Position numbers and translations under genes: made by a program | The notes under the pieces: generated by a model | Seen by the model: only the letters and a program-made list of their open reading frames with translations | What the model was told of the DNA's origin: nothing | Databases searched by the model: none | Assembly: GCA_017506865.1 (NCBI GenBank) | Contig: JAFCMP010000119.1 | Span: 168,289 to 232,288, forward strand | Reading direction: 5' to 3' | Length of the DNA stretch: 64,000 bases | From: Tribonema minus | Taxonomy: Eukaryota > Sar > Xanthophyceae > Tribonematales > Tribonemataceae | In this document: positions 1-64,000 of the stretch, in pieces | Layout: the number at the start of each line of letters is the position of its first letter | Position numbering within the stretch: position 1 is the stretch's first letter

Positions 1-1242
1 TGTATTTATAAGTATTACACGAAGGACACTTTCTACCACTTGTTACAAGCAGGCCAGGGCGGCAACTCACTCTCCAACAGTTACTCCAGAACGTTTGAAA
101 GCGGACTCGTAGGCTGTGAGTGCAGATACAGAGCAAATCCGCAACCATAACTTCAATTCTACCTGAGCATGGCGTTTTAACGTGAGCCTGCTAACTTCAA
201 AGACTCGCGTACGACAAGGTGTCATACTGTTCTTGGAGCTGCTATAACTCAAGTTACTGTCACAAAAGCTTAGGGAGCAAATCACTGAAATAAGGGGGGG
301 GGCGTCGTTCATGGAGGTTCAATCAGCATCTGATTCAGCGGGGCTTCAGATTTGATGGTAAAGTGAACCAGATACTGCCACAATGGGCGGTAGCTGATCA
401 AAGTTGAGAGTCAGCGGTGTGCGTGTGATGCTAGCGTGTAGCGTGGTTGAACTTCGCGCGTTCCCTTCACGACGGCAAAACTATGGTTGAAACAAGTTAA
501 AAGTGCGTTGCGTTGCAGGCAAGAGAACCGAGCGTCAGAGCAATTTGGCGCTGTTCAGTACTGGTCATCATCCGTGTTTTCAAATTCGGTCGGCACGCAT
601 CATGCAGGGAGACAAAGACAAAGCCACCCCACCCACCAGTCGCCGGCATTTTGAATCTTGGGTAGCTTCTCCTCGAAGGCGCCCAAGTCCGAAGCGAACG
701 CCGTTGTCCACATCGCGAGAAGGCTGAGCGCGCTGGCGGAATAGGTGAAGACGCCCATGTTTTTGAGGCTTGTCGGTGTGTTAGGAGTGTGTGTGGTGTG
801 TGGTGTTGATGTCGTCGGCGAAAATTTATAGCGAGGAGCGGGTGGGGTCCTGCGAAAATCGATGAATCATTTCGAAAATTTCATCAGACAATTTCACTGT
901 GGTTATCTATGCAGGGGGATATATATTATAACCTGATGCCCATCAGCAGTGTATCCATGCAATCCTGGTATTTATACACAACTTGAGCGACCTCGGTCTG
1001 ACTCGTAGGCTTCCTGACACTCAGTGCTATTAATAATTACGGATAGGCTGAACAAATCGTTGAACAGTCTGACTCAGAGCCTCTGAGAGCGGCGCGGCTT
1101 GATACTATCACTGGCACTTGTGATATTATATAGTAACTGTTACTAGAGTTTAGTCTAGTCGTAGACCCCTCTTGAACCAGGGTGACCCCCTTTGCTACCG
1201 TAGTGACTAAAGCTACAGTTACTGTACTGTAACAGCCTGAGT
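1..1242. other. intergenic, no gene recognised
   Basis: I see no gene here. The short open frames lack splice-site context or recognisable protein features. Around 1130-1250 there are several short 'gttactg/cagtaac' words. The stretch ends at the target duplication of the first LINE fragment. Confidence 0.5.
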
Positions 1243-1254
1243 GTGACTACTGTA

Positions 1255-1677
1255 ATTTTTTTAAATCCTCGCTCAGGGCGCGAAGAAGCCCAGACGATGG
1301 TCTAACTTGATGCGGCTGTACGGAATCTGCATGTCGTGTGACTTCTGAAAGTGTCTCAACGACAACCACTCAAACGCCGCCGCCGCCAAATGGCATCTCG
1401 GGATCCTCCCCTACGTCCTCCTCCATGTGCCCCCCCCCCTGGATTCTGCCATGTGTGTCATGACACGGCCAGAGTACGCCATGTGGAGCGCTGCCGACAG
1501 TGCCGAGCGTAAGCGCGCCAGGGCGATGCCCTTGAGAGCTTTAGGGCGCGCTCCTCCGGGCACTGACATCATGATCCTGCTGGCATACTCCGTCGCCACA
1601 GCCTCCAGCAGCTTCCGCCCCTGCTCCCCGATGCTGCCAAAAGACCCGATTGCCAAAGTGGCAAGTTTGTAGTCATA
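1255..1677 (-). mobile_element. LINE family A, 5'-truncated copy 1
   Basis: This is a 423-base 3' end of a non-LTR retrotransposon on the minus strand, flanked by a perfect 12-base duplication (gtgactactgta) at 1243-1254 and 1678-1689. The minus strand encodes the end of the element's protein, with the blocks FGSIGEQGRKLLEAVA, SVPGGARPKALKGIALARL and a Gly-rich tail ending in FGGGGV. The FGxxGxxxxxLL block followed by a short conserved helix is the usual end of reverse-transcriptase ORFs in algal LINEs (family knowledge). A 3' untranslated stretch of about 130 bases ends A-rich. The direct duplication and 5' truncation fit target-primed reverse transcription. It lies beside copy 2, so the two insertions are adjacent. 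Confidence 0.8.
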
Positions 1678-1689
1678 GTGACTACTGTA

Positions 1690-2275
1690 CTTTTTATTAA
1701 TTCTCGCTCAGGGCGCGAAAAAGCCCAGATGATTGCCATCTAGCTGTAAGGAATCTACATGTCGTATGACAGTCTGAAAGTGTCGCAACGACAACCACTC
1801 AAACGCCGCCGCCGCCAAATGGCATCTCGGGGTCCTCCCCTACGTCCTCCTCCATGTGCCCCCCTCCCCTGGATTCTGCCATGTGTGTCATGACACGGCC
1901 AGAGTACGCCATGTGGAGCGCTGCCGACAGTGCCGAGCGTAAGCGCGCCAGGGCGATGCCCTTGAGAGCTTTAGGGCGCGCTCCTCCGGGCACTGACATC
2001 CTGCTGGCATACTCCGTCGCCACAGCCTCCAGCAACTTCCGCCCCTGCTCCCCGATGCTGCCAAATGACCCTATTGCCAATGTGGCAAGTTTGTAGCAAT
2101 TCTGATCATAATGACCAGAATAGTGGGTAGTCTTGGCGGCCTCTTGGTCGCGGCAGCATCGCTCGGGGTCTGCTGCAGTCTTCGCCGCCCGCGACGCCAC
2201 CTGTGCCTCGAAGCAGGTAACGTCCACCATGAGCGGTAGGTGGCGTGTCGGGTCGTCGTAGCCGGTCACCGGGAA
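1690..2275 (-). mobile_element. LINE family A, 5'-truncated copy 2
   Basis: The same family and orientation as the neighbouring copy, but longer on the 5' side. The minus-strand frame adds PLMVDVTCFEAQVASRAAK and a short Glu/Lys-rich link before the FGSIGEQGRKLLEAVA block, matching the region just after the palm/thumb in LINE reverse transcriptases. Relative to copy 1 a six-base 'atcatg' is missing in the ATEYASR segment. I could not find its upstream target duplication; the 5' limit near 2275 is set by loss of the open frame. Confidence 0.75.
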
Positions 2276-2523
2276 GTACTACTAGTATACTATAGCTAGT
2301 AGTACGCATTGAAAATGATTGCCAACAGTGTGAACAGCAGCTGAGCCAGCCCCGGGGCTGTTGCCTTGATTTATGCTCGTCAACTTGAAGTTTTTGTCAG
2401 CACCACGGTACCTTTAAAACATGATGAGCGTCTTGAACTTGATGAAGTAGTAGTCGATGCACTCAGTTGCCAAGTGATGTCGATTGACTTACTAATAGGC
2501 TGCCAGTGACAGAGTGAAGTACT

Positions 2524-2641
2524 AGTTAAGTGGTTGTCGTTGAGACACTTTCAGAAGTCACACGACATGCAGATTCCGTACAGCAGCATCAAGTTAGACC
2601 ATCATCTGGGCTTTTTCACGCCCTGAGCGAGAATACATAAA
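2524..2641 (+). mobile_element. LINE family A, 3'-UTR-only copy
   Basis: About 118 bases matching only the 3' untranslated end of the family: the 'gtggttgtcgttgagacac' block through 'gccctgagcgagaat', then an A-rich end. It is flanked by a 7-base duplication 'aagtact' at 2517-2523 and 2642-2648. This is an extreme 5' truncation on the plus strand. Confidence 0.7.
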
Positions 2642-2648
2642 AAGTACT

Positions 2649-3800
2649 TGAACACATCTCAGAGTTTCAATGATTTTGAAGCAGTGATAATATCAATATT
2701 TCCCAAGCGGCGCTTCAATTTGAAGCACAAGTACAGTGTCACGTAGTACGCATCATGATCGCTGTGGTGCACAAGCTTAAGAAAATTTTCAGCTCAGTGG
2801 TAAAGCCAGGAGCACCAATGGGGGGGGAATGTGGTATTCTGGCACCCCAGAAGGGGACGGCCACCCTGCTAAGTGTGCACAAATTCAAGTTGGCAAACTT
2901 GAAGTTTTTAGCTCAGTGGTAATTACTTTCAAGCCAGGAGCACCACATCGCCCAGCTTCACAGTTGGATCAACTGCTCAAGCCCCCTACCCTTTTGTAAG
3001 TTTGCATACTGCCAAAACTTGGGCCCCGGGGCCGTTCGACCCACAAGAGGCCCACTGGTCACACGAACTTCAAGACACCACCGGTCAAGCAAAAAGTTGA
3101 AGTAGAACACTTGCCGAGTAAAAAGCAGGAACTTCAACTAGCCTGTTGCACGGAAAAAAACCTTTCGTCGGATCTCTTTCCATCGCCATCAATCCGCCAT
3201 CAATCGTGGTGCCATCAAGTACGGCGCAGTGCTCTCAGGAGAAAGCATGATTCGCAGCAAGCAGCGCCCCCGCCGCCGCTTGAGGTACATTCCGCAGGAC
3301 TGCTGGTCCAGACAACATTTCTTTCCCGTGGTTTGCGCCAGAGGCAGTGCTGTAGTAGTGCTGCTTTCTCGCCCAATGTGCCGTATTGCGGGTGGCAGAG
3401 CAGCAATCAAACCTGGCGCTGCGCATGGTGCATTCTCTAAAGCGACGTTTCTTGAGGACAAGATATTAAAATTCCTCACGATTGGGAGCTCTTGGGATCT
3501 TTGCACGCAAGAGTGTGCCAGTCGAAGAAGCAGTGTCGTAGTGTTAGCTGTGGAGTCGCTTGTACTCTTGTCTTGAGCAAGGCGGCGGTCCCTGGACCGT
3601 GTCCACTAGTTCGTATCTCTTCGTGAAGCCAGGCTGCATTTGGAGTGTCCCAGCACGCCGCTGCACGAGCCTGCAAAGAGGCCAAAAGCGAGCGTCAAGA
3701 TCTACACGACATGACATCAACCACACTCGTTAACACTCCTGCTTGGCTGCTACCCTGACACGGTCGCAGGAGGCGTCGTCACCTGGCTGCTGCCGGCACA
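2649..3800. other. intergenic / upstream region of the protease gene
   Basis: No gene recognised. Two related stretches (about 2770-2830 and 2880-2955) share 'agctcagtggtaa' and 'agccaggagcaccа'-like words and look like a diverged tandem pair. 3111-3730 has overlapping open frames on both strands, none with a recognisable protein. The region should hold the protease promoter, but I see no clear TATA box or initiator. Confidence 0.35.
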
Positions 3801-6800
3801 ATGTATGCGACGCTGCGCCAGCTGATTCCGCTATGGGCGGGACTGGCCCTGTCGCGGGCCGAAACCATGGCTCCTTCGATAGCGCCATCCGCTGCACCAT
3901 CGGTTGCGCCCTCTACAGCTCCAGTTGGCTTCATAGCAGACATTGCTGTTGACCCCATGAAGTTCAACTACAATGTCGTGTTCACGGCGGACGTGCCGCC
4001 TCTTCTCCAGGTGCGCCATGAGTATCGCTGTTGGCGCTTGCTTGCATACTGCGGCACAGGGCTCTTCACGTGCTACATTGCAGTGGCAGCATTGGTCATG
4101 TTCGCTGTGAAGTTACAAGTAACTTCTCTTGTTCAATGTGATTGCGCTGGCAGTGCTGGGCCTTTCGAATACTTTGTGGTCCGTGCCGTGCACGGCATGA
4201 TTAACTACTGCACTGTGCAATGTTGCTTGTGGCAGTTGTTGCATTACTGACTGACCAATGTCGCCGCACATTACGACGTTTGTGGTACTGCGCCACGAAA
4301 ATTCTTGCACTTGAGTTTCAAATTGCCAACTTGATGCACAGGATGTCGTCTTCGGGGTTTCAGGTGACTTCCCCTCTTCTGGAACTTACTGCATTGATCC
4401 TCTACGTTCTTGCATGGTCACTACCTGTAACGCAGACTGCAATCCTGGAGGCCAGTAGAGCAATGGAAGACATCATCACGGGCGACCTGCCTGATGTGCC
4501 CGCACTTACCCCCGAAGCTGCGGCAGCGTACTGCAAAGACGTGATTGGTGCAGAGGCCGCCAAGGATGCCGCAAATGAGAAGGCGTGCGTAGATGCATCC
4601 GTTCTGATGGGCTGGTAAGTGCTCAAGCTCGTTTGCTGACCTGACGTCCTTGCCTCTCTGCTCAGCAGTGTCTCAGGGCTGCTGGCAACAACTACCTCTT
4701 TGTGCAGAGGCACATGGTGCCTGCGTGCGTGTCTGCATTCATGGCAGCATCATGTCTTAGACTAGACAGCAACCACATGTGTAGTGAACTTCATTCGGAC
4801 GGAACAAGTGGTACGCGGTTCAGCCTGCCGTACAGCAGCACTCCACAAGTCGCCTGTTTTAGCACGAGCTTGCATAATTTATTAAGCTCTGCATGCCAGT
4901 GGCTGCTGAAGGTGACCTTCAACAGCAAAACGTGTGTTTGCATTGGCCATTTGAGCAAACAGCTGGGGCCATGCATGGCAAACCCATGAAGTATTGCAGG
5001 GCAGCGCAAGCCACCTCTCTCGTCTAAGCAACGTCAGACGCAGGTCGCCACCGTGATATTCCGCATGGGCCAGCACTGAAGTTATCTCCTACTTTGATCA
5101 ACAACAACGTGACCCTGCGTGACTGCAGTATGCCTTGATGTGTACATCAAGAGGGCAGAGGGGATGGCTTGGTTCCTACAGTGCACGCAACAAGTGAGTC
5201 ACCTTGTGCAACGAAGTCCTGGGTCAATAACAATGCTCCACAGCCTTCCTGCTGGAGTGTTAACATCCTGAGCCGATACAGTTCTCGACGCTCGATATTT
5301 CAAACGAATTACAGATCAACCACCTTCAGCTGAAGTCGGATCCTCGAGTGGGCCCTCAGGGCTCCAGTTGTTGCCGTATCGCCTGCTTAAGTTTGTTGCG
5401 GGCAAGTACTGTTGCTATGCGTTGGGTGTTTGACTCGGGCCGACTCAATCAGCTGTGGCAACAACACAAGTGTGTTGCAGAAGATGAACATAGCTTCAGT
5501 TCAGCTGCTAAATTGAGTACATTCTACACACAAGCTTGGCATGACTGCAGATGCACAGTTTGTCAAAGTGCTTTACAGATGCTTGATATACTGCACTGGC
5601 GACATCAAGTCATATAAGTGAGGAACGCGCAACAGTTCACACAGTCTCGCGCCATGTAAAACATGCACATGAGGCTGGGGAAGCTGACAAAGCTCAAAAT
5701 TGCAATTCTGCGTGTAGCCCAAGAATGGGCAGACTCAAGCTACTGCAATGTCACCACAAGTTTGGGATGCACCAGCATCTTTAAACGGCGCACTTTGCAG
5801 CAGCTTTCCCTATAAGTCTAACATGAGGGATTTTCCTTCAACGACCGCTGTTGGAGCTTTTCTGCGCTTGATTCACTTACAATCTCACCTCATGCCAGCA
5901 TGGCACTGATGCAACTGCCCCTTACACAACGCTGTGGCAGTTTGTTACGCTAGGTTCACATGCCATCTCATGGCGCCAGGGCCTAGGGCTCAGCCAGCAT
6001 GGCACTGATGCGCCTGCCCGTTTGCGTGCGCCGCTACCAGGTATGGCATCCTTGTGAGCTACAAGGACTTCAAGGGCCAAACTGACCTCAACCTGCAGAA
6101 TACGCCATTTTACGACGGGCCCATAGACGACATGCTCACGTTTGTCTACATGGACAACTCCCTCACCCTAGATGCCGCTTCAGGAGGTGAGTCTGCCCCT
6201 GCCCGCCACGTTTGTAGTCCAATATCCGCCAGTGGTGAGATTGTAGTTGGCAGCGGTCGATAAAAGGGTGGCAGAGAAGCGCCTACGGTCTGCACTCAGA
6301 AGACCTGCCACTGCCCATGTGTGAATTTGCTTGCTGTGCTGGGTATGCGCGTTCGCACTAGCAGGTGAGCTCTGAGCTGCTGTACTGGTCGCAGAGGAAA
6401 CGTAGCAAAGACACCCCCTGCGCATGCGCACAACAGATGCGGGGACGCCTGAGAAGCTGTCATGCCACATCAGGCTGCGTGCGATCTGTTCCTCGCCACT
6501 GTGTGACCATGGCTTTCATGTTCATGGTCTCTTGTGATTGATGAAATGTTCATCTCACTTGCTATGTGCGATTCAAGGCAGATTAACATCTGGCATTACC
6601 AAGCAAGATTGCCGTAAGCACCGCGCGCAGTGAATAAAATTGTCCGGTATCAGTGGAAAGTGGGTATAGGCTAGCCAATCCCCTCCAGTGCTCCACTATT
6701 CATGTCCCGTCAGCTTTTGAGAGCCGTCAGCAGTTACTGTAGCCATCGAGACTATCAACGCTCCTACTGCAAGACAACGCTGAAAGCGCGGCCGCGTCCC

Positions 6801-9800
6801 CATGAGCAATTACGGCGGCACTGATGTGTACATGCATGTATGTAAATGGTGGTAATGGGTAGTGATGGATCACTTACTGAACAAGATTTGCCCATGCATA
6901 TGCCGTGCTGGAGCAGACGGCTGCATAGCGCAGAGATTTGAAGCCACCATGCTGTACTTGCCATATCGCACGGGGTCCTTTTGAACTTGCAGCATGTATG
7001 ACTGACCATTCAGCATTGTTCTGTCCAGCTGTTCACTGCTCACTACTGCGGCACCCATTTACAACCCCCATCCCTGTGTACCCCCCCCCCCCCCCCCCCG
7101 CCTCCCTGATGACCACAGCCGCCACCCTCATGTATTCAGGCGTCGTCTTCCGCAGAACGGCTGAGCAGGACACGCTGTACAAGCGCCCCTTTGTGTCGAT
7201 CCTCGGCATCAACGCGCACCCGGAGGTGGCCGAGTACCTCATCCAGGGCGGCGCAGTGAAGAGGACCTTCATGCACGAGATGCTCCACTCCGTGGGCATC
7301 GGCACCTCGTGGCCGTCCCCCGCGGGGTGCGGCAACAAGGAGCTCTGCATGGCCACGGTGCTCAAGGAGGCCGGCACCAAGGTCCACGAGCCGATACCGT
7401 ACACGCCCGCGGGCGCTCCGGCGCTGTGCAAGGCGGACGCGATCTACCGCGAGAAGTGCGCGGCGTCCGAGTGGTGCACGGCCAGGAACGGCGACATGCC
7501 GCTGCTCGTCGGTGAGTGAACTCCAGAGGCAGCACTTGTTGAGCATAGCTTATGGAAACGAATCAAAAGATTGTAGAGCTCTAGGTGCCAAGGAGTGGGT
7601 AGCCGCTAGTGCCTTCCACCAATAACCTGGGTCGCCGGTGCTGCAGTCATTGGCCACGAGTCAAACAGTGCCATCATATTCACAGTAGTCAAAAGACTCC
7701 TGTGTGAAGCTTTTTAGCATTCGAGGCATAGGTGTTCAGTTTATCTCTTCTGAACGGTGCCGCGGAGTACTGACAGTATGTGCGACATGCCGCTGCTCAT
7801 CGGTGAGCGAGCTACAGAGCCAACATGTATTGGGGCAGTTCTTCCCTGTTTGTGATGCCGCCGCCAACTGCTGGCAGTACACTGCAATTGTCAGCGCACA
7901 TTCTTCAGATTCAAGAGTCTCCTGGCATCTAGTGTGAGCTGCCAGTTACGTCCTGGGTGAGCTTGTCGGCAGCTGGCCATGAAACTTGCTGCTGATTGGC
8001 AGTAATTCAAGTCGTGCGTTGAAGGTGTGCTGCCGAGCCTTCAAATACAGAATGCAAACCAGGCTTCGTGACGCACTGCGCTTACTCCAATCTGGCATGA
8101 GGATGGCAGTTGCGTGTTGAGCACCTGCCAATACACAAAGGTTGCGTACACAGTTATGCAGCGCAACTTGCTGTGATGACCAAGCCTGCCTGCTAACATC
8201 TGGCACAGTTTCTCGTGCTCGCATCGCTTGCCAGTGCATGCGCGTGCTTGTAAGGCTCAAGACCATGCTGATCATTGCATGCTGGTGGTTTTATGTAGGG
8301 TTGATGTGAACATTAAGGTTAGTTGTGTGCACATGCTCAAGGACTCCCTGCTCTGGTCAATCATGCCATGGCTGACTGCGTTGCATCTCTGTTAACATTG
8401 ACATGTCTGTACATGTGTCCTCCCATCGTTCTTCAACATGGAACACTGCACATTGCAGAATCAGAGATTCCCGCCACCAAAGAGGCACCCAACTTTGGCT
8501 CCAACTGCGGCCACTGGCCCGAGTCCCAGCTGCCTGCGGAGATCATATCCACGATGGCCGAGGGCAAGAAGCTTCTCGCAGGCCCTCGTCTGTTTCTTAC
8601 AGCCGTTACAATTGGTGCTTTGGAGGACCTCGGCTTCCAGGTGAGGTTTCATGCTCAGCAGCGCATCAACATATTGCCCTTTGCTGCATTAGCTCCATGC
8701 ATGGGTGGGGGGCTCTGCAGTGCCTGCAAGGTGGAGGCCCGCTGCACCCGCAGGTGACGCCACTGGCAGGTGCATGCAATGCTCATAAAGTGCAGTGATG
8801 GCGCGAGTGGAAGCTGTATGCGTTTCGCATTTCGCTGCAAAATGCCTGAAGTGCCACAGTGTGACAATTCAGGCCACGGTCAAAGTTTGCACAGAAAACC
8901 GCAGGTCTTGCCAGGGCATCCAGTCTTCAACATCCAGTTGTTGCATTTGCTTTGCATGAGCACATTTCTGTGTCATGTGAAGCACTTGGTGCCCGGCGCA
9001 CCTCCCGTGTGTCGCTGTTGAGTGTCAGCTGAGAGCAGCAAAAGCGCAATAGGCTACTGGCGTATTAAATTCTGCAAGTCAGATATGGTGCGCTGTTGAG
9101 CATTGATCATGCCGCATCCCTGACGAATGGTCATGTTCATCTCTCAAGCTTTTGTGTTTTCTCAAGTACGTCAAACTGTCACTTGATGACAAGATTATTA
9201 CATATGCTGTTGCTACAGTAGCAGCTCGTCGCCCAGAGCTCTAAGATCTCAGCTTGTCGCTGCATGACAACCTGCCCGGCGCTCAATGAAGCTACAATTG
9301 TTTTCATGAATTAAAGACTGTGTGTGTGTGCAGTGACCCCAGGTACTTGCACATGTGCAAAACCTGAGCGCGGACGTGTTCCAAAGCAAGCGTGCTGGCA
9401 CCGCTGTGCTTCTAGAAAAATACAGCAGAGCACCTGGCCCAGATCTGCAACAATGCGCAGGGCTTTGCCATGGCGTGTATCCCCTCCAAACTCCACTTCC
9501 AGTTGCATCTGCGCCTACATCATATTCTATGACACCTTGTTGTGTTGAACAGCAGAGAGGCTGTGGGCAGAGAAGTATAAGTGCTCTTCCGAGTGCCGCA
9601 CCCTGCTACCAGCTACAGGACCACAGCATGCTCGCATCTAGCATCGCTGACGCTGTCAGACATGCCCGCACTACTAGTAGTACCAATGGCTGCATTGACG
9701 GTTCTGCACGCGGCTGCCGCTTTTTCTTACGTGTTCAGGTGAATTACGACAGCAAGGAGATCGACGACTTCGACCTCATCAACAGCCGCCTGAGGGAGCT

Positions 9801-9813
9801 GGACCAGGTCTAG
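3801..9813 (+). CDS. leishmanolysin-like secreted zinc metalloprotease
   Basis: Exons 3801-4010, 4436-4614, 6041-6186, 7140-7511, 8459-8640 and 9739-9813 join in phase to 387 residues. All introns are GT-AG. Residues 1-20 form a hydrophobic signal peptide; residues about 24-42 are an Ala-Pro-Ser/Thr repeat spacer. The zinc motif HEMLH is at 224-228, followed by VGIGTSW. The third ligand is probably His321 in GHWPE. The block after it (LTAVTIGALEDLGFQ) matches the end of the peptidase M8 catalytic core. The family usually has Met 11 residues after the third His (Met-turn); here that position is Ile332, with a Met at 335. At 387 residues it is shorter than gp63, with no C-terminal domain or GPI signal. 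I infer secretion and protein hydrolysis. The start is the first ATG giving a signal peptide. The final exon codes for a short acidic tail. Confidence 0.85.
7554..7742 (+). repeat. dispersed repeat R3, copy 1 (MITE/SINE-like)
   Basis: About 190 bases in intron 4 of the protease gene. It begins 'aacgaatcaaaagattgtag', contains 'gtgccttccaccaataa', a 'ggtcgcc..ctgctgca' block and 'attggccacgagt', and continues to 'gaggcataggtgttcagt'. Five other copies occur in the window. No open frame; class not determined. Confidence 0.75.
7783..7808 (+). repeat. copy of protease exon 4 3' edge
   Basis: This intronic stretch repeats the last coding bases of exon 4 and its donor (gcgacatgccgctgctc, a/g tcggtgag) with one or two changes, about 290 bases downstream of the real site at 7511/7512. 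Confidence 0.7.
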
Positions 9814-12800
9814 ACCTGCAACAGACTGCACTGACGTCCAGGAATCATAGGGCCCAGCCCTCAATTGTCTTTCGCGTAACACTTGTCAAGGCCCTGTGAG
9901 TGTTCAGTAGGTACCAAAGTCGAGGCCTGTTTTTGGAGGCCCGAGCACACGTTACGGGGGTGTACACCACGTGCTTAGCTTCTTTTACCCGTACGGCAGC
10001 TGCAAATTTGCAGACTCTGAGCATCCCAGCCAAGAACCTACGGACAGACAGACAGACACACAAATCGATCTCGGTGCGGCGATGCCGAGGTGTTGGCATC
10101 GTGTGGCAGATGGGGGTAGAGAGAATCTGGGCGACAAGTGTTCCGCGTGAGCTGGCGAGTTGGGACTCGGCCGTCTCCCCTTCATTACTCTCGCACGTAG
10201 CCGATGCACGCCACGTGGTTCTTCTTGCGGTGTTACAGCATGGATTGTCCCCTGTTGCAATCAATCAGTCAGGGCTTGCATCAGGTGCTATGCTTTGCCT
10301 GGGGGGAAGGGGGGGGGGGGGCGTAAATTTTTAGGTGAAGCTCTCAGCTTCTCAAAAAGGGGTAGGGTACATTAATGATCGCGCGAGTACTGATTGTAGT
10401 TGCTATGTCGAGGCCCGTCTTGTTTTGACTGAGGTGGCAATTTTGCAGCTCTGATTTTTAAGCACTAATAAACTTGCCGTCCTCATATAATCGATAGTGC
10501 ACTCTGTCAGCCTTTGCTGCCTCTGCTGCCTGGCGCGCCCTGCGGTGCCTGCTACATAGCGCCAGATAAATATGACGATGAGCAGAACTGCAATATGAGG
10601 CCAGTGCTGAATCACATGCTCTTGGTGTGCTTCATAGTGAAAGCACTATGCTGAGACATCTGACAGCGGGCTTGTGTGCATGCAGTTGATGATTTTATGC
10701 TTTACATGAAGTTGATAACAATATGCTTGTCACGCTGTTTGCGTCGTAACTTGTTGAATGGAAACAAATTACTGGGACATCTGACAGCGTGCTTGAGCGC
10801 GTGCAGTAGATGAAACGTGCTGTGAAGCCGATCTGCATCGGACATTGTCAGCAACTGTGCTGAGCGGGCTTCGCTACACATTTTGCAGCTCTTGTGCATT
10901 GCATGGTAGTCTCAATTGGCAACTGTTGCGCTGTTGGCCTGCGTGCTAGCATGCAGGCCAGCTACCTTTGCTTTGGCTCTGTTCTGCCCTTTCTTCAGTG
11001 TCTGACGACCTGTTTGAAAAGTTTGCACTTGCGATTCTGGCACTGCAGTGTGCTTGCTTGGTACATGGTGACGATGGCATTTTGCCCTGCTGAGTGTCTT
11101 CGCTTGTGCCTGACGCAATGCAGCTGCCTGCCTGATTGGACCACCTAGTGCTGCTAGACCACATCTACACCTTTGCAGCTGCATGTGGAGCAGTCACTGT
11201 GCTTGTCCGGCCCACCAGAGCTAATGCGAAATGACATACATTTCTCATTGCCTTAGACTATGCATGTTTTATCAACAGTGGCAGCTAGCACAATACCTCG
11301 TGGCTCTACGAGTGCAAATGACGACTCTCAGCACAAGCAGAGCCTGCTGGTTTTTAATTGAGACAGCAGCTGCCGGCACTCAGTCTGCTGCCGCTGCCAG
11401 TGCTGCCTCCACCGCCGACACGCGCAGCGCCAGCAAGTGCTGCCGCCGCTGCCATCATCAACAACTGCCAGTGGGCGATGGCCGTTCCCTGCCGCAGCAC
11501 CGACGTGTGTAGCATGAGCATCTACGGGCAGCAGGCTAGATGGAGCTGTCAAGGAAGCAGAGCGCAGAGGCAGAGTGGCACCCGCCCAGGAGCATGTTCT
11601 GCGCGGCGGCGCACCTTCACCCCAGCAGCACGACTACAACCGGAAGCAATGCCAATGCGAGCGCAAGCAGCGGCCGACCGCTGGCCCCTTCTGCAGACGT
11701 AAACAACAGCACAAACACCGGGCTGCTGCTGGCGCCAACGCTGTCGTTCAGCCGCCAAGTCTGGCGAGGCTGGCGGCGGCTATGTTGAGGCGGCACATGC
11801 ACTGGCAGTGGCAGCGGCTCCAGGGCCCGCGGCGGCCTGAGGCTGCCGCTGCAGCAACACACACGACATTTCTGAGGCTGGCGAGCGCAAGCATGCTGCA
11901 GCGATGTCACCGCAGCCATCTACAGCAAGCGGCGACTCCAGTGGTGCCTTTTTAGAACTGCAGCTGCCGCAGCTGCAGTGCTGTGAGTATACCTGCCAGT
12001 GTGCCGCCGCACCTCGCCATTGCCAGCCTCGGCACTGGCAGGTGCCGGCGGCCGAACGGCAGCGTTCAGCTTGGCACTCAGGCTGGCAGCAGGCGTACAG
12101 TTGCGCTGTTCGGTGCGCATCCGGCCAGCGCTTGGTCGCTGGTCGCCTTCGCTGGCTCTGGTTTTCACGTGGTTCCAGTGGGAGATAAGGTGACAGGTGT
12201 GCCTGGCCGGACGTCGGTCGGATGCCATCGCAGCTTCAGCCTCTGCACTCTCCTGCTGCGCTTCTGTGATAGCGGTGATGACCTGACCGTCCATGAGGGG
12301 CCCAGCCTCGGCTTGTGCCAGTGCTCATAGAAGCTTGGGCTGCGCGCGGTGTCATCGCCACAACACGGCCGTTGTCCATTTGTTATGATTGCAGCGGCGG
12401 CAGCCAAATGCTAGCGCTGACAGCATTGGCAGCGGCGGCAAGACGTTGCCGACGCCGCCTTCTTAACGACGGCATTGGCGGCAGTCAAGTTGTGATGGCA
12501 GCGGTGGCAGCCAACTGCTGACGATGCTGCTGCTGCACGGAACTGAACGCCAGCGCTACACGATGATCGGTGGAGCCAGACATATTATCATATTTCATGT
12601 GTACGACAAGCACGAGTTCATTTGTAGAATGGTACACTTGAGCATAAGATCATTTTAAGCCCCCCCCCCCAGCACGTGCATCCTGGCATCCTGTCAAGTT
12701 GCTCAGAACCCTCCAACGATCCCGCTATCTCGGGCCATGACAACCGCACACAGCATGCAGTGTATCGAGTTTAGTATCGACCATCGACCATCGCGCCTGC

Positions 12801-12914
12801 TGCCGGTGAAATCCGGACAGCAGCTCACACTTCATCAAGGCGAGTCACCAAATTTACTTCCGCGATTCATGCTGTGTCAGTTCTGGCAAACACCACTGCT
12901 TACAGCGGAACACC
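9814..12914. other. intergenic between protease and peroxidase genes
   Basis: About 3.1 kb without a gene I can defend. 11340-12520 is rich in Ala/Gln/Cys-type triplets (gcc, gca, tgc), which opens long frames on all strands without protein-like composition; I take these as low-complexity artefacts. G- and C-tracts occur near 10304-10321 and 12660-12670. The peroxidase promoter should lie in the last few hundred bases. Confidence 0.4.
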
Positions 12915-15900
12915 ATGGCGATGGCGATCGAACTGCCGGACGGAGTGTCTTTGGAGGCGGCGGTAGCCATCGTGATTGCGCTGCTGACAGTGGTGCTGCT
13001 GGCAGTAACGAGCAGAGATCCGAAGAAGGCGGCGCTCAAAAAGGCTCAGAAAGAGATAAGAGAGCTGTTGCAGAAGGAGAACTGTGGACCCATCTGCATA
13101 CGTCTCGCATGGCACGACAGCGGTACCTTTACCGCCGCCAAGGCTGGCCAGAGCTTTGCTTCTGCTGGTGGTGCTAATGGCAGGTGAGCATTTTTTTTCG
13201 TTTTGTCATCAAATATGAATCCGTTGTTATTTTGCGGCTCAGTTGCCGTAGCACGGCAATGCTGAATGCACAAGCTTTCTCATCCGTACATTCTACTGTC
13301 CTCAACATCACGTGGTACACCTGAGCCTCCACGTCTTACTGATGACGTGGTCTTCACGCATCTGCGTGCGTTCGCAGCATGACGCGACGGTCAGCAGGCG
13401 TTGCGCAGCGGTTGTTGTAACATGCAAAGAACATAGTTTTGATGCGCTTCATTTTGACATTACATCACATGATGCTTTGGTGTAGACGGCATCCAATGTT
13501 CTCGAATGTTGGTGGTCAACTGTTGTTGGCAGCTCATATGTCTTGATCATTCATGCCATGCTGTAACACATTACTTGAAACAATCTGGGGCACTTCAATT
13601 TTCTTCTTTATTTCACAATTTTTGTTGTCTTGTCGTTATTGTCATTCTACGCCCGCTGACTTGACAGCGCTTTTCATGTGTAGTACTTCAGCAGTAGTTG
13701 CAATTTTGTGCTTTACAAGTAGTCCGATGCGTCCCATCCTGTAGCTGTTTACTGCGATGAGCTATTAACGCCGCTGCTGAGGTAGGTGTACTGTGCCGTT
13801 TTGACCTACATAATATGGTCTGTTGTGCGCAGCTGAAACTGACAATTGGCCACTCACGAGTACAAGGCATGGCACCACAGTAGGCGGCTTATTGCTTCCA
13901 CTCTCAATACAATTAACGACCAAGAGAGCAGCACATACTGATTGATGCGCCGCCACTGGGGACCATATTCCAATCAAGAGGTGTACGAACGAGAATGAGG
14001 AAGTTAGCTGCTTCGACCTGACCTGACACCAGCGTGCATTTTACAACCAGCAGGAGCACTGCCGTGGGATGTCACGCATCTATACACGCGTGAAGTGCCA
14101 TCTGTAGTGTAAACATCATACTCCGGACTAGCGCTTTGTCTGTGCTACAAGCGCCTTATCATACGGCGCTCAGGGTACCCGCGATGCAGAGGCAAACAGC
14201 GCCAGCCGAAGGACTCAAATTTCAAAGGTGTCACTAATGGCAGGGGTCCGTGCCCGTTACCTTGTTTCAACGGGCGCATGCCACCCCATACCTATGCAGT
14301 AGCACTAATTGGACCCCTAATCTTGACCCTGATCTCAACTGCGCAGAGGTGTAATCATCGCATTTGGCATAGTCACCCCATTGTGCGTTGTGACCACATT
14401 CAGCATAGTCAATGCATAGTCACCCCATTCGGCATTGTGACCGCATCAGCATAGTCACCGCATTCGCCATAGTCACCGCATCACCGCATGCGGCACAGTC
14501 ACCGCATTCGGCGTAGTTACCTTACGGCCCTTACACAGCCGCCGCGTTCGGCAGCGGCAGTGGCAGCATGCCCAGGTGCGTCGGCAGCAATTGCGGCAGC
14601 CACAGCAGGCACGCGTGCGTTCTTACTTGCGCATGCGGCCCGCCGAACGTGCATCTAGAGCAAACCAATCAAAACTTTTATTTAATCAAATCAAACAAAT
14701 TGAAAGCATACTTTTGTGATGATCGATAGCGCCACGCGCCGTCGCTGTCGCGCGCAGCATCCGCTTCGACCCAGACATGGAGCACGGCGCGAATGCCGGC
14801 CTCAGCAATCACGATGCCGGTTCACTCGGGCACGCAGCCGTCGTCATGCGCCGCCGCTGCCAGCAGTCAAGCATGCCGTCTCACTCGCTTGCTAGCGTGG
14901 CGTTCGTCACGCGCCGTCGCCGCCGCTGTGCAGCCACTGAGGCCGCCACAGCAACCACGCATGCAGACTTACTCACTTGCGCACGCGGCCGTCATCGCGC
15001 GCTGTCGCCGTTACGTCAATCATGCACGCCGTCTCACTCGCTTGCTTGCGCGGCGTTCGTCACGCGCCGTCAATGGCAGCGGCAGCACATCCATGCGCGC
15101 CAGCGGCAATCGCGGCAGCCACAGCTCCCACGCATGCCGCCTCACTCGCGCATGCGGCCGTCGAACGTGCGGCTATGTAGAGCAAGCAATCAGAACGTCC
15201 ATTTTAACTTCGAAGTGTTCAGAGTCAAATTTCAAAAAGTATACCGTTATACAGATTTATATCGTCGCTGTTCGCGCGCAGCATCCGCTTCGACCCTGAG
15301 ATTAAGCATGGCGCGAACGCCGGCCTCAGCAAGGGCCTCAAGCTGCTGGAGCCCATCAAGGCAAGCTGCCCGACCGTGTCGTGGGCGGACCTGCTGCAGA
15401 TGGCGTCCGCGGAGTTTGTGGCAATGGCGGGCGGGCCCAGGATCGCCATGCGCTACGGGAGGGTGGACGCCGCCGGTCCCGATGACTGCCCTGTGGTGAG
15501 AGCTTTGACAAGTTCAACAAGAATTTGAAGTAACAACAATTTGAAGTTGCAGGTGAAACATGTTGAAGCTACATTGTGCAAGCGCGGCTTTGAAGGTCGC
15601 CATGCGCTACGGGAGCGTACAAGCCGCCGGGCCCAATGACTGCCCTGGTGTGAGCGCGGTAGGCTTTGTAAACTTCAACATTTCATTGAAGTTACAGCTG
15701 TCTGAAGCTGCATGACGTCAGACAGCGGGGTTCTGAACGGAGAGGGCTGTTGAAGATTGCTGTGAGGTGCGGGAGGGGTGAAATCGACGCCCTATGGTGA
15801 GCCGAATGAATATACTTCAAGCACAAGCTTGCACTTGTAGCAACCACCTTGAAGTTTGATAGATGTTTGTACTGCATGGTCTGTGGTGACGGCGGGCGGG

Positions 15901-18900
15901 CCCAGTCTCACAACGCGCTACGGAAGGGCAGATGCTGCCAGTTCGATGATGCCCTCTGGAGGGCAGATTGAAGTACTTCATTGAAGTTTCAAGAGTTTTA
16001 AGAGTGTCTGAAGCGTTGTCAAATTGGAATACTTCGAAGTAGTTCAAACTTTGTATCTGTACGGTCTCACAGGTGCCTCATTGGTGCCTCAAGCGTTCTC
16101 AGGCGCTGTGTCTTTGCGCCATTCCTGTGGTGAGCCAAACTAACTTCAACTACAAGTTGTTTCACTGGAAGTAACTTTTTGGAGTATCATGGCTGCCCTG
16201 TGACTTGCCTCATGCCGCACAGTACCACCTGCGCACCGCAAAGGTTTTGCCTCGGTGTTGTGTTAAGGCGCAATCGCCCTGTAATTCAGCTCGGCAGACA
16301 TGCTTTCAGTCAGTAACGGTGGCCGACACCTTTTTTGAAATCATGATGCCGCCAGCGGCTTGATGTCGTATGCCTGCGGCGGACGCCTTTCTAAGTACAG
16401 CAGGTTGCGTCTTTTCAGAATTCGGAGCATGATACAGCGGACGGCATTGAGTGCCAGCCTCACATACGCTGTGGCACGTACTTCAGATCACATACAAGAA
16501 ATCTTCCTCTACTTCAAGTAAAAGTAGTTTTAAAAGGCTGCTAAGCGCGCATGAGCGCACCAGGCATCATGCGACTTACACCGCGGCGGCATTGCATGAT
16601 GTGCGCCGCAAGTGGCTCAGCAGTACTCCATTTGAGCGCTGCAACGGCCTGGACGCGACGTGCCAGCGCTCAACCGTTGAGCCCCCCAACGATTGCATGT
16701 GCCATGTCCTGTAGCCATCTGGAATGAGGCCACTGTTTTTTTTGCTGAGCCGCTAACCCTGAATGAAAATCGAATCAAAAGATCGTTGAGCTCTAGGTGA
16801 CAAGGGATGGTTTTCATGTGCCTTCCACCAATAATCGTGGTCGCGGCTGCTGCAGTCATTGGCCACTGTGCGCCCACGTCACGACCGTTGGCTCAATGCA
16901 GTCAGCGGTGGCAGCAGGGCAGCATTTGGCATGTGGTTGGCAGCATTTGGGCAATCTTTGTAGACCACAACCGGTGGGATGCCGCATGTGGCGTAAAAGG
17001 ATGCCAGAGTCAAAGCTAATGTTAGGCTGTGGTTGTTGGCAACCATTGCCGACCACCAGCGGTGGGATGCGTCTTGTGTCGTGAAGAGTGCCAGAATCAA
17101 GGCCAATGTCAGGTTCAGGTCACTGCTTTTCTCGACCTCTAGGATGCTCCTTGTGGCACAGATGTGGCGACAGAGCCTGTCAAGGCTACATTGACCGCTA
17201 CTTACAAGTGCTCTGCACAATGCAGGGTGGCAGGGCGTAACGCGGACTGCTATGCGTGCGTGCGGAACTCGTCAGTACATGCATACACACCAATGCAAGT
17301 TTGTCATTTTGTGGCCTCACAGGGCTGGGCGAGCTCTGCCTTTCCCTGATGACATCGCACGGTGGCCTGCCTGTTGTGCCGCTCACTCTCATATGAATGC
17401 TGTGCATACTTGAAGTTATCTAGCGGTGGCTCAATGTGCAAGTGCAGCACCGCATCGTGCACGCTGCGCGTGCGTTTGCCAGCGCCATGCCGCTGCACCG
17501 TGGCCCACTGTTTTCTCGCTCGCTTGCAAATGGTTACCTATTGCGGCATGCATCAAGTAATCGCGCCGCGCTGTGCATCTCATGCTGCGTGCTGTGCATC
17601 TGTAGGAGGGCAACCTGCCGGGAGCGGGTGCGCCCTTTGGTGACGGCTCCAAGGACGCTGGCGAGCACCTGCGCAAGGTCTTCCACAGGTGCGTCCCCCA
17701 GAGCGCTGCCAGAGATAGAATCAGAGCTGAAGAGTTTGAGTTAGGGTTTTGCTTAGAGTCAGGGTCAGGGTTAGCCAGGGCTAAGGTTAAGGGGTAAGGT
17801 TAGGTAGCTGTAGCATTAGGAGCAGGGTGCAGGTTATGCTCAGGGACACGGTAAGGGTAAGCCCTTATGCTCCAAGGATGCCGGCGAGCATCTGCGCAAG
17901 GTCTTCCACAGGTGCGTCCCCTGAGCGCTGCCAGGTTTAGGTAAACCTTAGGATCAGGGTTAGCTTAGGGTTAGGGGTTAGGGTTTAGGGTTAGCCAGGG
18001 GTAGGGGTAAGGGGTGCAGGGTGGGGTAGGTTTAGCGCTAGGGTCTGGGTTACGGTCAGGGTCAGGGTTCGCTAGGGTAAGGTTAGAGGTAGGGCTCATG
18101 GTTACGCCACGCCTGCCGTCAAGGACGTTCGGCGGTAGAATCTATGTATGCACTTGCCGGAAAGCAGGCCTTCCGCACGTGTGCCGCGGTCTGCCGCCGC
18201 CGCGCACGGCCGTGCTGAGCACAGCCACGCTTGGACACCGCGGTGCGCGTCCTGCCGCCGCTGCGCTGTCGAGCTGCGTCGGCGCGCGCTGGGCGTGAGG
18301 CACGACGGCACAAGCGCTTATGTGTCGAATACGCCAAACGCCAGCTCAAGAGCCTCATCCTTTCATGACGCCGCCGCTATTCACATTCGTTCTGTGAATT
18401 CCTGAGGGCGTCATGCTCCGACGATGCCGCCGCCGCCGCCGGTCACATCTGTTTGTGTGAAGTGTGAAGTTTTTGTTTGTGTGAAGTTTCCCGGCGCTGT
18501 CACGCAGGAGAGGCCGCTGCTATTCACACCCATTTTGTGAATTCTAGAGCGTCATGCTCCCTTGATGACGCCGCCGCTGCCAGTCACATCCATATCTGTG
18601 AATTTTCCGCTGCTGTCACGCTGTCACCCAAGAGAATCATGCTCTCTTGACGCCGCAGCCATTCACATCCGCATGTGTGAAAATTTTCCGCCGCTGATCA
18701 TGCAGAGTGGCCCGCTGCTTTCCACATCCACCCTGTGAATTCTTGAGAGCATCATGCTTCCACGATGCCGCCGCCGCTGCTGCCGGTCACATGCTCATTT
18801 GTGAATTCTCACGGTTTGTTTTCACATGACCCCCTCAGGATGGGTTTCAACAACCAGGAGATCGTCGCGCTGAGCGGTGCGCACACGATTGGCCGCGCGT

Positions 18901-21900
18901 TCAAGGAGCGTTCCGGCACCACTCCGCACGGTGAGCTAGCTCATCAATTGTGACATTGCGGCACAGGGCGCTGTGACACTGCCCAAACTTCAACCTTTGC
19001 CTCAACCCCTACCCTAAGTTTTCGCACACGGTCAGCCGCGCGTTCAAGGAGCGTTCCAGCACCACTCCCCACGGTGAGCGAGCGTTGCGCTATATTGCGG
19101 AGCGCTGAGCTCAGATCAGGTGTAGGGTCAGAATTTTGAAACACTAGGGGCCAGGTGAGTTCAGGGTTTGGAATAACCCTTACCCTACTTGTAGTGCTAA
19201 CCCTGACCTTGACGATCGGCCGCGTGTTCAAGGAGTGTTCCGGCACCACTCCCCACGGTGAGATCGCTCACCAACTGTGATATATTGCGAAGCGCTGAGC
19301 TGAGACCAGGTTTAGGGTTAGGGTTAGGGTTGACCCCAGGGTTGTTCTCATCTTACATGGTCAGGTTGCGCGTACGTTCAGGGTTTAAAGAGCGTTCCAC
19401 CCCCCACGGTGAGCTCACCAATTGCGATATCGGAGCGGAGAGCTGTGTGCTGATTACCGCCTGAACTCTCATCTCTGCTGAAACCCTAACCCTAAGCTTA
19501 GCCCTAAGCCCACACCTAACCCTAACCTCAACCCCAACTGTCTGGTCGCGCATTGCCGGCACGGTGGTTGCTTGCGCTGCTGTTGTAGCGCTCAGGCCTC
19601 AAAACACAAGGAGGCAAAACCGGCACTTTCTGACCAATTGAGATACATTGCGGAGCGCTGAGCTGAGACTAGGGTTAGGGTGAGGGTTAACCCCAACCCT
19701 CACTGAGGGGTCAACCTAACCCGACCCTAACCCGTTGGTGGCGCATCACGCACGGTGGTTGCTTACACTGCACTGCTGTTGTAGCACTCAAGCCACAAAA
19801 CGCAGAGAAGCAAAACTGGCCTTTCTGCAGGCGCAACATTATCGCCATCAGCAGGCGGGGAGCATGCCTAGCAACTAAAACCGGAGCTGCAAACAAATGG
19901 GAAATGCTTGGCATCTGTAGTCAAACTTTCGCTCACTTTTGTTGAAGACCAAGTTGTGAGTCAAGATACATTTCACGGTTGGGTATGCTTCAATATCTGC
20001 AGCTTCTGTTGTTGCCTATCAGCAGGACATTTTTGTTTCAACGGTGGAGTTTGCCACCGGGTAGTTCCAAGAATCCAATTCTGACTGGGACCGCACCACC
20101 GAGTGAATGTGCCCTGTGTTCAGGGCGCATCGGAGCACATTCACGGCGCCTCACTCGCCACTTTAACTTTGCTATTGGGGTGTCAACCTCAACTTTGCTA
20201 CGCAGGTACACGGAGAGGGAGCCACCAAGCACATGTGCCGCGCATTCAGGTCGCCTTACTCACCACTTCAAACTTGCTGTGTTGGGATGTCAACTTCAAC
20301 TTCAACCGATGCAGGGTAGCCGGAGGAGGGCGCCACCGCGTTCAGGTGTTGATCAACGGGTGCACCGCACTTTGTCTTAACTCATCTCGCAATGCCTTGT
20401 AGAACGTTTCCGCTCACAGCTGGCTGCGATACAGGCCTCTTCAGCACTTGAAGACGTCAGCAACTGTCAGAAAAGAAACACAGCCAGAAAAGAAACACAG
20501 CCAGGTGAACAGGCACCTGTGGCAGTGGCTCCTTTTCTTTCCTGGTGTCTTGAAGTGCTTGAAGTAGACCTGCATCGCAGCCAGCTGTGAGTGTAATAAG
20601 CATCCCACAAGGCATCAGGAGAGGAGTTGAGACAAAGTGCGTTGCACCTGTCCAACAACACCTAGTACGCATGCCCCGCATTCAGGCCGCCTGATTAAAA
20701 AATCACCCTGTTTGGATGCCAACTTCAATTGGTGCAGGTTACACGGAGAAGGGCGCCACCAAGGTTTACTTTATCCGCACTTGGGTCGCCTTACTCACCG
20801 CTTCAAGTTTGATGTTGGGATGTTGATTTCACTCCAACTGTGCAGGGTTAGCGAAGAAGGGCGCTTCTCCTTCTGCTTACTCACGACTTCAAACGCGCTG
20901 TTGGAACGTCAACTTCAACTGGTGCAGGTTACACGGAGAAGGGCGCCACCAAGTACACGTGCCCCGCGTTCAGGGCGCGTCACGACGGCGCAGCAGGCGT
21001 TGGCATGCCCGGCGGCCAGAGCTGGACCCCCAAGTGGCTGACCTTCGACAACAGTTACTTCACAGTTGCGCCTGAGAAGGAGCTGCTGCGGCTCGAGACG
21101 GACAAGTGAGTCTCATATCGACACTGTTGAAGTGCCAGTGTGGAACGTTGATGATGACGCAGTTTACAGCAGCATTTGCTCTCGTGCTTGTAAGTGCGCT
21201 GAGTAGCCGATGTGTGGCAACAGTTACGATATGGTCACGCATGAGAAGGAGCTGCTGCGGCTCGACTGACAAGTGAGTCCCGTATCGACACCGTTGAGGT
21301 GCCGTTTTGAAATGCTGATGGAGATGCTGACAGCACACGTAGTGACAGCGGCGTTTGTATGCTCAATCGTAATTGCCTTTGAGCGGCGGACCTGTGCCAA
21401 CTGTTACTGTACAGATAAGCCTGAGAGGGCTCTGCTCATCCGAACTTCGATTTTCGTCGTGAAACCGCCTGCCCTGCACCTGTCATCCTCAGTGCTCATT
21501 CCTCTACGTCTCAAGTAACTGCAACTATTCGATACAGCTTGACCATGGTAAATAGTACAGTTCAGGAATTGCAGTTGAAGTTGAAAAGAAGTAGAAGGAC
21601 AGTCATTGCTGCCAAAGGGTGGCTTCAAATAATGACCATGCAGAAGTCTTGTTGGTGCTAAGGGAGCTCTACCACGAGGCTAGGTGCTTGGCGAGGGCTA
21701 GGCTAGTCAAGGCTCAAGCTGTTCTCCCACCAATGGGACTGATTGCGCAATTTGCAGCTTCTCCACATCCTCAAGTAAGTTTGCCTTAGCTACGCCCATA
21801 GGTAACCTTTGTGCCTGCTTGTTTTACTGCCTTGTGCAGTCATGCTGCCATATATGTACGGCATAATGATATTGATGTAAAACGGGCAGCCCTGTACCAG

Positions 21901-22096
21901 TACCATTCGTGCTCAATCGTTGTTCCATTCGCCCCTGTTGAATTGCAGGGTGCTGGAGACTGACCCCGGCTTTGCCCCCCACTACCGGCGCTACGCGGAG
22001 AGCCAGACTGAGTTCTTTAAGGACTACGCCGCGGTGCACAAGAAGCTGTCCGAGCTCGGCAGCAAGTTTGAGCCCGCAGGCGGCATCACCATCTGA
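12915..22096 (+). CDS. APX: L-ascorbate peroxidase, chloroplast-type core with N-terminal membrane anchor
   Basis: Exons 12915-13183, 15282-15495, 17606-17688, 18839-18930, 20928-21105 and 21949-22096 join in phase to 327 residues. The protein reduces hydrogen peroxide using ascorbate (class I haem peroxidase). The distal triad is in RLAWHD (Arg63, Trp66, His67); the proximal haem ligand is His204 in [10 protein letters not shown]; the proximal Trp/Asp pair is Trp252 and Asp260 (GGQSWT... FDNSYF). The segment between the proximal His and Trp is long and contains GGQSWT, as in stromal and thylakoid enzymes. Residues about 12-31 are strongly hydrophobic, followed by a Lys-rich stretch, so the enzyme is probably membrane-anchored at its N terminus or carries a signal-anchor for a complex plastid; no plastid motif is evident. 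Known anchored forms usually have the anchor at the C terminus. Confidence 0.93.
14372..14525. repeat. short tandem repeat in peroxidase intron 1
   Basis: Imperfect repeats of about 15-30 bases built from 'catagtcaccgcattcggc'. Non-coding. Confidence 0.65.
14758..14819 (+). repeat. copy of peroxidase exon 2 5' edge
   Basis: A cag acceptor is followed by bases reading [21 protein letters not shown], which closely matches the start of the real exon 2 at 15282 ([18 protein letters not shown]). It then dissolves into a 'gcgttcgtcacgcgccgtcgc' repeat region to about 15180. Its NHD matches canonical peroxidases better than the real exon does. Confidence 0.75.
15597..15960 (+). repeat. decaying copies of peroxidase exon 2 3' edge
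   Basis: Three successive stretches (about 15597-15655, 15755-15800, 15885-15960) repeat the 'atcgccatgcgctacggg...gccgatgactgccctgtg' edge, two of them with a gtgag-type donor. Similarity falls with distance from the real edge at 15495. They are separated by TTGAAG/CTTCAA-rich filler. Confidence 0.75.
16765..16865 (+). repeat. dispersed repeat R3, copy 2
   Basis: A partial copy in peroxidase intron 2, from 'cgaatcaaaagatcgttgag' to 'gcagtcattggccac'. Confidence 0.7.
17735..18110 (+). repeat. TTAGGG-like degenerate tract with exon 3 edge copy
   Basis: Runs of 'gggttagggtt' and variants fill this part of peroxidase intron 3. They enclose a copy of the exon 3 3' edge at about 17866-17921 (gctccaaggatgccggcgag... 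cttccacaggtgcgtccc). Similar tracts occur at 19120-19345, 19485-19540 and 19670-19740. They are not a clean telomeric array. Confidence 0.65.
18345..18800 (+). repeat. tandem repeat before peroxidase exon 4
   Basis: Four or five diverged units of roughly 70-120 bases, each with a 'cgccgccgctgc..gtcacatc' block, 'tgtgaatt' and 'gcatcatgctc'. The last unit runs up to the acceptor of exon 4. Confidence 0.6.
19024..19411 (+). repeat. three copies of peroxidase exon 4 3' edge
   Basis: Copies at about 19024-19076, 19212-19260 and 19384-19411 repeat 'gccgcgcgttcaaggagcgttcc..caccactccccacg' with an intact gtgag donor each. The real edge is 18930/18931. Confidence 0.8.
20100..20880 (+). repeat. array of copies of peroxidase exon 5 5' edge
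   Basis: At least four copies (about 20195-20255, 20305-20345, 20735-20790, 20850-20880, and a weak one near 20100) repeat the acceptor context 'cttcaactggtgcag' and the coding start 'gttacacggagaagggcgcc'. The real exon starts at 20928. The copy at 20735 is nearly identical over its first 30 bases. Confidence 0.8.
21219..21275 (+). repeat. copy of peroxidase exon 5 3' edge
   Basis: It repeats 'gagaaggagctgctgcggctcga' and a donor 'caagtgagtc' with a short deletion relative to the real edge at 21105. Confidence 0.75.
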
Positions 22097-23401
22097 TCGC
22101 TGAGCGGTGCCACGAATCGTGCGGCAGCGCTCATCAATGGGTGAGCGGTGCTGCTGCACTATCTGCTGAGCACTGGTGCAGCGCCGCCGCTGGCGCTGAG
22201 CAAAGCTTTTACACAGTGCGACAGCAGCGCTTGATGTTGGATGAGCACTGCCACACCATCTAGTGAGCGCTGCTGCGTGTTTAATGCCGCGGCGCCGACG
22301 CGCGAGTAATGCGGCAGCGCGCGTCGTCTGCTGCTGCGGGCAGCACTGGCAGGCATCTGCCGGCAGCAGCAGCAGCAGCAGCAGCAGCGCGGTTGACTGG
22401 AGATGGGGACTGCATGTATCTCTAAAAGTGCGGAGCGGCAAGCTTCTACCCTCTTGGCTGGCGTCAGCATTTGGCGAAGTTCGGCATGAATTAGCTAGTT
22501 GACATACCTTATTGGCCTGCGCCGCTGACACAGCTTTGTTGCTGCCTAGCGCTCCGTTATGGGTGCTCTGGTCACAGCTTGCCGGTCCGGTGGCATTTTT
22601 GAGTTTTTCCTCACAAGAGATGGTGTCAATGACAGATCTTTGGGAGGTGCAACCCTTGCAATCAACATCATTTGGGGTGATGAGAGATTTTGTTTTCTGT
22701 TTTCTGGCGGCTGGTGGCTGGCCTGTGACAGCATGTTGCACCTGGAAAGCGCACGCATGTTGCCATCCGCTTGGCGAAGCCTCGTACCACTGGCATGCCT
22801 GAGAAGCTGGGCCTGTTGTGCAGTCTAGTATGCTGCCTCACCTTGCAACTGAACAACAGAAGTACAAGCCAACCTTGCCTGCCACAAGGCTTGCTCTGCT
22901 GTGGCGTCAACCATAAAATCCTTATACTCTGAAGTACAACCACAAGTTGTGGCATGAGGTTGCATTTGATGCGACGACAACGTGTTTGTGCACACACTCG
23001 CAGGATGAGATTACTTGTGCGCAATGCTCCCTTGCTGCTATAGCTGTACTTGTCAACTGTACAAGCGGCTTCGACAGATGCAGCTGTAGCTTTGACATCT
23101 GCAGGAGTGGATTGGGATTATGTTGGTTTCATGATAAAGCTCCAGGATGCTTACATGGCATAACACATGTTTTGGCGAATTGTCGAGGTTGGCCGTGCTG
23201 GTCATGCGTCTGGCGGTCAAAGCCGACCACCCACATTTCGCTGAGATGTGGGCTCGCCAGTACGCTGCTCTGTCAGCCTTCATTCATCAAAACATCGATT
23301 TGAAATGCCATGGCAGTCACACATCAACGCGCGCGCGCGCCAGCTGCAGAAGTGCTGAATGTCAACCAGTCTCGTTGTATTACTGACACGGCAATCTGAA
23401 G
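22097..23401. other. intergenic after the peroxidase gene
   Basis: No gene recognised. There is a CAG/GCA microsatellite of about eight units at 22362-22387 and a short CG-alternating run near 23327-23340. A long minus-strand open frame here overlaps peroxidase exon 6 and is judged a shadow. Confidence 0.4.
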
Positions 23402-24722
23402 CTAAGTGTCGGACTTGCAGATTGTGCCAAATATCATGAGCCCGACGTACGCAAGCGCTGACGTGCCCTCGACGATCTGCTCCACAAGGTTGAGAACTCC
23501 GAGTCTCACGTACGGACGACGTTTTTTCTTGTCAGCGTCAGAGGAAACAGGCAAAGTCTCGTATAGCTCGCTGTAAACGTATTTTGCGGCGCGGCCTGAT
23601 GACACCCAGTACTGCTCTACAAACTGATTGTCTAGATCCATGATGAAATCTAGCGCTAGTGTGTTGAGTACCATGCCTTGCACGTCTGGGGTGACAAACA
23701 CCACCCACAAATTGAGCATATATACGAGCTGCTCGAATACGCTGTTCATGAGGTCGTCTACCATCCCCGTCGTTCTGTTGAACTCGGCATGGGCCACATC
23801 ACACCAAGCAGCTCGATCCTTCTTGACGCCACCGTAGCTGGTCGCCTCCATATCAGGGAACTGGGAGATGACCAAGGCTCTGATGTAGCCACTCGAATGC
23901 TGGAAGAAGTTTCTGTCCATCTGTTGAATGAGTTCCCTGTGCGCAATCACAGAAGTGACAGGCGCTCAATGTCTAGCATCAGTGGCAGCACAGCAAACTC
24001 AAGCAGTGTAACCGGCGGTGTTGCAGAAAGCATTCTTCACTCACCGACGTTGGGCGCGCAACACCGTAGCCCTTGCCAAGTAGATCGAACCGATAAAGAA
24101 CATCAACGCTCGCTGTGTGTGCGAGGCGCTGTTGGGGCAGGACAACGACGACTCCGGCGATATGTTCATCAAAAAGATCGCGGCGACTCCAACTTGTGCA
24201 ACGAGCAACATAATGGCCACCGTGGCCACAACAAGTCCCTGGAGCGCCGCACCATCTTTCTTCGCCTGGCGAAAATCATAGACCGCAATTGTGCAGAGCC
24301 CGAAGCTGTTGTACTTTTTATTAATTCTCGCTCAGGGCGCGAAAAAGCCCAGATGATTGGCATCTAGCTGTAAGGAATCTACATGTCGTATGACAGTCTG
24401 AAAGTGTCGCAACGACAACCACTCAAACGCCGCCGCCGCCAAATGGCATCTCGGGGTCCTCCCCTACGTCCTCCTCCATGTGCCCCCCCCCCTGGATTCT
24501 GCCATGTGTGTCATGACACGGCCAGAGTACGCCATGTGGAGCGCTGCCGACAGTGCCGAGCGTGTTGTACTCCTTGAGGCAGTCGTACAAAGCTTGTTTT
24601 TTGCCTGTAGCCTGGGTGTCTTCCTGCAGCTTCTTGAGGGTAGCACCCTGTGCTGCACTTTCGGCCACTAGACCTGCTATTTGCTCCTCCAGGTGCTGGA
24701 TCGCGACCTCTTCTGCTGGCAT
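23402..24722 (-). pseudogene. multi-pass membrane protein gene split by a LINE insertion
   Basis: Minus-strand pieces: 24722-24563 (start MPAEEVAIQHLEEQIAGL, a short coiled coil), 24315-24043, and 23938-23402 after a 104-base GT-AG intron that keeps phase. Removing the insertion at 24316-24562 with one copy of its 9-base target duplication joins CLKEYN directly to SFGLCTIAVYDF in one frame, so the pre-insertion gene was open. The protein has a hydrophobic helix in ALQGLVVATVAIMLLVAQVG, another in RALMFFIGSIYLARA, further ones around LVYMLNLWVVFVTP and ALAYVGLMIFGTI, and a NTLALDFIMDLDNQF block. I recall similar membrane proteins in protist genomes but know no function. With the element present the frame stops in the insert, so the product would be truncated unless the insert is spliced out. 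Confidence 0.7.
24316..24562 (-). mobile_element. LINE family A, copy inserted in a coding exon
   Basis: A 247-base 5'-truncated 3' end on the minus strand, flanked by a perfect 9-base duplication 'tgttgtact' at 24307-24315 and 24563-24571. It carries the end of the element's reading frame (HMAYSGRV to FGGGGV) and the whole 3' untranslated end. Its sequence is close to copy 2 and to the copy at 37622, suggesting recent activity. Confidence 0.88.
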
Positions 24723-24864
24723 GCTACTGCTGCCGCGCTGTAGCTCGATGCGTCGCTTGCTGTCCAGGCCCAGGTGCGTGCGTCGAGAAACTGTGCCCCG
24801 TCGGTTACAATTGAAACTAAACTGAAACCGCAAAAACTGAAACTACCACGGAGAGAGCCGGAAC

Positions 24865-25050
24865 TAGTACCAGCAGACAGAGCACACATGGCAGCTACCA
24901 GCAGACAGAGCAAGGCCAACAGTCAGAGCACACGTGCAGCAGGGAAACTTAGACCAAAGCAGCAACAGGTGGGCAACACAACAGCGGCAGCAGCAGCAGT
25001 GCGAGAAATGTTCCCGATGCGGTCTGTTCGGACGCCCAGCATGCCTGATC
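24865..25050 (+). repeat. duplicated module, copy 1
   Basis: This 5' part of the repeat-protein gene ('accagcagacagag' to 'tctgatctg') recurs, diverged, at about 31450-31622. The pair suggests a decayed second copy of the gene start. Confidence 0.65.
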
Positions 25051-25893
25051 TGACAATGTCTGATCTGACGTTCGACGTGCCGTCCAAAATACTTGATCTG
25101 ACAATGTCTGATCTGACCGGAATGATCAACGCCGAGGCGTTCGACTCAGACCTCGCGACGCCGTGCTCTGTTAGAGATGCATATGAGGAAGCTGCCCGCA
25201 GTGCTCACGAGGCGTCGAGGAGCTCGGACATTAGAGATGCATATGAGGAAGCTGCCCGTGAGGAAGCTGCCCGCAGTGCTTACGAGGCGTCGAGGATTAG
25301 AGATGCATATGAGGAAGCTGCCCGTGAGGAAGCTGCCCGCAGTGCTTACGAGGCAGCGAGGAGCATTGAAGATGCATACGAGGAAGCTGCCCGTGAGGGA
25401 AGCTGCCCGTGAGTAAGCTGCCCGCAGTGCTTACGAGGCGTCGAGGAGCTCGAACGCGACCTGTGTTAACGGTACTCCTGTGGTGCAGTGCTTGGTCGAA
25501 GCCGCGGAGGAATTCATTCAAACCTGGCGTGGATCTCCTCCAGCCGATGCCGCCGATGCCCTAGAGGACGACGTCAAGAGCCCCTTCAAAGCGACATACA
25601 GCCGCACCTCTGAGGGTTCTGGTGGTGCGACGCAAGTTACGGTGAGAGCCCCGGCAGGCACGGTGCTCACCTGCACAGAAGACGGGGCTCCCCATGCCGA
25701 CTGCAATGGCAAGATAGTCGGCCCAGAAAGTGTCATCGAACTCGATTGCACTCCCGATGCCAGGCACACAACAAAATTGAGGTTGCAAGCACGCCAGACA
25801 TCTGCCAGCTCCAAGTTCAAAATCGGGGTCTGGTATGTGCGCGCAGCACCAGCCACTGCCAGCATTAATATTGAGCTAGTACTGCGGCGCTGA
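24888..25893 (+). pseudogene. DAYEEAAR-repeat protein gene, frame broken
   Basis: It starts at ATG 24888, 165 bases from the divergent membrane-protein start, so the two may share a promoter. The N-terminal 60 residues are Gln/Ala/Ser-rich and basic. Two MSDLT-type repeats follow, then about four copies of a 20-residue acidic helical repeat (DAYEEAAREEAARSAYEAS). Near 25399 an extra g shifts the frame, and the next unit has gag-gaa changed to gag-taa. The other frame then runs 25480-25893 with a C-terminal part of about 135 residues rich in Thr/Ser/Ala and small beta-type segments, ending in a stop. The lesions lie inside repeats, so an assembly error or recent decay are both possible. No function recognised. 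Confidence 0.5.
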
Positions 25894-27245
25894 GTTCAGA
25901 GACCACACAAGCATCCCGGGCTCAGGAGGACTCTACAGTAAGTTCGGATGTTGAGAAAGGCTTGTTGACCCATCTCCTCCTATGACTCTAGTGAGCATAC
26001 TAGTATGTAGTGCAAGGCAGCTTGTCTTAAGAATTCTGCCGCTGTACGTTGTGTTGGCTCAATTGAGCTGGTTCCATTGAGTTTGCCGCGCGTGACTGCC
26101 AGCAAATGTGGGGGAGCTACTAAATGAACTAATTGAAACCCCGGGGGTCCCTAATTTGATGGCAATGTCCATGCGGCATTTTGCGTTGTGAGTTCTGTTG
26201 CCCTTGCAGTGCAACAACAGTGTTGTGACCCCACCGCTGTGATTTGTGCTGGCGCTGGTGCATGTTGCTCAAGGGCAAGTCTGAGCTTCAGCCGGCAACT
26301 TTGATTGTGCTTGCAAAGTGGGCCCTGTTTGAGTATACTTATGAGGAGTGTTTGTAATTGCTTCTCTGGCAGCGCCATGCAGTGAGATGCGTGCTGCTGT
26401 CTTGAGACTAACAACAGTGCGAACATTGTGTCCACAGGCTGAGAAAGGCAGCATGTCGAGCACATGTTCCACCAGCATGACAGTATATGCAGGAATGCGA
26501 CCCACAGCAGCAGCAGCTGCTGCTCAGGCTGACAGACCAGGAGTGCCGCGTTCCATAGCGCGACCAGCGCCGCGGCAGCGCTTACAATGCGAACACTCGC
26601 CAAGGCCCATATGCCGGCAGTGGTGCTCAGCGCTACCTTGGCCCAAGTGTCGCTAACTACTCTTCATTGAGCGCTGCGCATCCCAGCACACTCGCGCAGG
26701 GCCTATCAGCACCGGCGATGCTGCTTGGCAGCGCTACCGGCAGCGACCGGCTTCGCCGCACAGCTTCCACCAGCGGTCCACCACTTGGCGGGGCGCGTCA
26801 CGGAGGGCAGCATCTACGAGTTCGAGCCCTCGGCGTACTTTGCGGTGCACCCGGGGCCCAGGCGCAGGCGGTGTGTGTGACCTGTGCTGCCCTAATGAGT
26901 TTGGAAATTTTGCTGCCTGGTCTGGATGTGCAGGCGGCACTGATGTTGCGGAGGTAAGTCACCTGCTTTGTGTCACGGGCGCACAGCCAATCAGCAGCGC
27001 ACCTGCACGGACCATTATCTTGGCGGTTGAGGCGAAGGTACATAGGGTCTTGGACGCAATTGTGCACCTGAACTCGTGCGCTGGGCGCAGTGTCATGCAA
27101 ATCCGCGCGTACTGCCTGCTGTTGCGAAAAGTAAAGACCAGGACCCGTAAAAGGCAAACGACTTAGAGCGGTCACAGCGCCAGCCGTGCTATAAGGCAAT
27201 CAGGGGCGAGGGGCGTCACCTGTCAGTGGTCGCTGTCATGTTCAG
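25894..27245. other. mostly unassigned; upstream exons of the acidic-tail gene probably here
   Basis: One stretch, about 26772-26876 (+), reads VHHLAGRVTEGSIYEFEPSA and YFAVHPGPRRRR between a 'ttccaccag' acceptor and a weak 'tgt|gtgtga' donor. It could join in phase 0 to the exon at 27246, but the signals are weak. Another coil-like frame near 26490-26560 (CDPQQQQLLLRLTDQE) is also possible. I could not settle a start codon. Confidence 0.25.
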
Positions 27246-27996
27246 GTGTCGGTTGAAGTTGAACTGGCAGGCGTGCAGATGACGGTTGAGTTTGATGTCA
27301 GCGACAAGGTTGAGACGCAGTTCTTAATCAGCGGGGAGGTGCTGACCCGCATGCGTTCAGATATATTGAGCAGCAGGACTCCAATGCTCGCGCAGCACCC
27401 CGACAAGCCCGACAAGGCCGCAAAAACGCTGAGCCCGCAGGACCTAGACAGGATCAGGGAGTCGTCACGGTGGCGCAGCACCAATCAAGGTAGTGGTAGC
27501 AGAGGTGCTGGTGTGCAGGGTCACGCAGCGTTGTTATCTCACTTGCAGTGCTGCAGCTAGCACAGGAGCCGACGGTGTGTGTGTACGACTTTTTTGGCTC
27601 TCTGCCCGCTGAAGTGCTGCAGGAAAGCTCGTTAGATGATGGTGAGCCGAGTCCAAAGTTTGTGCTAGGCAAACTGTAAGGTACAACACCTGTGCAGGAA
27701 CGTGTAGAGGCACCAATTGACTTGAACAACTTGGTTGATGAGCGCATCATAGTGTTCAGCAGTTGCCGCCCAAGGGCTGGGAGCTGGATGTGGTGCGCGC
27801 ATCCGCTGAAGCAGGCAGCGACACAGAGTGCGAGTCCGCAGACTCAGACTCAGACTGGGTCACAGGCGCAGGTGAGGTATGTGACACAGCCAGTGATGAC
27901 GAGCAATGGTGTGGTGACAGATGCGCAGTTGAAGTTGACGCTGCGGATGAGGCGCCTGAGAAAGTTGAGGTCGGTGATACAGTAGATATGCCTTGA
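27246..27996 (+). CDS. unrecognised protein with acidic C-terminal tail, 3' part
   Basis: Three exons, 27246-27489, 27549-27675 and 27753-27996, join in phase (1, then 2) and end at TGA. The first reads VSVEVELAGVQMTVEFDVSD, probably a beta-rich segment, then a Pro/Lys/Ser-rich link. The second contains VCVYDFFGSLPAEVL. The last reads LPPKGWELDVV followed by an Asp/Glu/Ser-rich tail of about 65 residues (SDTECESADSDSDW). Introns are only 59 and 77 bases, much shorter than elsewhere in the window. The acceptor at 27752 was chosen to keep phase; others give stops or the wrong frame. Acidic tails are common in chaperones and nuclear proteins, but I assign no function. Confidence 0.5.
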
Positions 27997-28703
27997 CTAG
28001 ATTGCGGTCGGCGCTTCAAGTTCAGTCGGTTCGCCTGATGCAGTTGAGGTCGATGTAGAAGTTGGCGAGTAGATGAGAACAGGCGTTCAGGACAACCCCA
28101 AAGGGGGGGGCGTAGAGTGGGTGGCGGCTGATTGCCACCCTGAGCGTTGAGGACTGATCACGGCGGTGGAGCATGGTGAGTACCCTGACTTGCCAGACAA
28201 TGTCATGCAAGTCCCTAACCTCAAAGGTGACCGAACTTCTACTTCTTGAACTTGTGTCACCCGCGCGGTGTCCTCTGTGCCTTGATTATCATCAGCACAG
28301 CAAGTCACCGTCGCAACGTAGCGTCTCTCGGCTCTGCAGGTGAGGAAGAGAGAGCACATGCTGTAGCAATCGCCGCTGACGCTGCCGATTGCCGCTCTGT
28401 CACGCACAGGTATCTTTTATTCTCGTGCATGCACAGAATAAACAAGCTCCACCGCCACCGTGTTGTACACGCACAGACCTGCATAGCGATGAAGATTTTT
28501 TGGTGCTATATTGTATCTGGTAGCCATACCTGTTTGCGTTCAACTCCCTGCACGTTTGCGTGCATGGCATTGATATAGAAAAGCAAGTGCAGCAGCCGCT
28601 CATAAAACAACCCTTGCTAATTTTACCTGTCGTCCTGCCATCCTCCTTGGCACACTCTTGCAGGTGCACAGCAGGAACGGGAGTGCGTGCACGCGCTAGC
28701 AGT

Positions 28704-29476
28704 ATGGGTCAGTACTACCTCCTGATCAACCTCATAGCGCGGAGATGCATGTATTTGCCAACGGGTTAAACTTTGTGTTCAACCCGTTTAGCACTGGTTC
28801 AAAGCTCGCAGAGCAGCTGTTCAATCTAGGGGTAAAGCCGCTTCTTGCGCTGGCCCTACTCAAGGCATCACCAGCGCCGCTAGGCCTGCCACCAGTGCCA
28901 TCTGGCTCCATCAATGGTGCAGCATTCCCTCTGTCTGCGCCCACCGGCCCCATGCAAAGCGTGCTCAGCATGCTGAACCCGCGGTGGGGGTGCTGGGCGG
29001 GCGACCGGATCGTGTGTGTGGGGGATTACAGCGACTCTGTCGATTTCTTGACAAGCAAGGAGGAAGGCGAGCTTGCAAGCGCCGGCAAAAATCTGTACCG
29101 TTACGCTTCCGAGAACTACGCGGAGCGCTTCAACCAGATCAGCGAGTTTCTGAAGAACACGGAGGTGCTCAAGACGCTGCTACCCAGCGCGCACCACGTC
29201 GCGGTGAACCTGGACAAGCAGGAGTACCTGGATCCTGTTGCCTTTGGCAGCGGCAAGCACATCGCTGACTACTTCATGAAGGAGGACGGCCTCATGCAAG
29301 GCGTGCTCGCATGCCTGTTCTACTCTACGGGCGGCGGCGGCGGGGACATTGAGGAAGTGCTGGAGGCGCATCGGTGGGCGGTCGACAGGCTGCAGATCAT
29401 GGACAAGGAGGAGATGCCCGCGCACTTCAAGGATGCCAGTGCGGAGGTGCTGGAGCTGCTGGCCAAGTGCGATTGA
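28704..29476 (+). CDS. two-repeat MGQYY-type protein, frame broken near the start
   Basis: ATG 28704 begins MGQYYLLINL, a start I know from uncharacterised eukaryotic proteins of the form MGQYxxxVNLDKxEYLDP..GSG...RWAGDRIxxVGDY. That frame stops after 21 residues. The continuation is one base out of frame, from about 28745 to the stop at 29474-29476 (LNFVFNPFSTGSKLAEQL ...CWAGDRIVCVGDYSDS). After about 60 more residues a second unit follows: VAVNLDKQEYLDPVAFGSGK, a Gly-rich link, then HRWAVDRLQIMDKEE. The protein is therefore an internal tandem duplication of the family domain; the second GDRI/GDY motif has decayed. It has no introns. One missing base near 28710-28745 would explain the break; a sequencing error is equally possible. 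Function unknown. Confidence 0.6.
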
Positions 29477-31964
29477 GGACACGTTCATAACATTAGCAGC
29501 TGCCAGCACACGGCTGCAGCAACACCTGCATAGGCCATTCGATGCAGCAGCAGCACTGGAAGACGCACTCGATAAGCGTGTCCAGCGGGTACCACTGCGT
29601 CTTGCGTGCGAGCATGAAGCGTTGTTAAAGTGCGCAAGACAGGTAGCAGTATGAGTATGGCCATTCACAATGATTTCATGCGACTTTTCAGAAGAAAGTA
29701 GGTTGATGCAGCCAGTGCCACCGTGTGCACGCAGCAGCCAACAACTGTCTTTCACAGGCACGCTGAAGCCCAGATCGCACATTGCAACAACACGACAAAT
29801 GCAAAACTTGCACAAAAACATAGCACCAGTATGAAATCTGACGATGGGCATCAATCCATACTGATGTCTGTGTCATCGCTTTTGTTTACGTGAATGCCAT
29901 GAGCATTTCTGGAGCCTGCAATGCGCTGCATGTTCTGCTCTCTTGCCCTACGCGTTCCTAGGACTCCCAGCCGCCTGAAGGGCCCTGATGCTGCCGCAGT
30001 GTCATTTCCACTCTTCTTGTTAAAATGATGCCACATGTCATCAGCATCATGCTCCTCATGCCGAACGCATGTTTTGAGTCAAATTGTGCGAAAGCATATC
30101 TTGGCTTGCAGCGTGCTGTTCTTGAGTTCTAGCTCGACTTCCACTCCACTTGCTCATTGTACTTCAGCAGCGTGGTCAGCTGATGTCCTTGTTCATGGTC
30201 GATGTCCACTCAATTGCATTGGAATTTTACCTGCATCCTCATCGTCGCTGTCACTAAGCACCGAGTGCGAATGGCTGCCCTACACTGTTGCAGCCATCCG
30301 TACATCAGTCCTACAATGTCATTGAGACGATTGCTGACAACATGCCAGCCCCCTGGGCAGACGCAACTTGAATTTTCCACAAAAAGTGCCTCACATTGTC
30401 AATCAGTCTCGCCCTCATCACGCCTTGCAGCCACCATTACATGTACAATGTGTGGGCCAAAGAAGAAGTTGGGAGTTGGCGGGGTTGCTGCTGGTCTGCA
30501 GTCATGACCAGAATTGGCAGCGCTTTTCTGCCTCCCACCTGGAATTGCATTGCATCACCTTCTACTTTATTGTTATATGTGGCCACAGTCCTTGTCGTAA
30601 ACAACATAGGTGAGGATCTATGCAAGAGGGAGCCTCGAGCTCTCCAGGGTTTATGACAATGTGATGGCGCTCTTCAGACAAAAGAAGTTTAACGATACTC
30701 CATGAGTGCATGACATGGCAAGCAGACAGGTGCCAAAAAAGAATCTGCTCATTCCAAGTCTGCCTCACTGCAGCTGTCCTAACGTCCGCAAAATCCAAAC
30801 CGACACATCATGCATGCGGGTGGTGGGAGTTGTCTCAGATAGCAATGTATCTGACTGTATGCTTCGCCATGGCTGCAGCTACCATGCAAGCAGATGTTGA
30901 AACTGCTGTTAATGGCGCTTTGCTCACACGGGGAAAATCATAGACATCTCTGCCATGTCGCAATGTCGCAAAGTATACCAATCATCTGTTGCCTGCAATA
31001 ATCCAGTCAGCCAGCATAGCACTCCTTAAATGGACGTCAAAAACTACAGGTTGCAGTTGAGCACTGTGCAGTGACCATAGGTAAAAGATGATCCATGAGT
31101 GCAAGACATTTCGAGCGCACAGGTGTACAAACAGTGTGCGCATCCATTGCACAGTCTGCGTCACTGCAGCACTTCAATGCTTATCTGAGCGTTGGCAAAA
31201 CCGCAAGTCACATTATGCATGCGGGCGGTGGACCCACGCCGCGTGTTTATGAACACCATCACTGCCAGCACTGGACAGCAAGCAGACCCTCTGCATGACA
31301 GCTGCGCCTGGAGCTCTGAGCTCCAGATTCTCCTTGCTTATGTACAGGATGAAGCCGGGGTGTGATGTGCATGTCACTTGCTCGCTCTCTGGAACGTGTA
31401 GCCCCGCGGGTCGGCGGTTACCTCTGAAACTTCTGAACTAGTCGCACCACTACCAGCAGACAGAGAGCAGGGCCAGCACAGAGCAGCTGGGCCAGCAGTC
31501 AGAGCGCACGTGCAGCAGGTAGAGTTATATCAAAGCAGCACACCAGGTGGGCGTCGCTACAGCGGCAGGCAGCAGCAGTGCGAGACTCGTTCCCAACTGT
31601 CGTCCAGCAAGTCTGATCTGCTGCTGTATGTCTGGCACACTGCATGTATGTCTGGCACACTGCAATTCGCGTTTATCGTGTTGCATGTACTGTGTGGGTA
31701 TGCACATGGTGCCACAGCACAGGAAGTCAAGGCAGATGAGGTTTTCGGGCAGCATCATGATTCTGAGCACAATCCTGGGCCACTGGGCAGCAAGCAATGT
31801 CTGCCCTCGTTCTGGCAAATTCAGAAAGAAAAAAAATCGCCCAGCATCAATGCAGAACGACAATGTCCTCAGCTGTCACCTCCTCCATGCCTGACTATAG
31901 TACTACTAGTAGCTAGGCTAAGCATGTATGATCGCAGCACGGTCTGTATTACTGGGCGCATCCA
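29477..31964. other. intergenic, no gene recognised
   Basis: About 2.5 kb with no gene I can support. Two diverged stretches of about 140 bases (30700-30840 and 31090-31235) share 'ccatgagtgca(t/a)gacat', 'cactgcag' and 'catgcatgcggg(t/c)ggtgg' in the same order, so they are an old duplication. 31450-31622 is the second copy of the module found at 24865. Confidence 0.4.
31450..31622 (+). repeat. duplicated module, copy 2
   Basis: It matches 24865-25050 with several indels and carries no intact reading frame. Confidence 0.6.
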
Positions 31965-32660
31965 TGTACGTATGGACTTGTATTTATAAAGGCCCAAGGG
32001 AGGCCGGGTTGCCTATGCAATCGAAAAGCTTGCGTCAACGCAGCAGCCTAGTCTGCGCTGTGCCCTAGGAGCTTGGATACCGGCGCCGCAACACAGCCCA
32101 GCATTCGCGCTCCACGTGTGTACGCCATGACGCGCTCCGCCAACTCCCGCGCCAGCGATATGCTCAGCTCAATGAGGATCTGACGCTTAGCTAACCCGGC
32201 CTTGCGTAACACATCTGCCTTCCCCCCCCCTGAGCACAGTGCTGAGTGCATTGCCAACTCCTTAACAAAAAGGCTTGTCTGCTTGCCCAGCCGTCCGTAC
32301 GACTCCTGCACGAATGGCACAAAAGCCCAAGATGACGTCAAGGTGCCGGTGTGGTGCTTGACCTTCGCGTCCTCCCCCACCCCAGCAGCATAGCCGTCCA
32401 TGTTCGAGGCATTTGTTTTGCCTGTCAGGTACGAGCTCGCTGTAGGCGCGCGCACACTTGTGTCTAGCACTATTCCCTTGTTACGGTATGCACTGCTAAA
32501 GTGCAGACACCCTGGGTCACTGACTGTGTCCGCCCGATACCCCGGTACCTTGAAGACGCTAGCGTCCTCATTGCGGACAATAGAGACATGGTGCTGTCTC
32601 AAGATGCGCTGCAGGCACCGCTTTTGGGCAGTGTGTGTCGCGTTGTGCCCCCGTACATCT
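31965..32660 (-). mobile_element. LINE family B, 5'-truncated copy
   Basis: The minus-strand frame 32602-32048 reads LQRILRQHHVSIVRNEDASV, FKVPGYRADTVSD, then VRAPTASSYL, AKVKHHTGTL and FVPFVQESYGRLGKQTSLFV, and ends GHSAD. This order (short helix, D..V.P.ASSYL, KxKH, F.P...E.YGRLG) is the region after the reverse-transcriptase domain in algal LINE ORFs. Family A has the equivalent FGSIGEQG, so this is a different family. The 3' end is 'tacaagtccatac', next to 'gtac'. Upstream the frame meets a stop near 32650. Confidence 0.75.
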
Positions 32661-33297
32661 CAGCTACACATTTTGCCAGCCAGTTTGTGGTTGGGCATGC
32701 CGCACATGCTGTGCCCAACACACCACAGTCATCAGCATGGCACCCGCCATCACTTTTGATCAGTTGTCATCACACCTTCACATTTTAAAAACTAGTCTTA
32801 AGATTACATGAGCGGTGACCCGCAACAGACTGAGTCGCATGCGAAGGACTTCAAGGCTGGACTGCTGATGAACTGCGGCAAGCATGAAACAGTCTGGGGT
32901 GACAAGAAAATTCAATGGCTCAAACGTTTTCTTCTGATTCTCTCACATGCAGGCAACTACTTCCAGAAGTGAATGAATTGGAGACATCAATGACGTCACA
33001 TCATGCCACCATCCGTGGCAATGTATTCCGCCATCATCTGCTTCATGCACTTGTTCAAGGTTTCTTCTCCACTCCTCTGCTTTGGCGTCATACCATGCAA
33101 TTGTTACATCATCGTTGACTGAACTTCAACTTGATGCCATAGGGTTTGCTGAGCACTGGCTTGCTTACATGCAGCTAGCTCGTCATCACCAGTGCAGCAG
33201 CAGGACATGGCCGCTATGACGATGTCACCGCCGCAGCTCCTGTTGCTGAATAAGTGGTGCGTGCAGCCACTCAGTGCCTTGCTCTGGATCAGTCATC
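32661..33297. other. no gene recognised
   Basis: Nothing I can assign. It may hold the last exon and 3' untranslated region of the minus-strand transcription factor gene. Confidence 0.3.
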
Positions 33298-33337
33298 GGG
33301 CAGCGTGAGCTTCATACGACCAAATAGAGGATGTCAC

Positions 33338-33739
33338 CTGACCTGAAGGGTCTTGTGAAGCCATACGCATCACAACCCCATCGTGTAGCACACACACCGC
33401 AGCAGCGCAGAGAAACCTGACGATCTTGATCGTGATCCGCCAAAAAGTGCTGATTTCTGTTCTCTGGACACGGCCTGGCGCACCATGTGCGGTAACATAC
33501 ATCTGGCTTCCTCCGACTTGTCGGCTTCTAGGTACTGTAGAAAACAGAATGCAGGCCGAGCATTGCTGCGACACGTGGCGAGGTGCAAACCGCGCACCCA
33601 CGGCTAGCGCCACTTGGGTGCATGTTGGGCGACGAAATCTGCGCGATGGCACTGGACGTAGGGAGGGGCCAAAATGCTTCTCTTGGTCAATGCCATGTGT
33701 ACTGCTTGAAGCTGCAGCCCAAAGCGCTGGCATCGGAGC
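33338..33739 (-). CDS. possible further exon of the transcription factor gene
   Basis: A 402-base open block on the minus strand between a good acceptor ('acctatccag') and a donor ('ggtcag|gtgaca'). It reads at its end QMYVTAHGAPGRVQ, EISTFWRITIKIVRFLCAAA and VCVLHDGVVMRMASQD. It is phase 0 at both ends, whereas exon 11 upstream ends in phase 2, so one more exon would be needed between. The protein-like second half is the only support. Confidence 0.2.
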
Positions 33740-34279
33740 CTGGATAGGTAAGCGGGATGCAGACACAACGGTTCAAGGTGGACGCCGTAGCTTGTACAGG
33801 TACCTACTGAAGCGGAGGCGCTGGTCGGAAGCGGAAGGATCAGGAGCGACCGGTACTTTTCCACCAACTTCCACAAACGCTGCCGTCAGGATATGTGCTC
33901 TCTCGTGCTGCACGCAAATGCCGTGATTGCGCGGTCTCTCTGTTGCGCTGCCGCTGCTGCTGCGGCGGCAGCTGCACTGTCAGCTCGTGCATCACGGCGC
34001 GGCGGAGGAAGCGGCGGGCACTGCTGGCGTCAACCGCTGCTGCTGCTGCCATGGCACCATCATGTGTGCGCATGCGCCGCTGGTGTTGCGAGTCTGGCGG
34101 CAGCTGCCATAACCGTGGCACGCTGCCGCCGTCGCCGTCGCCGCCGCCGCCGCTGCCGCCGCTGCTGCAGCAGCACCACCTCCTGGTGCAGCAAGTCATG
34201 CTGCGACGGCAGCTGCCGCTGAGTCATCCGCTCTCTCACTCCAAGCCGCCCACATAACACCACAGAGCATCAAATGCGG

Positions 34280-34560
34280 CTTGGTGCCGCGGCACCGCCG
34301 TCACGTCCGCATGTGCCCGGCAGCAGCGCGTCGAACGCGTACAGCAGCAGCGCCGCCTCGTCGCCCTGTGCTGCGGGCTCACGCTGCGACGGCAGCTGCC
34401 GCCAGTCATCCGCTCTCTCGCTCTTCGCCGCCCACGCAGAGGATCGGACGCGGCAGTAGCGCGCGCCGCCGCCGTGGCACCGCCGTCACGTCCGTATGGC
34501 GGCGCCCGGCAGCAGCGCGTCGGACGTGTACAGCAGCAGCGCCGCCTCGCCGCCTGGTGC
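34280..34560 (-). repeat. copies of transcription factor exon 11 3' edge
   Basis: Two units of about 195 bases repeat the minus-strand edge 'tacgcgtccgatgcgctgc..gggcgcc' together with the following donor region and a 'gagcgagagagcgg' block. The real edge is 34699/34698. Confidence 0.75.
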
Positions 34561-34698
34561 TGCGGCCTCACGCTGCAACGACAGGTGGCGCTGAGTCAGC
34601 CGCTCTCTCTCGCTCCCCGCCGCCCGCAAACAACCGCGGCGGAGCGCATGCGGCAGCAGCAGCAGCGTGCGCCGCTGCCGCCGCGGCACCGCACTCAC

Positions 34699-35419
34699 GT
34701 CCGCATGGCGCCCAGCGGCAGCGCATCGGACGCGTACAGCAGCAGCGCGGCCTCATCGCCCTCCAGGTCCGCGACGAGCTGCATCAGCAGCCCCTCGTCC
34801 ACGCTGACGTCGTCCGCAAAAACATCAGCTGCAAGAGCTGCTGCCGCCGCGGCGTCGCCCGCGGCGTCACACGCGGCGAATGCGCTGACGGCGATGCCGC
34901 TGCTGCTGCCGCCGCCGCTGCTGTTGCCGCCGCCGCTGCCGCCGCCGCCGCTGCTGCTGCTCGGAGACAGCGTGCGGAGCTCCGTCGGGGGGGACACGGC
35001 AGCAACTATCTCGCGGTCGATGAGCGTCGGCGCAGGGTATGCGTGACTGAGCGCTGCGCTGTGGATCTCCCCTGGTGCAAAACAGAATGCCGCGGGGAAA
35101 GCGTGGTAGCTTGGCGACGGCGGCACCAGCGGCGGCGGCGGCGGCGGCAGCGACACCAGCAGCAGCGGCGGCGGCAGCAGTGCCGGCGGCAGCAGCGGCT
35201 CCGATGCAGTGATTGAGAACCAGTGTTCGGAGCCGGTCGCACGACTGCCGTGGCTGCCGTAGCCGCCAGTGTTGTTGCCATACAAGCCGCCAGCGGCACC
35301 TGCGCTGCCGGCGCCGGGCCACAGCATCCACTGCTGCTGGTGCGGCGGCGGCAGCGTCTGCTGCTGCTGCTGCAGCGGCGGCGGCGGCGGCGCGGCACTG
35401 AGCAGCCCCGCGCCGCGGC

Positions 35420-35453
<34 letters not shown>

Positions 35454-38400
35454 TGCCGCTGTGCTGCGCGCCGTCGCCGCTGCCGCTGCCGCTGCGCCGT
35501 GCGCCGCCGCCGCCGGCGGCGACGGCGGACTTGCAATCATGTCGACCCACGCGGGCGGCGCCTGGTCGCAGCCAAAGCAGCCGATGTACGTCATGACGGG
35601 CTGCCGGCGCAGGTCGACGCTCGGCGGCAGCGCGGCAGCAGCGCTCAGGTTCAGCAGCGTGTACGTGGTGAAGACGCGTGCGGGGGCGTCCGCGTTGAGC
35701 CGCGCCACCACGCGGTGCACCGCCGCACAGCGCAGGTTGCTGCGGGGGCACGGAGCGCGGGTCCGGGGGGGGGTGCCGGGGGGGGGGGGGCGTAAGGCGG
35801 GGGTGCAATGATGGGTGTGTAGGTGTGTAGGTGTGTTTGTGGCACAGGAGGTCAAGAACCTGCAGGGCCACCAGAGGCACCACTTTGGTGCATACTTTCG
35901 TACGATCTCATGCTGCACGACAACACGCTGGCGCGTGCACATGACGGAGTCGCGGGTGGGGGTTGGAGGGGGGGGGGGGCAGAATAACACATTGCGACAG
36001 GGGCACACAACCAGAATCAACGCCATTGGACAGTGTCACGCACCTGCACGTGCATATGCGCGCCGTGTCAGCGTCGTCCAGCGGCAGCTGTATCTAGTAC
36101 TTTACGTCTACAATACATCTACAATATATAAGTGCTATACATATATATATATAGACTATAGTATACATAACTATATACTTCGAAGCATGTATGCATATAC
36201 AACATATACATATAGTCTATATATATGCGTCACGCACCTGCACGTGCACATGCGCATCATGTCGGCTTCGTCTAGCGGCAGCGCGTCGCGGCCGCCCGCG
36301 AGGCGCAGCGCGTTGTACGCCAGCGCCAAGCGCCCGTAGTCGGCGCGGCGGCTCGCGCTGAGCAGCAGCGCTCCCGTCCTGCAAGAGTTGAAGTTGGGGG
36401 TGGTGTAGTGAAGTGCAAACGCCGCTTTTTTGAATGGTGTCTCGTATACTCTATGTACGAGAGACAACCAACTAATCAAACAAAAATGGTGTCATGTTGC
36501 ACGCCAAGCGCCCGTAGTCGGATCTGCGGCCCGCGCTGAGCAGCAGCGCGCCCGTCCTGCGAGGGTTGAAGTTGGGGGTGGTGTAGTGAAGTGCAAACGC
36601 CGCTTTTTTGAATGGTGTCTCGTATACTCTATGTACGAGAGACAACCAACTAATCAAACAAAAATGGTGTCATGTTGCACGCCAAGCGCCCGTAGTCGGA
36701 TCTGCGGCCCGCGCTGAGCAGCAGCGCGCCCGTCCTGCGAGGGTTGAAGAAGTGCGCAGGGGGGGTGTTGTAGTGCGTAAAGTTTTTCTAAACGCTGCTT
36801 TCTTGCAAAGTTCTCTTCGTAGACTCTACAGGATACAAGCATCTACAAAAAATTTCAACAAGTCACTTGCAAGTGTTGAAGTGGTGCGCAGGGATGTTGA
36901 AGAGCGTCGGGGGGTGCGCGGGTCATTGTGCGCAAGGGTGACAAAAGCAGCACGTGCTATGAAAAACGGCAGACTCAGGTGAGCATCTAGTACTGATGCA
37001 TGATCATGAATCACTTGAAAATACTTCAAGTGATTTGGTTAAATCTTCAATATGCGACTCACCAGTGGACGCTGTGGCGCGCCCCGCAGAAGCGAGCAGC
37101 CCATTAATAGTACTCCAAGTGGTTGTAGAAGCATTTATATAATGGTACTCCAAGTGGTTGTATTTTGATATGAGACTCGCCAGTGGCAGCGTTGTGCGCC
37201 CCGCAGAAGCCCATAATAAACTTGAAGTGGTTGAAACCTCAATATGAGACTCACCAGTGAACGCTGTGCCGCGCCCCGCAGAAACGCAGCAGCCCGGGCG
37301 ACGTGCACAGCGTGCGCACAAAGCTCAGCAGCGCCTCCAGCGCGCCCTCCTGAGGAACGACAAACACACCACAGTGCTCAGGGAGTGAGGTGTATAATAA
37401 AATTGATTGATTTTCGGTCTTATGTAAGGACGCAAAATGATTTTTTACTCTGAAATAATCGCCTCAGGAGAAAGGTGTACTGTTCGACGATTCTCGATCA
37501 TGTAGAGCGCGAAAGGTTCTTGATGTCTCATGATTCTCGCTTAGGTGCGCAAAAAAAAATTTAAAAATGGTGGATGTCAAGCTTTTGCTACCAATATCTA
37601 CTTCGAAGTAGAAGTACATAAGAAGTGCCCGGAGGAGCGCGCCCTAAAGCTCTCAAGGGCATCGCCCTGGCGCGCTTACGCTCGGCACTGTCGGCAGCGC
37701 TCCACATGGCGTACTCTGGCCGTGTCATGACACACATGGCAGAATCCAGGGGGGGGGGGCACATGGAGGAGGACGTAGGGGAGGACCCCGAAATGCCATT
37801 TGGCGGCGGCGGCGTTTGAGTGGTTGTCGTTGCGACACTTTCAGACTGTCATACAACATGTAGATTCCTTACAGCTAGATGTCAATCATCTGGCCTTTTT
37901 CGCGCCCTGAGTGAGAATTAATAAAAAGTACATAAATGAAAACGAATCAAAAGATCGTAGAGCTGTAGGTGACAAGGGATGGTTAGCCGCAAGTGCCTTC
38001 CACCAATAACTGTGGTCGCCGCTGCTGCAGCAATTGGCCACGAGTCCAACAGTACCACCGTATCCACCAGTCAAAAGTCTTCTGTGTGCAAGCTTTTAGC
38101 GTTCGAGGCATGGGTGTTCAGTATTGGAAAGGTCTTACGTGTTCGGTAGGCCAGCTCCAGCCGGCTGCCCAACACAGAGGTTCAGCAGCTATCTTGTGAA
38201 CGCCTTGAAAGTGTCTCAACGCGCATTGACGGTTTCTTGTGTAATTCTGGTATTTCAGACCTACCGCTGAGGGCGCGGTCACCACCGAGGCGCCTACTCG
38301 CAGCAGTATACATCTTGAGACTTGAAGTTGTCAGCGCTCAACAAGTTGTCCGCAACGCTCAGCGCTCTCGCTCGCCTCGTCGCCCCGCGAGCAGTCGAAG

Positions 38401-41400
38401 GGATACGGCGTCCCACGCCGCCGGCAGCTCTCACCACCGAAGTGCCTGCACGCGTGACTCAGTATAATGTTCATTCTTGAAGTTTTCTAAGCTCAGGTTG
38501 TCGTCAACGCTCAGCGCTCACCTCGTCGCCCGCCAGCAGCCGCAGGAAAATCGCGTCCCACGCCGCAGGCAGCGTCAGCGCGCAGGAACGCCTGCTCGCA
38601 GCAGTATATATATCCACACTTGAAGTTTTCACCGCTCAACAAGCCGTCAGCAACGCTCAGAGTTGTCAGCAACGCTCAGCGCTCTCGCTCGCCTCGTCGC
38701 CCCGCGAGCAGCCGCAGAAAGACGGCGCCCCACGCCGCCGGCAGCGCTCACCACCGGGGCGCCTACTCGCAGCAGCATGTATCTTCATGCCATGCTTGAA
38801 GTTGTCACCGCGCTCAACAAGCTGTCAGCAACGCTCAGCAACCTCGCGCACCTCGTCGCCCGCGAGCAGCCGCAGAAAGATGGCGTCCCACGCCGCCGGC
38901 AGCGCGAGCGCGCAGGGGCGCGAGAGCACGTCCGTGCGCAGGCCGGCGGCGAGGCGCTCCATGGTGACGCTCAGGCGCGCTGCGGAGCGCTGCAGCAGCT
39001 CAAACTTCAAGTCTGCTGCGGGGTCGCCGTACATGGCAATGGCCATGTGCATCATCTGAGGGGGGGGGGGGGGGGGGGGTAGGGGGGGGGGCTGTGTGAG
39101 TGGCAGCTGACCCTGACCCTAACGCTGATTCATGCCGCTGGTGTGACCCAAACTTCAAGTCCGCTGCGGGGTCGCCGCGATTGCCATGTGCATCATCTGG
39201 GGGGAGGGGGGGGGGGGCAATGGGGGGGACAGGGGGGGCTGTGTGCGTGGCAGCTGACCCTAACCCTAGCCCTTACTCTAGCCCTGATGTGACACGAGTT
39301 CTACCTCGAATATTTGCAGAGGGCCTGCTTCATGCATGCGCGTTCGTCATGTTCAGCCTAACGCTAACCGCATGGGTTGGGCGTAACTGCGCATTCCCAG
39401 TACACGGCATCAGTGACACGTCTGAGCCCAGTACTGCGTCACGGCTAAGCGACTCAACTTTTATTAGAGTTGTCAGCCGACCACCGGCTAAGCCGGTCGG
39501 CTTTGGCTAGCCGGTGTAGCTGGTTAGCCGAGCTGATCGATACCCCGGCTTTTTGTCAGCTTTTCTTGAAAAATGCGCAATGCAGCCAAGAGCACGAGCT
39601 GCTGGAGTGACTTCAGGCACCCAAGGAAGCGGTTAGGTGCCTTACATATGGCAACGGACCATGCAGCCTCTACAATGCTGCCTATACACGAATCACCGTT
39701 TTCTGACTCACGCAACAAACACACCAGCGATGCGCAGAGCTGATGCTGTTGATGTAGTCTGCTGAGCATGGCAGTGCGGAAAGCATTCGTCACACGTACT
39801 GCCGCGAAGGCGTAAAGTACAGGCCAAGAACGCAAGCCTAGACCAACTTCAACTCTGAATTGAACCGAGCTGAGTGTGGAACCGTGGCCACCATGGTGCC
39901 TGCGCGCTCGTATACGTATGCTCTAGGGTGGCTGCCTGAGCAGCGTCGGTACTGCATCAGCCTTACAGTGTCAGTTGAGTGCCAGTGTCGTGAAAACTGA
40001 GGCTCGTAAGGAGCCAAGGAGAGTGAAATGATCAACAACAAAAAAAACGCTGCGGGGCCGACGCCGACACCGTTAAAAGCCGGTCCAATCTCCTAAGCCG
40101 GCCAAAAGCCGGTGGAAAGCCGGCTCATATATCAAGCATCGGCTAGCCGGTGTAGCCGAGCCGATCAGGACCCCGTTCACGGAAAAGCCGACAAGAGGCA
40201 TCGGCTGACAAATCTAACTTTTATGAAAAATTCATCTTCAACATTGAAGTTCACCTGGACCACGCGCCCATGTATCCCCACGATCAGAGAGAGGATACGG
40301 ATTTGAAGTTTGGTGCATATTCAGGAGTTCAACTGAACAGCGGTGCCGTGCAATCCTCACGATGCGAAGCCGAGACGCACCGCTGCAAAAAATAGAGAAA
40401 AAAACCATCTTCAACTTTGAAGTTCACCTGGACCACGCGCCTCGTGTATGCCCATAACCAGAGACAGGATACGGTCGCACTCAAGTTGAAGTTTTCCTGG
40501 AACACCACCGCCTCGTCATGCGCAGCCAAGACTACCCCGAAAAGCAGCCAAGACTACCCAACAAAAAATCCATGTTCAACTTTGAAGTTCACCTGGACCA
40601 CGCGCCCGTGTATGCCCATGATCAGAGACAGGATGCGTCCGCCGCCGCCGCCGCGTTCAACGGCGAGCGACAGGCTCTCCGCGTCCGCCGCAGCAGCGCT
40701 CAGGCCCCCGAGCTGCGCCAGCGCGGCCGCGACAACGGCGCCCGGCCGCTGCGGTTGGATCTACAGGCGTATGGCGCGAGAGCACGGAATGAGGGACAAT
40801 TTGTTCTTATGACTTCTTCTTTATTCATAACCTTTATTGTTAAAATGGTGGTGCAGTAGCGCTCAGGCCCCCGAGCTGCGCCAGCGCGGCCGCGACAACG
40901 GCGCCCAGCCGCTGCAGTTGAAGCTGCAGGGACGGCATTTGGTGCGAAATTAGCAGGGGTTATCACGACTCCACCCCCGGAGTCGGCCAACGACTCCGCT
41001 CCGACTCCGACTCCGCTCCGGCCGGAGCGGAGTCGGAGTCGTTCGGCATATCTCATTGCTCCGCGGAGTCGGAGTCGGAGTCGTTCGCCGAGCAAGTTGC
41101 TGCGGCCGGAGTCGGAGCGGAGTCGTACAGTTGCTCCGGAGCGAAGGGCCCTGACTCCTTTTGTTGAGCACGCGTTGAGCACGCATGCAGCATATTTCGG
41201 TGCATGCGGTACAACGCAGTGCTGGGTTGTGGCTCCAAGTGACACAGAGACAGGCAATACCTAGTTTGAGGAGGAGATGGCTGCTAAAAGGCAGGGTCGG
41301 AGTCGCACCGGAGTCGTCGCTGACTCCGTTCCGACTCCGCTCCGGCTGGAGCGGAGTCGGAGTCGTTCGGGCCATTGCTTTGCTCCTCGGAGTCGGAGTC

Positions 41401-44400
41401 GGAGTCCTACAGCGATGGGTGCCAGCTCCCTGGAGCGGAGTCGGAGTCGTAGGCAAATGAGTCACAGCTCCGCGGAGCGGAGTCGGAGTCGTACAGATAT
41501 TGAGGAGTCGTGATAAACCCTGGAAATTAGGGCCTAATTCGGGGAGGTATATTTACATATAAATTGTTATTTTTGATGACTTCTTATAACACCATAGTGT
41601 TGCAGCAGCGCTCAGGCCTGGAGCTGCGCCAGCGCAGCCGCGACAACAGCACCCGGCCGCTGCGGTTGGAGCTGCAGGCGTATGGTGCCAAAGTAGGGAA
41701 TCATTCGGAGAGGTGGACTTTATACGTGAAGTTTGTTCTTGTCATACAGAACTTAATGACATAGTGAACCGCAGCAGCGCTCAGGCCCCCGAGCTACTCC
41801 AGCGCGGCCGCGACAACGGCGCCCGGCCGCTGCGGTTGGAGCTGCAGGGGCGGCAGTTGGTGCTAAATCAGGGACAATTTATTCTGAAAACTACTTGTTT
41901 ACAAAATATAGTGCCGCAGCAGCGCTTGGCCCCCGAGCTGCGCCAGCGCGGCCGTGACAACAGCGCCCGGCCGTTGCGGTTGAAGCTTTAATACTACAAC
42001 AAAATAATAAATACGTCCCGCTTTCAATATAGCAAGGAGCCACCAACAAGAAATTTAGCGGCCGCTGAGCACTGGCGCACCTGGTCGACGTCACCCGCCT
42101 CGGAAGGGGGTGCGTGAGGCGCGGCAGGCCCTTGCTTGTGTGTAAGTTTAAAACGCCGACGACAATACGCCCTGCTTTGTTGAAACTTCAATCTAAAAAC
42201 GAAGAGTGGGCTGTTTTGCGCGGCTGTGCGCTGGCGCACCTGGTCGACTCCCCCCGCCTCTGAAGGGAAGTGCGTGAGGTGCGGCAGGCCCTCCACGTCC
42301 GGCGCGAGCGTGAGCAGCAGCGAGCCGGGCCGCCCCTCGCCCGTGTCCTTGTACTGCGGCGGGCTCAATCTGCGCCACCAAAGAAGTTACTACGCAAGTT
42401 AGTTGGAGTGTTGTGCGACTGTATACATGGCCGCCCCTCGCTCGTGTCCTTGTACTGCGGCGGGCTCGATCTGCGTCACCAAAAAAGTTACTGTTGAAGT
42501 TAGCTACTTCTAAATGATTATTTAACATCGTTGTTTCGGCGAAATACACGGCCTGCCCTCGCGTGTGTCCTCGTACTGCGGCTGCGTCGCCAAAGAAGTA
42601 CTGTTGGAATCAGCTGGAGTATCTTGTTGATCCGACGATGTACACGGCCGGCCCCCTCGCCGGCCGGGGGGTGTTCGGGGGACTACGCAACCGGGAGGTG
42701 TTCAGGGAATTACAACGGGCACGCAGTCATGTAGTCTGCTCCCAGAGGCGGCAGGGAAAATACCATTTCCCCCCTTTCCTTCCCCACACAACAAATGCCG
42801 ATCCATCGTGACCGCAAGAACGCTGCCTGCCGGAATTTATACAAAATAAGCATAAATCAACCCAAATAAAAATAGCGAAACCATGGAATTGGTCCAGTCT
42901 AATTTGTTTAATTGGCCGCTCTAGTGCTTCTTGTGCGTCTGTTGTGATGTATCATCTGCGCCACTCCGCCTTGTGGAAACCATAAGCACGCCACGTGGCA
43001 CACACCTAAACTCTCACCCTGACCCTAACATCCTCTCGAGGTCAGCAATCTAGTGGTCTCTTGGCCATGGCATGTTGAAGCCACACACGTGCCAAACACC
43101 TGTCGCTGAAGCTATTGAAGTTGGCTACTTGCACATTTCCCGTGTTCAGTGTGTGAACTTCAAGTAGCAGTCGCTCAATGACTTGAAGGTGTGCTGCTGC
43201 CGCAACCATCTGCAAGGTATTGAAGTCGGCTGAATCCGACGAGTTCAGTGTGTGAGCTTCAACTTCAATCTCTACTTCAAGTGGGTGTGCTCCTGCCGCA
43301 ACCTATATTTGCAAGGTTTGGAAGGCGACCGGACCCGCCCAAGTTCGAGCTTAAACTTCAATACCAATCTTCAAGTGGCAGTCACTCAACGATTGAATGT
43401 GTGCTCCTGTCTTAGAAATGTTCAAGGTATTGTGGTCGAGTGAATAAGCCGAGTTCAGTGCGTGAATTTCAGTTGTAACTTCAGCTTCAAGTGGCAGTCA
43501 CTCACCGATGGAAGATGTGCTCCTGCCGCAATCATGTTCAAGGTACTAGGGTCAGCTGAAAGCATCAATTTCAGTGTGTGAGCTTCAAGTGTCAACCACT
43601 CACCGATGGAAGATAGTGCTCCTGCTGCAACCATGTGCAAGATTTTGAAGTCGACTAAATTTGTCAGAGTTCATGCTTCAACTTCAACCTCAACTTCAGG
43701 TGACTCACCGATGGAAGGTGTGCTGCAGTCGGTGCAGCGCAACGGCCTTTGCATCCGGATCGCTGTCGAGGTACAGGCCAGAGTTATCCACCATGACGCG
43801 CAGAACCTGATTGGGCGTGCACATGATTTGCGCATACGCGAGCGGACGTCTGGCGGTAGTCAGCATCAACAGGGACTGAGAGCCACCATGACAAACAGAC
43901 TCTGATTGGACGCGCCAACAGTTTGCGCATACGCGCGCGGGCACCTGGTGGCAGTCAGTACTAATATCATTGATTCAATAAGGATCGAGACCCGCCATCG
44001 CGCGTAGAATCTGATTGGATGCGTAAATGGTTTGCGCATATGCGCAGGTTTATCAACTGGGAGTGCGAGACCCGTCATGACGTGCAGTACCTGGTTGAGC
44101 GTACGCATATTTTGCGCATGCGTGCGCAGGCGCCTGGTGGTAGTATCAACAAGGAGCGCGACCCGCCATGAAGTGTGGAATCAGATTGGGGCAGTCTGCA
44201 AAACCTCAAGTTGCGAACTTGCCTCGAGCAGCCCTCATCTCGTCATTGATGTCCCAGCCGCTGCGCGTGTGCAGCTGGCGGCGCGTTCAACGTACAGCAA
44301 TCATGCAAAAGTTCAGGTCATGGAATCGCCTCGAGGGCGAGCCTCGACTTCCACATACGGCAGTCATGCAAAACTTCAAGTTGTGATTTGCCTCAAGCGC

Positions 44401-47400
44401 GTACCCTCTTGTCGTCGACGTGCACCCCGCATGTCTATGAAACCCAACGTCGATACTTTGAAGTATACATTCTTGCGACAGTACAAAACTTCAAGTCGTG
44501 AACTTGCCTCAAAGCGCGACCCTCGTCTTGTCGTCGAACTGCGGCGCGGCGCCCAGCCGCTGCGCGCATGCAGCTGGCAGCGCCTTCAACATACGGCGGT
44601 CATGCAAAACTTCAGGTCCTGGACTCGCCTCGAGGGCCACCCTCAACTTCAACATACATCGCTCATGCAAAACTTCAAGCCGTGACTTGCCTCAAGCGCG
44701 ACCCCCGTCTCGTCGTCGAACTGCGGCGCGGCGCCCCAGCCGCTGCGCGCATGCAGCTGGCAGCGCCTTCAACATACGGCGGGTACCTCGAGGGCGACCC
44801 TCAACTTCAATATACATCGCTCATGCAAAACTTCAAGCTGTGACTCGCCTCAAGCGCGACACTCGTCTCGTCGTCGATCTGCGGCGCGGCGTCCCAGCCG
44901 CTGCTGCACGCGTGCAGCTGGCGGCGCCGCTCGCTGATAGCCCACGCCACATTCGTTGCGCGGTGGAAGGACATGAAGAACCTGCAGCGCGCGCATCATG
45001 GATCATGAATTTCATGAACAAATCGCCACGATTCATGAATCGTTAATCATGAGTGAGGTTTGCGCAGAGTGCGCGCCATCAGATATCGTGTCGGGGAAGA
45101 GAGGACGCGCCTTCGGAGAAAGGATACCCTGCACGAGTGTTATCGGAGTGAATGACTACTTAGTACTTCTAGTAATCTTGGGTGAGTTGAATGCTCAAGT
45201 AGTGAAAGGAAACGAAAAACCTGCAGCACGAGCATGGGCTGCTATGAAAACTTCAAGTTCCAAGATACTCGCTGTTGAAGTATTCATTGAGTAACTCTTT
45301 TACAGATTTGATCTAGCCCATACCCCAAAGCCCTCATAATATCAACTGCAAACCTAACCTCATGTCTAGAGTGAGCCATGCCAGCTGCTCGCGCGGAGCG
45401 AGACAACTGCCGATGAGATGACCTGCAGTTCAAATACAACCAGTGTCATCCACACGCTGCCTTGATCAAGCAACATCAGGAGAACACCAATGGAGACACT
45501 AGAGACCGGGGTTTGCCTAGTCACACGCAATCCGTTACACACATTGCAAGGAAAAAGCAAAGTACAATCAAACGACGAATTCCACGTCCCTCTAACAGCA
45601 TGGCGGCATAAGTGTGTGAGGAACTGAAAGCGCTGGAGCACAATCACGCCCGCGCGCTTCGCTGTAGAGTTGAAGTAGGGGTTAGCCTGGGTGGTGAAGG
45701 AGGGTTTGCATGGCGCGCAGTTGGCCAGCTGCGCAGCAGTCAATCGCCACACCGCTCAGCGAATGCGAAATGCGGCTGCGTACCACTGCACATCGCCTGG
45801 AAAGACGCGCCGCCCCATTGAGTCACAGATCAATGAATCAGAGTCGCAGGCGAGTCAGGTGTAAAAAAACGCACCCCGCATAGTCCTCCAGGTGCAGCTG
45901 CAGCCACGCGAGCAGCATGTACGCGCGCAGCAGCTGCGGCGCCGGCCGCTCGCCGCCGCGGCCGCCGCCTCCACCACCCCCTCCCCCACCGCTCCCCCCG
46001 CCGCCGCCGCCGCCGTCGCCGCCGCCGCCGCCGTCGCCGCCGCCGCCGCCGTCGCCGCCGCCGCCGCCGTCGCCGCCGCCACCACTTTCCCCGCCGCCGC
46101 CGCCGCCAAAGCCACTGCCGCCGCTGGCGCTTCCTCCGCCGCCGCCGCCGCCGCCGCCGCCGCGGCACAGCTCCAGCGCCGCGAACGCGCAGGCAACGTA
46201 GACGTGCACGTCCGCCGCCGCCGCGCCGCAGCGCTGCCGCACGAGCGCGCCCAGCGCGATGCCCGTCCACAGCAGCGCCTCGTCCGCGGCGGCGGCGGCA
46301 GCGGCGGCGACGGCGGCGGCGGCGGTGGCACTGGGTGTCATGGCGCGGCTGAGCCCGCGCGCGCCATGCGTGAGGAGGCGCAGGCACGTGCCGTGGAGGT
46401 CCTCGTGGAGCGCGGGCATGAGGCCCTGCGAGGGGGGGGGGGTTAGGTGGGTAGCAGCGTGGGGTTGGTGATGATCAGAGGCGGCAGCGCTCAGCGGGCT
46501 CGTGCGGGATAGATGGGGTAGGTAGGTAGGTAGGTAGCATTGTGGGTTCTTGGGACAGTGTGTGTGTGTGGGGGGGGGGGGGGGGGGTAGGTAGCAGCGG
46601 GGGTTGGTGATGATCGGCGGCGATGATCAGCGGCGACAGCGCTCAACAGGCTCGTGTGGGGTAGGCAGGTAGACAGCAGCGTGGTGTTGGGACAGGGGGG
46701 GTGGGTGTGGGGGGGGGGGAGGGGGCGTTCTGCATCATGGCAACGCTCGGGGCGTCGCCATCGCGCGAGAGAGAGCAAGCACGGGAAGCCCTGCGCACAG
46801 GTTGTGATGCTGCTGTGTGTCACGCAATCGCTGTGAACCCGCGTGTCGCCCGGTCATTGTGGTGCTCTGCAAGTCGCGCCAAGACGTTACCGCCTTGTTG
46901 TTGCTCTGGCGGCGTACACGATTCTTGCAAGTGCATTATCGTAATCTTGAAGTAAGACTCGAAGAAAACTTCATGCGATCGCTGCGAACCCGCGTATCGC
47001 CCATCAGTCACTTTGGTGCTCTGCGGATCACGCCAAGACGTCACCGCCTCGTAGTGGCACTGGCGGCGACCACGAAGGCGATGCACGGCGTCTGTCAACG
47101 GGCCCCGTGGCACGCCCATGCAAGTCATCTCTGTTGAACACACGGGCTTGGCCCAGTGTTTTGACGGTTTGCAGTGACAGTTACAGCGGTCACGGAACCG
47201 ATGCTTCACACGCGAGTCTGGTATCAGTGATACAGGCTTCAAGAGACAGCGAGACGTGCCACGCTCATCTCACACGTCAGAGGGACCCGCTGCAAGTGGG
47301 CGCGCTCGGCCTCGCGCCCCTGCAGTTCTCTGAAGTTGAAGTTGAACTTTAGCAAACAGCCGCATGCGTGCTGCGCTCGCACCCGTACGCCTGCAGGAAC

Positions 47401-49336
47401 AGCAGCAGGGGAGTTCTCGCAAGGCACAATCGTAAACTTCAAATTGAAGTTGAAGAGACACAGCGTCTGATGTGCCACGGCCACCTCGAGTCATACGCCA
47501 GCAGGAACCGCTGCAGGTGGCCGCGCTCCGCCTCGGCCAGCACGTGGAATTCTGCAATTATCTGTCAACTTGCACTAGAAGCGTGCCGGGATTTAATCTC
47601 AATTACTTGTCAACCTGAACTGAAACTTGAAGCGTGACGCGTGCCGCTCACCTCGTACGCTAGCAGGAAGCGCTGCAGGTGGCCGCGCTCCACCTCGCCC
47701 AGCAGGTGCACTGATTGTAAACTTGAAGTAAAACTTGAAGAGACAGCGTGTGACGTGCCGCACTCACCTCATACGCCAGCAGAAACCGCTGCAGGTGGCC
47801 GCGTTCCGCCTCGCCCAGCAGGTGCCCCGCGTGCGGCGACGGGTGGCGCGGGAGCGCTGCCACAGCTGAGCACTGCTGCTGCTGCTCCTCCTCCTCCCCC
47901 TCCTGCTTGAAGTTGTAATCTTCTTCAAGTTCGTGGGGCAGGGGCCGCTTGCGGGACGTGGCGGGCCGTGCCGCCACGCGCGCGCCAGCCTTGAACTTGA
48001 AGCTTTTGTTTACGCCGCTGCCGGGGGGCATCATGTCAAATATGGTTTTTGGGCCGCGCTTGCGTTGCTGCACGTCGCGAGAGGCAGAGGATTCGATGTG
48101 TGCAGGCGTGTGGCACTGCAGGGCTCCAATGCCACGTTAAGTAGTTGAGGTTGCCAGCTTTGGTTGAGCACTGCGGCGACTCTCCGCGTTACTTTGGCAG
48201 CACATCTATGACTTGAAATGGTCGTGGACGCGTGCAACCACTGACAAAGGCGTTTGCAAGTATTCAGAGCTCCAAAACGGTTAGCGAAGTAGCGATTTCA
48301 GTAGGTTCCCCACATGTATCGATGGAGTTTCAGATCACATAGGTTGACGCCGGATCAGGCCTAATTAACACATTTCAAGTCCGTTTTCGGGAACCGCAGG
48401 CAGGCGAGCGCCTCTGACAGAACTTAAACTACCATTTGGATCTTGATGCAGTTGATCAACGAATGAAACTTCAGAGTGGTGTGCGATGATGCTCATCCTC
48501 TCCTTTCACGTGTGAGGAGCCGACCGCTCCCGTCTGACTTCAAGGAGGTGCCCTCACTGACGTGACAGGCTGAATCAGTCATGGCGTGTTGGGGTTCGTG
48601 TGCACGTGAGAACCAGTGCCATTCGCTGAAAACAGCCACTTACTATCGACGTCACTACAAACACGCTCATCTGCCTGCCTGACAGACAGTCTGAGCAAAC
48701 GTTGACCAAAAGCATGGAGTTGGATTGACATGAGCAGTACATGTTGTACTTTCGTCGAATGCTTGCCGAGGGCATGAAAAACCTAGCCTGCGCTCAACGC
48801 ATCATACTGCATGGAATCCGGGCAGCGATGCTGAGCAATGCTGCGGATTCTGAATTGATGCATGCGAGCGTCAGGACGCTCCAGTGCGTGTGGACAATAC
48901 TTATCTGCTCCTGTTCGCCGCCTTGCAGGCCAGCGGATGGTGCACGACAACATCAAATCACCGGTGCTGATCTCTCTCAACATAGATCTCGGAGTACCCC
49001 AGGTTGAATGTCAACATCTCCTGCTGATTCTGAAAGCGACAAGCAGTGGCCTTTATGGTATGGTTGTAAGACACGGCTCGCAATAGCGGATCATCTCCTG
49101 GCATTAGTCTGATACAAATGAGATAGTTATGATCCGTTGACTTTCATGGGGGACGGTGTGAGAGTGACTCTTTTTTGGCGGAGAATACTTACCACACTGT
49201 AATGGCACTGCATCCCCTTTTCCAGGCACCTGGCACACGGCGTGGTGCCAGAGCAGCGCCGCCGACTGCGGGTGCACCCATCGCACGCAGACCGCAACAC
49301 CTGCCGCAAAGGCGGCTGGTGCGGATTGAGGTCCAT
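34699..49336 (-). CDS. Zn2Cys6 (fungal-type) transcription factor, 11 exons traced
   Basis: Minus-strand exons: 49336-49193, 48067-47768, 46425-45875, 44981-44849, 43875-43709, 42369-42240, 40760-40593, 39055-38852, 37349-37255, 36378-36238 and 35739-34699. All junctions keep phase, giving about 1025 residues before an unresolved 3' end. The start has a binuclear zinc cluster: Cys18, 21, 28, 34, 37 and 44, spacing C-x2-C-x6-C-x5-C-x2-C-x6-C, with Arg-rich TRSRRR, then QRKRGPK at 49-55 as the usual basic linker. The rest is helix-rich and Leu/Ala-rich (LLRAYMLLAWLQLHLEDYAG near residue 320), like the middle regions of such regulators. Poly-Gly (exon 3), poly-Gln, poly-Ala and poly-Pro (exon 11) runs may be activation regions. 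I infer a nuclear DNA-binding regulator; targets unknown. Exon 4 uses an apparent GC donor. Exon 5's acceptor was chosen by phase. Confidence 0.8.
36040..36085 (-). repeat. copy of transcription factor exon 10 3' edge
   Basis: It repeats 'cacgcacctgcacgtgca.atgcgc' and part of the coding edge of exon 10, about 195 bases beyond the real edge at 36238. Confidence 0.65.
36110..36230. repeat. AT-rich inverted repeat in an intron
   Basis: A TA-rich stretch with arms 'atatatatagactata' (36145-36160) and 'tatagtctatatatat' (36211-36226), able to form a hairpin. It sits between exon 10 and the copy of its 3' edge. Confidence 0.7.
36387..36742 (-). repeat. near-identical 178-base tandem duplication at exon 10 5' edge
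   Basis: Units 36387-36564 and 36565-36742 are almost identical. Each carries a copy of the start of exon 10 with its acceptor. The exact 178-base period and near identity mark this as the youngest of the exon-edge duplications. Confidence 0.88.
37048..37210 (-). repeat. copies of transcription factor exon 9 3' edge
   Basis: Two copies (about 37048-37090 and 37165-37210) repeat the minus-strand 'cttctgcggggcgc...cactggtgagt(c)' edge of the real exon ending at 37255. Confidence 0.75.
37622..37925 (+). mobile_element. LINE family A, copy 4
   Basis: A 304-base 3' end on the plus strand, in an intron of the opposite-strand transcription factor gene. It is flanked by a perfect 10-base duplication 'aagtacataa' at 37612-37621 and 37926-37935. 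It reads VPGGARPKALKGIALARLR through FGGGGV, then the 3' untranslated end. Confidence 0.88.
37936..38130 (+). repeat. dispersed repeat R3, copy 3 (longest)
   Basis: About 195 bases directly after the LINE target duplication. It matches copy 1 along its whole length, including 'cagtcaaaag.ct.ctgtgtg' and 'cattcgaggcat.ggtgttcagt'-type ends. Confidence 0.75.
38340..38760 (-). repeat. copies of transcription factor exon 8 3' edge
   Basis: Three units of about 170-200 bases repeat the 'gcctcgtcgcc..cgagcagccgcagaaagacggcg..ccacgccgccggcagcg' stretch seen at the real edge (38852 upward). They are joined by 'cttgaagtt..caccgctcaacaag' filler. Confidence 0.8.
39058..39260. repeat. G tracts with a copy of exon 8 5' edge
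   Basis: Long G runs (39058-39090 and 39198-39236), C runs on the coding strand, lie next to the exon 8 acceptor at 39055. A copy of that edge ('cttcaagtccgctgcggggtcgcc... ccatgtgcatcatctg') lies at about 39145-39200 with its own G run. Confidence 0.7.
40225..40475 (-). repeat. copies of transcription factor exon 7 3' edge
   Basis: Two copies (about 40235-40300 and 40410-40475) repeat 'ttgaagttcacctggaccacgcgcc' and the bases that follow in the exon, each with the gtgaac donor. Confidence 0.8.
40861..41990 (-). repeat. four copies of transcription factor exon 7 5' edge
   Basis: Copies at about 40861-40932, 41602-41675, 41775-41850 and 41918-41990 repeat the 'ctgcgccagcgcggccgcgacaacggcgcccggccgctgcggttg' start of exon 7 with an acceptor. 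The first and second are separated by the GGAGTC repeat region. Confidence 0.82.
40968..41512. repeat. GGAGTC / GACTCC simple-repeat region with a 40-base palindrome
   Basis: Clusters of 'ggagtcggagtcg' and its complement, interrupted by unrelated bases. 41002-41041 is a perfect 40-base palindrome centred on 'ctccggccggag'; 41323-41363 is nearly one. Confidence 0.85.
42070..42620 (-). repeat. copies of both edges of transcription factor exon 6
   Basis: 42070-42125 repeats the 3' edge ('ggcgcacctggtcgac..cccgcctc.gaagg'). About 42430-42500 and 42545-42595 repeat the 5' edge ('cgtgtccttgtactgcggcgggctc.atctgcg.cacca'). Exon 6 (42240-42369) lies between. Confidence 0.78.
43150..43640 (-). repeat. 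decayed copies of transcription factor exon 5 3' edge
   Basis: Four weak copies of the minus-strand edge 'cagcacaccttccatcggtgag', seen on the plus strand as 'tcaccgatggaagatgtgctcctgccgcaa' and variants (near 43165, 43385, 43500 and 43600), in a CTTCAA-rich background. Confidence 0.65.
43905..44150 (-). repeat. copies of transcription factor exon 5 5' edge
   Basis: Three units of about 85-110 bases repeat 'tttgcgcatacgcg..cg', 'ctggtggtagt' and 'aacctgattgggcg' relative to the exon 5 start. Confidence 0.7.
44190..44835 (-). repeat. copies of transcription factor exon 4 3' edge with GC donor
   Basis: Three long copies (about 44210-44285, 44505-44595, 44685-44770) and shorter ones repeat 'cagctg..cgcgc..cagccgctg.gc.cggcgcc' to 'cttgaggc(a/g)a'. 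The donor position is GC, not GT, in all of them. Confidence 0.78.
47265..47705 (-). repeat. four copies of transcription factor exon 2 3' edge
   Basis: Copies near 47641-47700, 47485-47545, 47380-47405 and 47270-47335 repeat the plus-strand 'tacgccagcag.aaccgctgcaggtggccgcgctccgcctcg' edge. Similarity falls away from the real edge at 47768. Confidence 0.82.
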
Positions 49337-50133
49337 CACTAGCGTGACCCTGTGTGCGTCGGCCTTTTTTTGCCACGTCCTCGTTGCACCAGCTCCTCCT
49401 AAATGTCCCTCAGCAGCGCACAGCTTCCCCTCCTCCCCACCCTCAGCAGCACACGGTTCCCCCCTCCTTCCCACCGTCAGCAGCAGCAGATCCCTAGCAG
49501 GCTCCCTCTGCCAACACGTCAATTTGTTGATGGGATAGATACATGCGAGGCTGGAGCTCCACCTTGCAGCTCTCCGGATGAAAGTTGATCAAGCTTGGCA
49601 AAGCGAGGCAAGCTCAGCGGCGTCACCGCGCCAACGCTAAGATGCCCTCCGACACAAACGTACAAGGTGCAGAGATGCCACTGCCACCGCGGAATTCACC
49701 AGCCAGAAAGTTCAAATCTGCAGACTCGCCGATCTTTAAATTTTGACCTACTTACGACGACGTCGTCGTAGGGTTTGTGCACGTCCACACACATTCGTAG
49801 TCTTGAACTGCACGCCACAATGTACTGTGCAGCTGACCATGTGGTGAGCTTGCCGCACCACTTCCACCATGCATCATCATGATGGTTCACCATGCTCGCA
49901 TCACACATTTTAGAAAGCACTTTTTATAAAGTAAGTATCATACACCCAGGGCAGGCCGGGGTGCCTGATATGTTTCAACATGTCATGTTCAGCACTCTAG
50001 TCCGCGTAATGCGCTCCAACAGCACGCAGTACTGCAGACATGTCCATGCACTTTAAAGGCGAAGCTATGTCCACAGGTGTGCCAGCTGTGGCCCGGTATG
50101 TAGCCACCAAATGGTGGTAATTAACGCGTAAGT
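49337..50133. other. upstream region of the transcription factor gene
   Basis: The frame upstream of ATG 49336 stays open for about 60 codons without an ATG and is probably 5' untranslated. It has a short repeat of 'ctgctgagggtggggagg' type near 49405-49485. No other gene seen. Confidence 0.4.
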
Positions 50134-50145
50134 AACGCTTTGTAC

Positions 50146-50289
50146 GTATGGACTTGTATTTATAAAGGCCCAAGGGAGGCCGGGTTGCCTATGCAATCGA
50201 AAAGCTTGCGTCAACGCAGCAGCCTAGTCTGCGCTGTGCCCTAGGAGTTTGGATACCGGCGCCGCAACACAGCCCAGCATTCGCGCTCC
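50146..50289 (-). mobile_element. LINE family B, short 5'-truncated copy
   Basis: A 144-base 3' end, nearly identical to 31970-32117 (end of the family B frame plus 3' untranslated bases). It is flanked by a perfect 12-base duplication 'aacgctttgtac' at 50134-50145 and 50290-50301. Confidence 0.88.
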
Positions 50290-50301
50290 AACGCTTTGTA
50301 C

Positions 50302-52874
50302 TGTCGGCTATGCAACCAGATATTACACGGACTGCACCGGTGCAAAGGCAGAAGCCAGCCAACCGACTCAACGACTCACGAACCTGAAAGTTAGCTGTTG
50401 AATGAGCTCTTCCACTGGCACCAGCACGCCCATCCGCATTCACTTCAAGCTTGTGTCGGCCAAGAGAAGGGGGGCACACGACATCCAGGGGGTATCGCAC
50501 ATGTTGCAGGCGTAAGCGTAAACACATCTGATGTTAAGGGAGATGACAGTAATAGGTTACAGGGTGGAACATTGCCATAGTTGCAAGTGGTGCCGATGGC
50601 TACATGAGACGTGTTGAGTGAGAGGATGCAGGCATCACTTGCAGCGCTCTCCAGGACCCTGCATGCACTGGGTCTCCGCTTGGCGCAGGATCACGATCCT
50701 TGCATCATAATACCACGTGCACAGTGCCGCAATATACCACAATGCAGGCTGCAGCCTGTTTGTTAACCTCAAGTAGGTTGTACTTGCGTTCACATTGAAA
50801 TCATACATCCCACGGCATTATTGCAGGACAGCCAGAGCATAGAATGTGCATACAACATTTGTTGAAGGAAAAAACAAAAGATATTGTGAGTTTCTGTCGG
50901 ATATATTGCACGTGCAGCACGCGATGATGGCACTAGATACGCTGGATGCTGTCACCTCCCACAGCGCGTACAGCCGCACAATCCATTCAAATATCAATAC
51001 TAAAAGCTTGCACACAAAGTCGTTTTGACTGGTGGATACGGTGGTACTGTTTGACTCGTGGCCAATTGCTGCAGCAGCGGCGACCACGGTTATTGGTGGA
51101 AGGCACTCGCGGCTAACCATCCTTTGTACCTTGAGCTCTACGATCTTTTGATTCGTTTTCATCAATGTATGGCAGCAAAGTGGTCTGATGATATCCACAA
51201 TGTGATGGCTAACTCCTACACCGTTGCGCCTCTCAGTTGGGGCTGCTGACAGGACAGAAGTGCCATCACTGTGTTCTACTTCAAGCTTAGGCTACGCATA
51301 CACGACTTACTGCCGCTCTGCGCCTGTGTGTGTTCAAGTTGCGAAAGCGGCGTTGCCCAGTTCGGCGAGCGTCAACATCCAGCGGCATTATCACACTTTG
51401 CACAAGCTGGCAATGGCCATCAGGCATCCCAATTTCATTTGTAGGCAACACATCGACCATTGCTGGCAGTGCCCTCTGTATCACTGAGAGCAATGTAGAG
51501 CTCCATCGCGAAAAAGGCCACTGTGAAGGAGCATCACCGGCTGCAGATTGCACTGCTTTGCAGTATAGCCCTGCGCTGCAGCGTACTGCCGCAGTGTGCG
51601 CAGCACCACTTTGCGCGTGTTCATGGGTGATCAGGTGCTGACACTGCCGGTGCGATCATGACGCGGTGGAGCTCTGGGCCGTGCGCAATGCGTTCAAGGT
51701 CGGTGCTAGCAAGGGTTGGCGTACACACACCAATGTTTCGCCTGCCTGGCGACCGCGCCTGTGTGCTGATGATGCAGCGCACAGACAACTGCATGCACAA
51801 ATATAACTAATTCGCCATCACAGAGCACCAGCAGCAGGCCACCAAGCTTGCGGGCGGCGGATCTCTACGGCCGTTTGTGTTCACTTGCGGCCGCACGCTC
51901 AAACACCGACCAGCAGCATGTAGCATACACACATGTGTGGTCATGAAATGCACAGGCTCTCACAACTGCAGCCAACATACACCCCCAGTTGCAGGGCTCT
52001 GCTGTGCACGCGTAAAGGAAGAAGATTGCGCCGCTGTCAGCTGGGTGCGTTCCCAAACTACGCAGCCCTCCGATGTGTCAAGCTGTGCGAACTCACAGCA
52101 ACAGTGATGCACGACAGCGAGCGCGATGCGTCGTGCACAGGCTGTGTGCAGCTGCATCGCGCGTGCTGGAAACAACGAGAAGCTCAGGATCAATACCAGT
52201 GCACGTTTGCCATACCATTTCCGCAGGAAGTCACCTGCAGCCTGGCAAGGGGGCTGCCCATACTTTCTGTTCTCTCGTGCATGGCCGCGACCTCTGCAAC
52301 GCAAGAGGAGGACGAACAGATGACGGAAATGGGTAAGCAAGGGCGTCGCGTGGTGTGGTGAACCAGCACAGGCGCACTGCATCTCCTCATTCAAGCCGCA
52401 GAGTTTACCTCAGTGAGAATCAGACGGTAATTCCAATTGATTGCATTAATCACAGGAGTGCACAGCACAGCCACACATTTGCTCGGACTACTGCACACCA
52501 CCGGTCTCACCTCATGATAGCTGCATGCAGCACAGGGGCTGCACTGACTGTTATCGTCGCGGAGATCGCAGCAACAAGGATCCCTGTGGCGCACAGGGCC
52601 CCGCCAGAGTTGTCAGCTCAAGCGTGTGTGCCCGAGCACAGAATCCTCGCTCCCTCCATGAGGCCAACATGGTGACGATCCCGAGTGGACGAGGGCCCAC
52701 AGCGGCGACACACGGCCACCGCGTGTGCAGGGCTGTGGTGGTCGCTGCATGCCCTGTGGGTGTGAGCTAGATTTCACAAGAGAGAATTTGGGGAGTTGAA
52801 TTTGATGTTGAACTTCTGGTATCGAGCGAGCCTCCACGTGCACCGAGCCCCATACAGACCTTCATCAGCTCATC
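50302..52874. other. intergenic between transcription factor and transporter genes
   Basis: The two genes are divergent, so both promoters should lie between 49337 and 52874. I recognise no gene here. A minus-strand frame near 50818-51020 has a hydrophobic stretch (FVCKLLVLIFEWIVRLYALW), but it runs into repeat R3 and has no further support. Confidence 0.35.
51025..51165 (-). repeat. dispersed repeat R3, copy 4
   Basis: Reverse-strand copy from 'ggtggatacggtggtactg' to 'cttttgattcgttttc', about 140 bases. Confidence 0.75.
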
Positions 52875-55800
52875 ATGGTGGCTGAAAGCGGCGGAGAACT
52901 CAGCGGTGGAGGTGTGCGCAAAGCGGCGCAGGAGCAGGACAGCGAGCACGGGCAGCATTATGCGAAGCAGCGTTGGCTCATGACTCAGCTGTACTGCGTA
53001 GCTGTCCTTGAGATCATGAGTCTGTCGACGCTGCTTCCCAGCTTCAGAGACCTGTTTGCCTCCTATGGCATGGATCTGGTGCAGCAGGGATACGTTGGCT
53101 CTGCCTCGGCGCTGTCTGCCTTCGTCATGAGCCCGATTCTGGGGAGGGCCAGCGATTCGTATGGAAGGGTGAGTCTGTAGCTGCAACAGTGATGGTGCTA
53201 TGACCTCTTGTATTAGAAATCGGGTCTGCTTTGAGGCCGCATAGCACTCTCAACGCTGCGTGCCAACAAGTGCAGCCAACGCTACAGTGCTGCCACCTGG
53301 CGAACTAACTTCATAAATTCCGTGACGGATTCAATTGAATCTGGCTGTAGTAGCAGCATCTGAAAGCAGTTGCAACTGCATGTTGCAGATTGCAGCCTGA
53401 GGCCGTGGTGGTCCTTGCAGCGTGTAGCTTCAACCACAGCTAAATCAATGATCGGAGTAGTAGTTCAACTTCAACTACATTCACTGTTGGTTGTTGCGGG
53501 AGCGCGCCATAGTGACTGCAGCTTGCAGTTGCCGCAACCTGTGCTTAGGCTTGCAACCAGCTTCAATGCCTTGAGGTTTTGCCAAGAGCTACTCCTCACG
53601 CTAGATGCGCACCAACAAGTAATGACGAAGCTGCAGCACCATGATGGATCTGCCAGGGCTATGATTTTTTGCTCAAAAGTTTTAGAAGATCATGATGCGC
53701 TTAAAAGACGGCTCAAAAGTTCCAGAAGATTTTGATGCGCACACAGCATTGGAGCCAGCAGCATTACAGCTGGTTTGCTAGAACAGGTAGACGACAAGCA
53801 GGATGCATGCACAGCTGCAGAATCAGCAGCAGCTTAATCAACACCCTACGGCTACAGACACGCATAGGCTAGCGCGCACTCTTGCACTGCCTTTGTTGAC
53901 ACTTTGATGCCCACACTATTGGCCTACGAGTCTCCTTCACTGTCAAACGACATGGGGGACTGCAAAATGTCACAAAGGGGAGCGTGCTGGCAGGTGCAGC
54001 CGTTTCGTGTTTGTAACCGCAACACGACCCTGCAGACATGGATGTGCCAACACAGCAGAGCCAGGGCCTCGCAGAGACAGACAGGGCTTCGTAGCATACG
54101 CCAACGTCCTGCAGCATACATACTCATAAGTAGAGATTGAGCCGCCAAATCGGAGGCACCGCCATCACTTTTTTAAATGTGCTGACAAGCTGCGGCCAGA
54201 GGCAGCCTACGGTACATTCAGTACTCTGCAAGCGATAGCGCCGGTTTAGAGTTAGGGCTAGGAGCGAGGTTTAGGATAAAGTTGAAGTAAGGTCTAGGAC
54301 TAGGGTTAGGGTGAGGGCAAAAGGCTTATCAGCTTTCCACGCCAACGGGTTGTTTGTGCGTGCAAACAGCAGTGCCGAGCAATCAGTGTGGCAGCGTCGA
54401 GCATGCAGGTGACGCTCCTCAAGCTGGCATCAGCGCTCAGAACTCCAACTGTTCCGCATGCTGAGCATCACCATGGCATTGCTCCCTTGCACGTGACGCT
54501 CCTCAAGTTGCCAACCAGTCAGCGCACTACAGGCTCTGCTGCTGAGCATCAGCATGGTCTTGCTCTCTGTAGCTGCGACGCTCCTCAAGCTGCCATCGCA
54601 GCAGCACTGTACACACGATTCCATACGCCCAGCATGCGGATAATGCTCCTCAAGCTGCCAGCAGCGCTCAGCATGGAATCATTCCGCTTGCTGAGCATCA
54701 CCTCGGCTTTGCTGGCCGCAGTTGACGCTCCCGAAATTGCCATCTGCGCAGCAGTACCGATGATCACGCGTGCTAACGAGCATCAGCAGGGTCCTGTCCC
54801 CTGCTGCAGGTGACTCTCCTCAAGTTATGGGAACGAACTAAAAGATTGTAGAGCGGTAGGCGACAGAGTGTGTTAGCCGTAAATGCCTTCCACCAATAAT
54901 CTGTGGTCATCCTGCACGCTGAGCATCACCACGGCTTTGCTGGCCGCAGGTGACGCTCCTGACACTGCCATTGGCGCAGCACCGATCTTCACGGGTGCCC
55001 TGCTGCACACGACGCTCCACAACTCATGGAAACGAATCAAAAGATCGTAGAGCTGTAGGCGACAAGGTGCTGTTAACCTTCAAATTGAATGCCTTCCACC
55101 AATAACGTGGTCATGCTGAGCATCGCCACGGCTTTGCTGGCCGCAGGTGACGCTCCTCAAACTGTCGGCGGCGGGCAGCATTTTGGGTGCGGCGGGGACC
55201 CTGCTGGCTCCCAACAAGTGGGCGTTCATCCTGGCCAGGGTGCTGCCTGGAATGTTCAGGTGGGGGTGACACACCACAAGTTGAAGTTTATTTTGATTGT
55301 CGCAAAGCAGTTCTGATCAGAGGGCGATTTCGCAGACTGGGCCGCCGTCTATTAGGCTTGAAGTTTGAGGTCATCTCTGTCTGAACTCTGCTGGTGGTGA
55401 TAGTGCGGGCTCATGCGTGTACATCTCGTGTATTCGCCTTTGGCGTTTGGTAGGCGTGCAAATGCCCTTCTCCAGGGCTTTCTGTGCTCTGATTTGTTGA
55501 CAGGTTTCAGGTGCACGCTGCCAGTTGCTCATATCTTGTATGGCTCGTTGAAAAGGGCAGTTTGAACGGGTGAATTTTGCAAACACTGAAGGTCATGATA
55601 ACAATACATTACTTCAAGTACGCTGTTCATGTACATGAAAGTCACAACAGGGGTAGATATGCATGCATGTATGTGCGCATGTTTGCCAGGTGCGCACTGC
55701 CGGTCATCAACCTGTGCCTCATCAACACCTGCGCGGGCCCCGCCATTGCGTGCAACCCGTCCATCATGAGTTTCCCAAACACTGAAGGTCATCACAATGA

Positions 55801-58800
55801 ATAAAAACTTCAAAAACGCCGTTCATTTACGGTTGTGTTTTCTTGCCAGGTGCACGCTGCCGGTCATTAGCGCGTTCATCATCAACACCAGCGCGGGCCC
55901 CGCCATTGCGCGCAACCAGTCCATCACGAGTCTCCCAAACACTGAAGGTCATCATAATTACAACGTACTTCTTCAAGTACACTGTTTACTACATCAAATT
56001 CAACACAGGGTATGTATGTCTGTGTCTTTTTTGCCAGGTGCACGCTGCCGGTCATCAGCGCGTACATCATCGACTTCAGCTCGGGTCCGCCATTCTCTCT
56101 CTTCGCCAAAGGCCTGACACCCTAGTGCGTCAAGTCGAATGAGCGTGCATGTCATCTATGGCGCTGACCAAGCGGTGATCGCATCATCGTGCGCTCACAA
56201 TTCAGCCACATGGTATGCATGTATGATTACCAGGTGCACGCTGCCGGTCATCAGCGCGTACATCATCGACTTCAGCTCCGGCCCCGCCATCGCGCGCAAC
56301 CAGTCCATCATAGGGTCCTCCGCGGGCATAGGGTTCGTCCTGGGGCCCGCAATTGGTGCAGCAGCGCTCGGCTGGGGCCCGGCAGTTGCCGTCAAACTGT
56401 CACTCGTTTTCAGGTGCGTTTGACGTGAACCAACGCTTGTTCAGACACGTTGCGTGTTCAGGCACATAGCTCATGAATTCCGCTGCTACACGCGAGCGAC
56501 AGATTTCAGCACGTGTAAAGCTCTATGAAGCGGCGCAGTGGTGTAGCATAGGAGCGACGTTGCAGGCACCGCGCACGTACTGCCATTTTTGTTGCACACT
56601 CCGCCGCGTCAGCGTGAGATCCCTGCCTTAACTGCCGCCGAGCTGTAGTTGTGCATCGCTGTACTCATCATCTGTGTGTTAACCACGGGTGCTTGAAGTC
56701 ACTTTCCGACACAGCACTGCTCCAGGCTCACTTGCGGTTTCACCAGCGCTGCTATTCATCCTCAGCTTTAACGGCGCGCATGACCTACTTGCACCGCATC
56801 CGACACCGACAACCTGACACTCCCTGCTGACGTTTTCATCGTTTTTTGTCGTTGGACAGCGTGCTGTCTATGATAGTGCTGCTGTTCCTGGACGAGCCCC
56901 CCCATCCCAAGGAGGGAGAGTCACAGGTGAGAACGCTCCCGCGTTCTCGGCACAAAGTAACTTGCATAGCGTCTTTGCATAGCGTCTTTGAGTCTCTGAC
57001 GTTGCAACTGTACCCATTTCTTACCTGTGCAAGCCCTGCTGCCTCCTCAGAATTTGCGCCAGTTTGTTGTCCAGAGTTGCATTCGAGCTACTGTTGTGTG
57101 GGCTGATAACCTCGGGCTAGCGTACAAGGCGCGCGCCTGCCGATTCTGTTGCTGTTGCAATGGCAGACTCGGCTTTGTTTTGTGGGCAAAAACACTGCCT
57201 GCCGCTGGTGGCTGACCATTGTTTGATGTCGACATCAAACAATGACCATTGTTTGATGTCGACATCAAACAATTACATGCGGGAGCGTACCTTGGTGGTT
57301 GAGCGTTGCTGCATGGCTGAGCGTTGCTTCACAACTGAGCGTTGCTTCATGGCCAAGCGTCGCTGCATGACTTGACGTTGCTTGACGTTGCTTGAATGGC
57401 TAAAACAGTGCTTCATTGCTGAGCGTTGCTTCAACGGCTGAGCGTTGCTTCATGGCTGAGCGTTGCTGCACTGCTGAGCGTTGCTGCACTGCTGAGCGTT
57501 GCTTTATCGCTGAGCATTGCTTCACGCCTGAGCGTTGCTTCATGTTGAGCATCAGTTCATTGCGGAACACTGCCAGATGGCGGAGCGTTGCTTCCTGGTT
57601 GAACGTTGCTTCATCGATGAGCGTTGCTTCATGGCTGAGCGTTGATTCGTCGCTGACCGCTGCTTCATTGCTGAGCGTTGTTTCAGGCTGAATGTTGCTT
57701 CATGGCTGAGCGTTGCTGCATTGCTGAGCGTTGCTTTATTGCTGAGCGTCACTGCATGCCTGAACATCGCTGCATGCCTGAGCGCTGCTACATGGCTGAG
57801 CGTCACTTCATTGCGGAACCCCTGCCTGATGGCTGAACGTTACTTCATGCCGAGCGTCACTTTATCGCTGAGCGTCACTTCATTGCGGAGCACTGCCTGA
57901 TAGCTGAGCGTTGCTGCCTGGCCTGCGCAGCGACCGGCGCAGGCGACGCCAGCCAATGGGCCTTCACTGCAACTCCAAGGGACGCATAGTACACCCTTTG
58001 CTGCTGCGAGGGAGCTGTCTGCAGCGAATGGGGCACCGAGCACCAATGGCACGTCACCGAAAGCGCAGGAGGAATTGCAACCGAAGGGGGCGGCAAGTGG
58101 GGCTGCGGGGGGAAAAGGGGGGTCCGCGATGGACCTGTTCAGGGGGGAGGGGGGTTGGTTTGTGGCTTTCCACCTGCACAACCGCTTTGTGTTCATGGCC
58201 GCGGAGTCGTCCTTGTACCAAAGGTGAGAGTTCATTGGAGTACATTTCATGTCCGCTTCAAAGTACACTTTGAAGTTGGCGTGTTGAGGTGTAAGGCTGT
58301 CTTTCATGGGAACCGCTGTCTTGCATGGGGACCGCAAGTGCCATTCAAAACGGATTGGTATCAGAGATGAGAGTTTATTTGAGTACATGTCAGAGCATGC
58401 TCTCTCGTCCTTGCACCAAAGGCCAGAGTTCATTGGAGTACATTTCAGAGCACGCTCACGTCCTCGGTTGCAAAGGTGTGAGTATATGTGAGAGTGCATC
58501 TTAGAGCACGCTCTGAAATGTGCATGTTGAAGTATCAATCTATGAGTGCACATGTTGAAGTATCAGCGCATGTATACTTCAAAGTGTATCATGCCCGTAC
58601 TTGTCAGTCATGGACACGCTCTGCAGTAGACCATAAACTTGCGCAGTATTATTGAACAGATGTGGAATTCCACCTATATAACCTCTGTACATCAGAAGCG
58701 ACCTTGTATAGGAGGTGAGCAGGTCTTGATTGCATTCCATGTACATTAAATTGTGAACTGTGCTTCGTTGCACTTTAAGCACTGTCACTCAAGTTCGTGC

Positions 58801-61800
58801 TTTGTACTTTATGTATACTTCACGTACTTGTCAATACTTTAAGGCATGTGTATGGGTACCTGGCAGCTAACGGTATGCTGCACGACTTTGTGTTGCCTGT
58901 GTGCCTCTTGCAAGGGTTGAGGTTAGGGTAAGGTTCAGCCTGGGCTTCTAACGTCCACTGCCAATACCCACGACCGCATCTTACGATTTCTACATACACG
59001 TGTCTTCTGTTTGTTGGTGATCACTTCCCAGTCACTTTTTCATTTCCACAGGCCTTTTGTTTGTTTTCTGTGCTCACAGAATGCAAGCGCCCAGCACAGG
59101 GCACACAGTGAGGGCTGGGGTGACAGTGCACAAATTTGCAACAACATCAATGCACAACTCCAAACATCACCGCACAAAGTGATAGCAACTCCAACTGCAC
59201 GACGTTTCCCGTTTTTTGGTGTGCTGCGCAGCTTGCAAGTGTTCAGCACGGGGCGGTTAGGGCTCAGCAGACCCCAGGCGGGGCTGCTCATCTCTTATAT
59301 TGGCCTCACGGGGGCGCTGGCCCAGGCTTTCATCGTCACGCGATGTGAGTTCAACTCCGGTGATGTAACTTCAACCTGAGTGTTGGTTACAAACTTCAAC
59401 ACTGATGTCAGCAAGTCACCTCGTACATTCGCCTCCCGGGGGCGCTGGCGCAGGCTTTCATTGTCATGCGATGTACGCTCAACTTTGGTGATGCAACTTG
59501 ACCTGAATGTTAGGGTTCCGATTTCATTATGGTAGAAGTAAGTCAGCCCTGGCGCAGGTCTTGATGGTCACACGATGTGAGTGCAGCTCCAGTAATGTAC
59601 TTCAACAAGATTCCGTCTAAAGCTTCAACCTGATGTCAGTAATTTATGTAGTCTTACCGTTCTGGCGCGCAGGGCTTCCTTGAGAATCTGCTGATGTATT
59701 CTGAGTCTAATGTTCTCAAACCGGCTATGTGACCTCAACTGAAGTGTATCGCTTCATCTTTACCTTCAATATTACGTAACAGTCATGAAAGCATGCAGCG
59801 TCCCTCATAATCAGCCTCACGCGGGCCTTCATCGCGCGTTGTGAGTTCAATCCTGCACTGTAAGCCCCTTGACTTGTGTACTCGAACAACTGGTGCAACA
59901 ACTGATTTAAGGAACCGAAAACCTTGCATGCATTTATAAAGTTCATGCTGTGCTCAGCTTATCAGACGCATGCCCCCTCTTTGTTGCACCATCCGCATGG
60001 CAATATGACAATACCCCCTGGGAGCTTGCCTCCCGTACACACCACGTGATGTGTGTTTTCTGCGCAGCTGACCTCACTCATCAGGCGGCGTGTTGCAGAT
60101 GTAGGCAAAGCGCCAGAAGCGATGAGTACGAATCCGCCAGTGCACAGCTTGAGCTCACCTGGCGCTTGCCCCCTTTCCGTCACATCTTCAAGGCACTAGG
60201 ATGGCTCATTTTGCGCGCTTGCATCCGATCGTCACACGAGGGTCAGGGTTAGGGTTACCCACCCAACGCTTGTTGACTACGCGTCTGCTGCTTGTTCTTC
60301 CGCGCGCGCGTCTGTCTCAGACGTGAGCAAGGCGCCGGAGATGATGGGTACCTGGCCCTGGCGATGTCAGACGCGCCAGCCCGTGCCCAGCTGAAGCTCA
60401 CCCGGCGCATGCCCCTTTCTGTCACACCTGTGCGCGGCACTACTTAGATTTGCTCGGTTGGGCGCTCGTATCCCCTTGACATGCTCCGCACGACGTTCGT
60501 GTACCACGCGTCTGACGCTTGTTTTCCTCGTGTGATACTGTCTCAGATGTGAGCAAAGCGCCGGAAATGACGGGCATGGCCCTGGCGCTAGCGGGGTCGC
60601 TGCTGGGCTACCTGTCGTGGTCCGTCACCGGCGGCGTGAGGATGCTGCTGTGCGTGCTGGCGGTGCTGACGCTGTCCAGCAATGCCTTTCTGGCACTCAA
60701 CAAAGCCAGGTGCGTGCTGCGTGGAGTTGGCACGTCTATCATATCAAAATACATGAGCAATGCTTTCCTGGCTCGTTTTAGCCCCCAGGTGCCTTTGTTA
60801 CGCGAGCGCGGTCGTCAGCGAACTAGGTAGGGTGATGTCGCTGGCGGTGCTGACGCTGTCCAGCAATGCCTTCCTGGCACTCAACAAAGCCAGGTACGTG
60901 CATGTCAGCGCAAGAGTTGGCTTGTCAACGTTATCTTATAAATAGTATCATACTATCAATTTATAATATACATCTTTCGTCAAAAGGCTTTTGAGATTTG
61001 TTTTCCTGGCGCTTGACAGCCCCCACGTGCCTGTGGTACGTGAGCATGTTAGTCAGCGAACGAGGGGGGTGTCGCTGGCGGTGCTGACTCTGTTGAGCAA
61101 TGCCTCTCTGGCGCTGAGTAACGCCTGCAACTCCTGCTGCCGCAGTACCGCTCACTCCAGTCACACCCTCAACACCTTCTGCTGCAGAACATCGTGACGT
61201 CCCCCCCCCTCCGCACTTGCTTGCCAATCCCAACTTCCCCCTACACCTCACTGCCCGCTCCCCCTGCCAATTTCACCCCCCTCCCTCCCCCTGCTTGTCC
61301 TAATCACCTCACCCCTCACCTCCCTCTGCCGCAGCGTACCGTTCACTCCCTTCCAATCCTCATCCCTTTCTGCTGCCCACGTACTGCCAAACCTAACCTG
61401 GTCCTGCACTGCGTGCCAACTTCAACTTTAGTCCACAGCTTCAACCCCTTGCCTGCCCACCCTTCTCACCACTGCCCCCAAACTCTCCCTGTCGCAGCGT
61501 TTTGTGCCGCGAACTTTCAGTCTTCGCCCCTATCCCCTGCTGCTGGCAACTCCTCGCTTACCCACAACTACGCTTGCAACCGCCTCTGCAGCACCGCATG
61601 GTGCTGTGCACTGCTTGCCGATTTCAACTTCCCCCTACATGTACCCCACCGGCCGCTCTCGGCCACATTCAACCGCCTCCCTTGCTGCCACATCGTCACT
61701 CACCCCAATCACACCCTCAATCGCTGCTGCGCAAATCTGCTGCAGCGCATCGGGCCGCGCGTCCCGCGCCGCATGCCAATTTCACCCCCCCCCCTACATG

Positions 61801-62128
61801 CACCTCACTGCCCCCGCCCCCTGCCAACTTAAACCCCCTCCCTCCCTGCCCATTCTCATCACCACTACCCCCAAACTCTCCCTCCTGCCGCAGCGTATCG
61901 CGCCGCGCGCCGCACTCCCTGGCGGGCACAGCGATGGGGGTCCTAGCGGGGGTGGACACATTCGCGCGCGCGTGCGGGGGACCGGTGGGGGGTCACATCT
62001 ACCTGGCCAGGGGACCCGCTGCGCTCGCCTTCTCGTGTGCAGGAATGTGCAGCTATATTGTCGTGCTGATCGGCACCGCGGCGGCGCGGCGGCGGCAGCA
62101 GCAGCAGCAGCGGCCGAAGGCGGAATGA
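52875..62128 (+). CDS. major facilitator superfamily transporter
   Basis: Exons 52875-53168, 55147-55259, 56234-56413, 56860-56926, 57943-58223, 59232-59344, 60547-60709 and 61894-62128 join in phase to 481 residues. A polar N terminus of about 34 residues precedes the first helix (YCVAVLEIMSLSTLLP). Motif A, the family signature between helices 2 and 3, spans the exon 1/2 junction: G90-RAS-D94-SY-G97-R98. GSSAGIGFVLGPAIGAA (helix 5, motif C-like) is in exon 3. Exon 5 codes for the long central loop (Ala/Gly/Pro/Ser-rich, about residues 210-290). The C-terminal six-helix half includes SYIGLTGALAQAF and GMALALAGSLLGYLSW. A cytosolic tail RRRQQQQQRPKAE ends it. The layout resembles the drug:proton antiporter and TetA-like group. 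Substrate unknown; membrane not determined. Confidence 0.92.
54400..54985 (+). repeat. seven copies of transporter exon 2 5' edge
   Basis: Copies near 54410, 54493, 54575, 54645, 54725, 54806 and 54955 repeat '(gcaggt)gacgctcctcaagctg' from the start of exon 2 (real start 55147). They alternate with 'gctgagcatca.c..ggc.ttgct', making irregular units of about 70-190 bases. Confidence 0.85.
54829..55115 (+). repeat. dispersed repeat R3, copies 5 and 6
   Basis: Two copies (54829-54907 and 55026-55115), each directly following an exon 2 edge copy or its remnant. They lie about 197 bases apart and were probably multiplied together with the array. Confidence 0.75.
55690..56110 (+). repeat. three copies of transporter exon 3 5' edge
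   Basis: Copies start at 55690, 55850 and 56038, each after 'tgccag'; the real exon starts at 56234. They repeat up to about 75 coding bases (CTLPVISAYIIDFSSGPAIARNQSI). Copies 1 and 2 then share 'ccaaacactgaaggtcatca' and 'acttcaagtac'. None has a donor after the coding stretch. Confidence 0.88.
57218..57273. repeat. 26-base perfect palindrome, present twice
   Basis: 'attgtttgatgtc' followed by its exact complement occurs at 57218-57243 and again at 57248-57273, separated by 'gacc'. It lies in transporter intron 4. Confidence 0.92.
57290..57905 (+). repeat. minisatellite of about 18-20 bases
   Basis: About 30 imperfect units of 'gctgagcgttgcttcatg' fill the end of transporter intron 4, up to the acceptor of exon 5. 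Units vary in length and sequence. Confidence 0.85.
58390..58480 (+). repeat. copies of transporter exon 5 3' edge
   Basis: Two copies of 'tcgtccttg.accaaaggtgagagttcattggagtacattt' (near 58408-58455 and, weakly, 58458-58485). The real edge is 58223. Confidence 0.72.
59410..59850 (+). repeat. copies of transporter exon 6 3' edge
   Basis: Copies at about 59415-59475, 59548-59585 and 59805-59850 repeat 'ggcctc.cgggggcgctggcgcaggctttcatcgtca.gcgatgtgagttcaac' with growing decay. The real edge is 59344. Confidence 0.8.
60090..60440 (+). repeat. two copies of transporter exon 7 5' edge
   Basis: Copies at about 60098-60200 and 60318-60440 repeat 'cagatgtgagcaaagcgccggaaatga.gg' and share a further 60 bases ('cagcttgagctcacc.ggcgc.tgccccttt') not present in the real exon (60547). 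Confidence 0.8.
60744..61125 (+). repeat. copies of transporter exon 7 3' edge
   Basis: 60836-60899 is nearly identical to the end of exon 7 ('ctggcggtgctgacgctgtccagcaatgcctt' through 'aaagccaggt'). 61068-61125 is more diverged; fragments lie near 60750 and 60990. Confidence 0.83.
61139..61790 (+). repeat. copies of transporter exon 8 5' edge in a C-rich array
   Basis: Acceptor-plus-edge copies ('ctgccgcagcgtaccg.tcactcc' type) lie near 61139, 61330, 61493 and 61745; the real start is 61894. Between them a 'tgccaatttcacccccctccc' unit recurs every 150-200 bases. Confidence 0.78.
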
Positions 62129-63045
62129 GGGGGGGGCAGGGGCTGAGGTTCTGTGCCCCCCAGGTGTCGCGCTGCTTCTTCCTTCGCAAACTAGCTAATT
62201 TGTTCGCTGGCGACCGGTCCGCACAGCACTTCCGAGGTTCATGTGTATACTTCAAGCGTGCAACTGATTGATGTGAGTGCGTGCCCATGTCGCCAGCACA
62301 CTTCTGTCTCAGTAAAGAGTACGCTAATGAGAACAGCACACACATTGGAAGGCCTCGATATCCAGTGCACAATGGAAGAAATAATGTTGAGTCATCATCT
62401 GCCATCAACCCTGTTGCCACTGCATATGCCCTGCTGCTGTAAATCACATTCATCATACGTCTCCAAGCAAGCTCTTTGTATGCTGTGACGTATGCTGTGA
62501 CGGGCGAATTTACATCAAGACCCAAGCTCAATGCTTTGGTTGGCAAACCGAAAACATGACAGAAGTTACAAATGATAAATGATAAAAGTTGTGCACTGTG
62601 GCTGGCAATGCGCACGTGCGCGATGGCCGCAGCCCCCCCCCCCCCCCCCCTCCCTCCCCCATTTCCCTGCCCCCCTGCCCCCCATTGGCGCCCCCAACCC
62701 CCACAATCCCAGGCTGTGGGTGCAGGCAAAATGGCTGCTCTAGTGGGACAGCCAGATGGCATTGCACGGCCTAGCTAGAGCACAGCGGATGCTAGCCAGA
62801 CAAGACTGCAATGCGCGCACGCGGTGCACTCTGTGCGTAGAGAGCGCTGCCGCACCTCATCGATACGCACAAAGGGGAGTTGACCAAGGGGCCAGATAGG
62901 GTACTTTGAGGGGGGGGGGGGAGGGGGGGGAGAGGGGAAAGGGGGATTAGCGTACTGCCCCCCCTCGACCATGCCAGCGTCCCCCCCTGGCGGCTTCATC
63001 GTCCACTGACCCAACGCTTCCGCACTAAGTAGCTACTTGTAGACG
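62129..63045. other. convergent intergenic region
   Basis: The transporter (+) and carbamoyltransferase (-) genes converge here. I see no gene. Long C and G runs lie at 62631-62660 and 62909-62945. Confidence 0.5.
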
Positions 63046-63225
63046 CTATTTTCCGAGCATCGACAGCATCACCGCCATGACGGTCCACATGCGGTTCTCC
63101 GCTTCCGGGAACACGACGGAACGGTCCGAGTAGAAAACCTCGTCGTCAACCTCCTCCTTGTGACGCGGCAGGCAGTGCATGAAGACGGCTTCCGGAAGCG
63201 CCTTGGACATGAGAGACGTGGTGAC
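63046..63225 (-). CDS. OTC: ornithine carbamoyltransferase, last exon (gene continues beyond window)
   Basis: The 59-codon minus-strand exon starts after 'cgcag' and ends at TAG. It reads [40 protein letters not shown], then [36 protein letters not shown] holds the conserved HCLP loop, whose Cys and Leu bind ornithine. [15 protein letters not shown] is the usual C-terminal helix. The wording ([12 protein letters not shown]..S.VFPEAENR) is closer to animal and fungal enzymes than to plant ones. The enzyme makes citrulline from ornithine and carbamoyl phosphate, usually in mitochondria. The carbamoyl-phosphate-binding half is not in the window. Confidence 0.9.
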
Positions 63226-63346
63226 CTGCGTGTTCAAAGCGACGATATAGGGGGATGAAATCACAAATTGGAAGTAGTTTATGACCGTCGCGATTGAAAT
63301 TGGCGCATGAAATCGACCAACACACTGTAGTGAGACATTCGAGGCA

Positions 63347-63790
63347 TCTGCAGTGCATGAAGACGGCTTCCGGAAGCGCCCTGGACATGAGGGATGCGGT
63401 GACCTGCATGTTGAAACAATGATATAGGGGGAAGACATTACACATTGGGAGTAGTGATGTAAATAGGAGAGGATCGTCATGGTTGTAATCGAAAATCCTG
63501 TGTTTGTTGGGTAGGGACCAGTAATTGTGAGGCATGAATGTGATGTACACACCAGAGTGACGCATTGAAGACATCTGCAGTGCATGAAAACAGCTTCCGC
63601 GCGGTAGTGCCTTGGACACGAGGGACATGGTGGCCTGGGCCCACAAAACCAGTGAATGACCAAGGGGAAATTCAACACAACATCATGAGTGGATTTACAC
63701 ACGAGAGATCAGGGCTGGTGGCGCAGGTATCCTCTGACACCCTGAAATGGAACGGTCAAAGCATTCGCAGTGCATGCAGACAGCGGCCGG
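63347..63790 (-). repeat. three copies of the OTC last-exon 5' edge
   Basis: Copies at 63347-63415, 63575-63640 and 63745-63790 repeat the start of the last exon (tgtccaaggcgcttccggaa / gccgtcttcatgcactgc). The first two share the same change after 'cactgc' (agatg). The first keeps its 'cag' acceptor. They lie about 215 bases apart. Confidence 0.85.
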
Positions 63791-64000
63791 TGGGTCGAGC
63801 AACCCGGGACCTACATTAGCCTGCAATGCGATGGACAGAGCCGCGAGCCGTGGGTTATGATCCTGAAAGCCAGGCTGATGCATGGTATTGTAACATTCAA
63901 TTGTTCAGTCTGCGGAGTACAAGTCAAGCATGAGATAGAGGCTACCGATTGTTGCACAGGCATGCAGTAGACATTTTGACTTACATACTGCATATTGCCA

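Follow-up and report, generated by a model that had tools for sequence, protein, structure and literature searches.

Local duplications and copies of exon edges in the introns of the yellow-green alga Tribonema minus

Genes of the window and the copies of their exon edges

The stretch of DNA analysed here (the window, 64,000 nucleotides) comes from the yellow-green alga Tribonema minus, a member of the Xanthophyceae in the PX clade. It occupies positions 168,289 to 232,288 at the far end of a 232,288-base contig, in an assembly of 158 Mb and 554 contigs. The genes modelled in the window, with the evidence for each, are as follows.

12915..22096, + strand: ascorbate peroxidase (APX) gene with six GT-AG exons (stop-free splicing and a transcript-derived protein)
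APX exons, + strand: 12915-13183, 15282-15495 (or 15492), 17606-17688 (or from 17609), 18839-18930, 20928-21105, 21949-22096
36243..48079, - strand: gene with copied edges, family unassigned, extent approximate (self-comparison and codon-usage exons)
Arrays in the minus-strand gene, - strand (self-comparison): 36324-36828, 38275-38916, 40226-40637, 40687-41987, 42061-42615, 43141-44171, 44197-44928, 47429-47825
52875..62126, + strand: MFS transporter gene with eight exons (Pfam MFS_1 and spliced model)
MFS exons, + strand: 52875-53168, 55147-55259, 56234-56413, 56860-56926, 57931-58223, 59232-59344, 60547-60709, 61894-62126
63055..63225, - strand: last coding exon of ornithine carbamoyltransferase (OTC), acceptor at 63225 (Pfam, PDB)

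The spliced APX model has four stop-free solutions, with one-codon differences at two sites. A transcript-derived 327-aa protein of a relative matches the model with 96% identity over the whole length, so the APX intron copies described below are absent from that relative's protein. The spliced MFS model scores 122 bits against Pfam MFS_1 and covers positions 1-344 of the 347 in the profile, and two of its exon frames taken singly score 25.1 and 19.4 bits; a protein search returned no relative at E<=1e-60, and this model is supported by Pfam and weak PDB matches. The OTC exon is recognised by Pfam OTCace (72.8 bits) and by ornithine transcarbamylases in the PDB (best E 2.6e-19). The minus-strand gene, at about 36-48 kb, had been labelled a transcription factor in a preliminary description of this DNA, a label that drew no backing from the three exons scanned, in which no Pfam family was found. 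Comparison with Rfam gave no match at the gathering thresholds.

Copies of exon edges lie in the adjoining introns of these genes. Those in APX, MFS and OTC can be placed as follows, with the distance from the edge and the identity to it.

14556..14808, + strand: acceptor edge of APX exon 2 copied into the intron, with its decoy AG intact and the exon-derived part from about 14758 on; 72% over 270 bp to 15075-15332; edge distance 524, 90%
15597..15712, + strand: donor edge of APX exon 2, copied once, decoy GT present; distance 154, 83%
17869..18067, + strand: copy of the end of APX exon 3 with 157 bp of intron, offset 223; 75% over 204 bp; edge 94%
19023..19321, + strand: donor edge of APX exon 4, copied twice, decoy GT in both; distances 143 and 327; 94% and 90%
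20150..20763, + strand: acceptor edge of APX exon 5, copied three times, decoy AG in three of three; distances 190, 613 and 722; 98%, 80% and 89%
21218..21320, + strand: copy of the end of APX exon 5, with decoy GT; distance 167; 80% over 105 bp; edge 92%
54400..54967, + strand: copies of the start of MFS exon 2; distances 197 and 425; 94% and 88%
55571..56094, + strand: acceptor edge of MFS exon 3, copied three times, decoy AG in each; distances 196, 384 and 544; 98%, 88% and 79%
59416..59642, + strand: donor edge of MFS exon 6, copied twice, decoy GT in both; 86% and 80%
60276..60363, + strand: copy of the start of MFS exon 7; distance 226, 90%
60840..61115, + strand: donor edge of MFS exon 7, copied twice; 96% and 85%
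63359-63403 and 63586-63632, - strand: acceptor edge of the OTC exon, copied twice in the intron; scores 70 and 39

Six of the ten APX edges and five of the 14 MFS edges are copied in the adjoining intron. The single OTC edge tested has two copies, the nearer preceded by CAG and the farther by GGC. The minus-strand gene has 12 of its 16 edges copied on the intron side, a count flattered by approximate edges, by exons taken from codon usage and by the choice of the best of three candidate sites. Together, the four genes have a copy at 24 of 41 edges. The preliminary description had reported such copies at about 29 edges in five genes; the copies are real and the count is plausible, whereas its list of edges could not be reproduced and the protease that it named was not identified. 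It also placed the copies of each edge on the intron side only, and the minus-strand gene bears this out, given that scores on the opposite side stay at or below 20 for 14 of the 16 edges and are 28 and 65 for the remaining two.

Tandem Repeats Finder gives no row at the copies of APX exon 4 (19023-19321) or at those of MFS exon 3 (55571-56311), and does report other arrays, such as 36324-36749. A classical minisatellite, taken as an array that this program finds, was rejected for the copies at these two exons.

The decoy splice sites that each duplication was said to leave are indeed mostly intact. Among the copies with a mappable edge, 31 of 34 at donors still have the GT, and 21 of 23 at acceptors the AG. 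In a trimmed count, the decoy GT is present in 30/32 cases, compared to 107/131 for GT elsewhere in the copies, and the decoy AG in 19/21, compared to 139/163. This is no clear excess over other GT and AG dinucleotides, and the decoys are neither destroyed nor demonstrably preserved. Because the decoy dinucleotides are intact, splicing must pick the outermost site by context.

Edge copies and local duplicates in a wider sample

Gene models beyond the window were built from 56 of 56 CCT and 53 of 132 kinesin family matches. The CCT family was picked before any copy outside the window was known, and kinesin after copies had been noticed in CCT. Six of 39 intron calls were left out for a weak splice score or a profile mismatch. 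The 33 CCT and kinesin introns outside the window (family-chosen introns, below) form, with five APX introns, a set of 38.

In the edge test, 45 bp of exon was aligned to the adjoining intron, with a threshold score of 36. Among the family-chosen introns, 15 of 66 edges are copied, in 12 of the 33 introns, compared to 12 of 837 exon-internal segments outside APX, such that edges are copied more often than exon interiors in this sample, as had been expected. Inclusion of APX gives 21/76 edges at threshold and 12/885 exon-internal segments. The controls, which include the shuffling proposed in the preliminary description, reached the threshold in 0/76 reverse complements and 0/3040 dinucleotide shuffles, and edges compared with the introns of other genes gave 0/693 at a score of 32 or more. 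The earlier suggestion of a genome-wide mode is thus carried beyond the window, the base for this being the CCT and kinesin families, six random stretches and the window itself.

A larger set of 51 introns (102 edges) adds the C135 gene, MFS and the completed CCT3 gene, the last in place of two partial introns. This set is flattered, as the presence of copies was the reason for completing CCT3 and the C135 gene, and APX and MFS come from the finding itself; it holds 59 copies at 32 of the 102 edges, and duplicates make up 36.8% of its intron bases, compared to 30.8% in the 33 family-chosen introns. In its outside-window part, 21 of 78 edges are copied. An asymmetry between donors and acceptors, first seen as 14/38 versus 7/38, was rejected on the larger set (19/51 versus 13/51, Fisher p 0.29); the Fisher values of the 51-intron analysis count overlapping segments as independent and are indicative only. 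The nine-exon model of CCT3, which lies outside the window, has 6 of 16 edges copied, and its 546-aa protein is still 100% identical to the annotated T. minus CCT3.

Local duplicates of any kind account for 6,432 of 20,898 bases (30.8%) and 190 of 1253 45-mers in the family-chosen introns. Ten CCT gene flanks, cut into intron-sized pieces, have 42 of 13,026 bases (0.3%) and 5 of 728 45-mers duplicated; these five lie at offsets of 34-84 bp, and the 13 kb of flanks hold no duplicates at 90-240 bp. With no stretch excluded, the window minus its four genes has 1,135 of 30,442 bases (3.7%) and 56 of 1965 45-mers duplicated, with many of the matches at offsets of 424-435 bp, which is the spacing of one repeat at 1243-2096. 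An earlier control from the window (19/2416, none near-identical) used stretches picked after the density tiles were known, from which a coding array and a 430-bp repeat had been excluded. For offsets of 90-240 bp, introns have 130/1253 and the flanks with the rest of the window 10/2693, the control outside genes being small (13 kb of flanks, 31 kb of window). Near-identical pairs number 22/1253 in introns, 18/1965 in the rest of the window and 0/728 in the flanks. The scarcity of such duplications outside genes, which is absent from the preliminary description, is the stronger fact.

Exons predicted from codon usage lie inside the rest of the window, at 6045-9810 and 23.4-29.5 kb, and this DNA may hold genes whose introns are without duplicates. 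Five unannotated random stretches show a weaker contrast, with 66/672 in introns and 51/1206 outside (2.3-fold); random stretch L069, which is without a predicted exon, was left out. Missed exons would be a likely cause of this weaker contrast.

Among the 33 family-chosen introns, 15 are without any duplicate; a duplicate is present in none of the five shorter than 300 bp and in all five of at least 1000 bp. Telomere-like repeats were rejected as the cause, as TTAGGG is enriched in introns yet clustered in few of them.

Duplicated units and their position at exon edges

Intron interiors are duplicated too, with 192 of 1661 interior 45-mers copied rightward and 194 of 1648 leftward. Edge-specific copying as the sole process is ruled out by these interior duplicates. 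The claim that introns grow by duplication of their edges is therefore retained in part: copies do span the junctions, but the edges are not the source as such. The profile of copying is high at the donor edge and the first intron bases (14/38), and it falls to 0/36 at 60 bp into the downstream exon and to 1/27 at 105 bp into the upstream exon. This fall-off is expected from units of about 150 bp laid across the junction.

Edge copies should remain detectable longer than other copies, since the exon partner is conserved and only one partner decays freely. An edge copy should therefore diverge about half as fast as an intron-intron pair, and this longer visibility would explain much of the apparent edge excess. 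When copies are age-matched by hand, with identity of at least 90%, they occur at 22 of 102 edges and at about 12-17% of interior segments, such that any real edge excess is modest at most.

The 28 nearest edge copies have a median spacing of 150.5 bp, with a median exon part of 57 bp. Nineteen of them are contiguous head-to-tail, with (u+v)/P of at least 0.8, and nine are not, which upholds the claim of duplication across exon/intron boundaries. The offsets of nearest-copy 45-mers in the 51 introns fall at 90-240 bp in 298 of 431 cases, with 36 below 90 bp and 97 above 240 bp, in a scan that is sensitive from about 45 bp upward. Inverted pairs are absent from random stretches L066, L067, L068 and L070, and L069 has six.

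The exon part exceeds 60 bp in 9 of the 28 nearest copies, compared to 17.0 expected under blind placement (P=0.0016, 5000 simulations). This deficit is read here as the loss of copies that are recognisable as exons, and it may instead reflect a bias in placement.

Similarity was said to decay with distance from the edge, and mostly does so. Among 16 multi-copy edges, the nearest copy is the most similar at 11 and not at the others, and identity drops with distance (rank correlation below zero) at 12. Serial duplication at the junction would produce such a decay, from which the donors of CCT3 exons 5 and 6 depart.

Intron growth, its rivals and related processes

The introns of T. minus probably grow by repeated local duplication, mostly head-to-tail and typically in units of 90-240 bp. 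The duplicated unit would lie either inside the intron or astride a splice junction, and in the latter case the new copy would bring along a second intact splice site. If the transcript is still spliced at the outermost site, by the intact exon, the protein would stay the same and the intron would be longer by one unit. The protein is unchanged in CCT3 and, by way of the relative's transcript, in APX. The copies may form through the fill-in and rejoining of staggered breaks or nicks, and exon definition, the recognition of each exon as a whole, may account for the choice of the outer site. Copies that include over about 60 bp of exon would be lost more often, as they would be taken for exons. 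Break-and-fill duplicates would be tolerated where splicing removes them.

The scarcity of duplicates outside genes is, we think, most likely due to intron-linked DNA damage in transcription or splicing, and next to a faster turnover of non-genic DNA. The flanks should include UTRs and are without 90-240 bp duplicates, which argues against transcription alone as the cause. We tentatively suggest, as one possible reading, that introns form a separate mutational compartment. Break-and-patch events linked to transcription or splicing would add copies of 90-240 bp almost only there and across the edges, leaving about a third of the intron self-copied and splicing to act among several intact copies of its splice sites.

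Ordinary neutral tandem duplication throughout the genome, with non-genic DNA replaced quickly by mobile elements and thus keeping few duplicates, is a somewhat unlikely account that nevertheless gains from three observations: the near-identical repeats outside genes in the window (18/1965), the contrast of only 2.3-fold in random regions, and a report that small tandem duplication is the commonest short insertion in the human genome (PMC8355091). It fits poorly with 10/2693 duplicates of 90-240 bp outside genes versus 130/1253 in introns, and with the lack of near-identical pairs in the ten flanks (0/728). Selection for longer introns is unlikely. Under it, duplications would arise everywhere and be favoured where length aids exon recognition or expression, and duplicate content does track intron length (rho 0.62, 51 introns); introns are long in Ectocarpus too, another member of the PX clade (PMC12477816). 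Yet duplicate-free introns of 179-300 bp exist, such as CCT3 intron 1 (258 bp), and neutral duplicates should still appear in non-genic DNA.

The decoy edges could also have a function that selection maintains, serving for instance as spare or stepwise splice sites, which we consider quite improbable. The retention of GT (31/34) and AG (21/23) would fit, as would the greater copy-copy likeness of the exon-derived part (85.5%, compared to 74.5% in the flank; 37 of 43 pairs) and the lower number of indels per 100 bp (0.45 in edge copies, 1.59 in interior copies). However, the numbers are too small to separate this retention from that of other GT and AG in the copies, a difference of up to two-fold is expected from serial copying of a conserved exon alone, even shuffled flanks reach about 70% in alignment, and 70 of 102 edges are without a copy. 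An origin from collapsed alleles or from an assembly artefact, the latter having been named as a possible refutation, is very improbable. Nothing was found in its favour, the copies are diverged, with an average edge identity of 90.3% and graded identities, and they occur in 12 of 21 gene stretches.

Introner elements are families common to different genes and cause large-scale intron-related growth, with algae among their hosts. The growth in T. minus is likewise large-scale and intron-related, but its edges match their own intron only, given that none of the 693 comparisons of edge segments with introns of other genes was positive. In tandem exon duplication, coding sequence is copied beside itself. 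Duplication of a whole exon with both splice sites was rejected here, as usually one edge is copied, with a median exon part of 57 bp, and in contrast to that process the CCT3 copies are absent from the protein.

Small tandem duplications can arise from breaks with complementary 3' overhangs by CST-Pol alpha fill-in and joining (Schimmel et al. 2021, PMC8355091). In that paper, local DNA is copied head-to-tail, as in T. minus, and genome expansion is proposed. Those duplications are mostly below 100 bp, whereas the Tribonema copies typically measure 90-240 bp and are concentrated in introns. The form is shared, since the copies are direct and mostly contiguous (19/28), and the size is not: the median unit is 150.5 bp, and offsets under 90 bp make up 36 of 431.

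Intron gain by tandem genomic duplication is already known and well described: a duplicated AGGT within an exon gives rise to a new intron (Yenerall and Zhou 2012, PMC3443670; Lehmann et al. 2010, PMC2891723). That duplication also takes splice-site sequence along, and one copy becomes intronic with the protein unchanged. The same carry-over is seen here in the decoy dinucleotides, and the CCT3 protein record agrees with use of the outer sites and an unchanged protein. Tribonema differs in that existing introns are lengthened, often repeatedly, both at junctions and inside. A search of the open-access PMC literature found no account of introns that lengthen through duplications spanning their splice junctions.

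Unusually long introns are also found in a PX-clade relative, Ectocarpus, in which the median is 524 bp on autosomes (PMC12477816). That paper describes tandem repeats, from Tandem Repeats Finder and RepeatMasker, as evenly spread over site classes. As Tandem Repeats Finder is blank at the MFS exon 3 array of T. minus, the absence of such a pattern from the Ectocarpus paper is uninformative. In a study of core-Reinhardtinia green algae that draws on Ectocarpus as a comparison, the cause of unusual intron lengths is left open (PMC8226300).

If it holds genome-wide, the enrichment of duplicates in introns would be the new element. The steps of intron growth are legible in the sequence and can be compared with the conserved exon, and the same introns are natural tests of splice-site choice. 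The donor of CCT3 exon 5, for example, is followed by six downstream copies, with GT in all of them, and the annotated protein fits use of the outermost site.

Self-matches in a random stretch outside the window

When the randomly sampled stretch L069 (C511:1300001-1310000) is compared with itself, 113 direct and 6 inverted matches are found, many of them spaced 0.7 to several kb apart. Exon prediction in this stretch returned no exons. Possibly, L069 is a gene in which an exon-intron unit has been multiplied.

Telomere-like repeats in introns

The 6-mers most enriched in introns versus non-genic DNA are the telomere-like TTAGGG/GGGTTA. Clusters of these repeats were absent from five of five non-genic stretches of the window, and also from window 34-48 kb; they occur in 7 of the 51 introns of the larger set. 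Introns with such repeats belong to the ascorbate peroxidase gene (APX), the transporter gene (MFS) and the loci C7:48798, C522:805859 and C516:748854.

Other repeats and candidate elements in the window

1243-2096, adjoining direct repeats of ~430 bp each, 91.7% identical
~16780, 37930, 54850 and 55040, recurring short sequence AAGATCGTAGAGC...CCTTCCACCAATAA and variants, found by eye
25184-25449, array of ~66-bp units, part of it within the open frame 24744-25409
~40953-41530, GGAGTCGGAGTCG repeat block within an intronic copy
57213-57273, two exact 30-bp units in MFS intron 4
57296-57917, array of 18-bp units after the 30-bp units, in the same intron

The ~66-bp array, whose units are not of the same size as those of the intron duplications, is possibly protein-coding. 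The GGAGTCGGAGTCG block could be a small mobile element, and the AAGATCGTAGAGC...CCTTCCACCAATAA sequence is possibly a dispersed short element. By eye, the GGAGTCGGAGTCG block is flanked by apparent inverted ends, GGGGTTATCACGACTCC ... GAGTCGTGATAAACCC, and the 30-bp units appear self-complementary.
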